From Sutcliffiella horikoshii (GTDB lineage: Bacteria > Bacillota > Bacilli > Bacillales > Bacillaceae_I): 64,000 nt of DNA. The translations under genes and the position numbers were made by a program. Under the pieces are notes generated by a model, which worked only from the letters and a program-made list of their open reading frames with translations, did no database searches and was not told the DNA's origin. This document shows positions 1-64,000 of this stretch, piece after piece (position 1 is the stretch's first letter; each line of letters begins with the position of its first letter). The stretch spans positions 3,612,666 through 3,676,665 of the forward strand of contig KV440964.1 of assembly GCA_001636495.1 (NCBI GenBank), read 5' to 3'.

Positions 1-4
1 TAGG

Positions 5-520
5 ATGAATTTTTATATGACATTCGGTACAACCGATTACTTGAACGATCTGAAGAACAATCTCGATAATGGAGAAACTTTGTTGATGCATGGCGAGGAT
101 AATGCTGTTTTAATGCATGAAACCAATGAACAGACGAGCTTCAACTCTGGCAAAAACTTTGAAGTCCTTGATTCTAATGGGGAATTGGCAAATGGTAAAT
201 TTGCAGTCCTTAATAATATTCCTGTTACAGATGAAGGACGACCAGTGTTTGAATATCGTTTCAGCCAACGTGCAGGCCTCATTGAAGAAGAACAAGGCTT
301 TGCCGCAATCCGCGTATTGCGACCAACTGATTCAGATACGTATGTCATCTTGACATTGTGGGAGGATGTAAAATACTTTAAGCAATGGCAGGAGTCAAAG
401 GCTTATGATAAAGCTCACGAGAAACGCGGAACCTCTGAAGGCGTCGACCAGAAGCAACAGATCTTCCCGCGCCCGTCCTACGTAACCACCTACTACGCCG
501 AAATGCCTGAACAAGATTAA
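5..520 (+). CDS. hmoB: HmoB-type haem-degrading monooxygenase
   Basis: Predicted 171-residue antibiotic-biosynthesis-monooxygenase (ABM) fold protein of the HmoB/YhgC type, which opens the haem ring to release iron in the cytoplasm. The C-terminal half holds the best conserved stretch (FAAIRVLRPTDSDTYVILT, then LWED and later RPSYVTTYYAE), as I remember from B. subtilis HmoB (about 166 aa), so length fits. The ATG follows TAGG at the extreme window edge, so the ribosome site cannot be judged. Its position near ecsC and a YhaA-like amidohydrolase matches B. subtilis order. It is followed by repeat copy 1 and a terminator, and converges on liaR. Confidence 0.85.
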   Translation: MNFYMTFGTTDYLNDLKNNLDNGETLLMHGEDNAVLMHETNEQTSFNSGKNFEVLDSNGELANGKFAVLNNIPVTDEGRPVFEYRFSQRAGLIEEEQGFAAIRVLRPTDSDTYVILTLWEDVKYFKQWQESKAYDKAHEKRGTSEGVDQKQQIFPRPSYVTTYYAEMPEQD

Positions 521-533
521 ATAATGAAATCCA

Positions 534-657
534 TGTTGATTGAAGTGAAAGGCGCGCAGACTCCTGCGGGAGGAAGGGCCAGGGAGACCCCGCAGGCTTG
601 CCGAGGAGGCTCCCGGACCGCCCGCGGAAAGCGAAGCGCTTGGAACGAAAATCAACA
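534..657 (+). repeat. Structured intergenic repeat, subtype 1 (copy 1)
   Basis: Copy of the dispersed element described in the findings. Outer arms TGTTGATT / AATCAACA, second helix AAGGCGC / GCGCTT, hairpin CTCC/GGAG, inner helix GGGAG / CTCCC and a GGCTTGCC mini-hairpin. It lies between the convergent genes hmoB and liaR. Confidence 0.85.
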
Positions 658-686
658 GTGCATCAGCAAAATACCTAGAAAAACAG

Positions 687-722
687 TTAACCCGCCCTTT
701 TTTTAAGAAGAGCGGGTTTTCT
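687..722 (+). terminator. Rho-independent terminator after hmoB
   Basis: Stem AACCCGC / GCGGGTT around a T-rich loop, followed by TTTTCTTTATTT on the plus strand. It would end transcripts of hmoB and repeat copy 1. Confidence 0.7.
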
Positions 723-733
723 TTATTTAAGAC

Positions 734-1378
734 TTATTTCTTCTCACGGAGCACTCCATGTCTGTTGGCATAGATTGCTGCCTGCGTACGATCTGCCACT
801 TGCAACTTGCTCAATATATTGCTGACATGCGTTTTAACTGTCTTTACCCCAATGAAAAGTTCATCACTTATCTCCTGATTGGTCAACCCGTCTCCAAGGC
901 ACATGAGCACTTCAAGCTCCCGGTCTGTCAATTCATCATGTGGGAGCTTAGAAGGAGCCCGAAAGCGGTTCATCATTTTGCTTGCCACTTTCGGCTCAAT
1001 GACTGGCTCATTTTTCACAGCCTTCTCGATCGCCTTGATGATATCCTCCGCTCTAGCGGTTTTCAATAAATAGCTATATGCACCAGCTTCAATGGCAGGA
1101 AATACTTGTTCATCATCGAAATAGCTAGTTATGATAATTATTTTGCATTCCGGAAGAAATTTAATAATCTCTCGCGTCGCCTCAATTCCTGTGCCATTAT
1201 CCATTAGCAGGTCCATCAATATTACATCCGGCTTTTCCTTTCTTGCCAATTCAATAGCCGCCTGTCCACTGGAACCTTCGCCGACGATTTCAATAGTTGG
1301 CTCTGTAATTAAATAAGCCAATAGCCCTTTACGCACCATATCATGATCATCCACTACCGCGACTTTTATTCTATCCAT
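734..1378 (-). CDS. liaR: LiaR/VraR-type response regulator
   Basis: NarL/FixJ-family response regulator of 214 aa. The receiver domain spans residues 1-120 with acidic pair D10-D11, phospho-acceptor D56 (ILMD-LL) and the KTA switch lysine near 105. A LuxR-type HTH spans about 148-210 (LTDRELEVL, then IGVKTVKTHVSNIL). Its ATG directly abuts the stop of the kinase gene (no gap), so the pair is translationally coupled. By family knowledge LiaR answers cell-wall antibiotic stress signalled by LiaS and held in check by LiaF, which is encoded upstream in the same operon. Confidence 0.88.
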   Translation of the reverse strand: MDRIKVAVVDDHDMVRKGLLAYLITEPTIEIVGEGSSGQAAIELARKEKPDVILMDLLMDNGTGIEATREIIKFLPECKIIIITSYFDDEQVFPAIEAGAYSYLLKTARAEDIIKAIEKAVKNEPVIEPKVASKMMNRFRAPSKLPHDELTDRELEVLMCLGDGLTNQEISDELFIGVKTVKTHVSNILSKLQVADRTQAAIYANRHGVLREKK

Positions 1379-2455
1379 CTAGTTTTCCTCCTCTCTAATC
1401 GGGATATGGATTTCAATATGAGTCCCTTCCCCTGTTTTGGAGCGAATATTGAACTGCCCACCTATTTCTTCACAACGTTCTCTCATAGTATGGAGTCCAT
1501 AAGAAGCCTGTTTTTGTTGATTGATATCAAAACCCTTTCCATTATCACTAATAAATATGTATACATACTGGTTCCCTTTTTGATGCATGTCCAATTTGAC
1601 AATTGTGGCATCTGCGTGCCGAAGAATATTGGAAATGGCTTCTTGGATGATTCGGAAAAGATGATCTTCCGTTGCACTGGAGAGAACCTCGATTTCTTGG
1701 ATATCCTTTTGAAAAGTAATCGGTGTTCGATCTTCCAGTTCTTCTAGCAACTTATTGATTCCCACGCACAACGTATCGTTTGTCAATGAAACAGGTCTTA
1801 AATGGAGAAGAAGCGCTCTCATCTCACCTTGAGCCTGTGCCGCGATGGATGCTATATCCGTCAGTTGCTTTTTCGCTTCTTCCGGGTAGGCATCAAACAT
1901 CCTGATTGCAGCGGAAGACATGATACTAAGTGCAAACAGCTGCTGGCTTACAGAATCATGCAATTCCCTTGCCAACCGCTGCCGCTCTTCTATCGTAGCA
2001 GCATTATGGGCTTTAATGGCAAGCTCATTTTTTTCTTCGGCAAGCTTTTGCAATGATTTCACCTGATTTTGTATCTTATTGGCTAACTGGTTGATATCTT
2101 CCGTCAGCCTCCCTAGTTCATCCGTCTGTTCTACAGCTATTCTTTCCGAAAACTTCCCTCTCCCAAGTGTGGCAATGAAGGTCGAGATATCCTCCACACG
2201 TTTTTTCATATAGCCACTTTGCTTATATCCAAAATAAAGGCTGGTTACCGCCATGATGATAAAAGCAATCACGGTCAGCAACATACTCCATTGGACATTG
2301 ACGACAAAACCTTCAGGATAGAAAAGCAGTACACTCTGCAGAAAAATGAAGAAAAGAAACGCTGAAACAGCCGACACGACAACAAAGGAACGGATATACC
2401 AAAAACGCAAGCTTTCAATTTTCTTGCCTTTATCAGACCCGATCAATTCGAACAT
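1379..2455 (-). CDS. liaS: LiaS/VraS-type sensor histidine kinase
   Basis: Membrane histidine kinase, 358 aa. Two membrane helices (about 22-46 and 56-76) flank a very short extracellular segment, typical of intramembrane-sensing kinases. A HAMP-like region follows (about 77-130), then a HisKA_3 domain with phospho-acceptor H166 in LARELHDSVSQQL and an HATPase_c domain (SDNGKGFD; YGLHTMRER). The start overlaps the end of liaF by 23 bp. The partner regulator follows immediately. Length agrees with B. subtilis LiaS (about 360). Confidence 0.88.
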   Translation of the reverse strand: MFELIGSDKGKKIESLRFWYIRSFVVVSAVSAFLFFIFLQSVLLFYPEGFVVNVQWSMLLTVIAFIIMAVTSLYFGYKQSGYMKKRVEDISTFIATLGRGKFSERIAVEQTDELGRLTEDINQLANKIQNQVKSLQKLAEEKNELAIKAHNAATIEERQRLARELHDSVSQQLFALSIMSSAAIRMFDAYPEEAKKQLTDIASIAAQAQGEMRALLLHLRPVSLTNDTLCVGINKLLEELEDRTPITFQKDIQEIEVLSSATEDHLFRIIQEAISNILRHADATIVKLDMHQKGNQYVYIFISDNGKGFDINQQKQASYGLHTMRERCEEIGGQFNIRSKTGEGTHIEIHIPIREEEN

Positions 2456-3230
2456 CTCCTATTTTCATATCCAGCACGATATTGAGTTTTCTGGTTGCCT
2501 CTTCGTAATTTGGGGATTGATAAAATAGTTTGTTCCCCTTCCCTTCAGACGTATTTCCAAAGATATTCAACTGGCCAACTTTCACTTTCGCTGCAACTTT
2601 AATTGGCAGGTCCTCTGGAATGAGCATTTTCAAATCGGCAACCACGCCCTTAATTTGAATATTTGTTTCCTTATCGGGTATATATGCTTTACTGAAGTCG
2701 AAATAGTAATCCCCCACCACATTCCAGACAGTCAATGGCTCCACTGCCCAGTTCTGTTTATTCATCTTCATATCACCGATGGTTATCACTTTCTTAGAAC
2801 CCGCTGATTTTTCTTCCCGATGCTCCATCCTTTCCTCTGCTGAATCGAATAGATCATCAAAGTCGGTATCCCCTTTAGTAAAGGAAACTTTTACAGGACG
2901 CTTGTTTACAAAAAGCCTTACACCTAAGTAAATAATCAATAAGGGCCACAATTTCCAGAACATATGGAATTCAAATACTAGATATCCTGCTCTATCTAAC
3001 AACAGCAAACCGCCAAATGCTATTAAAAATACACTTAGGAAAAGAGCACGTTTATAATAGAAAATGGTATCCACCAAGAATTTTATGCCTAATAGTAAAA
3101 TCAGGACCGGAAAGTATGTGACAAAATACTCTTTTATTTCCAAGGAAATGACACCTATATTGACAAGCAACAACATGATTCCTATAAAAACAAAGATAAT
3201 GGCAATTATTTTTTGGTTGAAAGTTTTCAT
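2433..3230 (-). CDS. liaF: LiaF-type inhibitor of the Lia system
   Basis: 265-aa membrane protein with four N-terminal helices and a soluble C-terminal beta-rich domain ending MKIGDVRIDRV, typical of LiaF. By family knowledge LiaF keeps the LiaS kinase silent in unstressed cells. The frame is open upstream to 3293, but the ATG at 3230 has a well placed ribosome site (GGGAGG plus AGGA) and starts with the expected short hydrophobic N-terminus, so I use it. First gene of a liaFSR operon; no liaI or liaH gene lies beside it here. Confidence 0.85.
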   Translation of the reverse strand: MKTFNQKIIAIIFVFIGIMLLLVNIGVISLEIKEYFVTYFPVLILLLGIKFLVDTIFYYKRALFLSVFLIAFGGLLLLDRAGYLVFEFHMFWKLWPLLIIYLGVRLFVNKRPVKVSFTKGDTDFDDLFDSAEERMEHREEKSAGSKKVITIGDMKMNKQNWAVEPLTVWNVVGDYYFDFSKAYIPDKETNIQIKGVVADLKMLIPEDLPIKVAAKVKVGQLNIFGNTSEGKGNKLFYQSPNYEEATRKLNIVLDMKIGDVRIDRV

Positions 3231-3383
3231 TTTATTTCCTGAAGCCTCCCTTCTACTATTATTTGACACTGTTAGGAGCAATTCCTCCACCATACTGTTA
3301 GTTTACTAATTTCATTGGAGGAAGACCCCTATCCCCGGTCACTTTCTTTGTCCGTCTGGAGGCGGAAATTTAATGCTATAAGA

Positions 3384-3412
3384 AAAAAGCGCTGTGCGTA
3401 AGCTACACCGCT
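3384..3412 (-). terminator. Terminator overlapping the PAP2 stop codon
   Basis: On the minus strand AGCGGTGT / ACAGCGCT pair (one mismatch) around a short loop and are followed by TTTTTTC. The first arm lies within the last codons of the PAP2 gene. Confidence 0.55.
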
Positions 3413-4080
3413 TTCTTCTTGGCGATCATTGCCTGAATCCACTCATAAACCAATACTCCAAGAACCAAGCATATGTACCCCGCTGCATACCCAGCAAACA
3501 CATCGGAAGGATAATGGTAGTTCAAAAAGATCCTGCTTGTTCCGAGCAATGAAATAAACACCACTCCAAAGATAGAAATAACGAGCCTCTTTCTGCTTGA
3601 TTTTGTATAGGCTAGCGCAAAATATAATAGCAACCCATAGAAGAAAAGACCGACCATCGCGTGTCCACTAGGGAAACTAAGGCTTTCCGCACCAGGCCCT
3701 GTCATTGGTCTTTCACGTCCAGTATAATCTTTTAACCACTTATTCAGCTCATTGACGATAATGACTCCTCCCACAATCACGCCCATGGCTGCATAATCTC
3801 TCTTCATCCACCAAATAAGCCCTATCGATAATAGCATGATAATAATAACTCCAGTTTTATCACCAAGCATCGTGAATAGATGGAAAAAACTAACTAACAG
3901 ATCCGCTTCCAGACCATTTACTGCATTGCGAATCGCTTCATCAAACCCTATCGTATTTTGCCATACAATTTGTTGGAAGGACCAAATAAAGAATGCTCCA
4001 CAAAGAATGAACAACGTAATCCTTCTCCACTTTGTATCGTTTTTTTTATTGTCCATCTCCTGACCATAATCAGCTTGCAT
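3403..4080 (-). CDS. PAP2-family membrane phosphatase
   Basis: Integral membrane phosphatidic-acid-phosphatase-type enzyme (225 aa from this start). The three signature motifs are present in order: KDYTGRERP (K-x6-RP), FPSGH, and SRIFLNYHYPSD (SR-x5-H-x3-D). Substrate could be undecaprenyl pyrophosphate or a phospholipid phosphate; the sequence does not decide. The frame continues to 4107, but the ATG at 4080 lies 8 nt after AAAGGAG, better than the two ATGs further upstream. It sits just upstream of liaF on the same strand, separated by a terminator, so joint transcription is doubtful. Confidence 0.8.
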   Translation of the reverse strand: MQADYGQEMDNKKNDTKWRRITLFILCGAFFIWSFQQIVWQNTIGFDEAIRNAVNGLEADLLVSFFHLFTMLGDKTGVIIIMLLSIGLIWWMKRDYAAMGVIVGGVIIVNELNKWLKDYTGRERPMTGPGAESLSFPSGHAMVGLFFYGLLLYFALAYTKSSRKRLVISIFGVVFISLLGTSRIFLNYHYPSDVFAGYAAGYICLVLGVLVYEWIQAMIAKKKAV

Positions 4081-4212
4081 TCCAATCATCTCCTTTTGTA
4101 CCATCATGCCCCTCTTATTTTACTAAATTTATGAAAGTTATGACTATTCTTTTTTATCAGAGTCATATAGAATACTATATTAAATACAAATTTTCGAAAT
4201 GGGGAGCGCTAT

Positions 4213-5421
4213 ATGTTAAATAAGCTGAATCAACTGTTAGAAAATCGATATGATGAAATGGTAGAGATTAGACGTTATTTACACCAATTCCCTGAAGTTT
4301 CCTTTAAAGAGTTTCATACTGCAACCTACATAGCAGACTTTTATAAAAACTTGGGTATTGCCCACCAGTCAAATGTAGGCGGCAATGGTGTGGTGGCTAA
4401 AATTGCTGGTGCACGCCCGGGAAAAACGGTAGCACTTCGGGCAGACTTTGATGCTCTTCCCATCCAGGACGAAAAGGATGTGGAATATAAATCAAAAGTT
4501 CCGGGTGTCATGCACGCATGCGGACATGATGGGCACACTGCTACATTGCTCGTTCTTGCAAAATGCTTGAATGAATTGAAAGACGATCTGGAAGGTACTG
4601 TTGTCTTCATCCATCAGCATGCAGAAGAATATGCACCAGGCGGAGCGATTAACATGATCAACGATGGTTGTCTGGAGGGCGTGGATGTCATCTTCGGTAC
4701 CCATCTTTGGTCAGGTGTAGACCTTGGCACCATTCAGTACCGCGTCGGCCCTGTAATGGCTGCAGCAGACCGTTTTTCCATCAAAGTCCAGGGATCCGGT
4801 GGACATGGTGCACAACCGCATAAAACAAAAGATGCTGTTGTCACTGGCTCCCAACTTGTCCTTAATCTTCAGCAGATTGTCAGCAGAAGAGTGAATCCTG
4901 TCGACCCTGCTGTCATATCGGTCGGAACTTTCAAGGCAGAGAACGCATTCAATGTTATTGCCGACTCGGCTTATCTGGAGGGGACGGTTCGGACATTCAA
5001 CGATGAGGTGCGTGATCAGATTGAAGCAGAAATAGATGTGGTAGCTTCTTCCACATGCGCCCTTAACGGTTCAACATACGAATATAAATTTGATAGAGGC
5101 TATCCTGCTGTCGTCAATCATAAGGACGAGACAGAATATCTTGTCGATGTCGCATCCTCTGTCAAAGAGGTACAGGCGGTGACAGAAACCGAGCCGCATA
5201 TGGGGGGAGAGGACTTTGCCTATTATCTGAGACATGTCAAAGGGACCTTCTTCTTTACCGGAGCGAAGCCGGAAGGGGTGGAAGTGGCCTATCCACATCA
5301 CCACCCTAAGTTTGATATCCATGAAAAAGCCATGTTGGTTGCAGGTAAAACGTTAGGTGCAGCTACTGTTCTGTACCACCAGCATGAACAGGAAAAGCTT
5401 GTTCCTTCTCATCAATCCTAG
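4213..5421 (+). CDS. M20-family amidohydrolase (YhaA-like)
   Basis: 402-aa M20D metallo-amidohydrolase, related to N-acyl-amino-acid and hippurate hydrolases. Metal ligands are visible in ACGHDGHTA, HQHAEEYAPGG and EPHMGGEDFAYY, with a dimerisation-domain segment (GSGGHGAQPH). Start is supported by GGGGAG eight nt upstream. Its place next to ecsC matches yhaA in B. subtilis. Cytoplasmic and monocistronic; it ends at a bidirectional terminator shared with ecsC. The natural substrate cannot be read from sequence. Confidence 0.85.
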   Translation: MLNKLNQLLENRYDEMVEIRRYLHQFPEVSFKEFHTATYIADFYKNLGIAHQSNVGGNGVVAKIAGARPGKTVALRADFDALPIQDEKDVEYKSKVPGVMHACGHDGHTATLLVLAKCLNELKDDLEGTVVFIHQHAEEYAPGGAINMINDGCLEGVDVIFGTHLWSGVDLGTIQYRVGPVMAAADRFSIKVQGSGGHGAQPHKTKDAVVTGSQLVLNLQQIVSRRVNPVDPAVISVGTFKAENAFNVIADSAYLEGTVRTFNDEVRDQIEAEIDVVASSTCALNGSTYEYKFDRGYPAVVNHKDETEYLVDVASSVKEVQAVTETEPHMGGEDFAYYLRHVKGTFFFTGAKPEGVEVAYPHHHPKFDIHEKAMLVAGKTLGAATVLYHQHEQEKLVPSHQS

Positions 5422-5456
5422 ATATGTTTAACAAAATTAATTGCGTTAACAAACAA

Positions 5457-5495
5457 GGCGCCGGACTCCCTTCCAGGGGGAATCCGGCGTTTATT
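5457..5495. terminator. Bidirectional terminator, amidohydrolase / ecsC
   Basis: Perfect CGCCGGA / TCCGGCG arms around a short loop between two convergent genes, with T-rich sequence on the plus-strand side and AT-rich sequence on the other. Confidence 0.75.
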
Positions 5496-6216
5496 ATATG
5501 TCTATCCCTTTTTTCCGGAACATTCTCATGCGGTAACAGTTTTTTGCGGTCGTACCCAATTGATCAAGAAAATTATAGTTTGCATATGCGCCAACTACAG
5601 CTCCTAGTCCAGGAATCATCTGCAGCATCTTTATTAGATCGATGTGGTCACGGTACTCCTGCTGGAACACCCTCCAATCAAGCTCTATTGCTTTCTCTTT
5701 ATGCTCCTCCCAATTCTCTATATATCTCAGCACTTCTTTTCTTCTGGCATCACTGGAGAAGGCCAATTGAAAAATATATAAGACGAACACCCTCTCCTCA
5801 TAATTTTTCGTGTTATATCCATAGATGGCGGCCACTTCAAAGAGAAACTTCATTTTGATGGAGAGAAGAAGCGGAAAATCCGCCAACCCGAGCAATATCC
5901 CCCCTGCACCTGTTCCCGCCCCCTCCACAGCTGCGGTGCGTTTATATACGTTTGTTTTCTCCTGAATCCATTTTTCCTTTTCTTCTAAGGTCATGACGAC
6001 ATGCCCTTCATTCATTTTGGTCGTCAGATTGCTTCCGACAAGCGTCCCCTGCACCATCTTTTTGATGCTCTCCGTCATGACGGAATGAACCTTATCTGGA
6101 ATGTAGGTATTCATCTTATTTTGCGCACCCTTGGATAGCCGCTGGAACATGGTAGACTTTTTGGTCATCTGCATTTTCCACTTTCTGACCTCTTCCATTA
6201 CTTTCTGTTCGTACAA
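5494..6216 (-). CDS. ecsC: EcsC protein
   Basis: 240-aa EcsC-family protein, located as in the B. subtilis ecsABC region. Hydrophobic glycine-rich segments near the middle (GAGTGAGGILLGLADFPLLL) and the C-terminus (IPGLGAVVGAYANYNF) suggest membrane association. Biochemical role is unknown. The frame is open to 6270, but the TTG at 6216 has AAGGAG 8 nt upstream and gives a length close to the roughly 236 aa of B. subtilis EcsC, so I prefer TTG. Unlike a compact operon, about 510 bp with two repeat elements and a terminator separate it from ecsB, so it may be transcribed on its own. Confidence 0.82.
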   Translation of the reverse strand: MYEQKVMEEVRKWKMQMTKKSTMFQRLSKGAQNKMNTYIPDKVHSVMTESIKKMVQGTLVGSNLTTKMNEGHVVMTLEEKEKWIQEKTNVYKRTAAVEGAGTGAGGILLGLADFPLLLSIKMKFLFEVAAIYGYNTKNYEERVFVLYIFQLAFSSDARRKEVLRYIENWEEHKEKAIELDWRVFQQEYRDHIDLIKMLQMIPGLGAVVGAYANYNFLDQLGTTAKNCYRMRMFRKKGIDI

Positions 6217-6291
6217 TGGAAACACTCCTTGTATGGTTTGTGTCATTATTTTTATATATACGGGCATCAAGGGTAGTATGTTTCAATTTAA

Positions 6292-6330
6292 ATAAACCAG
6301 GCAAAAACCGCCCGGTCCTTTAATACTAAA
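6292..6330 (-). terminator. Terminator-like hairpin linked to repeat copy 2
   Basis: On the minus strand ACCGGGC / GCCTGGT pair around GGTTTTT, followed by TTATT. The same GGACCGGGCGG-type hairpin follows copies 4 and (decayed) 6, so it belongs to the subtype-2 repeat cassette. Confidence 0.6.
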
Positions 6331-6340
6331 TATTGATTTA

Positions 6341-6474
6341 GCCGCCGCTGTTACTTTCCGCAAATGGCTGCGCTTTCCACGGGGCGACCTTGAGCCTCCT
6401 CACTTCGTTGCGGGGTCTCAAGATTGTCGCTACTTCCCCGTAGGAGTCTCCGCCATTTGCTTCAATCCACAGCT
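6341..6474 (-). repeat. Structured intergenic repeat, subtype 2 (copy 2)
   Basis: Reading on the minus strand: AGCTGTGGATT, CAAATGGC / GCCATTTG helix, GCGAC / GTCGC helix, TTGAG / CTCAA helix. It forms a back-to-back pair with copy 3 between ecsB and ecsC. Confidence 0.85.
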
Positions 6475-6534
6475 ACAAACCAGTCATCTCAATTAAATAG
6501 TTTTTAGTTATCCTTTCGGTGAATGGCATTACCT

Positions 6535-6660
6535 TGTTGATTGTAGTGGAAGGTGCGCAGACTCCAGCGGGAGGAAGGGACATGGGAGACCCCGCAGGCT
6601 TGCCGAGGAGGCTCCCGGACCGCCCGCAGGAAAGCGAAGCGCCTGGAACGGAAATCAACA
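6535..6660 (+). repeat. Structured intergenic repeat, subtype 1 (copy 3)
   Basis: Arms TGTTGATT / AATCAACA, AGGTGCGC / GCGCCT (one wobble pair) and GGGAG / CTCCC. The 60-nt linker to copy 2 resembles the linker at 53509-53566. Confidence 0.85.
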
Positions 6661-6683
6661 GGACTTTAAACTTTCTTATCTTT

Positions 6684-6716
6684 TAAAATACACTCAATTG
6701 TATATACCGTTTGAGT
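6684..6716 (-). terminator. Terminator after ecsB
   Basis: Minus-strand arms ACACTCAA / TTGAGTGT followed by ATTTTAAAA, just past the ecsB stop. Confidence 0.65.
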
Positions 6717-6724
6717 GTTTCCCC

Positions 6725-7942
6725 TTATTTTAGTGATGCGATTTTACGTTTCACAACACCTTGCACGTATAAGTAAGAGAAGAGAATCCCTCCACCAAGG
6801 ACAATTGCAAGTTCCATCCAAGATGCAACGACCGCCACCAGAGCAGCAAGGATAACCACTTGTGAGATAAGAATTAAGGTGATCATTTTGGCAAAGGCCT
6901 GCACTCGATGTTCTTCCTTTACCGGATAGATGGATAACCACAGCTTATTATAATGGTGTCTCCACATCGGGATAAGCTGAAAACCAGTCAGATAAAGAAC
7001 AAGCACCGGAACAAGATAGGTTGCAAACCCCACCGGTAGGGTCAGAAGCAGAACAGCACCTATGATCAATAGGCGAAGATACAATCCAAAATAGTCACCT
7101 GAACGAAGGAATGTACGCAAATATAGATAGTGAAAGGATTTTTCTCTGGCATATGGCGTGAAAGACAGGATAAAATCCAGCCACTTTCTTCTTTTCACTT
7201 TTTCCTTCAGTCCTGGTACATCGACAAATAAATTTGCTACACGATAGAAGAGCTGCATTCTTTTCGTTTCATTTTCAATCAGCAGGTCCCATTTCCAGTT
7301 CATTTTTTGGGAAGCCTTTTGGAAGTATGCTAATAGCAATAGCATGACAACAATAATCAATCCGATGAAAAGCAGGCTAGCTTGGGAAAAGACAAGATAT
7401 AACAGACCGAAGTTCAATGCAAGCCTGATCCACCAATCTGTCAGTCGTATTTTTCTATCCGTATAGAAATTAACTAGCCATGTCATCCACAGGTTCCAGG
7501 ATTTCATTCCAAGCAATAGAAGAAGGATGGCTAACAGCGTCTGGAACGTAGCATCTGTCAATGTGAAAAATAGCGGCACCGAAACACCGAAAACCAATAA
7601 AAGAAAGTAACTTTCCAACACGATGGAATAAAGAAATGATTTCTTTATATACGGCTTCAATTTTTCTTCCAAAGGAAGCAAGAAAACAAGATCTGGGTCT
7701 TTCAGAAATGTATGTATGCTACCTCTGGTCATTAATAATGCAAGTAAAGCACCCATGAGATATGCATACGGAAAATCAGGAGGAACGATCTCCAGCCAGT
7801 TCTGATAAGCAAGTGCAAGACCGCTCAGTAGAAAAATCATCACGATCACCAGATGATCATTGAACATATAACGTAAATATCTGCGAGTATCCTTTACATA
7901 TTGGCTGAATCTGGACTTCCAGAGCTGATCGACATTAAACAT
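6725..7942 (-). CDS. ecsB: EcsB, membrane subunit of the Ecs ABC transporter
   Basis: 405-aa polytopic membrane protein, many hydrophobic helices grouped in pairs (for example near residues 25-75, 105-145, 165-210 and 275-400). It overlaps ecsA by 8 bp, so the two are coupled. Family knowledge: EcsAB affects protein secretion, competence, intramembrane proteolysis and export of linear peptides in Bacillus and relatives. Length matches B. subtilis EcsB (about 408). A terminator follows before the ecsC region. Confidence 0.88.
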   Translation of the reverse strand: MFNVDQLWKSRFSQYVKDTRRYLRYMFNDHLVIVMIFLLSGLALAYQNWLEIVPPDFPYAYLMGALLALLMTRGSIHTFLKDPDLVFLLPLEEKLKPYIKKSFLYSIVLESYFLLLVFGVSVPLFFTLTDATFQTLLAILLLLLGMKSWNLWMTWLVNFYTDRKIRLTDWWIRLALNFGLLYLVFSQASLLFIGLIIVVMLLLLAYFQKASQKMNWKWDLLIENETKRMQLFYRVANLFVDVPGLKEKVKRRKWLDFILSFTPYAREKSFHYLYLRTFLRSGDYFGLYLRLLIIGAVLLLTLPVGFATYLVPVLVLYLTGFQLIPMWRHHYNKLWLSIYPVKEEHRVQAFAKMITLILISQVVILAALVAVVASWMELAIVLGGGILFSYLYVQGVVKRKIASLK

Positions 7943-8675
7943 TGCTCTCTTCCTTTGTCAGCTGGATATAAAGGTCATCAAGGGAAGCCATCGGCATTTT
8001 GAACTGTTGTCTTAACTCTTGAAGCGTTCCTTTTGCTCGCACTTCTCCTTCATGCAAAATTACGAAGGAATCACAGTACTTCTCCGCTGTTGCAAGGATA
8101 TGTGTAGACATAAGGATCCCCGCTCCACTCTTTTTTGCTTTGTCCATAATTTCCAGTAGGGAATGTATGGCAAGTGGATCCAATCCTACAAAAGGCTCGT
8201 CTACGATGTATAGCTTCGGTTCAATTAAGAATGCGGCAAGGATCATCACCTTCTGCTTCATCCCTTTGGAGAAATGTGCCGGAAACCACTTTAGTCGTTT
8301 TTCCATACGAAATTCCTTCAATAATGGATGAAGGCGTTCCTCGAACGTCTCCTTAGATAAACCATATGCCATTGCCGTCAATTCCAGGTGTTCATATAAC
8401 GTCAATTCATCATATAAAATCGGGGTTTCCGGAATAAAGGTGAAAGTCGAGCGATATTTGGTCGTATCATCTTGAATGGATATGCCATCAATTTTAATGG
8501 ACCCTTTCTTCGGCTCCATTGTTCCAATCACATGCTTGATTGTCGTACTCTTCCCCGCACCATTCAGCCCAATCAACCCAACCAATTCATTTTGCTTAAC
8601 ATTAAACGAAATATCCTTCAGCACCGCCTGATTCGTATACCCACCAGTCAATCCGCTAATCTCCAATAAACTCAC
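7935..8675 (-). CDS. ecsA: EcsA, ATPase of the Ecs ABC transporter
   Basis: 246-aa ABC ATPase. Walker A is GLNGAGKST (near residues 36-44), the signature motif is the slightly unusual FSKGMKQK, Walker B is LYIVDEPFVGLD and the switch histidine is in STHIL. It forms an exporter with EcsB encoded downstream with overlap. The ribosome site on the minus strand is AAAGG about ten nt before the ATG. The 660 bp upstream hold a divergent non-coding region rather than a gene. Confidence 0.9.
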   Translation of the reverse strand: MSLLEISGLTGGYTNQAVLKDISFNVKQNELVGLIGLNGAGKSTTIKHVIGTMEPKKGSIKIDGISIQDDTTKYRSTFTFIPETPILYDELTLYEHLELTAMAYGLSKETFEERLHPLLKEFRMEKRLKWFPAHFSKGMKQKVMILAAFLIEPKLYIVDEPFVGLDPLAIHSLLEIMDKAKKSGAGILMSTHILATAEKYCDSFVILHEGEVRAKGTLQELRQQFKMPMASLDDLYIQLTKEESNV

Positions 8676-8768
8676 ATCAACCTATCCTTTCTCCCTGAAA
8701 TAAAACTTTATTATTAAATTTTACCATAACATAATTTAAACAAAAGTGCGCATCATATGTAGGGAAGG

Positions 8769-16430: not shown

Positions 16431-17306
16431 ATGAAAAAATGGATAATTGCTGTTAGTGCCACGGCTTCACTCTTCGCACTATCTGCATGCAACAATGACG
16501 GGTCTGACAATTCAGAGGTGATTGCTGAAACCTCCGCAGGAAACATTACCCAGGCAGAGCTTTATGAGGCAATGAAAGATCGATTCGGCGAAGAGGTTCT
16601 TCGTGAATTGGTATATGAAAAAGTGCTTAGTGAAAACTATGAAATTACAGATGAAGAAGTGCAGGAACGATTGGATGAGCTAAAAATGCAGCTTGGGCCA
16701 GAATTTGATATGGCAATGGCACAGAGCGGCTTTAAAAATGAAGAACAGCTGACACAAACACTGCGCCTCTCCATGCTTCAGGAAAAGGCAGCAATGGAAA
16801 GTGTGGAAATCACAGAGGAAGACATACAAAAGCATTATGATGAAATGAAACCTGAGCTACGTGCAAGCCACATTCTTGTGGAAGACGAAGAAACAGCCAA
16901 GGAACTCAAGAAAAAACTGGACGAGGGTGCTGATTTCGCAGAACTTGCAACAGAATATTCCACAGACCCAGGATCTGCTCAAAATGGCGGAGATCTTGAA
17001 TGGTTTGGTTCCGGAGATATGTTAACTGAATTTGAAGAAGCGGCTTACAACCTCGAAATAAATGAAATTAGTGAGCCAGTTGAAAGCATGTACGGCTATC
17101 ACATCATCATGGTGACCGATAAAAAAGAAAAACCACCATTAGAGGAAATCAGGGAACAAGTAGAACAGGAACTCCTTCAAACTAAAGTGAAACAAGAAAA
17201 TGCTGACGCTGCACTTCAAAAAGAATTGGATGCTGCCAATATCCAAGTAAAAGACGAATCCCTTAAGAACACCTTCCAACAAGAAGAAAACCAAGAAAAA
17301 GAATAA
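16431..17306 (+). CDS. prsA: PrsA foldase lipoprotein
   Basis: 291-aa post-translocational folding lipoprotein (peptidyl-prolyl isomerase) on the outer face of the membrane, needed for exported proteins and penicillin-binding proteins. Signal peptide with lipobox LSAC, C20 as lipidation site. The parvulin domain spans about residues 132-225 (RASHILVEDEETA; GGDLEWFG; YGYHIIMVTDKK), flanked by helical chaperone segments. The ATG at 16431 follows GGGAG by 8 nt; the ATG at 16416 would precede the signal peptide and is rejected. Confidence 0.93.
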   Translation: MKKWIIAVSATASLFALSACNNDGSDNSEVIAETSAGNITQAELYEAMKDRFGEEVLRELVYEKVLSENYEITDEEVQERLDELKMQLGPEFDMAMAQSGFKNEEQLTQTLRLSMLQEKAAMESVEITEEDIQKHYDEMKPELRASHILVEDEETAKELKKKLDEGADFAELATEYSTDPGSAQNGGDLEWFGSGDMLTEFEEAAYNLEINEISEPVESMYGYHIIMVTDKKEKPPLEEIREQVEQELLQTKVKQENADAALQKELDAANIQVKDESLKNTFQQEENQEKE

Positions 17307-17356
17307 TTCACCAAAAAGGAAGCGGCATGCTTAGTATTTTGTGAATAAAGTAACCT

Positions 17357-17540
17357 TGTTGATTGAAGTGGAAGGTGCGCAGACTCCTCGAAAATGCTAA
17401 CGCATTTTCTTCGTGCGATGAATCTACTGTCGAAGTCTTCCTTGTCCTGCGGGAGGAAGGGACATGGGAGACCCCGCAACGAAGTGAGGAGGCTCCCGGA
17501 CCGCCCGCGGAAAGCGAAGCACCTGGAACGGAAATCAACA
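17357..17540 (+). repeat. Structured intergenic repeat, subtype 1 with 60-nt insert (copy 5)
   Basis: Outer arms TGTTGATT / AATCAACA, helix AGGTGC / GCACCT and inner GGGAG / CTCCC. A 60-nt insertion (17389-17448) sits in the CTCC/GGAG hairpin loop and has its own hairpins (GAAAATGC / GCATTTTC; CTTCG / CGAAG). Between prsA and yhaL, convergent. Confidence 0.85.
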
Positions 17541-17556
17541 TGTACGATAAAATAGT

Positions 17557-17589
17557 AAAAAGGAAGCGGCATCCCCGCTTCCTTTTTGC
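17557..17589. terminator. Bidirectional terminator prsA / yhaL
   Basis: AAAAAGGAAGCGG / CCGCTTCCTTTTT perfect arms with a 4-nt loop, between two convergent genes. Confidence 0.85.
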
Positions 17590-17591
17590 TA

Positions 17592-17765
17592 TTACACATT
17601 GACAACCTGCTTCTTCTCTCTCTCCTCTTGAATCCTATCCATATAAACTTGTCCCTCTTTTTCAATAATGGCAGTCTCCACTTCTTTCTCTTCCTTGGCC
17701 GACCTTAACGTCATATATGCACTGAAACATATCCCGATTACCACCAACAACATCCACCACGGCAT
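17592..17765 (-). CDS. yhaL: YhaL-type sporulation protein
   Basis: 57-aa protein, one N-terminal membrane helix (MPWWMLLVVIGICFSAYM) and a charged cytoplasmic tail (EKEGQVYMDRIQEER). Features and location between prsA and yhaM match YhaL of B. subtilis, a small sporulation-related protein. The start at 17765 has AGAGAGGGGGG upstream. It is too short for usual length cut-offs. Confidence 0.82.
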   Translation of the reverse strand: MPWWMLLVVIGICFSAYMTLRSAKEEKEVETAIIEKEGQVYMDRIQEEREKKQVVNV

Positions 17766-17834
17766 AAAAAAGCCCCCCTCTCTTTCATATGTGCTACTAA
17801 TTTATACATATGATAGAGTATGGGAGGCTAGTAC

Positions 17835-18779
17835 TTATTTATGAAAAGTAGGTTTATAGAAGTTTCGGTTATCCATCGCAAAGATTCTTTCTGAGTATTC
17901 TCCAGGCTTTACTCGCTCCAAAGCACGATCAAGCATATTCATCTTCGCATCAATATTATCGATATAATGAAGAATTTCCGCTTCTTTGATCAGCGGAAGC
18001 TTCGGACTTCCCCATTCCAGTTTACCATGGTGGCTCAGCACCAGATGTTGAAGCACCATTACTTCTTCTCCTTCAATGCCAAGCTCGTCCGCCGCTTTTC
18101 CGATTTCGTTCACCATGATGGAGATATGCCCGATCAGGTTACCCTCTATGGTATAGCTCGTGGAAACTGGCCCGGAAAGTTCCGTCACCTTTCCTAGGTC
18201 ATGTAGAATAACTCCTGCATAGAGAAGGTCTCTGTCCAAGGAAGGATATAATTCAGCTATCGCTTTCGCCAAATCCAGCATCGATACGACGTGGTAGGCC
18301 AATCCGGAGACAAATTCATGATGATTTTTCGTAGCAGCCGGATACTGCAGGAAATCCTGCTGATGCTTTTTCAATAGATGTCTTGTAATCCTTTGGATAT
18401 TGGGATTTTTCATTTCAAATATAGCCTGCGTGATTTTATCCATCATGTGCTCCTGGCTAACAGGCGCTGTTTCAATGAGATCGGAGACACTGACGTTTTC
18501 ATGGTCTTCCTTAGGCTTTATTTTGCGGATCTTTAACTGATTACGGCCCCGGTAGTGATGAATGTCCCCAAGTACCCTCACAATGCTTTGGGGCGTATAT
18601 AACCCTTCATCATCTGAAGAAGCGTCCCATAGTTTCGCTTCTATCTCGCCGCTCTTATCTTGGAATATTAAGGTCAAAAAAGGTTTTCCGTTGCTGGCAA
18701 TCCCTTTTGTTGCTGTTTTAATTAATAGATGAACATCTACTTGTTCACCCACTTCAAAATGGAGAATTCCCTTCTTCAT
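17835..18779 (-). CDS. yhaM: 3'-5' exoribonuclease YhaM
   Basis: 314-aa exonuclease. An N-terminal OB-fold nucleic-acid-binding domain (about 1-95, with [12 protein letters not shown]) is followed by an HD domain (about 160-285) with the metal motif VILHDLGKV and LSHHG. Length equals that of B. subtilis YhaM. It trims single-stranded 3' ends of RNA and DNA in the cytoplasm. In B. subtilis it lies downstream of yhaON; here an MFS gene is in between. Start follows GGGGGAAGAAAAG. Confidence 0.92.
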
Positions 18780-18828
18780 CTTTTCTTCCCCCTGTCAAAA
18801 TTATATAAATGACTAAACTGATAATAGA

Positions 18829-20046
18829 TTATGAAGTAGCTTCGATTTGTTCCCGTCTTCTTGCAAGCCAAATTTTTGTGACAATCAAGCCGAATAACAT
18901 GATACAGGCTCCGAATAGATACGGTATATGGATATTGATTTCAAAGAAAATCCCTGCCAATATGGGACCTGCTACATTTCCCAGGCTAAGAAACGAATTA
19001 TTGAGTCCCATGACAAGTCCCTGTCTGCTTCCGGCGAGTTTAGAGATGAATGAATTCAAGGATGGCCTTAATAACGAGTTCCCCAAAAAGAAAAGGCAGG
19101 TAGTCAATAGGACCGTCGTGAAACCAGTAGCAAGCGTCATCAGCACAAAACCGATCGCACTGATCAGTAACGCACTTGTCACCACTTTTTCTTCCCCAAA
19201 CCGCTTCGTCAATCTACCGACCAAGCCTCCCTGTACAATAGTTCCCACCAGCCCGACAATCAAGATGATTAGCCCCACTTCACTCGGGTTATAGTCATAC
19301 CGTTGCATCGTGTAGTACCCAAAAATGGATTGGAAATTGGCCAATCCAAAACTCATGATAAAAACTAGGATCAGCAAGAATCCTACAGGACTTTTAAGTG
19401 CTTTATACATGACAACAAATTGATTGTCCCGCTGCTCTCCCGCTGTTAAGAGAGCGTCACTTTCGCGTTTTTCTTTGGAGTAGGATTCAGGCAGTATCAA
19501 CACAGAAACAATACCAGCGATGGTTGCCGCTATACCAGCCACAAGAAAAGGAAGAGACAGGTCATATTCAGCAAGCCACCCTCCTATTCCAGGTCCTACG
19601 ACGATCCCCAGTCCCATAGCGGCCCCCATGATTCCCATTCCCTGGCCTCTCTTTTCAGAAGAGGTGACATCTGAAACATATGCCATGGCTGTAGGCATCA
19701 GTGCCGAACCAAAGGTTCCTGCAAGGATCCTCGATAGAAACAACATCCCTAACCCGTTCGCAAAAGCAAAGATGAATTCTGCTATCGCAAATCCAAAAAG
19801 ACCGATCGTGATGAGAGGCTTTCGACCAACCTTATCCGAAAGCCTGCCCCACACAGGAGCAAAAAGGAATTGCATAAAGGCAAATACAGCTACCAGCAAT
19901 CCCAATGTTCTGGCATCTGCACCGAATTTATCGATATAAAAAGGCAAAATTGGAATAACTAATCCTATGCCGACCATGACGATAAATAAATTAATGCTTA
20001 AAAGAATCAACGGCGTTTTGTTATTTTTTATTACACTCTCACTCAT
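18829..20046 (-). CDS. MFS drug-efflux-type transporter
   Basis: 405-aa major-facilitator protein with 12 predicted helices, DHA1 drug:H+ antiporter type. Motif A is GRLSDKVGRKPL between helices 2 and 3, motif C is GLGIVVGPGIGGWL in helix 5. Substrates are unknown. It sits between yhaN and yhaM on the same strand, about 50 bp before yhaM, a gene order I do not recall in B. subtilis; insertion or acquisition is possible. The plus-strand frames over it are shadows. Confidence 0.82.
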   Translation of the reverse strand: MSESVIKNNKTPLILLSINLFIVMVGIGLVIPILPFYIDKFGADARTLGLLVAVFAFMQFLFAPVWGRLSDKVGRKPLITIGLFGFAIAEFIFAFANGLGMLFLSRILAGTFGSALMPTAMAYVSDVTSSEKRGQGMGIMGAAMGLGIVVGPGIGGWLAEYDLSLPFLVAGIAATIAGIVSVLILPESYSKEKRESDALLTAGEQRDNQFVVMYKALKSPVGFLLILVFIMSFGLANFQSIFGYYTMQRYDYNPSEVGLIILIVGLVGTIVQGGLVGRLTKRFGEEKVVTSALLISAIGFVLMTLATGFTTVLLTTCLFFLGNSLLRPSLNSFISKLAGSRQGLVMGLNNSFLSLGNVAGPILAGIFFEINIHIPYLFGACIMLFGLIVTKIWLARRREQIEATS

Positions 20047-20129
20047 TCTGGTTATCCTTTCAACTTGCTTCTCTATACCTTTCTAAGCATAGCACTTGTT
20101 TCTTCCATTCGGCAATGGTTGAGTCTATT

Positions 20130-23100
20130 TCAATCTGAGGATGAAACCGTTCCGACTGCAGAGTTGTTTTCAAATGAAAATACCCCATTCTCCTCTCCTT
20201 GTGACAGACTTTCTTTCATCTGCTGATGACAGGTGAAAAAGATAAACTGATTTCCCTGTTGAGCCAACCTGTTCATTAACTCGATAGCAAGATATGACCT
20301 TGTATGATCGAAATTGACAAAGCTGTCATCCATCATAAATGGCAATGTCTGTTCTTCACTCCACACCTGCGCTACCGCAAAGCGTATGGAAATATATAAT
20401 TGTTCTATTGTTGCCTGACTTAATTCTTTTGGTTCAAATATTGTACCGTCCTTGTGTTCCACTATGATCTTTCTTTCAGACCTGTTGTCATGTACTCCAA
20501 CATAATTTCCTCGGGTAAGAAAACAGAAATGTTCTGTTGCATACTCCAGAACTTTGGGCAGTTTCACCGTTCGATAAAAGTCCATGGTTTGTGTGAGAAG
20601 GTGCTGGGCTGTGGCATAGACTGCCCACTTGCGTGCATGACGCTGTAACGTGCTTTTGGATAACTCAAATTGTTGAACGGCCTCCGAATAGGTACCGCCT
20701 TCCTCCAGCTGCCGGATTGTTTCATAGGTAGCGCTTCTTTCTTCAAGCAGCTGATGGTGGATTTCATTCAGTTCTTTCTGCTCTCGTTCCAGTTCTTCCT
20801 TATCCATTTTCCATCTATCCAGAGGCTTACTTTGTTCAAGTTTGACGTGGTAGGAATTTTCCATTTGCTTCAATTGACTGAGTACCAACGACAGGTCCCT
20901 TTCCATCTCCATTTTTTCTGTACGTTGGTGACATTTCATACGGAAAGTATCTTCATCCTCCACACCAGCCTGCTCAAATAACCGTTGAATCTCTTTCCGT
21001 GCATCTTCTATATGAACAGCTAAAGTAGCCGTCTCCTCCCGCAATTCCGAAATACTTTCCTGGATTCTATCTACCTTTAGCTGTTTGTTAATATGTTTGT
21101 CCATTTTCTTATTAATCTGACTCAGAACCTCGATAGGAGAATCAGAATCTTCCATCCAGTTGATTTCTTTCACCAATTCTGAAACCTGAACCAAGAAATC
21201 TTGCATCAGAAGTTCATCATGCTTCCTTCTTTCCTTTAATGCCTTCCTGTCCGCAATAGTGGATTTCAGCAAGGCTACCTTTTCGAAGGCTTCCTCCATA
21301 AAGGGGAAGGGTATATGGCCAAGATGTAAGGATTTTGCCCATTTCCGCCAACTATCCTCAAATAGGAAATTCCCTTTTTCCCATTCTTCGAACTGATGAA
21401 TAATTTTATTATATGCCCGTTCACTTTGAGAAAGTATCAGTCTTTCCTTTTGCAAAAGATGATTTACTTGTTCGTCTTTTGCCAGGGCCTGCTGGTACTC
21501 CTCCATTCTTTCATTGGCACCGGATGAAAAAAATTGTGCCCTCAACTTCTCCAGCTTGCTCTCCAATTCCTTCTTCTCTTTTTCTAAATTTGCCCATACA
21601 TCTTCTGGTGCATTTTTCTTGAGTATTATAAATGAAACGATGCCAAAAACCAGAAAAAACAACAGAGATAAGAAAATTTGATTCTGCAGAAATAAAGCTG
21701 CAGCTCCTGCCAAGCCAAAAAAGATAGAGGCTGAAGCCATATATTTTTTGTTCTTCTTATTGTCCTGTCTTCCTTTTTCCTGACCAGCCAGCTGTCTATC
21801 TAACTGGTGGACAAGCCGCTCCGTTACTTCTATATCTTTTTTTAAGCTATTCTTTCCCTGTTCTGCCACAGCTTTTTTCATCTGCATCACTTCATCCACT
21901 GGGAGCAGCTCTTTTTCCAAGGTTTCCACTCTTTCCTCTTGCATTTCCAGTTCGTCCTTTGTTACCTGAAACTGCTCATCCAGTCGCTGTTTCTGAATGG
22001 AGAGCTCGTGATTTTGCTTTAGCAGCTCTTTTAAAATAGCTTTGGTAGCCAAGCTCGTATTAAGTGCTTCTATCGTTTCCTCTTGTACTCCACTCCAATC
22101 CAAATCCCTCTTCCATATCGCAATCTGATTATCCAGTTTTTCCATTTCTGAAGAGAGCAGCGCGGATTGTTCCTTTGCCTGCTCATAGTTTGGGTGTCGG
22201 GTTAACAAGGTCTTCAGCACTTCTTCTTTATTCAAAAGCTGGTGATCCACTTGAAGTTCTAACAGTTCATTTTCTTTGACTTTGATATCTTGGCATACTT
22301 TTTCTAATTTTGTCTGATAAAACCCTGCTTCTGTTTGCCGTTTTTCCAGTCTCGCCAGTCCATCCACTGGTACCGATTCAACATTCCCCACCTTTTCCAT
22401 CTGATTTTGAAGCAATTCCGCTTTATTTACTAAAGGCTGAATGGCAAGCATGGCCTCGGTATATTTTATTTTCTTTGATACATCTTCTTTATTTAGTCGG
22501 AATGTCTTAAGCTGCTCATCCATATGTGCTACATCTGTTTGTAGCTTTTCATATTCTTCGATTTTCCTTTTCCATAACTGTACCGTTTTTTCCTCTTCTT
22601 TTAACCTTATCAATAATTTATTGATTTCTGGCTTTCTCCCGTTAGGTTTGAAGCGGTCATCCTGCTCTTTGTTCAACTGATTGGAGAGCTTGTGGAGCTG
22701 GTCACTTCCTATAAGGCCTGATGAAAACAGGTAGCCCCCAAGCTGCTCGGCATCAATCAGCTTCAGATTTTGCAGATCCATGATATTAAAGGAGAAAATA
22801 CCCTTATACATCGCTTTGTCCAAACCGCCTAAGATTTCGTCTAAATTACAATGATTTCCCTGTTCATCCAATACCGTGACATCCCCTGATGACCTTCCGG
22901 CAATTCGTTCAATGGTAATAGATCGGAAATTTTTCGTTTCAATGATCACTTTCCCGCCATACTTGTATCCTTTTTTCGGAAGGTAACGTAAGTCCTGTTG
23001 GTTTTTAGCAGGAAATCCGAAAAGGATCGCATGGATAAACGCCATGATGGTCGACTTTCCCGCTTCATTTTCTCCATAGACAACCTGAATGGTTGAAGAA

Positions 23101-23165
23101 AAGTTTTCCACGATGACATTTTCCAATTTCCCAAATCCATAAATATGTAACGCTTTAATTTTCAA
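20130..23165 (-). CDS. yhaN: YhaN, Rad50/SbcC-like ATPase with membrane helices
   Basis: 1011-aa SMC-like AAA ATPase. Walker A GENEAGKST at residues 31-39; long coiled coils; a pair of hydrophobic helices in the middle (about 475-520: SIFFGLAGAAALFL, LLFFLVFGIVSFII); C-terminal signature/Walker B region (ELSQATIEQLYISIRFAV; LPFMMDDSFVNFD). Partner of the Mre11-like YhaO, stop of which is 5 nt upstream. The TTG at 23165 follows GAGGTGA by 5 nt; the frame extends to 23210 but would overlap yhaO. Role presumably in DNA end processing; the membrane hairpin is odd for Rad50-type proteins. Confidence 0.85.
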   Translation of the reverse strand: MKIKALHIYGFGKLENVIVENFSSTIQVVYGENEAGKSTIMAFIHAILFGFPAKNQQDLRYLPKKGYKYGGKVIIETKNFRSITIERIAGRSSGDVTVLDEQGNHCNLDEILGGLDKAMYKGIFSFNIMDLQNLKLIDAEQLGGYLFSSGLIGSDQLHKLSNQLNKEQDDRFKPNGRKPEINKLLIRLKEEEKTVQLWKRKIEEYEKLQTDVAHMDEQLKTFRLNKEDVSKKIKYTEAMLAIQPLVNKAELLQNQMEKVGNVESVPVDGLARLEKRQTEAGFYQTKLEKVCQDIKVKENELLELQVDHQLLNKEEVLKTLLTRHPNYEQAKEQSALLSSEMEKLDNQIAIWKRDLDWSGVQEETIEALNTSLATKAILKELLKQNHELSIQKQRLDEQFQVTKDELEMQEERVETLEKELLPVDEVMQMKKAVAEQGKNSLKKDIEVTERLVHQLDRQLAGQEKGRQDNKKNKKYMASASIFFGLAGAAALFLQNQIFLSLLFFLVFGIVSFIILKKNAPEDVWANLEKEKKELESKLEKLRAQFFSSGANERMEEYQQALAKDEQVNHLLQKERLILSQSERAYNKIIHQFEEWEKGNFLFEDSWRKWAKSLHLGHIPFPFMEEAFEKVALLKSTIADRKALKERRKHDELLMQDFLVQVSELVKEINWMEDSDSPIEVLSQINKKMDKHINKQLKVDRIQESISELREETATLAVHIEDARKEIQRLFEQAGVEDEDTFRMKCHQRTEKMEMERDLSLVLSQLKQMENSYHVKLEQSKPLDRWKMDKEELEREQKELNEIHHQLLEERSATYETIRQLEEGGTYSEAVQQFELSKSTLQRHARKWAVYATAQHLLTQTMDFYRTVKLPKVLEYATEHFCFLTRGNYVGVHDNRSERKIIVEHKDGTIFEPKELSQATIEQLYISIRFAVAQVWSEEQTLPFMMDDSFVNFDHTRSYLAIELMNRLAQQGNQFIFFTCHQQMKESLSQGEENGVFSFENNSAVGTVSSSD

Positions 23166-23170
23166 CCCGT

Positions 23171-24409
23171 TCACCTCTTTTCGCTTTCCAAGAACCTGGT
23201 CACCAGCCATTGCTCCGCTTCTTCCAGTATGGTATCTTTTTCTTCTTCATCCAATGACTCCAAATAGTGTCTTGCTTCTGAATGCCGGTACAGAGAAGAT
23301 AATACCTCTTCCATATCTTCCATCTGGTCTAGTATGAAATAAAAATCCCGGTAAAAGCTTTTTTCCTGTAAGTTTTCCCTATTGAAAGCTGCTGTTGTCC
23401 GAACTTGCAAAGAGTATATGTACATAAAAGGATCTCTGTTGTCCTCCCCCTCATTTAAAAGGACTTGCAGGTCTTCCTGCTGGTTTTCATCTTGAAGGGA
23501 CTGGTGCAGTTGCCCACTGTCTTTATAGATTAATCTTATCAATTTGCTTTTGTCTGCATCTATTTTGGCATCCAATGCTTTTCTTGTTACATCCATCAGT
23601 TGATCCAGTGTCTTTAGCCCATTGATGGAAATCTCCACGTCCTCCCAATCGATAGGGGATGTTTCCACATATTGAATTTCTGCTGCCTCCCCTTCTGTCA
23701 GGTCCACGACGTAACAGCCCTTGCCTCCAGTCTCCTTTTTGTGCCTTCCTTGAATATTGCCGGGATATACAATCGGAGGATTTGGGTGGAGAACTTCCCG
23801 TTTATGTATATGGCCAAGTGCCCAATAATCAAAATCCTTCTCCAGAAGCTCCGAGATACTGAATGGTGCATAGGGGTCATGTTCTTCCCTTCCTGACAGG
23901 TTTCCATGGAGCATTCCAATATGAAATGGGACGCTCGTATTCGATTTTGTATAATGATTGGTCATATTTTCTGTCATATGCCTTCTGTTATAGCTGAAAC
24001 CGTAGATGTTGGCCAGATGCTCCCCTTTTTTCTTGAAAGGCTCGCATTCAACCATTTCCTTAAAAACATGCACATTTTCCGGATATCGAAAAAGGCGATG
24101 GCTTTCTGTCAGATAATCATGGTTTCCATGAATGATGTAAACCTGGATACCAGCTTTCTTCAGCCGTAAAAATTCTTTTCTGAGTGTGGCTTGTGCAAAC
24201 AGGCTTCGTTGCTCCAGATCAAATAAATCTCCTGCCAAAAGCAGAAGGTCCACTTCTCTTTTTATTGCCACATCTATGAGATTGGTTAATGCCCGGAAAG
24301 TGCTATTTTTTATTTGTTGAAAAATCTCAGGAGGAAGATGGGTCAGCCCTTTGAACGGGCTATCCAAGTGCAGGTCTGCGGCATGAAGAAAGCGAATTTT
24401 TTTCATCAT
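23171..24409 (-). CDS. yhaO: YhaO, Mre11/SbcD-like nuclease
   Basis: 412-aa calcineurin-like phosphoesterase. Metal motifs are HAADLHLDSPF, LAGDLFD, IHGNHDY, GMLHG and ALGHIHKR, in the order expected for Mre11/SbcD nucleases. The C-terminal part probably contacts YhaN. The ATG lies 7 nt after AGAGGT. First gene of a yhaO-yhaN unit. Family knowledge suggests a role in DNA repair; substrate specificity is not visible. Confidence 0.88.
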   Translation of the reverse strand: MMKKIRFLHAADLHLDSPFKGLTHLPPEIFQQIKNSTFRALTNLIDVAIKREVDLLLLAGDLFDLEQRSLFAQATLRKEFLRLKKAGIQVYIIHGNHDYLTESHRLFRYPENVHVFKEMVECEPFKKKGEHLANIYGFSYNRRHMTENMTNHYTKSNTSVPFHIGMLHGNLSGREEHDPYAPFSISELLEKDFDYWALGHIHKREVLHPNPPIVYPGNIQGRHKKETGGKGCYVVDLTEGEAAEIQYVETSPIDWEDVEISINGLKTLDQLMDVTRKALDAKIDADKSKLIRLIYKDSGQLHQSLQDENQQEDLQVLLNEGEDNRDPFMYIYSLQVRTTAAFNRENLQEKSFYRDFYFILDQMEDMEEVLSSLYRHSEARHYLESLDEEEKDTILEEAEQWLVTRFLESEKR

Positions 24410-24479
24410 TTTTATTACCTCTTATCATTAGTCTTTCCTTTATTTTACCACGGACGAAATACGAATGCACGTTCGGTAT

Positions 24480-24512
24480 AAGAAAAACCTGGCAAAACCC
24501 ACTCGGTCCTTT
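24480..24512 (-). terminator. Decayed terminator linked to repeat copy 6
   Basis: Minus-strand AAAGGACCGAGTGGG ... GCCAGGTTTTTC corresponds to the hairpins by copies 2 and 4 but with two mispairs; a T-run remains. It would separate yhaP from yhaO. Confidence 0.4.
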
Positions 24513-24536
24513 AATGCTAGATATTGATTTAGCCTC

Positions 24537-24670
24537 CGCTGTTCCTTTCCGCAAATGGCTACGCTTTCCACGGGGCGACCTTGAGCCTCCTCGGGCTATG
24601 CCCTGCGGGGTCTCAAGATTGTCGCTTCTCCCCCCGTAGGAGTCTCCGCCATTTGCTCCAATCCACAGCT
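24537..24670 (-). repeat. Structured intergenic repeat, subtype 2 (copy 6)
   Basis: Minus-strand copy: AGCTGTGGATT, GCAAATGG / CCATTTGC, GCGAC / GTCGC, TTGAG / CTCAA, with a GGGC-ATA-GCCC apical mini-hairpin that replaces GGC-TT-GCC of copy 1. Paired with copy 7. Confidence 0.85.
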
Positions 24671-24759
24671 ATAATGCTCAAGTAAGTTTGGTTAATGGCT
24701 ACTTCAGTCACTTTTTAGTAGAGATAATTTTCTTTCTTCTCAGTTGAATGAAACCATCT

Positions 24760-24884
24760 AGTTGATTGTAGTGAAAGGCGCGCAGACTCCCGCGGGAGGA
24801 AGGGACAGGTAAGACCCCGCAACGGAGTGAGGAGGCTTACGGACCGCCCGCAGGAAAGCGAAGCGCCTGAAACGGAAATCAACA
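24760..24884 (+). repeat. Structured intergenic repeat, subtype 1 (copy 7)
   Basis: GTTGATT / AATCAAC, AAGGCGC / GCGCCT and inner helix GTAAG / CTTAC, which differs in both arms from GTGAG / CTCAC of copy 10. Confidence 0.85.
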
Positions 24885-24915
24885 GAATTATGACATTCTT
24901 ATTCTTTAAAAAAGC

Positions 24916-24950
24916 ACATGGGCTCCAACATACCGGGCCCACATGCTTTT
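24916..24950 (-). terminator. Terminator after yhaP
   Basis: GCATGTGGGCCC / GGGCTCCATGTGC-type arms on the minus strand followed by TTTTTTAAAG, just past the yhaP stop. Confidence 0.6.
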
Positions 24951-24957
24951 CAACTAC

Positions 24958-26214
24958 CTATTTATTTTTCGTAAGCTGCAAAGCTTTTTTAATGTCTTTC
25001 AAAGAGGATGACTTGCCATACATCAAGACTCCCCCACGGTACACTTTCGCCCCGAAGATGGCCAATAACACAATCGTTGCCATCAAAAGGCCAATGGATA
25101 GACTGATCTCCCAAAGAGGAACATTTAACATCCCCACTCGAAGGAACATGATCATTGGCGCAAAGAACGGAATGAATGAAGTTACCTGGATAAAGGAATT
25201 GTCTGGATTACCGAGACCGAACATGGAAATCATGAATCCAGCCACTATCAATAAAGTCATCGGCATAATCATCTGTTGGATTTCTTCAATTCTGCTAACA
25301 AGGGAGCCAAGGAAAGCGGCAAACGTTGCATACAGGAAGTATCCCAAAAGGAAGAATACAACTGCATAGACAAAGGTTGCTATCGGCAGATCACCTACAC
25401 CCAAATATTCAAACATGCCACCAGCACCGGCCATGCTATCCAGGTTACGGCTAAGAGAAGAGTACCCAATGATGATCCAGAACGCAAGCTGCGTTAAGCT
25501 CAGTAAGGCAATCCCTAAGATTTTACCGAACATGTGCATAATTGGAGATGCCGATGAGATAAGAATCTCCATGACACGGGATGATTTCTCCACGGCCACT
25601 TCGGTTGCAATCATGCTTGCGTATAGAATCACGGAAAAGTAGATGACAAAGAGCAGTACATATACCAACCCACGAGCTTGGTTAAGCTCTTCTGCTGACT
25701 TTGCTGATTCCTCCAAAGCTACTACATCAAAGGTGATGGGTGTGTATAACTGGGCAATCTCTTCTTGTGATAATCCAAGTTGGCTAGTTGCCAGCTCATT
25801 TTTCACTTGCTGCAGCATGGATTCCACTTGCATCATCGTTTGTGAATCGGTAATGGAAGCAGCTTTGTACACGCCTGAAGGTAATCCATCCGGATTGGTA
25901 GAAAGGACAAGCAGGCCATCATACTCTCCCTCTGTTACCTTATCCTCCGCCTCTGGTTCATTGCTTACTATTTCAAAGTTAAGGTTGCTGTTTGGAGTCA
26001 TGGAAAGTTGCTGTTCCAATAATGGTGCGATATTGTTTTCCTCATCATAAACGGCTACTATTTTGTCTTCCTCTTTGTCAAATATATCAATTATAGATTG
26101 AATATTCGTAACGCCGATAATCAAGACAGTTGTTACCAATGTGGAGATAATGAATGACTTGGACTTCAATTTGCTCATATAAGTGTGCATTAAAATAATC
26201 CAAAACTTATTCAT
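24958..26214 (-). CDS. yhaP: YhaP, ABC exporter membrane subunit (NatB-like)
   Basis: 418-aa ABC-2-type permease. One N-terminal helix, a large extracellular domain (about 45-175) and a block of five or six C-terminal helices (180-400), as in Na+ exporter NatB. It overlaps the ATPase gene yhaQ by 8 bp. The ATG at 26214 is used; the GTG at 26226 lies inside its ribosome site (GGTAGGTG). Possible Na+ or drug efflux; substrate unproven. Confidence 0.85.
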   Translation of the reverse strand: MNKFWIILMHTYMSKLKSKSFIISTLVTTVLIIGVTNIQSIIDIFDKEEDKIVAVYDEENNIAPLLEQQLSMTPNSNLNFEIVSNEPEAEDKVTEGEYDGLLVLSTNPDGLPSGVYKAASITDSQTMMQVESMLQQVKNELATSQLGLSQEEIAQLYTPITFDVVALEESAKSAEELNQARGLVYVLLFVIYFSVILYASMIATEVAVEKSSRVMEILISSASPIMHMFGKILGIALLSLTQLAFWIIIGYSSLSRNLDSMAGAGGMFEYLGVGDLPIATFVYAVVFFLLGYFLYATFAAFLGSLVSRIEEIQQMIMPMTLLIVAGFMISMFGLGNPDNSFIQVTSFIPFFAPMIMFLRVGMLNVPLWEISLSIGLLMATIVLLAIFGAKVYRGGVLMYGKSSSLKDIKKALQLTKNK

Positions 26215-27109
26215 GATAGGAAGCACCTACCTTTTCTATGAAAATATCATTCAAGGACGGCTCTTCCAAGATAAACTTCCGGATATAACCTTTACCCGTT
26301 ATCTGTTGCAGTAAGGTCTGTGAAACATCTTCATCATCGACCTGGAGGATCATCCCTTCCGCGGTCTGTTTTGTTTTGGTGACACCAGGGACATTTGCCA
26401 GGAATCCTAAGTCAAAGTCTGCATGGATGATGACATTTTTCCTGCCAAAAGAACGCTTGATATCTCTCAAGGATCCATGGACTACAGGCTGCCCATGATG
26501 CATGATACACAGGTGCTCGCACAACTCTTCCACATGCTCCATCCGGTGACTGGAAAAGACGATGGAAGTTCCTTGCTTTTTAAGATCCACTACTGCTTCT
26601 TTCAATAGCTCCACATTCAATGGATCTAACCCGCTGAACGGCTCATCTAATATTAATAGCTTCGGATTATGTATAGTCGAAGCGATGAACTGTATTTTCT
26701 GCTGGTTCCCTTTTGAGAGCTCTTCCACTTTTTTATTCAAATATTCCGGTACCTTGAACCGCTCCAACCAATAGTCTAGCTGTTTCAAGATTTCCGCTTT
26801 CTCCATCCCACGCAGCCTGCCCAAATAAATCATCTGGTCCTTGACCGTCAGCTTGGGATAAAGTCCTCTTTCTTCCGGTAAATACCCGACCAAGTGGCTC
26901 TCTCTATATGTTATCGGCTTTCCTGCCCAGGAAACCTTCCCTTCCGTCGGCTCCAACAATCCAAGAACCATCCGGAATGTGGTAGTCTTACCTGCACCGT
27001 TCGCTCCTAGGAAACCAAACATTTCACTTTCAGGTATTTCCAAGGTCAAATTATTAACGGCTACATGCTTCCCAAATTTTTTGGTCACGCCTTCTATCTT
27101 TAATGCCAT
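26207..27109 (-). CDS. yhaQ: YhaQ, ABC exporter ATPase (NatA-like)
   Basis: 300-aa ABC ATPase: Walker A GANGAGKTT, signature ELSKGNQQKI, Walker B LLILDEPFSGLD, switch H in SSHRM, plus a C-terminal regulatory extension of about 80 aa typical of the NatA/DUF4162 type. It pairs with YhaP. Ribosome site AGGAGG precedes the ATG. Confidence 0.88.
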   Translation of the reverse strand: MALKIEGVTKKFGKHVAVNNLTLEIPESEMFGFLGANGAGKTTTFRMVLGLLEPTEGKVSWAGKPITYRESHLVGYLPEERGLYPKLTVKDQMIYLGRLRGMEKAEILKQLDYWLERFKVPEYLNKKVEELSKGNQQKIQFIASTIHNPKLLILDEPFSGLDPLNVELLKEAVVDLKKQGTSIVFSSHRMEHVEELCEHLCIMHHGQPVVHGSLRDIKRSFGRKNVIIHADFDLGFLANVPGVTKTKQTAEGMILQVDDEDVSQTLLQQITGKGYIRKFILEEPSLNDIFIEKVGASYHE

Positions 27110-27228
27110 ATAGTAATCCCTCCTATGCTATCTTTTACATATACGTTTTAAGTGTTAAATAGTTTCATAATGTAGTAAAATAGAAATAATGAATTGTGAT
27201 TCAGTTATTAGACATGGAGGGGACAGGA

Positions 27229-27414
27229 ATGGGTAAGTATATGCTAACAGCCTTTAGTAAAAACGGGGAAACACTTCTCGATGAGAGCTTTGAGGCTACA
27301 ACAGAAAAAGAGGCAAAGGAATTTGGGGAGAAAAGATTGGAAGAGCTTAAACTTTTGGACTCTACTCACCGCTGTACGAACGCTAGCGGAAAGCTGGTTC
27401 TTTTTCATAGGTAG
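27229..27414 (+). CDS. yhzD: YhzD-like small protein
   Basis: 61-aa soluble protein, same length and place as YhzD of B. subtilis. Beta-strand N-terminus (GKYMLTAFSKNGE) and an amphipathic helix (TEKEAKEFGEKRLEEL). The ATG at 27229 follows GGAGGGGACAGGA; upstream in-frame codons are rejected. Divergent from yhaQ; function unknown. Confidence 0.8.
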   Translation: MGKYMLTAFSKNGETLLDESFEATTEKEAKEFGEKRLEELKLLDSTHRCTNASGKLVLFHR

Positions 27415-27440
27415 ACAGCCATAGATTCAATTTCTTAAAA

Positions 27441-27483
27441 AATGGGAAGCTGCTCCATTGTCCAATGGGAGCAGCTTCCTTAT
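27441..27483. terminator. Bidirectional terminator yhzD / yhaR
   Basis: GGAAGCTGCTCC / GGAGCAGCTTCC arms with an ATTG/CAAT extension, between two convergent genes. Confidence 0.85.
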
Positions 27484-28253
27484 TAATTCCCGGTAAATTG
27501 CGGCTTTCTCTTTTCTATGAAAGCCTTTATTCCTTCTTTATGGTCTTGTGATTGTCTCATTCTTCGTTGTGCATTCTTTTCAAGCTCCAGAATCTGCTGA
27601 AGCTTTGGCAAGGATTGCTTTGTGTAAACCGCCTTCGTTTCTAGCATCGCCTGAAGTGGAGCATGGAGAAGTACAGCAACTCTTTGGGAGATTTCTTCTT
27701 CGACTTGATCTCCTGCAAGGCTATCCACCAACCCTAAACTGAGAGCTTCTTCAGCGGAGATCGTCTTTCCTTCCCAAATCATCTGTTTGGCCTTGGCTTC
27801 CCCGAGACGTTTTTCCATGAAGAAGTGACCACCACCGTCAGGGATTAAACCGATTTTTATGAAATTCATGGCAAGCTTCGTGGAAGTATGCGCAACAACA
27901 AAATCGCTGGCAAGAGCAAAACTTAAACCCAGCCCTGCAGCGGCACCATGAAGAGCACTTATCGTAATTTTCGGCATGGTATAAAGCTTGGTAATAATGG
28001 ATCCAATTGTATCCATTACTTGGTCGAAGTCTCCTCCCACATTTTCCTGTAACATCATTTTGATATCTCCACCGGCACTGAATGCATTTCCGCTTCCTTT
28101 TAACACCAACACTTTCGCATCACTGTTTGATATCTCTTCTAGTGCTCGTTCTAGTTCCACAAGCATCTCCACATTCATTGCATTCAACGACTCCGGCCTA
28201 TTCAACTCCAAAACCACAACCGGCCCTTGATTTAACACATTAACCGTACCCAT
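27483..28253 (-). CDS. yhaR: Enoyl-CoA hydratase/isomerase family protein (YhaR-like)
   Basis: 256-aa crotonase-fold enzyme. The CoA-binding oxyanion segments GNAFSAGGDIKMM and HGAAAGLGLSFALASDF are clear. In this family a Glu near GLIPDGGG would be needed for hydration; here the stretch reads GLIPDGGGHFFMEKRLG, so a hydratase or isomerase role is uncertain. ATG at 28253 has AAAGGG 9 nt upstream; the frame to 28271 is not needed. Confidence 0.82.
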   Translation of the reverse strand: MGTVNVLNQGPVVVLELNRPESLNAMNVEMLVELERALEEISNSDAKVLVLKGSGNAFSAGGDIKMMLQENVGGDFDQVMDTIGSIITKLYTMPKITISALHGAAAGLGLSFALASDFVVAHTSTKLAMNFIKIGLIPDGGGHFFMEKRLGEAKAKQMIWEGKTISAEEALSLGLVDSLAGDQVEEEISQRVAVLLHAPLQAMLETKAVYTKQSLPKLQQILELEKNAQRRMRQSQDHKEGIKAFIEKRKPQFTGN

Positions 28254-28316
28254 ACAAACACACCCTTTCATTTAATCGTAATGTTAGTTTGAATATTTAG
28301 AATTATTAAAGTTCTG

Positions 28317-28337
28317 TGCGGGGGTCAGACCCCCGCA
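28317..28337. repeat. GGGTCAGACCC palindrome
   Basis: Nine-bp arms (TGCGGGGGTC / GACCCCCGCA, one-base centre) in the gap between the hot-dog gene and yhaR. A shorter version recurs at 50990-51000 with similar flank (CAGG..TTTTC). Confidence 0.6.
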
Positions 28338-28349
28338 GGAATTTTCGCT

Positions 28350-28727
28350 TCAATCTCGAATAACACCGGTACTGTTGCCTAGGAGGACTTGTTTGCCTTT
28401 TTGGTTGGTGTAGATGGATGTGACGTTGACTTGTTTGTAGCCTTCTTGTTGTTGGACATTGGTGAGGGTGGCTTCACAGGTAATGGTGTCTCCTGTAAAG
28501 ACAGGACGCAGAAATTCCATGTTCATTTCTCTTGCAATGTAGTTCAGGTCTCCCCCTATTTTGGTACCAATACTTGCAGTTAGCAGACCATGGACCATTA
28601 ATCGACCATGTTCATCCTTTTCTACATGATGCCTGCCTTGATCTCCTGAAACTTCTCCAAATTGTAGGGTCTCCTCTACTGTAAAGGTTCTTGAATAGGT
28701 CAATACATCACCCGTTTGAACAGTCAT
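28350..28727 (-). CDS. MaoC-like hot-dog-fold protein
   Basis: 125-aa single hot-dog domain, resembling MaoC-type dehydratases and acyl-CoA thioesterases (VHGLLTASIGTKIGG; FLRPVFTGDTITCEA). The catalytic Asp/His pair of R-hydratases is only partly visible (GDQGRHHVEKD...HG), so the reaction is not assigned. About 100 bp upstream of yhaR on the same strand, suggesting acyl-CoA metabolism. Ribosome site GGGAGGG. Confidence 0.72.
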   Translation of the reverse strand: MTVQTGDVLTYSRTFTVEETLQFGEVSGDQGRHHVEKDEHGRLMVHGLLTASIGTKIGGDLNYIAREMNMEFLRPVFTGDTITCEATLTNVQQQEGYKQVNVTSIYTNQKGKQVLLGNSTGVIRD

Positions 28728-28810
28728 CCTTTTCCCTCCCCCAAGTTATTTATATCTAGTATAATATGAAAACGCTTAAAAATGAATGATTATTCACTCA
28801 TTTAACAAAA

Positions 28811-28843
28811 ATAAAAAGCGAGGATTTTTCATCCCCGCCATTT
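28811..28843 (-). terminator. Terminator after hemZ
   Basis: GCGGGGAT / ATCCTCGC arms followed by TTTTTATTTTT on the minus strand. Confidence 0.8.
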
Positions 28844-28846
28844 TTG

Positions 28847-30334
28847 TTAGTTTCTACCTGAAAAGAGTTCTTCCAAAATCCGAATTTTTTCATCTGTATA
28901 ATGTTCAAAACCATCATTATAAGACTTAGGATCTTTCGGATTGGCAAAGCGAGTTATCTTCCCAGTTTCAGGATGGACAAACTTACTAGATGCTCCGCAC
29001 CCAAGTCCTATGATCGTCTGTTTCTCTTCCATGATCATGATGTTATAGATACTATCTTGTCCTGGCAATGCATATCCTACATTCTCCAAATTACCAAGGA
29101 TATTTTTCTGGCGATACAGGTAATATGGGACATAGTTGTGATTTGTAGTCCACTCAGTCGCCATATCCATCATTTTTGTGATTTCATATCGATCTGCTAC
29201 CTTGTAGCGATTCTTATTTTGTGTCATTTCAGAAGCTCGTTTGAAAGACAAAGTATGGACCGTCAAGGATTCGGGCATCAGCTTTTCCGTCTCTTCCAAC
29301 GTATGAGTGAACTCTTCCACCCCTTCGCCTGGCAAGCCGATAATCAAGTCCATGTTGATATTATTCATGCCCATTTCACGTGCAAGGTGGAACTTATCAA
29401 TGGTTTCCTCTACGGTATGATGACGGCCGATCGCCTTCAATGTTTCCTGTGTATAAGACTGTGGATTAATGCTGATCCGGTCAATATTCCACTTTTTCAA
29501 CACCTCAAGCTTCTCAGGTGTAATCGTATCTGGACGTCCAGCTTCCACTGTTACTTCGCGAACTTTTTCCATATCAGGGAAAGAGTTATACATCTGCTCA
29601 TAAAGCATGTCCATCTCTTCCGCAGTGATACTTGTTGGCGTCCCTCCGCCATAATAGACAGTGGTAATCTTGATGCCTTTTTCTTTTAACCAGCCACCAA
29701 TCGCATCAATCTCATGATGCAAGCCTCCAAGGAAAGAATCTACCTTTCCCTGTTTTCCATTGATGGCATAGGCAGGGAATGTACAGTACGCACATTTTGT
29801 CGGACAGAATGGAATACCGATATAAATGCTGACTTCTTCTCCCAAGTCATGCAAATCTGGTACAACATCCAGCTGGCGATCTACAATCTGCTGCATCAAC
29901 TCTATTTTTTCATCTGTAATTAAGTAATCTTCCCTGAGCTGTTGATGGACTTTTTCTTTTGCTTCTCCCTTTTGAAGCTTGGAATGAAGCAGTTTCGTTG
30001 GACGGATTCCCGTTAAGATCCCCCACTTTTGAATAATTCCTGTATGCTCTTGTAAAAGAGTCAAATAAACATAGGACACTGCTTGTTTTTTTAGGCGAAA
30101 GCTTTCTTTTTCATCAGAATCGCCCAACTCTTTGTCGTGAGTACAAGAAAGTTCTCCTAGTTCCCCTTTTACGATGAACGTAGTGTTTTTTTCTTCGACC
30201 TCGAATATCACCTTTAACTCACAAGATGCATCTTCCCCAAGCACCACATCTGTTTCCTCAAAAAATAAATCCGCAATCAATGATAACGGTCGCTGATATC
30301 TATCATCATGTAATCCTATTATAGCAATCTTCAA
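28847..30334 (-). CDS. hemZ: HemZ-like radical SAM coproporphyrinogen dehydrogenase
   Basis: 495-aa radical-SAM enzyme of the HemN/HemZ group. The 4Fe-4S site is CPTKCAYC (Cys-x3-Cys-x2-Cys) followed by TFPAYAI; YYGGGTPTS and VEAGRPDTI are further SAM elements. The N-terminal 150 residues are the HemZ-specific part. Oxygen-independent haem or related porphyrin step. Start is TTG at 30334 (AAAGGTGA, 5 nt); the GTG at 30343 is part of that ribosome site. Confidence 0.85.
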   Translation of the reverse strand: MKIAIIGLHDDRYQRPLSLIADLFFEETDVVLGEDASCELKVIFEVEEKNTTFIVKGELGELSCTHDKELGDSDEKESFRLKKQAVSYVYLTLLQEHTGIIQKWGILTGIRPTKLLHSKLQKGEAKEKVHQQLREDYLITDEKIELMQQIVDRQLDVVPDLHDLGEEVSIYIGIPFCPTKCAYCTFPAYAINGKQGKVDSFLGGLHHEIDAIGGWLKEKGIKITTVYYGGGTPTSITAEEMDMLYEQMYNSFPDMEKVREVTVEAGRPDTITPEKLEVLKKWNIDRISINPQSYTQETLKAIGRHHTVEETIDKFHLAREMGMNNINMDLIIGLPGEGVEEFTHTLEETEKLMPESLTVHTLSFKRASEMTQNKNRYKVADRYEITKMMDMATEWTTNHNYVPYYLYRQKNILGNLENVGYALPGQDSIYNIMIMEEKQTIIGLGCGASSKFVHPETGKITRFANPKDPKSYNDGFEHYTDEKIRILEELFSGRN

Positions 30335-30503
30335 GTTAATCACCTTTCACACTTGCTTTATTTACGCAAGATTTCACTTCCACTAGTGTAACGGATGTAG
30401 TGCACGCATATCAAGATAATACCGTTGGAAAAGAAACAAGCTTCCTGTTTTTTGGTGTCAGGTATGGAAGTTTTCTAATTAATTTTGATTTTCAACGGGG
30501 GCT

Positions 30504-30607
30504 CTATGAGTCGCGTTTTTCTTCTCGTTCTCTAATTTCGCGTTTCATACGACCCCTATGAGTCCTGCTTTTCCTTCTGCTACCTGATTCCGGGCTTCAT
30601 ACTCCAT
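30504..30607. repeat. Two-unit 52-bp tandem repeat
   Basis: CTATGAGTC starts at 30504 and again at 30556; the units share TTTT.CTTCT, the A/G-ATTTC block and TTCATAC. Each unit begins TATGA and ends TCATA, so each can fold back. It lies in the 350-bp gap between hemZ and the HAD gene. Confidence 0.7.
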
Positions 30608-30643
30608 ACAACCATCTTCCCTATCGCAATATTCCCCTCCCAA

Positions 30644-30684
30644 AAAATAAAAAAGACAAACCCCCTTTTAAAGAGTCTGCCCTT
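30644..30684 (-). terminator. Terminator after the HAD gene
   Basis: Minus-strand GCAGACTC / GGGTTTGT arms (wobble pairs) followed by CTTTTTTATTTTTT. Confidence 0.55.
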
Positions 30685-30690
30685 ATCATT

Positions 30691-31551
30691 CTATATCTTC
30701 ATTTTATTTAAAAACGCAATGCGTTGCTGTTTGCGGAAATGTTCTTTGATCATATAAGCTACACCGTTTTCATCATTCGTTCTGGTAATCCAGTCGGCAG
30801 CCTGCTTTACTTCTTTTGGGGCATTGCCCATAGCAACGCCTAGGCCAGCCACCTCAATAATTGGCAGATCCTCCAGCGTATCTCCTATGACAACCATCTC
30901 CTGTGGCAGGATTTTCAGCACTTCGCCAAGGGTGAGTAACCCATCCATTTTTGTTCCACCATCAGGCAGGATATCGACCTTCCCGTCGGCATGCACGAGA
31001 ATCTCTATCCCTTCAAACGCAGATTTCAATGTTTTTAATACCCTCTCTCTCTCCTCCGGTTCTGTAAAGTAGACTTCTATTTTCGGAGGGGCAATCGGGT
31101 TATCAATCAGCGTATCCCCTAAGGACTCGACAAACTGCATCGGATAGATTAAGGGATCACTCGAACCGAGTACGGCTCTTGCCATTAGGTTATTGGCTCC
31201 ACGCAGCCTGTTCCCTATGGAGTAACGTTCATGAAGGATGCGGACTGTGCAGTCATAGTTTTCTAACACCTGCACCAGATTAAATGTTTTATCCTCCGAC
31301 AGACGCTTCACATGAAGAGGTTGTTCCAGCTTGGAGGCAATAAACGATCCCCCGTGTGTGACTAAAAAAGTATCAAGCTTCAAAGATTTAGCCACTTTTT
31401 TGGCAAACGCAAAGTTGCGGCCTGTCACAAGTGTTACGTAGACTCCCTTGTTTTTCACATACTCTATCGCTTCTTTCGTTTCCTTTGCCAATCTTCCATT
31501 CGACTTCAATAGCGTGCCATCAATATTGATGGCGAGCAGGCGGTATATCAT
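30691..31551 (-). CDS. HAD-superfamily (Cof-type) protein, YhaX-like
   Basis: 286-aa Cof/SupH-type HAD protein with a class-IIB cap. Motif I reads AINIDGTLL: the nucleophile Asp position (residue 9) is Asn while D11 is kept. Motif II LVTGRN, and motif IV VIGDTLEDLPI are intact. Sugar phosphate or FMN phosphatases are typical of the family, but the Asn should block phosphoryl transfer. Location corresponds to yhaX of B. subtilis. Ribosome site AAGGAGG. Confidence 0.8.
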   Translation of the reverse strand: MIYRLLAINIDGTLLKSNGRLAKETKEAIEYVKNKGVYVTLVTGRNFAFAKKVAKSLKLDTFLVTHGGSFIASKLEQPLHVKRLSEDKTFNLVQVLENYDCTVRILHERYSIGNRLRGANNLMARAVLGSSDPLIYPMQFVESLGDTLIDNPIAPPKIEVYFTEPEERERVLKTLKSAFEGIEILVHADGKVDILPDGGTKMDGLLTLGEVLKILPQEMVVIGDTLEDLPIIEVAGLGVAMGNAPKEVKQAADWITRTNDENGVAYMIKEHFRKQQRIAFLNKMKI

Positions 31552-31687
31552 GGAGAGACCTCCTTATCTAAGATGTTTGTACTTATTGATATGAGTATGA
31601 GGAAAATGGGGGAAATAGAACATTTGGAGTTTACGTCAAAAAAAATGAGCTGTCGGAACTCATTCAGATAACTTTATAGTCAAAAGA

Positions 31688-31716
31688 AAAAACGCACCAT
31701 TAAAAGTGCGTTTTCC
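31688..31716 (-). terminator. Terminator after yheA
   Basis: AAAACGCACTTTT / GGTGCGTTTT arms and a T-run on the minus strand. Confidence 0.8.
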
Positions 31717-31735
31717 CTTACATTCCATGTATCAA

Positions 31736-32095
31736 TTAGTTAGCGGAATCTACGTTGCTATATAACTCTTCAAGAGGCTTCATGATGATTTTGTTCAGTT
31801 CGCTTACCATCATGCTCATTTGTTGCTCTGCTTCCATAAGCTTTGCAATAGATTCGTTTTGTTGAACAACAGCTACAGTCTTTTGCGCCTGCTCTACTTC
31901 TTCTTGTGTGATTTCCTGACCGCTCATTTGCTTTTGTTGAAGTTCTAATTGGATGTTGCGGAAGTTTTCGAACATTCTTTTTGTCGTCTCGTCTGCGAAA
32001 ACCTCTTTATATAAAGTTTGTAGATTTTTGAACTCATCACTTTCTTTAATTGTTGTTTCTAGGTTGTACGCTACGTCATAAACTTTGTTTGCCAT
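31736..32095 (-). CDS. yheA: YheA, YlbF/YmcA-family protein
   Basis: 119-aa all-helical protein of the YlbF/YmcA group. KRMFENFRNIQLELQQKQMSGQEIT and the C-terminal LNKIIMKPLEELY are nearly as in B. subtilis YheA (117 aa). YlbF and YmcA form a complex modulating RNase Y; a similar adaptor role for YheA is only inference. The ATG at 32095 is used (AAGGA 11 nt upstream); the frame extends ten codons further but without a better site. Confidence 0.85.
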   Translation of the reverse strand: MANKVYDVAYNLETTIKESDEFKNLQTLYKEVFADETTKRMFENFRNIQLELQQKQMSGQEITQEEVEQAQKTVAVVQQNESIAKLMEAEQQMSMMVSELNKIIMKPLEELYSNVDSAN

Positions 32096-32201
32096 TTGCA
32101 CGTCATTCCTTCCTTTTTTGCCCATCTTTCAGGCATGCTAGTGACCAGTATAACAAACCTGCCAGCGTCATTCAAACCAAAAGGGTAAAGCTGCGCTAAC
32201 G

Positions 32202-32332
32202 CCTGTAGTTTTCCGTTTCAGGTATTCGCTTTCCGCGGGGCGGTGCTTGAGCCTCCTCGGCTTCGCCTGTGGGGTCTCAAGTCTACCGCTACCTCCCGCC
32301 GGAGTCTCATACCTTCCACTTCAAACTACAGG
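32202..32332 (-). repeat. Structured intergenic repeat, subtype 3 (copy 8)
   Basis: Minus-strand copy: CCTGTAGTTT / AAACTACAGG outer arms, AGGTAT / ATACCT, GCGGT / ACCGC, TTGAG / CTCAA, GGC-GAA-GCC apical hairpin. Between yheB and yheA. Confidence 0.85.
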
Positions 32333-32344
32333 GGAGAGCTTCAC

Positions 32345-33478
32345 TCAAAGGAAAAGCACCAGCATTCCTTGTAGTAGTCCGATCAGTCCTCCTAGTAGAG
32401 CCCCTAGGTATGTGATTAGTTTTAATTCTCGGCGGGATACAGACAAAACCATTTCCTCCACTTCCTGCAGGGAAAATGATTCTACCTGATCTCGTACCAC
32501 TTCCTCGAGTTTCAGCCTTATAAGCAACTCTTCCAATTTCTCAAGCAAGAGTTCGCTTCCTGTGGAAAAGGCGGCGGGAACCATTTTCTCCATCAACCAC
32601 GGATAGATTGGTTCGATCGCTTCCTTCACCGTTTTGTTCATCCATTTCGGTACATCGACCGTACGCTCTACTACTGTATGGAGGGAAGAAAGGATTGCTT
32701 CTCTTGTGATTCTATTTTCAAGATCCTGAATATCCATCTCCTTCAGTTTATTCCATTCCCGGTACAAAACATTTATCAGAACATCCTTGGTACCATCATG
32801 CTTGAGAAACTTGATGATCTCGGGTTGAACCTTATCAACGAGCGGGTAATTGCCCATGAACATTTGCACAACATTCCCCAATTTCCCACGGGTTGCAATG
32901 AAGTCGTTGATCATCTTGGTTAACTGCCGCTTTCCTTCCACACTTTCAAAATGATGGATAGCTTTAGTCAGGATGAATTCTGAAACTGCTGGAATATTAC
33001 TTTCCACAGAATGTAGCAGATTTGCAGGCAATACCTGTTGAATAGGTTTTGAACGTAACCCTGTCATGACCTCTTCGTATTTACTCTCCACGATTTTTTG
33101 AAGATTCTCCTGGAAAAGTGTTTCGCCGTCTTTTATCCCGAACTTCGCCAAGACTTCCTGCACGCTAATCCCTTTTTCTAGATAGCCGTCAATCTCCTCT
33201 TTTACCCATTCTTCCGATTTTTTCTGAAAGGAACTGTTCACTAGTTTTCTTTTCATGCTTTCTGCTGTAAGAAGGTGCTCCATTACAAGCTTTCCGAGTT
33301 GATCAGCAAGCTCTGATCTTCTTTTTGGTATTAATCCGGGAGTAAACGGTACCCTTTTGCCGAATAGAAAAATGGGCCTATATGGCCGGAATAGCATCCT
33401 TATCGCAAGGGAGTTGGTAACGCCCCCTATCAATGCCCCTATTCCTACCATCAATACAATAACTAACAATATATCCAT
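32345..33478 (-). CDS. yheB: YheB, DUF445 membrane protein
   Basis: 377-aa DUF445 protein, same length as B. subtilis YheB. One N-terminal helix with a glycine-rich [17 protein letters not shown] stretch, followed by [13 protein letters not shown], a long charged helical middle and a C-terminal membrane helix ([16 protein letters not shown]). Possibly linked to spore envelope; function unknown. Divergent from the yheC/yheD cluster. Confidence 0.88.
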
Positions 33479-33598
33479 CTATCGCAACCTCTTTCCAATC
33501 ACCGATTTATCTTTGTTTCAATACTATACATTGTGGGGAAATCCCCATGTCTCTCCTACTGTTGTTGCCTAACCTTAGACAAAAAATGAGGGAAAAAC

Positions 33599-34975
33599 AT
33601 GAACTTTCAAGCAGTCAGAGTAATTCCTATTGAAAATAAATCACCTGTACCAATTATACAAATAAGTGGGGCTTTAGCAAAAAGATTAAAGCTTCCCGAA
33701 AATATATCCATATGTACCGTCCAATGTAGCCGGAATACAATCACATGCAATATCGTAAACATCAATATAGAAGAAAAACTGTTGAGAATGGACAGAACGA
33801 TCCAGGAAGCATTGCTCCTTTTTGAAGAAGAGAGAACGTATCTCGTCACCTATGATGCTGAATATAACACACTTCATATCGGTCCTGTCATCGCTCTTCT
33901 CACCGAAATCGCTATCAAGGAAGATAATCATATCGACCTTAAATCCATTGAAGACTATTGTATGGAACTGGCCAACTTTTCAGAAGACATCGGAGTCATT
34001 TTCTATGTATTTACACTTCATAAGGAACTCGCGGGAAAAAGCATGGAAGGCTTCTACCTAGAGAATAACATTTGGAACAAAGCATTGCTCCCCTATCCTC
34101 AAGTTGTTCATAACAGGCTCCATAAACGTACGAATGAGAGGAGTGAAATGTTCCAGGAATTTACCGATCAATTACAAGAATGGAGCATCCCTTATTTCAA
34201 CGATCATTTTCTCAATAAATGGACCGTTCATGAGCAGCTTGCAGGGTCGGAGCATTTGCTTCCATACCTGCCTGATACGGCACTCTTTTCTGCCAAGCGA
34301 CTTGAATCATGGCTGGATACGTATTCTGCGGTGTTTTTAAAACCGATCAATGGCAGTCAGGGGAAGCAAATCTTCAAAGTCTGTAAAACTTCCGATGGAT
34401 ACAACCTGGATTACTCTTCCCTTCAACAGCAAGTATCTCAAACATACAGCAGTTTCAGTGATTTGTACAAGCGACTTTCCCCCCATATAAAAAAAAGGCA
34501 ATACATCCTGCAGCAAGGACTGGATCTGCTACATCTGGAGGGAAGGCCAGTGGATTTCCGGTATCTGTGTCATCGTACCGAGAATAACCGCTGGCAGGTC
34601 ACCTCCACCACTGCCAGGGCATCCAAAAGCGGTTCATTCGTTTCCAACCTTGCGCAAGGAGGAGAAATGCTATCGGTCAACCATGTGCTGAGCGCACAAT
34701 TTGATGCCAAGGAAATGCCTCAGATCCGTAAGCACCTGAAAGAACTGGCCATAGAAGTAGCAAGCGAAATCGGGTCTGTTTCAGAAGGGATCTTCGGGGA
34801 GTTGGGCATTGATTTGGCAATAGATACATCCGGTCACCCTTGGATTATAGAAGTAAATACGAAACCGTCCAAAAACCTGGACCAACCCAACGGCACAAGG
34901 ACAATACGACCATCTGCCAAAGCCGTCATTCTTTATTGCCTTTACCTTATCCATGAACATTTAAAGGAGAGATAA
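33599..34975 (+). CDS. YheC/YheD-family ATP-grasp protein 1
   Basis: 458-aa ATP-grasp protein of the YheC/YheD endospore coat-associated family. The N-terminal domain (about 1-200) has LHIGPVIALLTE; the ATP-grasp part (about 210-455) has the glycine loop FLKPINGSQGK, PVDFRYLCHR and the metal motif WIIEVNTKPSK. First of four tandem paralogues; its stop is one nt before the ATG of paralogue 2, whose ribosome site lies in its last codons. Length is nearest to B. subtilis YheD. Reaction product unknown. Confidence 0.85.
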   Translation: MNFQAVRVIPIENKSPVPIIQISGALAKRLKLPENISICTVQCSRNTITCNIVNINIEEKLLRMDRTIQEALLLFEEERTYLVTYDAEYNTLHIGPVIALLTEIAIKEDNHIDLKSIEDYCMELANFSEDIGVIFYVFTLHKELAGKSMEGFYLENNIWNKALLPYPQVVHNRLHKRTNERSEMFQEFTDQLQEWSIPYFNDHFLNKWTVHEQLAGSEHLLPYLPDTALFSAKRLESWLDTYSAVFLKPINGSQGKQIFKVCKTSDGYNLDYSSLQQQVSQTYSSFSDLYKRLSPHIKKRQYILQQGLDLLHLEGRPVDFRYLCHRTENNRWQVTSTTARASKSGSFVSNLAQGGEMLSVNHVLSAQFDAKEMPQIRKHLKELAIEVASEIGSVSEGIFGELGIDLAIDTSGHPWIIEVNTKPSKNLDQPNGTRTIRPSAKAVILYCLYLIHEHLKER

Positions 34976-34976
34976 C

Positions 34977-36035
34977 ATGATAACCCTTGGTGTCCTCTCA
35001 TTTTCGCAACCAACTACCTATCTCACAAAAATTGCCGAACATGCGATAAAAAATGAAGTCAAGACTTGTATCCTATCACCCAGTCAATTAACAGAGAACC
35101 CATCTGTCGTTTCAGGGCTGTTATATTCTCCAAACAAAAAAGAATGGGAGAACACATCGTTTTCCCTTCCTTCTTTTATCTACGATCGTTGTTATTATGG
35201 AAACAAACAAACACATCTCTACAGGTTTCAAACAGAGGAATTGAAAATGAGAGAAGATATACACTTTCTTGGCTACGGACTTCCAGATAAATGGGAAGTA
35301 TATAAAGCCCTTTCTTCCCTTCCTGAACTTCAAGCATATTTTCCCGCCACTAAGAAATTGACAAGCGTGGCTTTCTTTTTGTCTCATTTCCGACACCAGG
35401 ATACCTGGTTGATGAAACCAATCAATGGCTCGCAAGGAAAAGGCTTGATTAAGGTGGAGAAGCTAAGTGGGCAATATATCGTAAAGGAAGTGGTGCAGCC
35501 AGGAGAACAGCTTTATGTATTCAGGTCTGATGCCCAATTGAAAAAATGGCTACATATCCGCATGAAACAGGTGGAATATATATTTCAGCCTTTTCTTCCT
35601 TTGCAAAACAAAAGAAATGTACCTTTTGATGTGAGGCTGCTTCTTCAAAAAAACGAGGAAGGGAAATGGGCAGAAAGAGTTCGAGCCATTCGGACAGGTC
35701 CTAAAAACTACATCACCTCCAACTTGGCAGGCGGTGGTGAGATGCTCCCTTTCTCCGTTCTTCTTCAAGGAGTGCCTTCTTCAAAAAGAAAGAAGATAGA
35801 GGAGCACCTTCAGATTATTGCTGAATGTTTGCCGCCTGCCATTGATAAAAGCATCAAACCTCTATTTGAACTCGGCATCGATATCGGTGTTGATCCTGAG
35901 TTAAATTTATGGATTTTAGATATTAATTCCAAGCCAGGTCATAAGATAGTAACAATGGCTTCTCCTTCTGTCCAGACAGAAATCTACGAAGCTCCGAGCA
36001 GGTACTGTACGTACTTGGCGTCTATTAAAAGGTGA
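34977..36035 (+). CDS. YheC/YheD-family ATP-grasp protein 2
   Basis: 352 aa, length near B. subtilis YheC (about 363). It lacks the longer N-terminal domain of paralogues 1 and 3 and begins MITLGVLSFSQPTTYL. ATP-grasp elements: LMKPINGSQGKGLIKV, PFDVRLLLQ, WILDINSKPGH (an Asp where the others have Glu). The ribosome site AAAGGAG is inside gene 1. Coexpressed and presumably acting with the neighbours in spore coat or cortex. Confidence 0.83.
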   Translation: MITLGVLSFSQPTTYLTKIAEHAIKNEVKTCILSPSQLTENPSVVSGLLYSPNKKEWENTSFSLPSFIYDRCYYGNKQTHLYRFQTEELKMREDIHFLGYGLPDKWEVYKALSSLPELQAYFPATKKLTSVAFFLSHFRHQDTWLMKPINGSQGKGLIKVEKLSGQYIVKEVVQPGEQLYVFRSDAQLKKWLHIRMKQVEYIFQPFLPLQNKRNVPFDVRLLLQKNEEGKWAERVRAIRTGPKNYITSNLAGGGEMLPFSVLLQGVPSSKRKKIEEHLQIIAECLPPAIDKSIKPLFELGIDIGVDPELNLWILDINSKPGHKIVTMASPSVQTEIYEAPSRYCTYLASIKR

Positions 36036-36039
36036 CATA

Positions 36040-37434
36040 ATGGGAGTTGATGAAATGAAAGCACTCTTACCTGTCAAATGCAGGGATGACTTAAAGGACC
36101 ACCAGATCCTTGTACCAGATCAGACCAGCAGTATAGGTACAGTGATAGAATCCATAGCCTTTGGTACACACCAGTTCTCTTGTAAAGCGAGCCTTCATGG
36201 TGGACATTCCCTTATCATTTCTAGACCATTGTTTGAAAAACTACTGGTCCCCTATGAAGGGAATATTCATGTGTTCGTCCATGAGGGTACGTTACATCTC
36301 GGACCATTGATCGGCATTTTCACAGCTGGCTTTACCAGCTCCATCATCCGTCCGATCGGGGAGCGTTCGTTATTTTTCTCGAAGCTGCTTTCGACAGAAA
36401 AAAAAGTCGGTGCATACATGTTCCTTTTCGGTGCCAACCATATCAATTGGGAGGACGGCACGATGGAAGGGTTCATGTTTACAGAACAAGGCTGGTGTAA
36501 AAAGACGCTTCCCTTTCCGCACGTTGTGTATGATCGTCTTCCGAACAGACGGACAGAAAGGCACAGGTTGCTTGCGGAAACAAGGGAAAAAATGCAAAAG
36601 GATTATGCCATTCCATGGTTCAACCCTGGATTCTTCAACAAATGGGATATACATCAGAAATTGATGATTGAAGAGAATATCGTGGACTATCTGCCGGAGA
36701 CTCATAGTGGAGTAACCATTGATAAAATCGAGAAGCTATTGTCCAAATATCCGTTCATCTATTTAAAACCTACCAACGGAAGTTTAGGCCTTGGCGTTTA
36801 TAAAATCATCTACAATCGTGAAGAAGAAGCCTATTATGCTCGCTATAAAACAGAGGATTTTGTAAATAAGCTACAACGTTCCTCCTCACTGGAAGCTTTG
36901 TTGTCCCATATCTTGAAAAACCGTGATCTATCAGCCTACCTCATTCAACAAGGTATTCCTTTATTGAAAGTGGATGATTCTTTTGTTGATTTTCGCGTCC
37001 ATACAAACAAGGATGAACATGGGAAATGGGTAGTCAGTGCGATGGCCGCCAAGCTAAGTGGGAAAGGCAGCATCACCACACATGCCAACAGTGGTGGAAT
37101 CATCAAGACCATTCCAGAAATTTTCACAGATGAAAAAGAGCAGGAATTGGTAATTCACAAACTTACACATGCCTCCCTTCTGATCAGTGAGGCCATCGAC
37201 ACTCATATGCCTGGATTCATCGGGGAAATAGGGTTTGATTTCGGGCTTGATAAAGAGAACAGACTTTGGATGTTTGAAGCCAATTCCAAACCTGGCCGAT
37301 CTATATTCTATCATCCCAAATTGCGAAGTGAAGATATTCTCACCCGTAAGCTATCCATTGAGTATGCGGTGTATTTGACGGAAAACACGATCAAAAATCC
37401 GGAGGGTGTTTTTCATGAAAGAACTTTATTATGA
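36040..37434 (+). CDS. YheC/YheD-family ATP-grasp protein 3
   Basis: 464 aa, domain layout as paralogue 1: N-terminal part with LHLGPLIGIFT, then glycine loop YLKPTNGSLGLG, VDFRVHTNKD and MFEANSKPGRS. Starts at 36040 (AAAGGTGA) or, equally plausibly, at the ATG 36055 (GGGAG 8 nt before). The end overlaps paralogue 4 by 20 bp. Confidence 0.84.
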   Translation: MGVDEMKALLPVKCRDDLKDHQILVPDQTSSIGTVIESIAFGTHQFSCKASLHGGHSLIISRPLFEKLLVPYEGNIHVFVHEGTLHLGPLIGIFTAGFTSSIIRPIGERSLFFSKLLSTEKKVGAYMFLFGANHINWEDGTMEGFMFTEQGWCKKTLPFPHVVYDRLPNRRTERHRLLAETREKMQKDYAIPWFNPGFFNKWDIHQKLMIEENIVDYLPETHSGVTIDKIEKLLSKYPFIYLKPTNGSLGLGVYKIIYNREEEAYYARYKTEDFVNKLQRSSSLEALLSHILKNRDLSAYLIQQGIPLLKVDDSFVDFRVHTNKDEHGKWVVSAMAAKLSGKGSITTHANSGGIIKTIPEIFTDEKEQELVIHKLTHASLLISEAIDTHMPGFIGEIGFDFGLDKENRLWMFEANSKPGRSIFYHPKLRSEDILTRKLSIEYAVYLTENTIKNPEGVFHERTLL

Positions 37435-38608
37435 ATTAGCTTCCCAGACCTGGTATCAGAATTTTGACGAGGAGGAAAAGGTGACGTTTGGAAAGTATTA
37501 TTCTGTTCCATATAAAAAAGAGCATACTGCCAAACACCTTGCCCTCCCTTTTCTATTGAAGGATTATAAAGTTGGGCCACTTGTTGGCATATTAGCCAGT
37601 CCTAAACGTGAAGGATTTGTCGGGAACATCGGGTTATTCAAACGAATACAGAAAAGCCTTCAGCAACATGGAGGCCTTTCTGTTGTAGTCACCCCAAAAC
37701 ACCTTACGGAAAATGGAATCAACGGGTTCTGCTATCTGCCTCAGCATGACCATTGGATAAAAATGCAGACCCCTCTGCCTGACATACTTTATAACCGTTT
37801 GTCCCGATATGAGGATGAAAAATTATTTCTTAATCAAACAGAGAAGCTGACGTCTCTCTATCACATCCCTGTGTTCAATCCTCATTTCTTTGATAAATGG
37901 GAGCTTTACTTGCAGTTGCAGGACAATGAAAAATTAATTCCACACCTTCCAAAGACAGGTCTGCTTTCAGAAGAAACTTTATCCGAATACCTTTCGACCT
38001 ACCCGGCAGTTTATATCAAGCAGCGGAAAAGCAAGAAAGGAAAGGGAATTTATCTGATCATCCGGAATGGGAATACGTATTTGATGAGGACAACTTCTAC
38101 GACAACCGTCCTGTTTCCATCCATAAGTAAACTTGCACGCTTCCTTCAAAAAGAGGAAAGACTCGATTCCTATATCATTCAAGAGGCCATCTCCACTTTG
38201 CCTATGAAAGGAAAGAAATTTGATTACCGGATATTAGCCCATGCAAATCAAAATCGTTTTACCATCACCGGTGTCGGAGTCAGATTGGCTAAAAAACAGC
38301 AGGTTACCACCCATGTCCCTTCCGGAGGCGTAATCGTCTCACCAGATGAGCTTCCTGTCAAAACCGACCATGAAACCATAGACCAACTCATTAACCAATG
38401 CGGAAAACAGCTTTCCGCTTTCTATGATGATATCGGGGAATTCTCTGCAGATGTCGGGGTGACACGTGAAGGCAAGCTTTATATTTTCGAATTAAATGCC
38501 AAACCGATGGATTTTGATGAGCCTCCTATAAAGCAGCAGGCTGCTGAAAATATTACCAGAGTGTTTTATGAGCGGACGAATTATTCCATGCAGGAATCCA
38601 CCTCCTAA
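37415..38608 (+). CDS. YheC/YheD-family ATP-grasp protein 4 (divergent)
   Basis: 397 aa. It keeps YKVGPLVGILASP, FDYRILAHANQ and IFELNAKPMD but the ATP-grasp glycine loop is replaced: YIKQRKSKKGKGIYLI where the others have KPxNGSxG. So nucleotide handling may differ or be lost. ATG at 37415 has GGAGGG 8 nt upstream; the GTG at 37406 falls in that spacer. Last of four, closely followed by yheE. Confidence 0.8.
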   Translation: MKELYYELASQTWYQNFDEEEKVTFGKYYSVPYKKEHTAKHLALPFLLKDYKVGPLVGILASPKREGFVGNIGLFKRIQKSLQQHGGLSVVVTPKHLTENGINGFCYLPQHDHWIKMQTPLPDILYNRLSRYEDEKLFLNQTEKLTSLYHIPVFNPHFFDKWELYLQLQDNEKLIPHLPKTGLLSEETLSEYLSTYPAVYIKQRKSKKGKGIYLIIRNGNTYLMRTTSTTTVLFPSISKLARFLQKEERLDSYIIQEAISTLPMKGKKFDYRILAHANQNRFTITGVGVRLAKKQQVTTHVPSGGVIVSPDELPVKTDHETIDQLINQCGKQLSAFYDDIGEFSADVGVTREGKLYIFELNAKPMDFDEPPIKQQAAENITRVFYERTNYSMQESTS

Positions 38609-38664
38609 TGTAGAATATGGTTATAAGCCATTAATAACTGACACACCAAGGGGAGGAACCTTGC

Positions 38665-38877
38665 TTGATTTCACACTTTCAACTGAAACCTTTATACCAA
38701 AACAACCAATTACCCGGCTGGCACCTTTCCTTCTTCTACAAAGGTCATTCCGTTAAAGCTGTCTATCACAAAAACGGCTCGATTGAGTGGCCGGAATCAC
38801 AAGCCCTATCTGAAGAAGAAAAACAGGCAGTGGAAGCCCAGATACATGAATTAATGTTGTTCCATGTCTATGATTGA
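38665..38877 (+). CDS. yheE: YheE-like small protein
   Basis: 70 aa, about the length of B. subtilis YheE (72). Contains LPGWHLSFFYKG, YHKNGSIEWP and ends IHELMLFHVYD, the segment I recall best. Start is TTG at 38665 with GGGGAGG upstream. Same strand as the ATP-grasp cluster, so probably its last gene. Function unknown. Confidence 0.8.
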   Translation: MISHFQLKPLYQNNQLPGWHLSFFYKGHSVKAVYHKNGSIEWPESQALSEEEKQAVEAQIHELMLFHVYD

Positions 38878-38910
38878 GCTCAAAACCCATTCATAAGAAA
38901 GAATCATTTC

Positions 38911-38949
38911 CCCTCCTTTAGATACACTACTATCAAGGAGGGATTTTTT
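38911..38949 (+). promoter_or_regulatory. Hairpin combining terminator and ribosome-site sequestration
   Basis: Arms CCCTCCTT (38911-38918) and AAGGAGGG (38935-38942) are perfectly complementary, followed by ATTTTTT and directly by the ATG at 38950. The 3' arm is the ribosome site of the next gene, so the stem could both end yheE transcription and hide the site. Confidence 0.6.
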
Positions 38950-39135
38950 ATGTCTGAAAAGAAGAAAACATCCAAAGAACCACAAAACGAAGGCCGTGAC
39001 GAATATTACATGGATGTCGACAGGTATATCAATGAAGGGATGGCCGGTGGCTCTGTTTTTGAACGCGACCGCTTTACCAACATCGAAGAAGCACGAGACC
39101 TGGAAAAAGAAGAACCACCTATCGAAAGAAAATAA
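38950..39135 (+). CDS. Small acidic hypothetical protein
   Basis: 61-aa highly charged protein (MSEKKKTSKEPQNEG ... EEPPIERK) with a central DVDRYINEGMAGGSVF. No membrane segment. Perfect ribosome site AAGGAGGG 7 nt upstream, which is the 3' arm of a hairpin. I do not recognise the family; size and composition could fit a spore protein, but this is a guess. Confidence 0.65.
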   Translation: MSEKKKTSKEPQNEGRDEYYMDVDRYINEGMAGGSVFERDRFTNIEEARDLEKEEPPIERK

Positions 39136-39270
39136 ACTCTTCCCTTGTGGAGGAGTTTTGTTCTTTGTTTGTTCTCCCCACTTCGATATAATGAGTACAT
39201 GAACCATCACCAACCTTGTAAAACAGGAAAATTATGCTATAACTGAGCTTTTGTAAAAGAGGGATAAGAC

Positions 39271-40185
39271 ATGTACAACCAATTAGAGAGAATATATAAG
39301 AACGCAATGATACAAACATCATCTCCCCACAGTTTTTCCCGTTACGTCTGGTTTCTCACACCGGAAAATGACTATTACGGAATAAATAAAGAAGCGCTGA
39401 GCACACGTGATATTCTTTTGCTTGAAACATTTCTAAAAAGAGTAGAAGAAAATCAGCTTTCCATGTCAGATACGGAAAACTGGTGGCACGAGTTGCTGTT
39501 TCTCCGACAACAGCCTGAAAAAGACCTTTTTTACAATGCAGAAAAATCTCTGCGGTTTATCCATTTTCATTTTTCTGAGCCTTTATTAAATAAGGAAGAA
39601 TGGAAAGAAGCACTGCTAGCGTTTTTTGACAGTGAAATAGAAATTGTTTGGGACAGCCTTACAAGTGGAGTGATTATTGATTTGATGCCGGAAATCAAAG
39701 CGGAAGAATTTGTTTCCTTTTCAGATATTGTCGATACTACCGCCACCGATTTTTATACAGATGTTAAGCTGTACATCGGTGCCTACACTAGTTTTCGAGA
39801 GGATCTGGCAGATCTGTTTCAATGGGAAGAACGATGCTTTACTCTTTCCATGAAAGGAAGAAAAAAAGGAAGCATCCATACGTTCGAGCACGCCCTCCCC
39901 TATATCGTGACTGACCAGTTGGAGACTGGACATCTTCCTTATATCAAAAGCATGTTCGGAACCATCCTGAAAGATGAAAAAGAACTTTTGCAAAGCGTAA
40001 AGGTCTATATCGAAAATAACATGAATGTATCGCTCACCGCCAAGAAGCTATTTATGCATCGGAACAGCCTTCAATACCGCATAGATAAATTTATTGAAAG
40101 GACAGGCATTGATATAAAGAACTTCCAAGGCGCCATGGCAGCCTATTTGGCTATCATCATCATGGAAAATGAACAAAGAAGGTAA
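39271..40185 (+). CDS. PucR-type helix-turn-helix regulator
   Basis: 304-aa protein whose C-terminal 60 residues form a PucR/CdaR-type HTH (VYIENNMNVSLTAKKLFMHRNSLQYRIDKF). The N-terminal part is not recognised as a GAF or PucR domain. Start ATG follows GAGGGA. It precedes msmX on the same strand after a terminator, so it is a candidate regulator of sugar uptake; I recall a similar arrangement in Bacillus genomes. Confidence 0.75.
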   Translation: MYNQLERIYKNAMIQTSSPHSFSRYVWFLTPENDYYGINKEALSTRDILLLETFLKRVEENQLSMSDTENWWHELLFLRQQPEKDLFYNAEKSLRFIHFHFSEPLLNKEEWKEALLAFFDSEIEIVWDSLTSGVIIDLMPEIKAEEFVSFSDIVDTTATDFYTDVKLYIGAYTSFREDLADLFQWEERCFTLSMKGRKKGSIHTFEHALPYIVTDQLETGHLPYIKSMFGTILKDEKELLQSVKVYIENNMNVSLTAKKLFMHRNSLQYRIDKFIERTGIDIKNFQGAMAAYLAIIIMENEQRR

Positions 40186-40187
40186 CG

Positions 40188-40213
40188 TTGCACAAAGACG
40201 TGCCTTTTTTTTG
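40188..40213 (+). terminator. Terminator between PucR-type gene and msmX
   Basis: GCAC / GTGC short stem followed by CTTTTTTTT; a longer alternative pairing (GTTGCACAAA / TTTGTGCAAC) spans 40188-40219. Confidence 0.6.
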
Positions 40214-40235
40214 TGCAACTTGTACATTTACTAAA

Positions 40236-40282
40236 TGTAATCGTTTTCGGTACACTGTAATCAGATTAAGAAAACGATTTCA
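40236..40282 (+). promoter_or_regulatory. Inverted repeat with cre-like halves upstream of msmX
   Basis: AATCGTTTTC (40239-40248) and GAAAACGATT (40270-40279) form a perfect 10-bp inverted repeat. Both outer sequences, TGTAATCGTTTTCG and its mirror TGAAATCGTTTTCT, match the CcpA cre consensus (TGWNANCGNTNWCA) except the last base. Possible CcpA or local regulator operator. Confidence 0.45.
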
Positions 40283-40297
40283 TAGGGGGAAACACAC

Positions 40298-41401
40298 ATG
40301 GCAGAGTTAAAATTAGATCATATCTACAAAGTGTATGAAGGCGACGTAACTGCAGTTAAAGATTTCAATTTACACATTAAAGATAAAGAGTTTATCGTAT
40401 TCGTAGGTCCATCAGGTTGCGGTAAGTCAACTACTCTTCGTATGATTGCAGGACTTGAGGAAATATCCAAAGGTGATTTCGAAATTGATGGAAAAAGAAT
40501 GAACGATGTTGCACCAAAAGACCGCGATATCGCGATGGTATTCCAAAACTATGCACTTTACCCACATATGAATGTATATGACAATATGGCATTCGGCTTG
40601 AAACTACGTAAATTCCCTAAAGAGGAAATTGATCGTCGTGTTAAAGAAGCAGCGGCAATCCTAGGCTTAGAGCAGTACCTAGATCGTAAGCCTAAGGCAT
40701 TATCCGGTGGTCAGCGTCAGCGTGTAGCACTAGGTCGTGCAATCGTTCGTGATGCAAAAGTATTCTTGATGGATGAGCCTTTATCCAACCTTGATGCAAA
40801 GCTTCGTGTAGCGATGCGTGCGGAGATCTCCAAACTTCACCAACGTCTGCAAACAACTACAATCTATGTAACGCATGACCAGACAGAAGCGATGACAATG
40901 GCTACTCGTCTTGTTGTAATGAAAGATGGAATCATCCAACAGCTTGGTTCTCCAAAAGAAGTTTACGAAAACCCTGAAAATGTCTTCGTTGGTGGATTCA
41001 TCGGGTCTCCAGCTATGAACTTCTTCAATGGAAAATTAGAAGATGGCGCATTCATTATCGGTGATCAAAAAATCACGGTACCAGAAGGAAAAATGAAAGT
41101 ACTTCGTGATCAAGGCTATGTTGGAAAAGAAGTAATTCTTGGAATCCGTCCAGAAGATATCCATGATGAGCCTGTATTTATCGAGTCCTCTGTTGGAAGC
41201 ACGATCACAGCAATTATCGAAGTATCTGAGCTTCTTGGTGCAGAATCCATGTTATACTCTCAAATTCACGGTCAAGATTTCGTAGCACGTGTTGACTCCC
41301 GTACAGATGTGAAGCCTCAACAAGAGCTTCAGCTTGCATTGGATATGAACAAATGCCACTTCTTCGACCTTGAAACAGAATCTCGCATTCGTTCTAAATA
41401 A
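40298..41401 (+). CDS. msmX: MsmX/UgpC-type multi-sugar ABC ATPase
   Basis: 367-aa ABC ATPase that energises several oligosaccharide importers in B. subtilis (maltodextrin, arabinan, galactan). Walker A GPSGCGKST, Q-loop, signature LSGGQRQRV, Walker B VFLMDEPLSNLDAKLR, switch THDQ; C-terminal TOBE domains (about 235-365). Orphan gene without permeases, as msmX usually is. Ribosome site AGGGGGA. A terminator follows. Codon use looks optimised (frequent CGT), which fits high expression. Confidence 0.92.
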   Translation: MAELKLDHIYKVYEGDVTAVKDFNLHIKDKEFIVFVGPSGCGKSTTLRMIAGLEEISKGDFEIDGKRMNDVAPKDRDIAMVFQNYALYPHMNVYDNMAFGLKLRKFPKEEIDRRVKEAAAILGLEQYLDRKPKALSGGQRQRVALGRAIVRDAKVFLMDEPLSNLDAKLRVAMRAEISKLHQRLQTTTIYVTHDQTEAMTMATRLVVMKDGIIQQLGSPKEVYENPENVFVGGFIGSPAMNFFNGKLEDGAFIIGDQKITVPEGKMKVLRDQGYVGKEVILGIRPEDIHDEPVFIESSVGSTITAIIEVSELLGAESMLYSQIHGQDFVARVDSRTDVKPQQELQLALDMNKCHFFDLETESRIRSK

Positions 41402-41408
41402 TATACCT

Positions 41409-41443
41409 TTTAAGAAACAGGTCTTAACCGGCCTGTTTTTTAT
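41409..41443 (+). terminator. Terminator after msmX
   Basis: AAACAGG / CCTGTTT stem, then TTTTTATT. Confidence 0.75.
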
Positions 41444-41682
41444 TCTTGAATAGCTATTATCTGCTCTACTTGACAAGTCGGACAATTGAACAAGTGTAGG
41501 CAAACTTGATTTGCCAAGCTATTTAGATCTCCATCCACCAATTTCAAAAGATTTATCTCCATATATGCACTATAGTCATCCAGATAATCCGTTACCTTCC
41601 CAGTGTCAACAAGCATGCTCCCACAGGTTGTGCAAGAACCATTATAATTTTCAAATCCATTACATAGCGGACAAATCTCCAT
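41440..41682 (-). CDS. Small zinc-ribbon-like protein
   Basis: 80 aa with three Cys pairs: CPLC (residues 4-7), CTTC (17-20) and CPTC near the C-terminus. The first two could form a zinc ribbon. Ribosome site GGAGG is 7 nt before the ATG. Not recognised further; convergent with msmX. Confidence 0.7.
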   Translation of the reverse strand: MEICPLCNGFENYNGSCTTCGSMLVDTGKVTDYLDDYSAYMEINLLKLVDGDLNSLANQVCLHLFNCPTCQVEQIIAIQE

Positions 41683-41795
41683 GGCTGTTCCTCCAGTTAC
41701 ATTCTCATCTCTGCTTTCCTATAATTTTTACATCTTACCAGTAAATATGCCATATTCCTCAAATCTAAAATATCCATAAATTACCTAAAATAAAA

Positions 41796-41826
41796 TGCAT
41801 AAGGATTTTCCGAATTTCCTATAATA
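41796..41826 (+). promoter_or_regulatory. Possible sigma-G-type promoter of the SASP gene
   Basis: TGCATA (41796-41801) and CTATAATA (from 41819), spaced 18 nt, resemble the forespore sigma-G pattern (TGNATA ... CATNNTA). The following 120-nt leader can form GGACCA / TGGTCC and GCAGAG / CTCTGC-like hairpins. Confidence 0.4.
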
Positions 41827-41943
41827 CAAGTAACAACTTATCAACCGATGGACCAGCCAAGACGGCAGCAGAGTTTTCTGCACTCACTGGTGCAACCCCA
41901 GTTGGTCCAGCCAAAACCATATTACGAGGAGATGAATCACATC

Positions 41944-42144
41944 ATGGCAAACAGAAACAATTCGTCTAATCAATTAGTAGCACCAGGAGCTCAAGCAGCT
42001 ATCGACCAAATGAAGTATGAAATCGCAACTGAATTTGGTGTAAATCTTGGTGCAGAAACAACTTCTCGCTCTAACGGATCTGTTGGTGGAGAAATCACTA
42101 AGCGTCTAGTTCAAATGGCTGAGCAATCCCTAGGCGGAAGATAA
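41944..42144 (+). CDS. Alpha/beta-type small acid-soluble spore protein
   Basis: 66-aa SASP that coats and protects spore DNA. Typical blocks: [46 protein letters not shown]. The GPR protease site EIATEFGV is present. The ATG at 41944 gives the standard N-terminus MANRNNSS; an upstream in-frame extension to 41848 is rejected. B. subtilis sspB lies in this neighbourhood, but paralogues cannot be told apart by sequence alone. Confidence 0.92.
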
Positions 42145-42183
42145 GTAACAGTTTTTAAGTAACAAAATAATTTTATATGTATG

Positions 42184-42220
42184 GCTGAAGGCACCTCAAT
42201 TTTGGGGTGCCTTGTTTTTT
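42184..42220 (+). terminator. Terminator after SASP gene
   Basis: AAGGCACCTCAA / TTGGGGTGCCTT arms and T8 tail. Confidence 0.85.
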
Positions 42221-42335
42221 TTATCGCAAAATAAATTTGCATATATTAACATTTTTTCAAAAAATGGTATATCGTAATTATAGTTTGGGTATTGAAACAT
42301 GTAGCTACTAAATTAGATTGTGAATAGGAGGAAAA

Positions 42336-42728
42336 ATGATGCACTGGTATTTAGAGGGTTTTAGGAATTATTTTAACTTTAGTGGAAGGGCAAGGAGGAA
42401 GGAGTATTGGATTTTCAGATTAGGGAATCTCGTGATATTCTGGTTATCGGCGTTTATACTCGTCAACATGTTTCCAGAAAATAATACGCCTGGCGTTATA
42501 TTTTTATTAGTCTATTATGTCCTCTTTTTCATTCCAACACTTTCCATTACCGTTCGCAGGTTTCATGATATTGGAAGAACCGGTTGGTGGAGTTTACTTG
42601 GATTCATTCCCTTTATCGGCTGGATTCCCATTTTCATTTTTGCTTGCATAGAAAGTGAACCCGACAACAAATATGGATCTGACCCTAGAAAGCTTGATTC
42701 CCCTAATCAAGAAGTTCTGACCCATTAA
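42336..42728 (+). CDS. DUF805 membrane protein
   Basis: 130-aa protein of the DUF805 type: an aromatic N-terminus (YLEGFRNYFNFSGRARRKEYW), three or four helices, the VRRFHDIGRTGWW motif and a final WIPIFIFACIESEPDNKYG. Ribosome site GGAGG. Unknown function; monocistronic or weakly linked to the following oxidoreductase. Confidence 0.85.
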   Translation: MMHWYLEGFRNYFNFSGRARRKEYWIFRLGNLVIFWLSAFILVNMFPENNTPGVIFLLVYYVLFFIPTLSITVRRFHDIGRTGWWSLLGFIPFIGWIPIFIFACIESEPDNKYGSDPRKLDSPNQEVLTH

Positions 42729-42789
42729 ATTAGTATTTACTTTAGAAATATATTACACTTTAGCCAAAACCATAAAGGCGGCGAAGTGA

Positions 42790-43866
42790 TTGACCATTGT
42801 ATTAGTTGGTGGAGGCCATGCCCACTTAAAGTGTATATTGGATATAAGGAAGAAACCTTTGTCCAATCAAAACATCTTTCTAATATCACCCAATCGGTAT
42901 CAGTATTACTCAGGAATGTTCTCAGGGTATACTGAAGGCTTGTACTCGATAGATGATATAAGAATTGATTTAAAATACATGGCTGAAAAATCAGGCTTAA
43001 CATTTATAGAAGATAGTGTTACGGAGGTTTCCTTAACCGATAAGACACTCGAAACGAAGACAGGAACCATGATTCCTTTTAGTGTGGTTTCATTTGATAC
43101 AGGCTCATATATAGAGGGACCATCCTCTTTTAAGGATTATCTTGTTCAAATTAAACCAAATTACCTTTTTGCAAACAAGATTAAGGAATACCGTGAAGTT
43201 GAATTTCCAGTAGTTGTAGGGGGCGGAGCTTCAGGGATAGAAATTGCCTTGGCCATTACCGCTTGGAGGAAGAGAAACGGCTATCCTGCTAATGTCACAC
43301 TGATTTCTTCCTCGAAGCTGTTGCCCTCTTCTTCCAGCAAAACCTCCAAATTAACAAGAGAAATTGCTGTGCGAAAAGGCCTTTCACTAATGGAGGGTGA
43401 TAGTGTAGCAGAAATGAATGGGAGTCATGTTATAACACAAAACGGAAGAAGTCTCCCTCACTCCCGCTTGCTGTGGCTTACTGGTCCAAGCCCTAGTGGC
43501 ATTTTTAAGGAAAGTACGCTTCCCTGTGATCAGAATGGTTTTCTCTTGGTTGAGAAGACACTTCAAGCTAAAGGGCTACCGTTCATTTTTGGAGCAGGTG
43601 ATTGTATAACTCTTAAATCGTTTCCTGAGCTTCCTAAAAACGGGGTGTATGCAGTAAGACAAGCAGAGTTGCTTTGGAATAACATCACAAGCTACTTAAA
43701 TTGCGAAGTATGTTCTACATTCTCTCCCCAACGTCATTTTCTATCTTTACTATCAACAGGTGATAAAGAAGCCTTACTCCAATATGGACGCTTTACCGCT
43801 CACAACAAGCTTGCCTGGAAGCTGAAGAATAAAATTGATACAGATTATATGCAGAAATACATTTGA
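42790..43866 (+). CDS. FAD-dependent pyridine-nucleotide oxidoreductase
   Basis: 358-aa flavoprotein of the NADH-dehydrogenase-like group related to proteins fused to SelD in some bacteria. N-terminal Rossmann fold IVLVGGGHAHLKCI, second dinucleotide fold VVVGGGASGIEIALAI (about 133-150), C-terminal FAD segment FIFGAGDCI. No CxxxxC redox pair is visible. Start TTG at 42790 is supported only by a weak AAAGGCGG. Electron partner unknown. The 21-nt tandem repeat follows directly. Confidence 0.75.
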   Translation: MTIVLVGGGHAHLKCILDIRKKPLSNQNIFLISPNRYQYYSGMFSGYTEGLYSIDDIRIDLKYMAEKSGLTFIEDSVTEVSLTDKTLETKTGTMIPFSVVSFDTGSYIEGPSSFKDYLVQIKPNYLFANKIKEYREVEFPVVVGGGASGIEIALAITAWRKRNGYPANVTLISSSKLLPSSSSKTSKLTREIAVRKGLSLMEGDSVAEMNGSHVITQNGRSLPHSRLLWLTGPSPSGIFKESTLPCDQNGFLLVEKTLQAKGLPFIFGAGDCITLKSFPELPKNGVYAVRQAELLWNNITSYLNCEVCSTFSPQRHFLSLLSTGDKEALLQYGRFTAHNKLAWKLKNKIDTDYMQKYI

Positions 43867-43873
43867 AGCTGAT

Positions 43874-44064
43874 TTGTCCGAAGATTTTTGATTTTTGACC
43901 GAAGTTTTCCCAATCTTGACCGAAGTTTTGTGAAAGTTGACCGAAGTTTTGGGATATTTGACCGAACCCCATGTAAAAGATGACCGTAGTCCGTGGATAT
44001 TTGTCCGAAACCTTTACAAATAACAGCCCTTTTTGTCCAAAGATAGAAGTAAAGTGTCCGAACC
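43874..44064. repeat. 21-nt tandem repeat array
   Basis: Units TTG(A/T)CCGAAG-N11 begin at 43874, 43895, 43916, 43937, 43958, 43980, 44001, 44033 and 44054; the period is 21 nt nearly throughout. The first 14 nt of each unit are conserved, the rest varies. No gene is supported here. The minus strand stays open because 21 is a multiple of three, giving an artefactual heptad-repeat ORF. Confidence 0.85.
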
Positions 44065-44152
44065 AAAAAATCAAAGTGAAAATTGACGCATTTTCTTTAA
44101 AAACTACAGCTTTTTTCATTGCTACCTCAAAAAAACAATGAAGTTAAAGCTA

Positions 44153-44192
44153 AAATAAATCCCCGTCACTTTTAACAGCAACGGGGATTTCC
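44153..44192 (-). terminator. Terminator after tcyC
   Basis: AAATCCCCGT / ACGGGGATTT arms followed by ATTTTA on the minus strand. Confidence 0.8.
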
Positions 44193-44199
44193 TCTTAAA

Positions 44200-44943
44200 T
44201 CAAACTCCACTTTCTATCATACGAAGGAATTGCTTCGTTCTATCTGTCTTTGGATTTCCAAATATCTCAGCAGGTGTCCCCTGCTCGACAATTTTCCCAT
44301 CATCCATGAAGACCACTTCATCCGCCACTTCTCTCGCGAACTTCATCTCATGAGTGACGACCACCATCGTCATTCCTTCCAGAGCCAACTCCTTCATAAC
44401 TCGCAGCACTTCGCCTACCAGTTCAGGATCGAGGGCAGATGTCGGTTCATCAAAAAGCATCACTTTCGGTTCCATAGCAAGCGCCCTTGCAATTCCTACT
44501 CGCTGTTGCTGACCGCCGGAAAGTTGAAACGGATAGAATTCTAGCTTGTCCCCAAGCCCAACCTTTTCAAGAAGTCTGCGAGCCCGCTCTTCTACTTTCG
44601 CTTTTGCTTCTTTTTTTACTGTAATCGGCCCCTCCATGACATTTTGCAGAGCAGTCATGTGTGGGAAGAGGTTGTAGCTTTGAAACACCATCCCCGTCAG
44701 TCTTCTGAAGTCGGCAATCCTGCTTGTGGAAACCTTGGTCGAAAAATCAAGTGATTGGTGATCAATTTCCACCTTCCCTGAGGTAGGTGTCTCCAATATA
44801 TTAAGGCAACGCAGGAGAGTGGTTTTCCCTGATCCGGAGGGACCAATGACCACCACTACTTTCCCTTGCTCGACATTCAAATCAATTCCTTTTAGTACTT
44901 TCAATTCTCCAAATTGCTTATATAAGCTCTCTACTGAAATCAT
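44200..44943 (-). CDS. tcyC: Amino-acid (cystine-type) ABC importer ATPase
   Basis: 247-aa polar-amino-acid ABC ATPase, equal in length to B. subtilis TcyC. Walker [10 protein letters not shown], signature [10 protein letters not shown], Walker [15 protein letters not shown], switch VVTHEM. Third gene of a binding-protein/permease/ATPase operon; a terminator follows. The cystine assignment depends on the binding protein. Confidence 0.88.
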
Positions 44944-44959
44944 CTCATGAGCTCCTTTA

Positions 44960-45661
44960 TCATTTCGCTACGTAGCGGTCTAATCGACGCTCTACCCTTC
45001 CTTGGACAAGGGATAGGCAGAAGCAAAGCACCCAGTAGATCATGGCCGCTTGAGTGTATAATAGCAAAAATTCATAGTTTGTCGCCGCTATCTGCTGTGC
45101 CACTCTGAACATTTCTGTAACCAAGATCAAGGACGCCAGTGATGTATCTTTCACAAGGCTGATAAATGAGTTTGAAAGCGGTGGTATGGATACACGTGCT
45201 GCTTGAGGAAGAATGATTCTTCTCAATGCCTGTGGATAACTCATCCCCATTGAATATGCAGCTTCCCATTGTCCTTTTGGGGTAGACAGGATGGCAGCGC
45301 GAATTATTTCAGAAGCGTATGCACCTACATTCATTGAAAAAGCAATGACTGCTGCAGGAAACGGATCGATTGTTACTCCGATAGAAGGCAACCCGTAGAA
45401 AATAATGAATAGCTGTACCAATAACGGAGTCCCTCTTATGATGGAAACATAAACTCTCGCAAGCATCTCTAATGGTTTAACTGGAGAGATACGAGCCAAT
45501 GCAGTTAGAATGGCAATCGTCAAACCGATACTAAAAGCGGAAAGAGTAAGCGGTATGGTAGTAAACAAAGCTCCCTTCACCAAAGGGAGAAGGGAGTTTT
45601 GTGCGATTGTCATCCATCTATCTAAACGTTCAGGGTCAGCAAAGATACTAGTTAAGTACAT
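44960..45661 (-). CDS. tcyB: Amino-acid (cystine-type) ABC importer permease
   Basis: 233-aa HisM-type permease with about five helices and the cytoplasmic EAA loop ([24 protein letters not shown]). The ATG at 45661 starts [16 protein letters not shown] and gives the family length (234 in TcyB); the longer frame to 45730 would overlap the binding-protein gene by 80 bp and is rejected. It overlaps tcyA by 14 bp. Confidence 0.86.
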
Positions 45662-46469
45662 TTTCACCAAACCATTTCTCTGCAATCTCTTCGTACGTTC
45701 CATCTTCAATGATTTCAGCAAGCGCTTCATTCACCGCTTCTACAAGCTCGTCACTGCCTTTACGGAACATAAATCCACTTTGTGCTGCATTATCGGACTC
45801 AGCTACGATTTTAATTGACGCGTTCGGGCGGTTTTTTTGAAAATCAAGAACGGACAGCTTATCATTGATCGTCACATCAACACGGTTGGAGTTAATTAAT
45901 TCAATTGCTTGATTGAATCCTTCTACCCCTTCAATTTCCGCATTATATTCACGTGCAATATCAGCATAGTTACTTGTAAGTGATTGCGCAGATTTTTTCC
46001 CTTCAATATCTTCAAAGCCTTTAATTTCTTCATTATCTTCTTTCGTTACAAGGACAGCAGCAGACGTAATGTAGTGATCGGAGAAATCATATTTTTCTTT
46101 CCGATCTTCACGAATTCCTACTTGATTGGCAATCATGTCAAAGCGCTTGGAATCAAGTCCTGCAAACATGGCATCCCATTGCGTTTCCATGAATTTCGCT
46201 TCAACACCCATTTTCTCTGCAATTGCTTCCGCAATCTCTACATCAAAACCTGTTAATTTACCGGAATCATCGTGGAAAGTGAATGGCGGATATGTACCCT
46301 CTGTTCCTATCAGAAGCTCGCCTTCTTCTTCTACTTTACTTAAAAGATTGTCTGTTTCTTTCTCAGGAGCATCTCCTGTTGAACCGTTATCATTTGATGT
46401 ACCACATGCAGCAAGTACTACCGCAGATAGTAAAATAAGTGAAAATATGGATAGTAATTTCTTCTTCAT
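45648..46469 (-). CDS. tcyA: Amino-acid (cystine-type) binding lipoprotein
   Basis: 273-aa lipoprotein: signal peptide with lipobox LAAC (C22), then a periplasmic-binding-protein family 3 domain. [17 protein letters not shown] and SAQSLTSNY are segments I recall from TcyA, so cystine is the likeliest ligand, though other polar amino acids cannot be excluded. First gene of the tcyABC-type operon with GGGGG ribosome site. Confidence 0.86.
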
Positions 46470-46521
46470 CTCATTAAACCCCCAGTATTCTTATATGAAT
46501 TATCTCATTGTAACCTATTGT

Positions 46522-46550
46522 ATAGTATAAAATGTTGGAACATTTGTCAA
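46522..46550 (-). promoter_or_regulatory. Sigma-A promoter of tcyABC with palindrome in spacer
   Basis: Minus strand: TTGACA (46550-46545), 17-nt spacer, TACTAT (46527-46522). The spacer contains the inverted repeat AATGTT-CC-AACATT, a plausible operator. Confidence 0.65.
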
Positions 46551-46595
46551 AGACTTTGTTTTCCTTTTTACTATTCCCTTATTAATTTTAAAATA

Positions 46596-46634
46596 ACAAA
46601 AGGACACGGGAGAAAATTCTCCGTGTCCTATTTC
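46596..46634 (-). terminator. Terminator after bmrD
   Basis: AGGACACGG(A)GA / TC(C)CGTGTCCT arms, then TTTTGTTATT on the minus strand. Confidence 0.75.
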
Positions 46635-46635
46635 T

Positions 46636-48663
46636 TTAGCCTGCAATACCTTTACTACCTTGCTGTAATTCATACATCTGATAATATTTCCCTTTTCTCT
46701 TCATCAGTTCATCATGATTGCCTCTCTCAGCAATTTCTCCACGGTCCAATACAAGGATTTGGTCCGCATTTTTAATAGTAGAAAGTCGATGTGCAATGAT
46801 AAAGGTCGTTCTTCCCTTTTTTAGGACTTCCAAAGCTTGCTGAATAACGGCTTCTGTTTCCGTATCAATGCTTGCTGTCGCTTCGTCCAAAATGAGAATC
46901 GCCGGATCAAAGGCAAGAGCACGAGCAAAGGAAATAAGCTGCCTTTGTCCGGAAGATAAAGTACTTCCCTTCTCAATTACAGGTTCCTCCAGCCCTTTTG
47001 GAAGTGCGTTGATGAAGTCCATTGCCCCAACGTCTTCAAGTGCCTTCTTCACCCGTTCTTTCGAAATGGCAGGGTCATCCAAGCTTACATTGGAAGCGAT
47101 CGTTCCTGTAAACAGGAATGGGTCCTGCAGGACAATGCCCATATGCTGCCTGATCGCCTGCTTTGGAAGATCCTGAATATTTTTGCCATCAATGATGATC
47201 TTTCCTTTTTCTATATCATAAAAGCGAAATAAAAGATTCATGATCGAGCTCTTACCGGAGCCGGTATGCCCTACCAGCGCGACAGTTTCCCCTTTGTTGG
47301 CGGTAAAAGAGATATCTTTAAGTACATACTCGTTTTTCTTGTAGCCAAACCAGACGGATTCAAATGAAACATTCCCTTCATAGCGAGGATGCTTTTCATC
47401 CGAAACCTGAACACCAGCCACATCCATCAATTCAAACACGCGCACTGCGGATACGCGGGCCTGTTCTAGGTTTGCCAGTTGGTTTACCATTCCGGTGATT
47501 GGCCCGAACATTCTCCCTAGATAATCGACGAAGGCATAAAGAACACCCAGAGACACAATCGTTCCAATTCCAAGGGATGCCCCTCCGAAATACCAGATGA
47601 CGACGACAAATGAGATGTTTCTTAGGACTCCGACAAGATTATGGGAGGTTAGAGCATTCAGACTTAATAGCTTATTTTGATAGGAAAAGTGCTTTTCATT
47701 CCAGCCTTCAAACTCTTCCTTCGCCTTCTTCTGGCGACGGAAGGCCTGAATGATGGTCATCCCTTGGATCGATTCATTGATATTACCGTTGATATCACTG
47801 AGAAGTGCCCGTATCTTATGGTTGTAAACAGAGGCATATTTACGGTAAAAAATGAACCAAACTATCAAAATAGGAATTAGTGCCAAACAGATTGCTGCCA
47901 ATCGGACATCCAGTAAAAAGAGTGCGATATAGATTCCTGTGATATAAATCAGTCCGGAAAAGAATGTAGCTAATACCGTGACATATAATTCCTTAATCGT
48001 TTCCGTGTCATTGGTGATCCTAGAGACCACTTTACCTGCTGGCAGGTGATCAAAATACTGAATCGGGAGCTTTTGGATCTGACCGAATACGTCCTCTCGC
48101 ATCTTTTGGATGATACGGTTGGCAGATGTCTGGAGGTAATAACTCTGTCCATACTGAAAAAAGGATGCCAATACAAGCAATGCAAAATATAATCCCACCA
48201 AATATATGATGTATTTAACATCCGGCTCATAAAAACTGACTAATTCACTCGTCGATAACCTTTGGGCAGGGTAGGACTCCTGTTGGTCCCCTCTGCTGAT
48301 GATGACTTCACCGTTTTGTGCTTTCCTCTCGCCATCAAAGCTAATATCGGATGGAAGGAAATAATACTCTCTTCCAACTTGAAGGATTCGCACAGTGTTG
48401 ACACTGGTTGCTTCTAGCTCTTCGCGGTCCTCCCTGACATAGTACTTCCCTTGGAAGAACACTCGGTCTTTGCCATCCTGTTCCGTTGCAATCCAGGCTT
48501 TCTCAATTCCCAAAATATGATTATCAATCATGCGTTTTGCGATAAATGGACCTGTCAACTCAGCTGCAACCGCGACCGAGAGCATCAGCAAAGCAATAAT
48601 AATTATTTTCTTTTGTGTTAGTGCATATTGAAATAGGCGTTTGCCTGATTTTATTTCTTTCAT
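46636..48663 (-). CDS. bmrD: Heterodimeric ABC multidrug exporter subunit (BmrD/YheH-like)
   Basis: 675-aa half-transporter: six-helix membrane domain (about 20-395, with an inserted extracytoplasmic-looking segment at 50-130 as in YheH) and ATPase domain with Walker A GHTGSGKSS, signature LSSGQRQLIS (degenerate from LSGGQ), Walker B AILILDEATASID. Length agrees with B. subtilis BmrD (about 673). It overlaps bmrC by 4 bp. Confidence 0.9.
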   Translation of the reverse strand: MKEIKSGKRLFQYALTQKKIIIIALLMLSVAVAAELTGPFIAKRMIDNHILGIEKAWIATEQDGKDRVFFQGKYYVREDREELEATSVNTVRILQVGREYYFLPSDISFDGERKAQNGEVIISRGDQQESYPAQRLSTSELVSFYEPDVKYIIYLVGLYFALLVLASFFQYGQSYYLQTSANRIIQKMREDVFGQIQKLPIQYFDHLPAGKVVSRITNDTETIKELYVTVLATFFSGLIYITGIYIALFLLDVRLAAICLALIPILIVWFIFYRKYASVYNHKIRALLSDINGNINESIQGMTIIQAFRRQKKAKEEFEGWNEKHFSYQNKLLSLNALTSHNLVGVLRNISFVVVIWYFGGASLGIGTIVSLGVLYAFVDYLGRMFGPITGMVNQLANLEQARVSAVRVFELMDVAGVQVSDEKHPRYEGNVSFESVWFGYKKNEYVLKDISFTANKGETVALVGHTGSGKSSIMNLLFRFYDIEKGKIIIDGKNIQDLPKQAIRQHMGIVLQDPFLFTGTIASNVSLDDPAISKERVKKALEDVGAMDFINALPKGLEEPVIEKGSTLSSGQRQLISFARALAFDPAILILDEATASIDTETEAVIQQALEVLKKGRTTFIIAHRLSTIKNADQILVLDRGEIAERGNHDELMKRKGKYYQMYELQQGSKGIAG

Positions 48664-50417
48664 GTTAAAACTTCGCCTCCTTTTGGCGACTGAACCTGTT
48701 GCCGTTCAAACTGTTCCTTGTACCACCCTCCGATGGCCATCAATTGGTCATGCATACCCGATTCGACGATTTCCCCGTCTTCGAGAACGATAATCCAATC
48801 AGCATGCTGAACACCTGATAATCGGTGAGTGGAGATAAGTGTTGTCTTTCCAGCTCGTTCATTTCTGATATTTTCAATGATGGTTGCTTCCGTTTTAGCA
48901 TCCACTGCCGATAAGGAATCATCCAGTATCAGTATTTCAGGATTAGCTATGAGCGCACGTGCTATCGAAATACGCTGCTTCTGCCCACCTGATAAAGATA
49001 CCCCTTTTTCTCCGACCATTGTCTGCAGTCCTTCCGGAAGCATCTCCAAATCTTTTTCAAAAGCAGAGGATCTGATAGCCTGTGCAATATCCTTTTCTGA
49101 CGCATCTTCTTTACCAAAGAGGATGTTCTCTTTAACAGACCTAGAGAAAAGAATATGATCCTGCGGCACGTACCCGATCCACCCTTGGATGGTGTGTAGC
49201 GGGATTTTTTGTAGATCCACTTTATTGATGCTAATCGTGCCGGTTCCAAGCGGATATTCCCTTAAGAGCTGCTTAATCAATGTCGTTTTTCCGCTTCCTG
49301 TTTTTCCTACAATCCCAAGTGTGTGCCCTGCTTTCAAATGGAAGGAAACATTCTTCAAATTGTCAACGGTCGAGGATGGGTATCTGAATGTGACTTGACT
49401 AAATTCAACCGTGTTCGGCCGTTCCACATCAATCGGTTCAGGGTGATCGGACACATCCTCTTTGTATGCCAGCGTTTCATTTACTCGATCCAATGACGCA
49501 TTTCCTCTTTGCATGACATTGATCAGTTCACCGATAGCAAACATCGGCCATATCAACATCCCGAGGTAAACGTTGAATGCGACAAGTTCCCCTAGTGTTA
49601 TGGTTTTGTGGAAAACCAAGTATGCGCCATACCCGAGACCGATCAGGTAGCTTGCACCGACTAACAGTTTAATGGTCGGCTCAAACAAGGAATCGATGAT
49701 GGCAACTTTTACATTTTTCTTATACACATCATCTGTCATTTGATGGAACCTGCCCTGATCCGCTCTTTCCTGCACATAGGCACGAATAACTCGGACACCT
49801 GCAATGGATTCGAGGACTCTGTCATTCATGTCACCGAAAGCGTCCTGTGCCTCTGTAAAACGCTGGTGAATTTTCTTTCCATAAATATTCATGGCGAGTG
49901 CCATCAAAGGTAGCGGAATAATCGCTGCAAGTGTTAACTTCCAACTAATCATGAATCCCATCGTCCCCAAAATGATAAGCATAAAAACACTTGAATCAAT
50001 CAAAGTCAATACCCCAAAGCCCGCTGTCGTCGAAATGGCCTTCAGGTCGTTGGTCGCACGGGCCATCAAATCTCCCGTCCGGTTCTTTTCATAAAAGGTC
50101 GGAGTCATCTTTAACAGATGCCCCATCAATTTGGAACGTAGCGATCTTTCCACCAAAAAAGAACTTCCGAAAAGCTGATACATCCAAGTATAGGTGATTC
50201 CGTAAATGACAATCGCCAAAACCGTCAGGAACACTACATACTGCATAAGTTTTTCTGGTGTGAATGCACCTACCTGTATATCATCAATCGCCATCCCGAT
50301 CATTCTTGGTGGAATGACCTCTAAAATACCTGCAAAAACAAGCAATGCGATTGCAATCGTATATCTCTTCCAATGTTCCTTAAAAAACCAACCCAATTTT
50401 CCTAGTACTGATAACAT
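48660..50417 (-). CDS. bmrC: Heterodimeric ABC multidrug exporter subunit (BmrC/YheI-like)
   Basis: 585-aa half-transporter, same length as BmrC. Six helices (about 18-310), Walker A GKTGSGKTT, signature LSGGQKQRIS, Walker B ILILDDSLSAVDA: Asp replaces the catalytic Glu after Walker B, so this is the degenerate ATP site partner, as expected for asymmetric exporters. BmrCD exports drugs and Hoechst-type dyes. Preceded by a leader region with attenuators. Confidence 0.9.
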   Translation of the reverse strand: MLSVLGKLGWFFKEHWKRYTIAIALLVFAGILEVIPPRMIGMAIDDIQVGAFTPEKLMQYVVFLTVLAIVIYGITYTWMYQLFGSSFLVERSLRSKLMGHLLKMTPTFYEKNRTGDLMARATNDLKAISTTAGFGVLTLIDSSVFMLIILGTMGFMISWKLTLAAIIPLPLMALAMNIYGKKIHQRFTEAQDAFGDMNDRVLESIAGVRVIRAYVQERADQGRFHQMTDDVYKKNVKVAIIDSLFEPTIKLLVGASYLIGLGYGAYLVFHKTITLGELVAFNVYLGMLIWPMFAIGELINVMQRGNASLDRVNETLAYKEDVSDHPEPIDVERPNTVEFSQVTFRYPSSTVDNLKNVSFHLKAGHTLGIVGKTGSGKTTLIKQLLREYPLGTGTISINKVDLQKIPLHTIQGWIGYVPQDHILFSRSVKENILFGKEDASEKDIAQAIRSSAFEKDLEMLPEGLQTMVGEKGVSLSGGQKQRISIARALIANPEILILDDSLSAVDAKTEATIIENIRNERAGKTTLISTHRLSGVQHADWIIVLEDGEIVESGMHDQLMAIGGWYKEQFERQQVQSPKGGEVLT

Positions 50418-50458
50418 AATTGTAAACTCTCCCTTCTAAGCTGAATTCCAGTTTCTTG

Positions 50459-50515
50459 CTACCCTCCATCTGAAGCCACTTTGTACATCATTAAACGAAC
50501 ATAAACATTTTGCAT
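50459..50515 (-). CDS. 18-codon upstream ORF before bmrC
   Basis: ATG with an ideal ribosome site (AGGAGG, 8 nt) encoding MQNVYVRLMMYKVASDGG, ending 41 nt before bmrC. Its stop codon lies in a purine-rich stretch (GGAGGGTAG). It may be a second leader peptide or a translation-coupling element. No homologue recognised. Confidence 0.5.
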   Translation of the reverse strand: MQNVYVRLMMYKVASDGG

Positions 50516-50591
50516 AATAAATTCCTCCTGATATTCCGGAAAGACGAACTCTTCCGGTGATTTCGCTGGAAAATTATAGAAATAAAACAAA

Positions 50592-50637
50592 ATAAAAAGG
50601 TGGCATACCGAACGTTAATCGGTATGCCACCTTTTTT
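50592..50637 (-). terminator. Strong terminator (T2) in bmrCD leader
   Basis: Perfect 13-bp stem (50599-50611 with 50619-50631; GGTGGCATACCGA / TCGGTATGCCACC), loop of 7 nt, followed on the minus strand by TTTTTATTTTG. It lies between the leader ORF and bmrC. Confidence 0.8.
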
Positions 50638-50643
50638 CTCCAT

Positions 50644-50679
50644 AAAAAAGCACACGTCACGCCCTGATGGTGACCTGTG
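50644..50679 (-). terminator. Attenuator terminator (T1) in bmrCD leader
   Basis: On the minus strand CACAGGTCAC (50679-50670) pairs with GTGACGTGTG (50660-50651), one mismatch, then C and TTTTTT. The first arm can instead pair with GTGACCTGT inside the leader ORF (50761-50753). Confidence 0.75.
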
Positions 50680-50725
50680 TTTCCTAAAAAGATAACTGTA
50701 CAAATTTAAAGGAATAGAACATTGG

Positions 50726-50830
50726 TTAGAAACTAACCGTGTTTCTTTCAGGACAGGTCACAAGATCTATTAAATTATTGTTTTCACCAGTAACAATATC
50801 TGTTGTCATTGCCTTAATTAACTTAATCAT
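50726..50830 (-). CDS. BmrB-position leader peptide
   Basis: 34-codon ORF (MIKLIKAMTTDIVTG ... PERNTVSF). The ATG at 50830 has GGGAGG 8 nt upstream; the in-frame ATG at 50836 is too close to it. Codons for LVTC contain GTGACCTGT, complementary to the 5' arm of terminator T1. In B. subtilis, bmrB in this position is a leader peptide controlling bmrCD by ribosome-mediated attenuation when ribosomes stall; this ORF is the likely counterpart, though I see no sequence match I can vouch for. Confidence 0.6.
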   Translation of the reverse strand: MIKLIKAMTTDIVTGENNNLIDLVTCPERNTVSF

Positions 50831-50888
50831 CTTCATAACCTCCCTTTCCTTTAAATTAATTTAAGTTTCATATAATTTCCACTTTTTT

Positions 50889-50918
50889 AACTTACCACCG
50901 TAGACGAGCACTTGTCAA
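50889..50918 (-). promoter_or_regulatory. Sigma-A promoter of the bmr leader
   Basis: Minus strand: TTGACA (50918-50913), 18-nt spacer, TAAGTT (50894-50889), about 60 nt before the leader ORF. Confidence 0.6.
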
Positions 50919-51213
50919 TCACCAATTTAACTAATATTGCAGATAGTTTGAATATTTCAGTAATGTTACATTTGTTAAATTTTATGAAAGGGTCAGACCC
51001 ACACAGGGGTTTTCCTTGATACACCGAAGGCTCACGCAGTTTTATGGTTTTGTGTTCTCCTCTTGCTATTTTTGGATTTAACTGTTATTCTAAAGAAGAA
51101 TTATTTTTGTTCGGTATGTAAGGATTCAAAGTTAAGATTTAACTTTCGCCTTGATATTTCTAAGAGCAAGAATAGTAATACATTGTGTGGCAAGCACACT
51201 AGGAGGTAACAAC

Positions 51214-51414
51214 ATGTTACAAGGTACAGTAAAATGGTTTAACGCAGAAAAAGGATTCGGATTCATCGAACGCCAAGACGGAGACGACGTATTCGTTCAC
51301 TTCTCAGCAATCCAAGGCGAAGGTTTCAAATCTTTAGAAGAAGGTCAGTCTGTTACATTTGAAATCGTTCAAGGTAACCGTGGCGACCAAGCTGCTAACG
51401 TTAACAAAGCATAA
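51214..51414 (+). CDS. Cold-shock protein (CspA family)
   Basis: 66-aa single cold-shock domain RNA chaperone. RNA-binding motifs KGFGFIE (RNP1) and DVFVHFSAI (RNP2) are intact. The ATG at 51214 has AGGAGG 7 nt upstream; upstream in-frame codons are the leader. Codons are strongly biased, consistent with abundance. Which Csp paralogue cannot be decided. Terminator follows at 51429. Confidence 0.93.
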
Positions 51415-51428
51415 TTTATAGCACAGCA

Positions 51429-51463
51429 TATAAAAGGCTCCCAGCGATGGGAGCCTTTTTGTT
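51429..51463 (+). terminator. Terminator after csp
   Basis: AAAAGGCTCCCA / TGGGAGCCTTTT arms with a short loop and T-rich tail. Confidence 0.85.
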
Positions 51464-51598
51464 TTGCGCTTTTTAGTTAATTCTGCACAGTTCTAACTTA
51501 ACTTCCGAATGCCTCCACTTAGCCCCTCCCAATTAACTCCCATTTCCCCCACTTCTCTTAATGAGTAAAGCACCCTATCAACTTGTGACTAATTTGTT

Positions 51599-51670
51599 AA
51601 AGATGTATTTTATATAATACTTTATAACTCGTCATCATATATAATAAAGATGTATTTAAAATATATCTTT
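51599..51670 (+). promoter_or_regulatory. Two NsrR-like operator palindromes upstream of hmp
   Basis: AAAGATGTATTT / AAAATATATCTTT at 51646-51670 is a near-perfect palindrome, and AAAGATGTATTTTA...TAATACTTT at 51599-51623 is a weaker one. They resemble the NsrR operator of hmp as I remember it from B. subtilis (ATGTATTTTAAATACAT type). Confidence 0.55.
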
Positions 51671-51689
51671 AAAGGGGAGGCATTTTTAG

Positions 51690-52922
51690 ATGCTTAGCTC
51701 AAAAACAATTGAAATTGTTAAATCAACCGCTCCAGTTCTAGCCGTGAAGGGTGAGGAGATTACCACCCATTTCTATAAAACTCTATTTTCCAATCATCCT
51801 GAACTATTAAATATCTTTAATCATGCTAATCAAAAGAAAGGACGCCAGCAAACCGCTTTGGCAAACACCGTCTATGCCGCAGCTACATACATCGATAAGC
51901 TGGAGGTCCTGTTGCCAGCCGTAAAGCAGATTGCCCACAAGCATAGGAGTTTAGCTGTTAAACCTGAGCATTATCCGATTGTTGGAGAACATTTGCTTGA
52001 AGCAATAAAGGCCGTGCTTGGAGATGCAGCAACAGATGAGATTATTGAAGCATGGGGAGAAGCCTATGGAGTCATTGCAGATGTGTTCATCTCCGTAGAA
52101 AAAGACATGTATGAGGCAGCGTCACATCAGCCTGCCGGTTGGGAAGATTTTAAAGACTTTGAAGTGGTGGAAAAAGTGAAGGAAAGCGACCTTATTACTT
52201 CCTTCTACTTGAAGCCTGTTGATGGATCTGCTGTACCGTCTTTCACACCAGGACAATACATTACAATCAGACTCTCCATTCCCGGAGAAACGAACTTATT
52301 CAATCGTCAGTACAGTTTATCTGATGCCACCAACGGGGAGTGCTTCCGGATCTCTGTCAAAAAAGAAAATGGTGACCCTGACGGGGTAGTATCCAATTAT
52401 CTACACAATCATGTGGAACCAGGATATAGCTTGGAAGTGACAGCACCAGCGGGTGATTTTATTCTTGAAACTAATCAAGACTCACCTGTTTACTTAATAA
52501 GTGGAGGTGTCGGCATCACACCAATGCTAAGTATGTTGAAGACGATAGCCAAAGAACAACCGGCAAGACCAACCACTTTTATTCACGCTGCCAGAAATGG
52601 CTCTGTACATGCATTTAAAGATGAGGTCAGAGAATCCATTGAAATAATGGAGAACGGGAAAAAGCTATTTGTTTATGAGAGTCCATCAGATGAGGATAAA
52701 AGATTAGGATCTTTCCATGAACAAGGTTATATCACGGAAACTATGTTAAAAACGTTAAACATAGATAAAGAAGCACTTTATTATGTGTGTGGACCAGTTC
52801 CATTCATGAAGTTTGTCATCTCGTTGCTCGGTAAACTTGGAGTCGCTGAGGAAAATATCAGATACGAGTTTTTTGGACCTTCTATTGATATGAAGAAGGA
52901 AGAAGAATTGGTGATGAAATAA
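51690..52922 (+). CDS. hmp: Flavohaemoglobin Hmp (nitric oxide dioxygenase)
   Basis: 410-aa flavohaemoprotein that converts NO to nitrate using NAD(P)H. Globin domain (1-140; proximal His in the stretch AHKHRSLAVKPEHY), FAD domain (about 155-260; RQYSLSDA), NAD domain (265-400; SGGVGITPMLSML, YVCGPVPFMK). Ribosome site GGGGAGG. Upstream palindromes suggest NsrR control. Confidence 0.93.
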   Translation: MLSSKTIEIVKSTAPVLAVKGEEITTHFYKTLFSNHPELLNIFNHANQKKGRQQTALANTVYAAATYIDKLEVLLPAVKQIAHKHRSLAVKPEHYPIVGEHLLEAIKAVLGDAATDEIIEAWGEAYGVIADVFISVEKDMYEAASHQPAGWEDFKDFEVVEKVKESDLITSFYLKPVDGSAVPSFTPGQYITIRLSIPGETNLFNRQYSLSDATNGECFRISVKKENGDPDGVVSNYLHNHVEPGYSLEVTAPAGDFILETNQDSPVYLISGGVGITPMLSMLKTIAKEQPARPTTFIHAARNGSVHAFKDEVRESIEIMENGKKLFVYESPSDEDKRLGSFHEQGYITETMLKTLNIDKEALYYVCGPVPFMKFVISLLGKLGVAEENIRYEFFGPSIDMKKEEELVMK

Positions 52923-52931
52923 CGTTTATGG

Positions 52932-52965
52932 GGAGCTTGCCGAAAGTGGCAGGCTCTTTTTTTCG
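52932..52965 (+). terminator. Terminator after hmp
   Basis: GAGCTTGCC / GGCAGGCTC arms followed by T7. Confidence 0.8.
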
Positions 52966-52981
52966 TAGGAATTGGTTAATT

Positions 52982-53112
52982 GCCGCTGTTCCTTTCCGCA
53001 AATGGCTGCGCTTTCCGCGGGGCGACCTTGAGCCTCCTCGTTTCACTGCGGGGTCTCAATATTGTCGCTACTCCCCCACTGGAGTCTACGCCATTTGCTC
53101 CAATCCACAGCT
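52982..53112 (-). repeat. Structured intergenic repeat, subtype 2 (copy 9)
   Basis: Minus strand: AGCTGTGG, GCAAATGG / CCATTTGC-type helix, GCGAC / GTCGC, TTGAG / CTCAA. Start of a repeat-rich 840-bp gap between hmp and thiE. Confidence 0.85.
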
Positions 53113-53167
53113 GAAAAATATTTGAAATGCTTGGTGAAATCCTTCTTGAGGTGTTTTCTACGGCAGG

Positions 53168-53420
53168 GAGGTCTTTTCTAACCAGGATGAAAACCTTTCT
53201 ACTTCGATATTCCCGTTAGAGAGGTCTTCATAACTCAGATGAAAACCTCTCCACTTCGATTTTCATGGCAGGGAGGTCTTCATAACTCAGATGAAGACCT
53301 CTCCACTTCAATTTTTATGCCAGAGAGGTCTTCATAACTCAGATGAAGACCTCTTCACTTCAGTTTTCACGGCAGAGAGGTCTTCATAACCAGGATGAAG
53401 ATATTGCTACTCGCCCAACG
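53168..53420. repeat. 52-bp tandem repeat with hairpin in each unit
   Basis: GAGGTCTT recurs at 53168, 53221, 53273, 53325 and 53377 (period 52-53). In the best units arms GAGGTCTTCAT and ATGAAGACCTC pair over 11 bp around AACTCAG. No ORF supported. Units 3 and 4 are the most alike, units 1 and 5 the most decayed. Confidence 0.85.
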
Positions 53421-53482
53421 GACAAGGAAGGCTACGGCAGCGATACATCGCACAAAGGTAATGCGCATTTTCAACAAGTCTT

Positions 53483-53508
53483 CGCTATTTGCTCCAATCC
53501 ACAGCTAG
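53483..53508 (-). repeat. Truncated subtype-2 repeat end
   Basis: The sequence GCTATTTGCTCCAATCCACAGCT equals the terminal part of subtype-2 copies, but the rest of the element is missing upstream. It stands where a full subtype-2 partner of copy 10 would be expected. Confidence 0.65.
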
Positions 53509-53566
53509 AAACCTGTCACCTCTGTTAGATAGTCTTTACTCATCCTTTCGGCGAATGGTATCTCCT

Positions 53567-53691
53567 TGTTGATTGTAGTGGAAGGCGCGCAGACGCCCGC
53601 GGGAGGAAGGGACAGGTGAGACCCAGCACCGGAGGGAGGAGGCTCACGGACCGCCCGCAGGCAAGCGAAGCGCCTGGAACGGAAATCAACA
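53567..53691 (+). repeat. Structured intergenic repeat, subtype 1 (copy 10)
   Basis: TGTTGATT / AATCAACA, AAGGCGC / GCGCCT and inner GTGAG / CTCAC. The CTCC arm has become CGCC, indicating some decay. Confidence 0.85.
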
Positions 53692-53715
53692 GAATTATAT
53701 ACTTTCTTCTTCTTA

Positions 53716-53752
53716 TAAAAAAACCCCCGCTCCAAGGTCAGAGCGGGGGACT
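53716..53752. terminator. Terminator after thiE
   Basis: CCCCCGCTC / GAGCGGGGG arms; an A7 stretch before the plus-strand arm becomes a T-run on the minus strand, after thiE. Confidence 0.75.
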
Positions 53753-53816
53753 AAATACAAACATGTTATAAAGTAAATGGTGATTTCATTATATCATTGA
53801 TTTGAAGAGATAGGGA

Positions 53817-54464
53817 TTAATTTTTGACAATGTTGTGAATACGACCTAGTTCTTTCGCTGCGAAAGAGGGAGAAACAGCTTTTGAGATAGCGGAAATGAC
53901 GGCTACTCCATCGCTGCCCGCCTCCAAAACCTCCACTGCATTTTCAACAGAAATACCGCCAATCCCCACAATGGGTATCGTCATGCCAACCTTCCGAATC
54001 TGCCTGATTACTTCAGACCCCTTCACTTCCCTGATGTCCTTTTTTGTGGTGGTGAAGTACATTGGGCCTACCCCTATGTAATCTGCTCCTGTGCGTACGG
54101 CTTCTGTAGCCTCTTCCATCGTATGACAGGAGACACCGATAACCATTCCAGACGCTAGCCGCTCTTTCACAAAGGAAATAGCAGTATCCTCCTGCCCGAT
54201 ATGTACGCCGTCCGCCTCCACCTCTAGCGCCAGCTCGAAATCGTCATTTACGATAAACGGAACAGCATGCTTATGACAAATCGCCTTAAGTTCCCTTGCT
54301 AACTTTAGCTTTTCCGCACCTGTCTTAGCGCCACTCCCTTTTTCACGAAATTGGAAAAGAGTGATTCCTCCGTTGATGGCTTCCTCTAGCACCACCCTCG
54401 GATCGCGTCCGTCGCAATCTGGACTGCCCATGACAAAATATACGTTCAACCATTCCCGTTTCAT
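53817..54464 (-). CDS. thiE: Thiamine-phosphate synthase ThiE
   Basis: 215-aa TIM-barrel enzyme joining HMP-PP and thiazole phosphate to thiamine phosphate. FQFREKGSG, NDDFELALEV, DGVHIGQEDT, DYIGVGPMYFTTTKKD and PIVGIGGIS are the usual ThiE blocks (the TTTKKD stretch separates ThiE from TenI). The ATG at 54464 overlaps the thiD stop as ATGA; the longer frame to 54635 is a thiD shadow. Last gene of the operon. Confidence 0.9.
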   Translation of the reverse strand: MKREWLNVYFVMGSPDCDGRDPRVVLEEAINGGITLFQFREKGSGAKTGAEKLKLARELKAICHKHAVPFIVNDDFELALEVEADGVHIGQEDTAISFVKERLASGMVIGVSCHTMEEATEAVRTGADYIGVGPMYFTTTKKDIREVKGSEVIRQIRKVGMTIPIVGIGGISVENAVEVLEAGSDGVAVISAISKAVSPSFAAKELGRIHNIVKN

Positions 54465-55264
54465 ACCCCTACACCAGCTTTCCGGTAAGCCCAATGATTG
54501 GTCGGACCATGGCCTGCACCTATGCCAAGCTCGTTCTCTATGGCATGATGAATAAATCGTTTCGCCGTTAGGATGGCATGTTCGACTGTACAACCTTTCG
54601 CAAGACTCGCGGCGATGGCCGCTGCAAAGGTACAACCAGTACCATGGGTATGCTTTGTATCAATGCGCAGGCTTTTCAGTTCACGAAAGCTGCTGCCATC
54701 ATATACAAGGTCGACCAACTCGTCCCCTTCCCCATGTCCACCTTTGATGACAACATTAGAGGATCCTAGCTTATGAAGCATTCTCGCCGCTTCCTTCCTC
54801 CTGTCCAGTGTGTCTAAATTCATTTCCGTCAGTACTTCCGCCTCCGGAATGTTTGGCGTTGTAACGGTCGCAAGTGGGAGCAGTTTTTCACGAATGGCCC
54901 TTATCGCATCGTCCTGCAAAAGCTTTGCCCCACCTTTTGCAATCATGACCGGATCCACCACCACATTTCCCCAGCCATACTCCTTTATTTTGTTTGCAAC
55001 AGACTCTATAATGACACCACTGAAAAGCATTCCGGTCTTTAGAGCATTCGGCTGTAAATCCACTGCAATGGAGTGCAATTGCTCCAGCACCATGTCCAGA
55101 GGAATCGGATAGACACTTTGAACCCCTAAGGTGTTTTGGGCGGTCAAGGCGGTGATCGCCGACATGCCAAACACGTCCAACTCCTGAAACGTTTTGATAT
55201 CCGCCTGGATGCCGGCTCCTCCGCCACTGTCGGAACCTGCTATCGTCAATACTTTTGCTACCAT
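54461..55264 (-). CDS. thiD: HMP/HMP-P kinase ThiD
   Basis: 267-aa ribokinase-fold enzyme phosphorylating hydroxymethylpyrimidine twice. N-terminal GSDSGGGAGIQADIKTF, VVVDPVMIAKGGAKLL, VTPNIPEAEVL-like segment and the anion hole DTKHTHGTGCTFAAAI are all present. Overlaps thiE by 4 bp. Part of the TPP-riboswitch operon. Confidence 0.92.
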   Translation of the reverse strand: MVAKVLTIAGSDSGGGAGIQADIKTFQELDVFGMSAITALTAQNTLGVQSVYPIPLDMVLEQLHSIAVDLQPNALKTGMLFSGVIIESVANKIKEYGWGNVVVDPVMIAKGGAKLLQDDAIRAIREKLLPLATVTTPNIPEAEVLTEMNLDTLDRRKEAARMLHKLGSSNVVIKGGHGEGDELVDLVYDGSSFRELKSLRIDTKHTHGTGCTFAAAIAASLAKGCTVEHAILTAKRFIHHAIENELGIGAGHGPTNHWAYRKAGVGV

Positions 55265-55279
55265 AGATTTCTCAGTCCC

Positions 55280-56308
55280 TTATCCAAAATATCGGTGATA
55301 CAATGTTTTCGCTCTAGCAATCTCTTTTGTCCCGTGAACTAGCACTCTTCCATCCTTGAAAGCTACAAGGCGATGGTCCTCCACCTGGAAGGACATCAGA
55401 TATGGGTTGCCTTCCACGCTGACACCCTGGGCTTCAAGCTGTTCCTTAAGTGCCACAAGCCCTCTTCCTTCACTCCATGATTCTGGTGGCCTTATTTGTA
55501 CGGAATCTCTTCCGCATAGGACGGCTGTTTTCGTCTGGTTTTCAAAAGAAAGATGGGGATATGTCCGATTTTCCCCACAGCTCTGGCATTGTAAATCTTT
55601 CAATTTCTCCACATTCAAGGATACATACTGGTTCTTCCACAAATCGAAGGATACAAGTTTACGATTGCAGTCTCTGAGGTTACCAGATAGAATTTTCAAC
55701 GCCTCGGCAACTTGATGCGCAACCACCATCCCGACAGCTGGGGCAATGATTCCCGCTGTATCGCAGGTTGCCCCGCCTAGTGGAACTGTTTTCAACAAGC
55801 ACTGCAAACATGGTGTTTCCCCCGGAAGGATGGCAAAGCAAATACCGTAACTTCCTACACATGCCCCGTATATCCATGGAGTGGCATATTTTTGACATAC
55901 ATCATTCATGATCATGCGGATGTCAAAATTATCGGTCGCATCAAGCAGCAGGTCGAACCTTTCTCTTTTCATCAGCGCCTCCAGGCTATCTGCCGTTACA
56001 TCTGCTACCCGTGCATCGACTTCTACTTCCGAATTGATTAGCTTTAACCTTTCCTTTGCAGCCACCGCTTTCGGGAGCTTTTCATGTGCATCCTTTTCGC
56101 TATAGAGCTGTTGGCGCTGCAGGTTGCTCCACTCCACATAATCCCTGTCTATAATCGTGAGCTTCCCGACTCCCGCTCTGACCAGCGCCTCGGCATTGCC
56201 TGTGCCCAATGCCCCTGCACCGATGAGCAATACGTGTTTCTCACGGATGCTTTGCTGTCCGTCCACTCCTATTGGTTCGAATAGCGTTTGACGTGAATAG
56301 CGTTCCAT
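55280..56308 (-). CDS. thiF: ThiF, ThiS adenylyltransferase
   Basis: 342-aa E1-like enzyme that adenylates the C-terminal Gly of ThiS. Nucleotide fold LLIGAGALGTGNAEALVRAGVG, IDRDYVEWSNLQRQ; Cys pairs (CLQC and CQSC) could bind zinc. A C-terminal rhodanese-like or ThiS-like tail beyond residue 265 is short. Start overlaps the thiG stop by one base. Confidence 0.88.
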   Translation of the reverse strand: MERYSRQTLFEPIGVDGQQSIREKHVLLIGAGALGTGNAEALVRAGVGKLTIIDRDYVEWSNLQRQQLYSEKDAHEKLPKAVAAKERLKLINSEVEVDARVADVTADSLEALMKRERFDLLLDATDNFDIRMIMNDVCQKYATPWIYGACVGSYGICFAILPGETPCLQCLLKTVPLGGATCDTAGIIAPAVGMVVAHQVAEALKILSGNLRDCNRKLVSFDLWKNQYVSLNVEKLKDLQCQSCGENRTYPHLSFENQTKTAVLCGRDSVQIRPPESWSEGRGLVALKEQLEAQGVSVEGNPYLMSFQVEDHRLVAFKDGRVLVHGTKEIARAKTLYHRYFG

Positions 56309-57075
56309 TACCCCACACTCATTCCTTCAGTTGGGCTGCTGGCTGTCGCGTAACGTTTCTTTTCCATTCTGCCTGCCTCATACCCGAGACGTCCGGCTTC
56401 AATCGCGAGTTTCATAGCCTCAGCCATTTTTACAGGATTCTTCGCTGCTGATACGGCTGTATTTAATAGTACTCCATCCGCACCAAGCTCCATCGCCTTA
56501 GCTGCATCTGCTGGCGAACCAATTCCTGCATCCACGATGACCGGAACATTTGCTTGCTCGATGATAAAGCCCAGATTCAACTCATTGATGATTCCTTGTC
56601 CAGATCCGATCGGGGAAGCTCCAGGCATAATGGCATGGGCACCAAGCTCTTCTAGTTTCCTTGCCAGCACCACATCATCTGATGTATATGGCAGCACTAT
56701 AAAGCCTTCTTTTAAAAGCTCTTCCGTTGCCTTCAACGTTTCCACCGGATCTGGCAGTAGTGTTTTCCAGCAGCCGATCACTTCCACTTTGATCATGTCA
56801 CAAAGACCGGAAGCCTTAGCAAGCTTCGCAATTCTCACAGCCTCTTCCGCTGTTTTAGCTCCAGCCGTGTTTGGCAGTAGCGTATATTTCGCCAAATCCA
56901 ACTTTTCCAGAAAGTTCGGTTGACTTGCTTCAAAGATATTCATCCTTCTTACCGCAAACGTCAGAATTTCCGAACCTGAAACATCCACCGCCTGCTTTTG
57001 GGTATCAAAGTCCGGGTACTTCCCTGTCCCTAGTAATAAACGAGAATTAAATGTGTATGAACCAATTTTCAACAT
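56308..57075 (-). CDS. thiG: Thiazole synthase ThiG
   Basis: 255-aa TIM-barrel enzyme forming the thiazole ring from DXP, dehydroglycine and ThiS-thiocarboxylate. Schiff-base lysine in [16 protein letters not shown], plus [20 protein letters not shown] and the C-terminal [15 protein letters not shown] one nt after the thiS stop. Confidence 0.93.
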
Positions 57076-57076
57076 A

Positions 57077-57283
57077 TTAACCGCCTCCTACGAAATGTAC
57101 TAATTCTAATTGATCGCCGTCTAGTACGCTCTCTGCGTTGTGACGATCCTTTTGTAAAATCTCTTTGTTCTTTTCCACAATGACTACTTTCTGATCCAAT
57201 TGAAAATGCTCCAACAGTTCGGATACGGTCGTGACAGTATCCGGGATTTCAATGGAGTCCCCATTAATGAAAACCTTCATCAT
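57077..57283 (-). CDS. thiS: Sulfur carrier ThiS
   Basis: 68-aa ubiquitin-fold protein ending VHFVGGG, whose last Gly becomes the thiocarboxylate. The ATG at 57283 (AAAGGGGTG upstream, within the thiO end) is chosen; the next ATG (57280) is equally possible. Confidence 0.92.
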
Positions 57284-57287
57284 CTCT

Positions 57288-58415
57288 TCACCCCTTTGCA
57301 TGCTCTTTTACTCTATCTAACCTGAAGTCTTCTAAGTAACCAGGTACAGGCTCTCCCTGAATCATTTTCGCTACCAGTTTCCCGGTTATCGGGGAGAGCA
57401 GGATTCCATTTCGATAATGCCCTGTAGCGATAACAAGATTCTTGTAATTCGGATGTTGCCCAAGATAGGGAAGGCCATCCCCTGTTTGCGGGCGTATCCC
57501 TGACCATGAGCGTTCAAAAGTGGCACTCTTAACGGCCGGAAGCACTCTGGCCGCCGCCTCCATCAACTGAAAAAGCCCTCCTACCGTAACATTCTCGGAA
57601 AATGTGTTAGAGATCATCGTTGCCCCGATGATCAACCTGTTTTCACTCTTTGGAACAAGGTAGCAGGTCTCCGTAAAAACGGTACTTGAGAGCAATGGTC
57701 GATCTGTGATGACAGAAAAGCACTCCCCCTTTACTGGGTAAGCGGGCAATGTCATCCCGCACTCCTCTAGCACCCTTTTACTCCAGGCACCTGCAGCAAC
57801 GACTACATGTTCCCCATCAAACGTTCCGTTGCTAGTTTCAACACCTTTAACGACACTTCCATCCATAATCAGCGAATACACCTCTACATACTCTTTCACT
57901 TCCGCTCCAAGGTTGACTGCCGATTTTGCAAATGCATGGGTAAGTCGTGCCGGATTGACATGGCCATCCATGGGAATGTCCATCGCACCCATCAAAGCAT
58001 CCGAAAGTTGCCCCTCCCTTTCTGCTACTTGTTCCGGAGCAAGCCATTCTGCCCGTTCCCCTAACTTTTGTTGAAAAGCAATCGAGCTTTTTAAATGCCG
58101 CGCCTCTTCATCATTCATTGCAAGCTTTAGCATTCCTTTCTGAACAAGCTCTATGTCGATACCCGAGTGCTCTTTTAACTCGTATTGAAGCGAGGGAAAC
58201 ATAGCCCTGCTTTCCTTGGCAATAGTAAAAAGGGCACCTTCTTCCGTCACTTCCACTTGTGCTCCAAGCATACCTGCAGCTGCACTAGATGCCTTACCTG
58301 CCAACTTCTCTCTCTCCAAAAGCAATACACGTTTCCCTTCACGGGCAAGATAGTAGGCAATGGAACAGCCATTAACACCACCACCAATAATAATTACGTC
58401 ATAGCTTTTATTCAT
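57288..58415 (-). CDS. thiO: Glycine oxidase ThiO
   Basis: 375-aa FAD enzyme producing dehydroglycine for ThiG. N-terminal dinucleotide fold IIGGGVNGCSIAYYLAREG and the C-terminal GIRPQTGDGLPYLG / ATGHYRNGILLSP segments are typical of DAAO-type glycine oxidases. Overlaps tenI by 4 bp (ATGA). Confidence 0.9.
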   Translation of the reverse strand: MNKSYDVIIIGGGVNGCSIAYYLAREGKRVLLLEREKLAGKASSAAAGMLGAQVEVTEEGALFTIAKESRAMFPSLQYELKEHSGIDIELVQKGMLKLAMNDEEARHLKSSIAFQQKLGERAEWLAPEQVAEREGQLSDALMGAMDIPMDGHVNPARLTHAFAKSAVNLGAEVKEYVEVYSLIMDGSVVKGVETSNGTFDGEHVVVAAGAWSKRVLEECGMTLPAYPVKGECFSVITDRPLLSSTVFTETCYLVPKSENRLIIGATMISNTFSENVTVGGLFQLMEAAARVLPAVKSATFERSWSGIRPQTGDGLPYLGQHPNYKNLVIATGHYRNGILLSPITGKLVAKMIQGEPVPGYLEDFRLDRVKEHAKG

Positions 58416-59026
58416 CCAATCTCCTCCTTTTCAGCAAGCAAAACTGCTTGAAAGGCTTTAGCTGCATGAACCTTATCTTCTGCTTCCATAATTCCCGACA
58501 TGACTGCTACCCCTCCAGTCCCGGAAACCTTTAGCTCCTGAAGTTTATCAGGAGTTATCCCGCCTATGGCAATAACAGGGATCTTCAATGACCTTGTTAG
58601 CTTCCTTAATTCCATCAGACCTTTAGGGATCAACCCCTCCTTGGAGGAAGTAGAATAGATATGGCCATATAGGATAAAATCAGCCCCGTCCATTTCTGCC
58701 TGTATTGCCTCTTCGTAACTATGTACCGACTTACCTACCCTTAATTCAGGAAAATTTCTGCGAATCTCGGAAACTCCAAGACTGTGATAGGCCAGTTGAA
58801 CTCCTCCGACATTGAGTACATGAGCTACATCGACACGGTCGTTTATGATGATCTTCCCTGGACGAACCCCAGATCTAATCAGTTCATTAACTAGTTCAAA
58901 GACCTCCTGCGCACTTCGGTGTTTTTCTCTTACATGGATGAAATCCACTGACTCATGGACTTCACTCAAGATGGCAACAAGCTCTTCCTTCGTTTTTTTA
59001 CCATCCGTAATAAGATGCAATTGCAA
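58412..59026 (-). CDS. tenI: Thiazole tautomerase TenI
   Basis: 204-aa ThiE-like barrel. It lacks the pyrophosphate-binding TTTKKD block of ThiE (here YSTSSKEGL), as TenI proteins do, and has HVREKHRS and VIAIGGITPDKL. TenI converts the thiazole product to its aromatic form. Start is TTG at 59026. First gene of the operon behind the riboswitch and repeat copy 11. Confidence 0.85.
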   Translation of the reverse strand: MQLHLITDGKKTKEELVAILSEVHESVDFIHVREKHRSAQEVFELVNELIRSGVRPGKIIINDRVDVAHVLNVGGVQLAYHSLGVSEIRRNFPELRVGKSVHSYEEAIQAEMDGADFILYGHIYSTSSKEGLIPKGLMELRKLTRSLKIPVIAIGGITPDKLQELKVSGTGGVAVMSGIMEAEDKVHAAKAFQAVLLAEKEEIG

Positions 59027-59063
59027 AGATCCTCACCCTTTTTTTCATGTTTATTCAGATTTC

Positions 59064-59191
59064 CCTGTAGATTGTAGTGCAAGGTGTGAGACTCCTAAGG
59101 GAGATAGCGGTAGCTTGAGACCCCGCAACGAAGTGAGGAGGCTCAAGCATCGCCCCTAGGAAAGCGAACACCTGGAACGGAAATCTACAGG
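59064..59191 (+). repeat. Structured intergenic repeat, subtype 3 (copy 11)
   Basis: CCTGTAGATT / AATCTACAGG outer arms, AGGTGT / ACACCT second helix, TTGAG / CTCAA inner helix. It lies between the riboswitch terminator and tenI, that is in the transcribed leader, in antisense orientation to the operon. Confidence 0.85.
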
Positions 59192-59225
59192 AGTTTGATA
59201 GACTATTTCAAACTCAAAACAACGT

Positions 59226-59260
59226 AAAAAACCCACTCTTTAACGTAAAGAGTGGGTTTC
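59226..59260 (-). terminator. Terminator of the tenI-operon TPP riboswitch
   Basis: AACCCACTCTTTA / TAAAGAGTGGGTT arms, then TTTTACG on the minus strand; acts as expression platform. Confidence 0.85.
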
Positions 59261-59300
59261 ATCTATGTGTGGTATGTAGAGCCAACAGTGATAGAGCATT

Positions 59301-59393
59301 TCCACTTCCCTACGCTAGTACAAACTAGATCAGGTTCAAAGGGTCTGGAAATTACTCTTTCCATCTCAGTCACTTTTGACTCCCCTAGTGTTA
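59301..59393 (-). promoter_or_regulatory. TPP riboswitch upstream of tenI-thiOSGFDE
   Basis: Thi-box on the minus strand: CTAGGGGAGTC, CTGAGAT, ACCCTTTGAACCTGATCTAG, GCGTAGGGAAGTGG. The terminator 40 nt downstream implies transcriptional control: TPP binding favours termination. Confidence 0.95.
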
Positions 59394-59456
59394 CGAGTTA
59401 TTCAATTGATGGCTTCAGTATAGCACACAATTTCTAATTTTCAAACGAAATGCATG

Positions 59457-60251
59457 CTATCCGGTGTATCTGACATCCGTTACCGGTACATAAGGTAACC
59501 TTATGCCAAGATACAGGGATAAAGCAATCATCAAGAAAATTAAAAACACGAACCACAGATCCATCCGGGAGTAGCCCAGCTCGTAATAGTAGGTACGATT
59601 CTTTTGATTACTAAAACGCTTTGCTTCCATGGCCACCGCAATTCGGTGGGCTCTTCTGATACTCTGCGAGAGTAAAGGGATGCTGTAAAAATACACCTTT
59701 TTCAACAAGCTGCCTTTTTGCTCTACTCCCCTTACAATCAGCGCCTTCCTTAAGGTGAGAAATTCCTCTAGGATTAACGGCAAGAGACGGATACCCGCCA
59801 TAAAACTATAAGCGAATTTCGGCGGCAACTTCCATTGTTGCATCAAAGAATAGAATAAGTATACCGGTTGGGTCGTCAAGGCGAATATCAACCCGCTAAA
59901 AGCAAATGCAAGTGAACGCAAACCTAAATGAATGCCACGATAGAAGCTTTCCTCTGATACTTTGATAAGACCGAACTCCAGCCAGGCTGTATCCCCTTTC
60001 CCAAACATCACCATGGAGATTGCCGATGTAAAAAATAAAAAGATAAACGGTATCAGCAATAATAGCTTAAGCTTATAGGTTTGTCCTGTCATTAATAGAT
60101 AGACCACCAATAGAATCCCAGTTAAATTCAGCATCACATTAATATTATGGATGAACAGAATTCCTATAAATAGGAGGACCATCCCGAGAAGTTTGAAGCT
60201 TGGATTGATTTCATGCATCCACGTTTTATTTTTATAAAGCTCCAACTGCAT
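59457..60251 (-). CDS. ykoC: ECF transporter T component (YkoC-like)
   Basis: 264-aa membrane protein with five or six helices and the CbiQ-type ATPase contact (GIRLLPLILEEFLTLRKALIVRGVE, then RRAHRIAVAMEAKRF). It couples ATP hydrolysis by YkoD to the substrate protein YkoE. Overlaps ykoD by 20 bp. Last gene of the tenA operon. Confidence 0.85.
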   Translation of the reverse strand: MQLELYKNKTWMHEINPSFKLLGMVLLFIGILFIHNINVMLNLTGILLVVYLLMTGQTYKLKLLLLIPFIFLFFTSAISMVMFGKGDTAWLEFGLIKVSEESFYRGIHLGLRSLAFAFSGLIFALTTQPVYLFYSLMQQWKLPPKFAYSFMAGIRLLPLILEEFLTLRKALIVRGVEQKGSLLKKVYFYSIPLLSQSIRRAHRIAVAMEAKRFSNQKNRTYYYELGYSRMDLWFVFLIFLMIALSLYLGIRLPYVPVTDVRYTG

Positions 60252-61689
60252 TTTTTTCTCCCCTGCCTCTTAATCTCACGTTCCTTCTCTTATCGATTAA
60301 CTCTCCATCTTTCACCGTCCAGACCGTGTCAGAAAACTCGGAAACAATGTGCTCATCATGAGTGACCATTAAGATAGCTACTCCTGCTTCCTTTAATGCT
60401 TCCAACCATTCCAGCATGGCAAACGTGTTTCTGCTGTCCTGGCCGAATGTTGGTTCATCCAATAAAAGGATACTCGGTTTGTGTATAACAGCAGCCGCTA
60501 CGCTAAGCCGGCGCTTTTGCCCCATAGAAAGTTGATATGGATGATGATGGCGTACTTGGTCCAGGTGAAAAAGTGTCAGCAGTGACTCCACCCTTCCTTT
60601 TACCTCCACTTCGTCCACCTTCTTTAGACGAAGCGTATAGGCAATTTCCGCTTCCACAGACTTCGTAACAAACTGGAATTCAGGATTTTGGAAAACGAAG
60701 GTGATTAGGTCAGTTGGGATACTTTTGACCTTATTCCCATTGATTTCGAGTGTGCCTTCTGTCTTTAACAGCTTCATAAAAGATTCGAGCAACGTGCTTT
60801 TCCCGGCTCCATTTTCCCCGACAACGGAAATCCATTCCCCCATACGAATCTCCGCTTCCTCCACATAAATCTTTTTCTCCTTGCCGCGGAAGCCTGAAAG
60901 TTTTTTCACTTTTAATACCGTTTCACTCCCCGCATTATGCTTGGAGAAGTGCTTTCTTGTTTTCAAGTAATCCTCCCACGCACCTGGGTACCATATGCCA
61001 TATTCCTTTAAAAGGGAAAGCGACGTGCGGATAATATCTTCCGTTTTCCCATCAACGATAATATTTCCAGCGTCATCCAACGCGATGATTCTGTCCACAA
61101 AGTCCAGCAATTGCTCCACTTTATGCTCCACGATAATAACTGTTTTATCATCAGCCACTTTCTTAATGGTATCCCAAACTTCCCTGGTACCTTCTGGATC
61201 TAATAACGCAGTCGGCTCATCCAAAAAGAGTACATCTGGCTCCATCAAGAGAACGGAAGCAATGGCAAGCCGCTGCTTCATGCCTCCTGAGAGTTGCTGG
61301 ATTTTCAAGTGGGAATCTGGCAAGTCCAACCCCACCATATCAATTGCTTCTGCAATTCTTCTCCTCATCTTCTCCCTTGGAACTGCGAGGTTCTCTAGGA
61401 CAAATGCAAGCTCTTCATCCACATAGGGCATACAAAACTGTGCATCCGGATCTTGGAAAACATATCCCCATGAATTGGGCAAAAGCTGATCTTTCACAAT
61501 CATCGGCACTTCTACCACATTCGGAATGAGCCCTGCCAAAACTTGGATGAGCGTGGATTTCCCACCACCTGAGGGGCCAAGGATCAATACCTTCTCCCCT
61601 TTCCTGATCTTGAGGGATAAGTCTTCAAATAACTTTTCTCCACCCGGGTATTTCAGTCTTAAATGGTTTAATTGTATGATTGGTTCCAT
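60232..61689 (-). CDS. ykoD: ECF transporter double ATPase (YkoD-like)
   Basis: 485-aa protein with two ABC ATPase domains. Domain 1: GPSGGGKST, LSGGMKQRLAIA, VLFLDEPTALLDPE. Domain 2: GENGAGKST, LSMGQKRRLSVA, ILLLDEPTFGQD. Energises uptake of thiamine or its HMP precursor by family context; a YkoF gene is not present in this operon. Confidence 0.88.
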   Translation of the reverse strand: MEPIIQLNHLRLKYPGGEKLFEDLSLKIRKGEKVLILGPSGGGKSTLIQVLAGLIPNVVEVPMIVKDQLLPNSWGYVFQDPDAQFCMPYVDEELAFVLENLAVPREKMRRRIAEAIDMVGLDLPDSHLKIQQLSGGMKQRLAIASVLLMEPDVLFLDEPTALLDPEGTREVWDTIKKVADDKTVIIVEHKVEQLLDFVDRIIALDDAGNIIVDGKTEDIIRTSLSLLKEYGIWYPGAWEDYLKTRKHFSKHNAGSETVLKVKKLSGFRGKEKKIYVEEAEIRMGEWISVVGENGAGKSTLLESFMKLLKTEGTLEINGNKVKSIPTDLITFVFQNPEFQFVTKSVEAEIAYTLRLKKVDEVEVKGRVESLLTLFHLDQVRHHHPYQLSMGQKRRLSVAAAVIHKPSILLLDEPTFGQDSRNTFAMLEWLEALKEAGVAILMVTHDEHIVSEFSDTVWTVKDGELIDKRRNVRLRGRGEKNAVGAL

Positions 61690-61701
61690 CTCTGCGCCTC
61701 C

Positions 61702-62283
61702 CTATTGCCTTAAGGAATCATAATCTTCCTTGCTCACCGGTCTAAGAAGAGTTGTGACTCCCGTTGCCTCTAGTGCTTTTACAAGTGCATAGGCCAGTAC
61801 GCCCGCTATTAGAGCCGCTCCGATCAATCGGAAAGAGATCAACAATGTCACATTCCACCATACATAATCAAACAGATATCCTCTAAAAAGATCCAGAAGA
61901 AGCGAACCTACACCTGCCGCCACTCCCGCAAGCGATGCAACAAGCAAATCAAAACGCTTGTAACGGAAAGCCATGAAGACCAATTCAGCAAAAAGCCCTT
62001 GTATAACCCCATATATCAGCACCATCAACCCATATTCCGATCCTACCAAAAATTCACCTGATGCAGCCGCCACTTCTGCAAGAAAAGCGACACCAGCTTT
62101 CCTAATCAGTAGATAAGCAACCGTCGCGGCAATGAACCACATGCCATATGTTAATTCTTGAAGCTGCAGGCCGAATGGCGCCAACACGTTGTAAACCGGA
62201 GCCCATATTTTATAAACAATCCCGAATACCAATGCAATAATGACCGTCACCAATATATCTGTAAGCTTTAATCCCTTGTTCAT
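61702..62283 (-). CDS. ykoE: ECF transporter substrate component (YkoE-like)
   Basis: 193-aa membrane protein with about six helices; the N-terminus LKLTDILVTVIIALVFGIVYKIWAPVYN is the YkoE pattern. Expected ligand is thiamine or hydroxymethylpyrimidine. Sits between tenA and ykoD under the second TPP riboswitch. Confidence 0.86.
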   Translation of the reverse strand: MNKGLKLTDILVTVIIALVFGIVYKIWAPVYNVLAPFGLQLQELTYGMWFIAATVAYLLIRKAGVAFLAEVAAASGEFLVGSEYGLMVLIYGVIQGLFAELVFMAFRYKRFDLLVASLAGVAAGVGSLLLDLFRGYLFDYVWWNVTLLISFRLIGAALIAGVLAYALVKALEATGVTTLLRPVSKEDYDSLRQ

Positions 62284-62295
62284 AAAAATGCCCCC

Positions 62296-62979
62296 CTAGG
62301 CCTTCACTGCCGTTTCTACTACCGGCCACTTCTCCAATGTGTAAGCCATTTCCCAGAAGGAATATTCATACTGGCTGCTGATAATGAAATACTCTAGCAT
62401 TCTAGCTTTCTCTTCTTCTGTAGCTTTCTCAGCCAGTTCATCCAATCTATTGATTTGCTCTTCCACAAGCTCCTTGAACCATTCCCCACCATAAGCTGCA
62501 ATCCACTCCTGATAGATTGGTTCAGCCGGAGTGCAGTCTTTTAATCTCTCACCAATTTCATAATATAGCCAGTAGCAAGGAAGCAGTGCTGCAATCACTT
62601 CTCCCAACCCACCGGTCAATACAGCACGATACATATGGGAAGTATAAGCGTGTGCGGTCGGAGCTGCCTGGAATGCCGCCTTTTCTGCCTCTGTCACCCC
62701 TAGACGTTTTGAAAAATTTTCGTGCAGGGATAATTCTGCTTCATATGTACCTTGCGCATGTGCTGCTAGTCTTGCTGTCGTTTGTAAATCAAAAGCCTTT
62801 GCTCCCGCATATGCTTGAACTTTTGCAAAATGGCTTAAATAATAGGCATCCTGCAGTACATAATATTTAAACGACTCCAATGATAAAGTTCCATCTGCTA
62901 TCCCTTTTACAAATGGATGATGGAAGCTCGCCTCCCAAATGTGATCCGCTTTTTCTCTTACAAGTTGTGAAAATTTCAT
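62296..62979 (-). CDS. tenA: Aminopyrimidine aminohydrolase TenA (thiaminase II)
   Basis: 227-aa all-helical enzyme that salvages pyrimidine from degraded thiamine. N-terminal FHHPFVKGIADGTL, YYVLQDAYYLSHFAK, catalytic Cys in ALLPCYWLYYEIG, and the C-terminal Glu region FWEMAYTLEKWP. First gene of tenA-ykoEDC, just after a TPP riboswitch terminator. Confidence 0.93.
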   Translation of the reverse strand: MKFSQLVREKADHIWEASFHHPFVKGIADGTLSLESFKYYVLQDAYYLSHFAKVQAYAGAKAFDLQTTARLAAHAQGTYEAELSLHENFSKRLGVTEAEKAAFQAAPTAHAYTSHMYRAVLTGGLGEVIAALLPCYWLYYEIGERLKDCTPAEPIYQEWIAAYGGEWFKELVEEQINRLDELAEKATEEEKARMLEYFIISSQYEYSFWEMAYTLEKWPVVETAVKA

Positions 62980-63011
62980 TCTCCATTCCTCCTAAAATTG
63001 TTAGTAAATGC

Positions 63012-63051
63012 AAAAAACCACCTTCCTCGCTTGCGCAAAGAAGGTGGTGAA
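63012..63051 (-). terminator. Terminator of the tenA-operon TPP riboswitch
   Basis: CACCACCTTCTTTGCGC / GCGAGGAAGGTGG arms, then TTTTTTGC on the minus strand. Confidence 0.85.
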
Positions 63052-63092
63052 TTCACTAGTACAGCTAAACATAATAAGTATAGTGTTTCGAC

Positions 63093-63185
63093 CCCACTTC
63101 CCTACGCTGGTGTTAACCAGATCAGGTTCTAAGAGTCTTGAAGTCACACTTCAATCTCAGCCTTATAAAGGCACCCCTAGTGGTA
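63093..63185 (-). promoter_or_regulatory. TPP riboswitch upstream of tenA-ykoEDC
   Basis: Minus strand: CACTAGGGGTGCC, GGCTGAGATT, GAACCTGATCTGGTTAACACC, GCGTAGGGAAGTGGGG. Canonical Thi-box with a terminator downstream. Confidence 0.96.
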
Positions 63186-63261
63186 GATTCGTATAAAGTT
63201 GTCGGAAAGCAATTTCTGATACCTATCTTAATCAGCTTTTTCCATTTTGTCAAAGAATAAT

Positions 63262-64000
63262 TTACACGGTAGCGGAATTCTCCAATCCTTCAGGCGCCTC
63301 TTCCTCCTCTGTAGCATGTTTCGGCAAAGTAAACATATAAAACAATCCGACAAACAACAAGCAACCACCGACAAGAAGGTGAAGCACTTCCACCGTAAGC
63401 ATTTTTTGAAAAGTCAGTGCTATGATTCCAAGAGTAATGGATTGAGATAACATCATTAATGGAGTAATCCAACCCTGTACTCTACCCATCATTTTAGGAT
63501 CTACAATCCTAGGTAACCAACCACCTATTCCAATATTGACAAAAGGCAGACCTAGGCCAATTAAAGCAGTAAATGCTAAATAGTAATACATATCCGGACT
63601 ATATCCACTAGCTACGACAAATGCTCCAGAAACACCCAAACCAATTATGACCATTTGATACAGCTTCAGCTTCTTCGCCATCATAGAAGCAACAATACTT
63701 CCAACCAAAACCGAGATGCCAAATACTACTCCCATCACCATCATGAGCTGCTCATAGTCTGTTGGAGCAAGTTTATATTTAAGTATATAGGCTGGCATGA
63801 CGGAGAGCCCCCCGTTCACAATTCCAAAAACAAAGAAACCAATGATAAGGTAGATCAGCAAAGGATTTTTCAAAATATAAAGCATCCCATCTTTAAAGTC
63901 ATTTGCCACAAATTTAACATTAAGCTGATTCCACTTGTGTCGGCCATTTGGTAGGACAACAGTCTCTTCTAACTTACAAGCGCGAATTAGTATCGCACTG
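63262..64000 (-). CDS. MFS transporter, C-terminal part (cut by window edge)
   Basis: The frame stays open from the stop at 63262 to the window end, so the gene starts outside. The visible 245 residues hold about six helices after a cytoplasmic stretch (KLEETVVLPNGRHKWNQLN), the C-terminal half of a 12-helix major-facilitator protein. The GTG at 63909 would remove a conserved linker and is not the start. No close function; it follows the thi genes without a regulatory link. Confidence 0.75.
   Translation of the reverse strand, partial: SAILIRACKLEETVVLPNGRHKWNQLNVKFVANDFKDGMLYILKNPLLIYLIIGFFVFGIVNGGLSVMPAYILKYKLAPTDYEQLMMVMGVVFGISVLVGSIVASMMAKKLKLYQMVIIGLGVSGAFVVASGYSPDMYYYLAFTALIGLGLPFVNIGIGGWLPRIVDPKMMGRVQGWITPLMMLSQSITLGIIALTFQKMLTVEVLHLLVGGCLLFVGLFYMFTLPKHATEEEEAPEGLENSATV

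Follow-up and report, generated by a model that had tools for sequence, protein, structure and literature searches.

The window, a 64,000-nt stretch of the Sutcliffiella horikoshii genome, carries a structured repeat in its intergenic regions, and the question is whether this repeat is an RNA element or a form of mobile DNA. A sequence-only reading had described eleven copies with covarying helices and had taken them to be under selection for an RNA or single-stranded DNA fold, as in REP/RAYT-type mobile elements or a 3'-end RNA element.

Hairpin copies in the window

Searching the window up to an E value of 1 with a covariance model that drew on 43 copies, including two window copies, recovered all eleven repeats at the positions first described, with E values from 1e-31 to 4e-13 (Table 1). 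For copy 5 the model scores only positions 17414-17543, because an extra 57-nt module follows GACTCC. Similar modules were seen by eye at the same place in the left arm of copies from other genera, e.g., L054, L074 and L142. No Rfam model matched the repeat at its gathering score, and the weak tsr24 match at copy 11 reached 21.6 bits, below the cut-off of 50. The claim that all copies avoid genes holds mostly: in wider samples, a mechanically called open reading frame of at least 90 aa encloses 4 of 56 copies and 5 of 100; the copy set labeled other genera in these gene-context counts also includes Sutcliffiella loci.

Table 1. Positions of hairpin copies and associated features in the window.
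Feature	Positions	Strand	Basis or remark
Hairpin copy 1 (type A outer arms)	532..660	+	Covariance model, 112.6 bits
Hairpin copy 2 (type B)	6346..6473	-	Covariance model, 99.8 bits
Hairpin copy 3 (type A)	6533..6663	+	Covariance model; (-)(+) pair with copy 2, 59 nt between
Hairpin copy 4 (type B)	9800..9927	+	Covariance model
Left copy of 16-bp duplication AAAAAGGAAGCGGCAT flanking copy 5	17313..17328	.	Sequence comparison
Hairpin copy 5 (type A) with extra module	17357..17543	+	Covariance model
Optional 57-nt module, left arm of copy 5	17388..17444	+	After GACTCC, then second TCC
Right copy of 16-bp duplication AAAAAGGAAGCGGCAT flanking copy 5	17557..17572	.	First half of terminator-like stem
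Hairpin copy 6 (type B)	24537..24669	-	Covariance model
Hairpin copy 7 (type A)	24758..24887	+	Covariance model; pairs with copy 6
Hairpin copy 8 (type A)	32201..32332	-	Covariance model, highest-scoring match
Hairpin copy 9 (type B)	52984..53111	-	Covariance model
Truncated twelfth copy, left arm and similar module only	~53419..53511 (approximate ends)	-	Sequence
Hairpin copy 10 (type A)	53565..53694	+	Covariance model
Hairpin copy 11 (type A)	59064..59192	+	Covariance model; gene-start side of TPP riboswitch terminator (- strand)

Covariation and fold of the hairpin

The core of the repeat is an imperfect hairpin of ~130 nt with conserved internal loops. Its helices were confirmed to covary: paired changes exceed those of both shuffled and slid controls, among the window copies as well as among 117 copies taken from named loci. 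In the alignment of the 11 window copies, 93.4% of 468 cells were paired (shuffled mean 82.6%, slid 34-44%), both sides changed in 19 of 44 pairs (shuffled 10.8), and the covariation score was 0.295 vs. 0.116. None of 500 shuffles matched the values for paired cells, two-sided pairs or score, while 10 of 500 matched the count of further pair types. The 117 model matches in the 95 named loci searched, mostly from other genera, had pairing in 89.9% of 4809 cells (vs. 75.1% shuffled and 36-44% slid), with change on both sides in 36 of 44 pairs and in 671 cells vs. 172; here 0 of 500 shuffles matched on any of the five measures. Both alignments were fitted to the covariance model. A MAFFT alignment of the 43 copies, with the structure derived from the same alignment, gave 91.6% vs. 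81.2% paired cells, 29 pairs vs. 18.0 and a score of 0.282 vs. 0.106. All three sets of statistics ignore kinship among the copies.

The 43 copies were hand-picked from 59, which came from 89 non-redundant sequences, and these from the 127 of 182 that hold both arm motifs; conservation of the arm motifs is therefore overstated. Core matches in Gemmatimonadales (L064) and in a MAG (L126) lack, by eye, the rest of the hairpin and were excluded from the alignments. Relative to shuffles, DNA folding of single copies gave z values of -2.2 to -6.2 (five copies, one strand each), and RNA folding gave -2.4 to -7.2 (seven strands of four copies, three copies on both strands). The non-complementary internal loops GACTCC, GAGACCCCGCA, GAGGAGGCT and GGAAAGC are nearly fixed while the helices flanking them vary.

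Presence and absence at orthologous sites

Copy 4 is absent at the orthologous site of L167, L171 and L173, where the spacer is 43-72 nt. No copy was found at the orthologous site of copy 5 in the eight relatives compared. Copies 6 and 7 are both present in G148 and G173 and both absent in G302, G056, G092, G301 and G010, as well as in G121, where one of two comparisons mapped oddly. The site of copy 11 is empty in G148, G302 and G121, and in G173 it holds a separate, nested insertion in the opposite orientation. The orthologous place of copy 8 is occupied in 7 relatives, i.e., all that could be mapped. Gap values in the comparisons for copies 5 to 8 and 11 assume 40-nt margins. As many sites hold a copy in some relatives but not in others, the repeat family is mobile DNA, and the empty sites uphold this part of the sequence-only reading.

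Unit classes and an IS1182-family element

At least three types of short unit contain the hairpin core and are distinguished by their terminal inverted repeats (TIRs). Class A units have the TIR CAGNSTGTNGACAAA and a duplicated terminator hairpin of 18-25 nt, class B units (~213 bp) have GAGGCCACTGAAAAA and an 8-9-bp duplication of a hairpin loop, and class C units (usually ~185 bp) have GGCTNTGTTAAA and an 8-bp AT-rich target duplication. All three classes thus combine TIRs and target duplications on short non-coding units, as MITEs do. In class C, the duplication was perfect (8/8) in 9 of 29 units and at least 7/8 in 13 of 29, compared with 0 of 145 controls. An autonomous partner was not found for class C, and ISL3 is not supported as a candidate, being present in 1 of the 10 genomes tested. 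The ends of class A match an IS (L258, L267) with an IS1182-like transposase domain, and L258 has no hairpin match.

Among eight small class B units chosen by synteny, six sit in hairpin tips with both halves recognised and one with a single half, while the eighth site was unrecognised; seven of the eight lie within another hairpin copy. A script detected the target duplication in only 3 of these 8. The class B set drops units with identical internal sequence, so that five IS copies in G173 count once, their five sites being read by eye. Any TIR signal was seen in 6 of 57 sampled host copies, recognised ends being absent from the other 51, and in 27 of 105 copies in named loci. Neither TIRs nor target duplications were seen for most copies or for the window copies tested. 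With so few copies giving a TIR signal, a route via such units is only presumed for most copies.

The ends of class B are shared with an autonomous IS of ~1.87 kb, whose enzyme is a DDE transposase of the IS1182 family, scoring 358.9 bits with NF033551 (cut-off 270). In this IS the hairpin lies between the left TIR and the IS's own upstream terminator, in the orientation opposite to the transposase. A Pfam search of 16 genus genomes, blind to hairpins, gave 29 loci, of which 7 have perfect TIR pairs at IS length. All seven have perfect 8-9-bp duplications, and six contain the hairpin (the hairpin search covered 17 of the 29 loci, including all seven). Each of these six sits in another hairpin copy, five with both halves readable by eye and L260 with one; the sole hairpin-free IS sits in a terminator-like loop. 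Class B IS copies lie in hairpin loops, and nearly all of these loops, in the genomes seen, are part of a further hairpin copy. On named plasmids, IS1182 relatives that lack the hairpin carry the same TIR or a variant of it and, by eye, 8-9-bp duplications in loops.

Spread across genomes

The host genome has 201 exact matches to the core and none to the reversed pattern. As the sequence-only reading had expected, similar repeats are common in other Bacillaceae, and 164 of the 299 genomes sampled from the order carry the core. Copy number ranges from 0 to 201 across genomes of this one order and is uneven within genera. G137 and G162 have the same number of copies, but at different listed places and with different tips, and they are not a near-identical pair. 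No match to the repeat was found in phages, while 16 plasmid records match, including one copy common to plasmids of B. subtilis, Priestia and Paenibacillus; these records did not help to define exact insertion points. No published description of the family was recognised in the literature searched at the level of titles, abstract beginnings and some passages.

Weighing the alternative explanations

At paired positions, the ratio of G·T to A·C is 1.8 in the repeats vs. 5.7 in a small TPP-riboswitch yardstick, and GNA triloops are favoured at the hairpin tips. Scarce G·T and GNA tips together hint at a fold made in DNA; of the proposed RNA or single-stranded DNA fold, the fold itself is real, with DNA the likelier of the two. 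Palindrome correction via template switching could also account for low G·T. If template switching in palindromes and gene conversion between copies rewrite both arms, the covariation could be mostly mechanical, with little selection on the fold; few wobble intermediates, mosaic copies (e.g., L024, by eye) and orthologous copies whose tips are replaced wholesale by other perfect palindromes are consistent with this. However, homogenisation of the arms alone would erase non-complementary internal loops, and these are nearly fixed in copies that were partly chosen for those motifs, which makes a mainly mechanical origin unlikely. A functional structured RNA (3' UTR element, attenuator or sRNA) that multiplied by duplication and was retained for the host would fit the strong covariation, the invariant loops, the position at gene 3' ends and the loci occupied in every mapped relative. 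The 3'-end proposal also agrees with the avoidance of divergent intergenic regions (3 of 152 placed copies) and with an orientation bias of 75 copies with codirectional genes vs. 38. This bias is not predicted by a purely DNA reading; the bias relative to the replication strand is weak (permutation p 0.03 for the best two-point scan of 150 scored host copies). Presence at other orthologous sites varies, however, G·T is rare, and Rfam gave no match at gathering score. In addition, the distinct departures from Watson-Crick pairing in seven orthologous groups comprise 20 G·T, 7 A·C and 40 other single mismatches, besides 4 double mismatches and 18 switches to another Watson-Crick pair. Collectively, these results oppose the 3'-end RNA element, and a structured RNA is highly improbable.

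In a REP/RAYT-type system, a Y1 (HUH) transposase would move the hairpin as single-stranded DNA, which the DNA-type tips would suit. The search for such a gene, suggested by the sequence-only reading, found one Y1 gene in the host genome, which is RAYT-like (NF047646 of NCBIfam, 77.2 bits, cut-off 80). Among 11 genus genomes compared, the eight with an orthologue of at least 88% identity have 130-201 copies and the three without a close orthologue have 12, 35 and 65. Across the order, genomes with at least 40 copies include 28 with a RAYT-like match and 2 without, compared with 150 and 119 below 40 copies (Fisher p 2e-5, kinship ignored). Within-genus contrasts are mixed, and copy numbers reach 40 in genus g45 and 25 in g23, neither of which has a match. 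RAYT-like matches do not occur wherever the repeat is abundant, as they are missing from 10 of the 55 genomes with at least 20 copies. The repeats do not flank RAYT-like genes, including the host's own: 40 regions around such genes (341 kb) contain no exact core, where 5.0 were expected from copy numbers, and one covariance model match below E 0.01. Moreover, classes A-C bear TIRs and target duplications, which HUH enzymes are not known to make. The absence of the core near RAYT-like genes and the copy-rich genomes that lack them speak against RAYT as the mobiliser, and the REP/RAYT claim is quite unlikely to be right.

Proposed origin of the repeats

The best explanation as a whole, including its inferred steps, is that the repeats are probably fixed, decaying copies of small non-autonomous MITE-like mobile DNA elements. 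Class B units would be internal-deletion derivatives of the ~1.87-kb IS1182-family IS, and copies that lack TIRs, the window copies among them, may be old copies with eroded ends or products of another class. The hairpin would matter as folded DNA, either as a cruciform or as a single strand, with intact-fold copies being those that move or get hit. When carried by an element, it may serve as a portable landing pad and so direct insertions to non-coding sequence. More tentatively, and with somewhat less than even confidence, we suggest that IS1182-type transposases recognise the hairpin as a portable target of folded DNA, so that insertions gather in older copies, that the fixed internal loops are the binding site of a structure-specific protein with attC-like logic, and that three or more kinds of transposon have acquired this module. 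If the landing-pad reading is true, this bacterial mobile element would limit the harm it does by aiming its insertions at its own relatives. The family also warns that strong compensatory change need not imply RNA, and it reaches ~200 copies in a genome and over half of the genomes sampled, yet has no Rfam match.

Comparison with known systems

Integron attC sites are imperfect hairpins in which structure outweighs sequence. The hairpin described here resembles them in this respect, the comparison covering the repeats alone.

IS1272/TnSha1, IS1182-family elements of staphylococci, target DNA stem-loops, often terminators (PMC4923244, PMC5678879), and thus share both transposase family and stem-loop target with the class B IS. 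IS1272 reportedly produces no target duplication, the stem-loop being deleted or replaced, whereas the class B IS duplicates 8-9 bp of the loop and carries a conserved hairpin, copies of which are its usual target. Stem-loop repeats of Bacillaceae include Bcr1 and the B. halodurans Bhal-1 (74 bp, 36 copies; PMC2267715). Like our family they are intergenic folded repeats, and on this comparison, by description only, Bhal-1 could be the same family. REP/BIME palindromes associated with RAYT are likewise intergenic, may act as single-stranded DNA and are targets of insertion sequences (PMC1525189), but REPs measure 20-40 bp (PMC3733652) vs. ~130 nt for the hairpin, for which no linkage to RAYT was found. 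Bacterial MITEs are similarly short and non-coding, with TIRs, target duplications and high copy number; the repeats described here differ in that one covarying core of ~130 nt is shared across three TIR classes.

Fold of the hairpin and its copies

The covariance model R1 (132 positions, 44 pairs) recovers 11 hairpin copies in the window at E values up to 1, the same number as the repeat family described in the sequence-only reading; a left-arm fragment at about 53419-53511 lies outside its reported matches. The overall architecture is a single long hairpin with an outer helix at its base and a variable tip. Inward of the outer helix, a two-pair helix with purine-rich internal loops on both sides is followed by the second helix, by GACTCC facing GGAAAGC, and by a G+C-rich helix, while GAGACCCCGCA facing GAGGAGGCT is almost invariant below the tip. 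That reading had also claimed that the helices covary between copies, and this is borne out, as covariation exceeds both controls among the 11 window copies, in 117 matches from 95 named loci (alignment A4), and in a MAFFT alignment of 43 copies (A2). Single copies fold better than their own shuffles. Copy 1 is the weakest, with 4/200 shuffles equally good in DNA folding, and 0/200 (+ strand) and 4/200 (- strand) in RNA folding.

Spread across genomes

The host genome contains 201 exact matches to the conserved core and 0 to the reversed pattern. R1 gives at least 150 copies there, as 150/150 scored candidates match at E 1e-18 or better; this is a floor because only 150 of the 1047 first-look candidates were scored. 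The core was found in 164/299 genomes and 65/116 genera of the order, with 0 reversed matches in each row. Named carriers among the matches listed include Sutcliffiella, Neobacillus, Peribacillus, Priestia, Metabacillus, Cytobacillus, Rossellomorea, Oceanobacillus, Halobacillus, Lysinibacillus, Sporosarcina and Planococcus. A copy also lies in a zwf-gnd gene cluster on plasmids of B. subtilis, Priestia megaterium and Paenibacillus urinalis (L285, L286, L287), near a Tn3-family transposase in 2/3 of these records. The Rfam search of the copies returned 0 families at gathering score, and the literature search, core strings included, gave no recognised description of the family in the portions of text available; Bhal-1 (PMC2267715) could belong to it.

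Mobility and gene context

The hairpin family moves, as seen from presence and absence between relatives. Over 20 to 60 kb from each of seven relatives (mutually 85-93% identical there), plus 40 kb of G010, some copies are occupied in every mappable relative and many others in only part of them. The site orthologous to copy 11, next to a TPP riboswitch terminator, is empty in three relatives, and the relative G173 has there a separate insertion in opposite orientation, itself nested. Copy 5 has a 16-bp duplication on both flanks, which is half of a terminator-like stem. One of the three head-to-head pairs in the window was gained or lost as a unit, and comparable pairs occur in L062, L048, L106 and L123. 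At the place corresponding to the 21-bp array, G173 and G148 have similar TTGACCGAA runs.

Features discussed, with coordinates
Feature	Location	Strand	Remark
Head-to-head (-)(+) hairpin pairs, type B then type A (outer-arm kinds)	window 6346-6663, 24537-24887, 52984-53694		spacing 59, 88, 453 nt
TPP riboswitches	window 59290-59396 and 63082-63188	-	copy 11 just beyond terminator of first
52-bp tandem array	window 53154-53401		4.7 copies, 84% matches; between copies 9 and 10, adjoining truncated twelfth copy
21-bp tandem array TTGACCGAAGTTTT...	window 43872-43966
Palindrome GGGTCAGACCC, two occurrences	window 28322 and 50990		inside 45-nt repeat, 71% identical
Two adjacent direct repeats of ~93 nt	window 15929-16138		77% identical; probably paralogous short genes
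RAYT-like Y1 transposase	L195:1465-2061 (G000:C1:823739-824335)		sole Y1 match of host genome; slightly under NCBIfam cut-off

Genes were called as mechanical ORFs. Among copies whose two neighbours were both called, divergent intergenic regions hold 1/56 in the host and 2/96 in named loci. Copies between codirectional genes follow the direction of those genes in 33 cases against 13 (host) and in 42 against 25 (named loci). Terminator-like stems within 100 nt number 14 on the 3' side and 13 on the 5' side of host copies (n=56; displaced controls 4 and 1), and 28 and 15 for named-locus copies (n=100; controls 5 and 10), where the excess on the 5' side is weak.

Mobiliser and nature of the fold

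The sequence-only reading had offered REP/RAYT-type mobile elements as one parallel and a 3'-end RNA element as another. When tested, RAYT was not supported as the general mobiliser, and the 3.3-kb locus around the host's RAYT-like gene contains 0 hairpin copies. A role within Sutcliffiella is still conceivable; in this genus, hairpin copy number and presence of a close RAYT orthologue go together across 11 genomes.

Whether the fold acts as RNA kept for the host or as DNA during mobility was judged from mismatches, tips and orthologues. G·T and A·C account for 152 and 86 of 4809 paired cells in A4, 61 and 28 of 2218 in a further alignment (A3), and 34 and 21 of 1847 in A2. The TPP riboswitch of the same genus has 91 G·T and 16 A·C among 696 cells, in 6 and 2 types versus 45 and 40 in A4, although it is a weak yardstick (30 related sequences, 24 pairs). 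The loop is 3 nt long in 57 of the 134 distinct tips; 36 of these loops are GNA, 31 of them closed by C-G, and tetraloop tips are GNRA in 4/18. DNA minihairpins of the C-GNA-G type have exceptional stability. Many pairs are broken and tips are exchanged wholesale in the seven orthologous groups. Taken together, these observations speak for a fold that serves as DNA while the element moves, rather than for an RNA retained for the host's benefit; template switching may instead account for part of the covariation.

Three kinds of unit

Short units carrying the hairpin fall into classes A, B and C by their terminal inverted repeats (TIR). In 29 class C units, from genomes searched with TIR plus hairpin start, the target duplication matches at 8/8 in 9, at 7/8 or better in 13 and at 6/8 or better in 20 (control 0/145 at 7/8). 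The hairpin lies inside 28/34 class C TIR pairs over all loci retrieved, most of them chosen for the hairpin, and inside 5/6 class A pairs. In 4/6 class A pairs a terminator hairpin is duplicated over 18-25 nt, and three of these four have the hairpin inside. Of eight class B units in a synteny-selected set, six sit in hairpin tips with both halves recognised, one with one half, and one in an unrecognised site that by eye is a decayed copy; the script found an 8-9-bp duplication in 3/8. Seven class B units from other loci, mostly fetched for containing hairpin copies, gave two in tips with both halves, four with one half and one elsewhere, with a duplication in 5/7. Recognised ends are absent from most copies (51/57 host, 78/105 in named loci).

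Probable parent IS of class B

The transposase of the probable class B parent is IS1182. Searching 16 genomes of the genus with PF05598 gave 29 places in 7 genomes, and seven of these loci have perfect TIR pairs at IS length, all with perfect 8-9 bp target duplications. In 6/7 the hairpin lies upstream of the transposase (five in G173, one in G010). By eye, the order in these elements is TIR, hairpin, terminator, an AT-rich stretch that is promoter-like (TATAAT in L265) and gene; in hairpin-free relatives the TIR is followed by terminator, promoter-like TATAAT and gene. For five of the six hairpin carriers, inserted in tips, the two halves of the outer hairpin can both be read, and for L260 one half can; the hairpin-free L270, whose genome has 12 core matches, is inserted in a terminator-like loop.

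Of 11 plasmid records with relatives, four complete elements and one partial were retrieved (Priestia, Metabacillus, Peptoclostridium, Enterococcus). They have identical or variant TIR, and the hairpin was found in 0/5 of these loci. By eye, each of the four complete elements lies in a hairpin loop of which 8-9 bp are duplicated, L386 being least clear. Since these elements lie in loops without carrying the hairpin, loop targeting looks general for the class B IS group and hairpin carriage is special to some members. IS1272, of the IS1182 family, is described in two reports as targeting stem-loops without target duplication (PMC4923244; PMC5678879), whereas the class B IS studied here combine a loop target with an 8-9-bp duplication.
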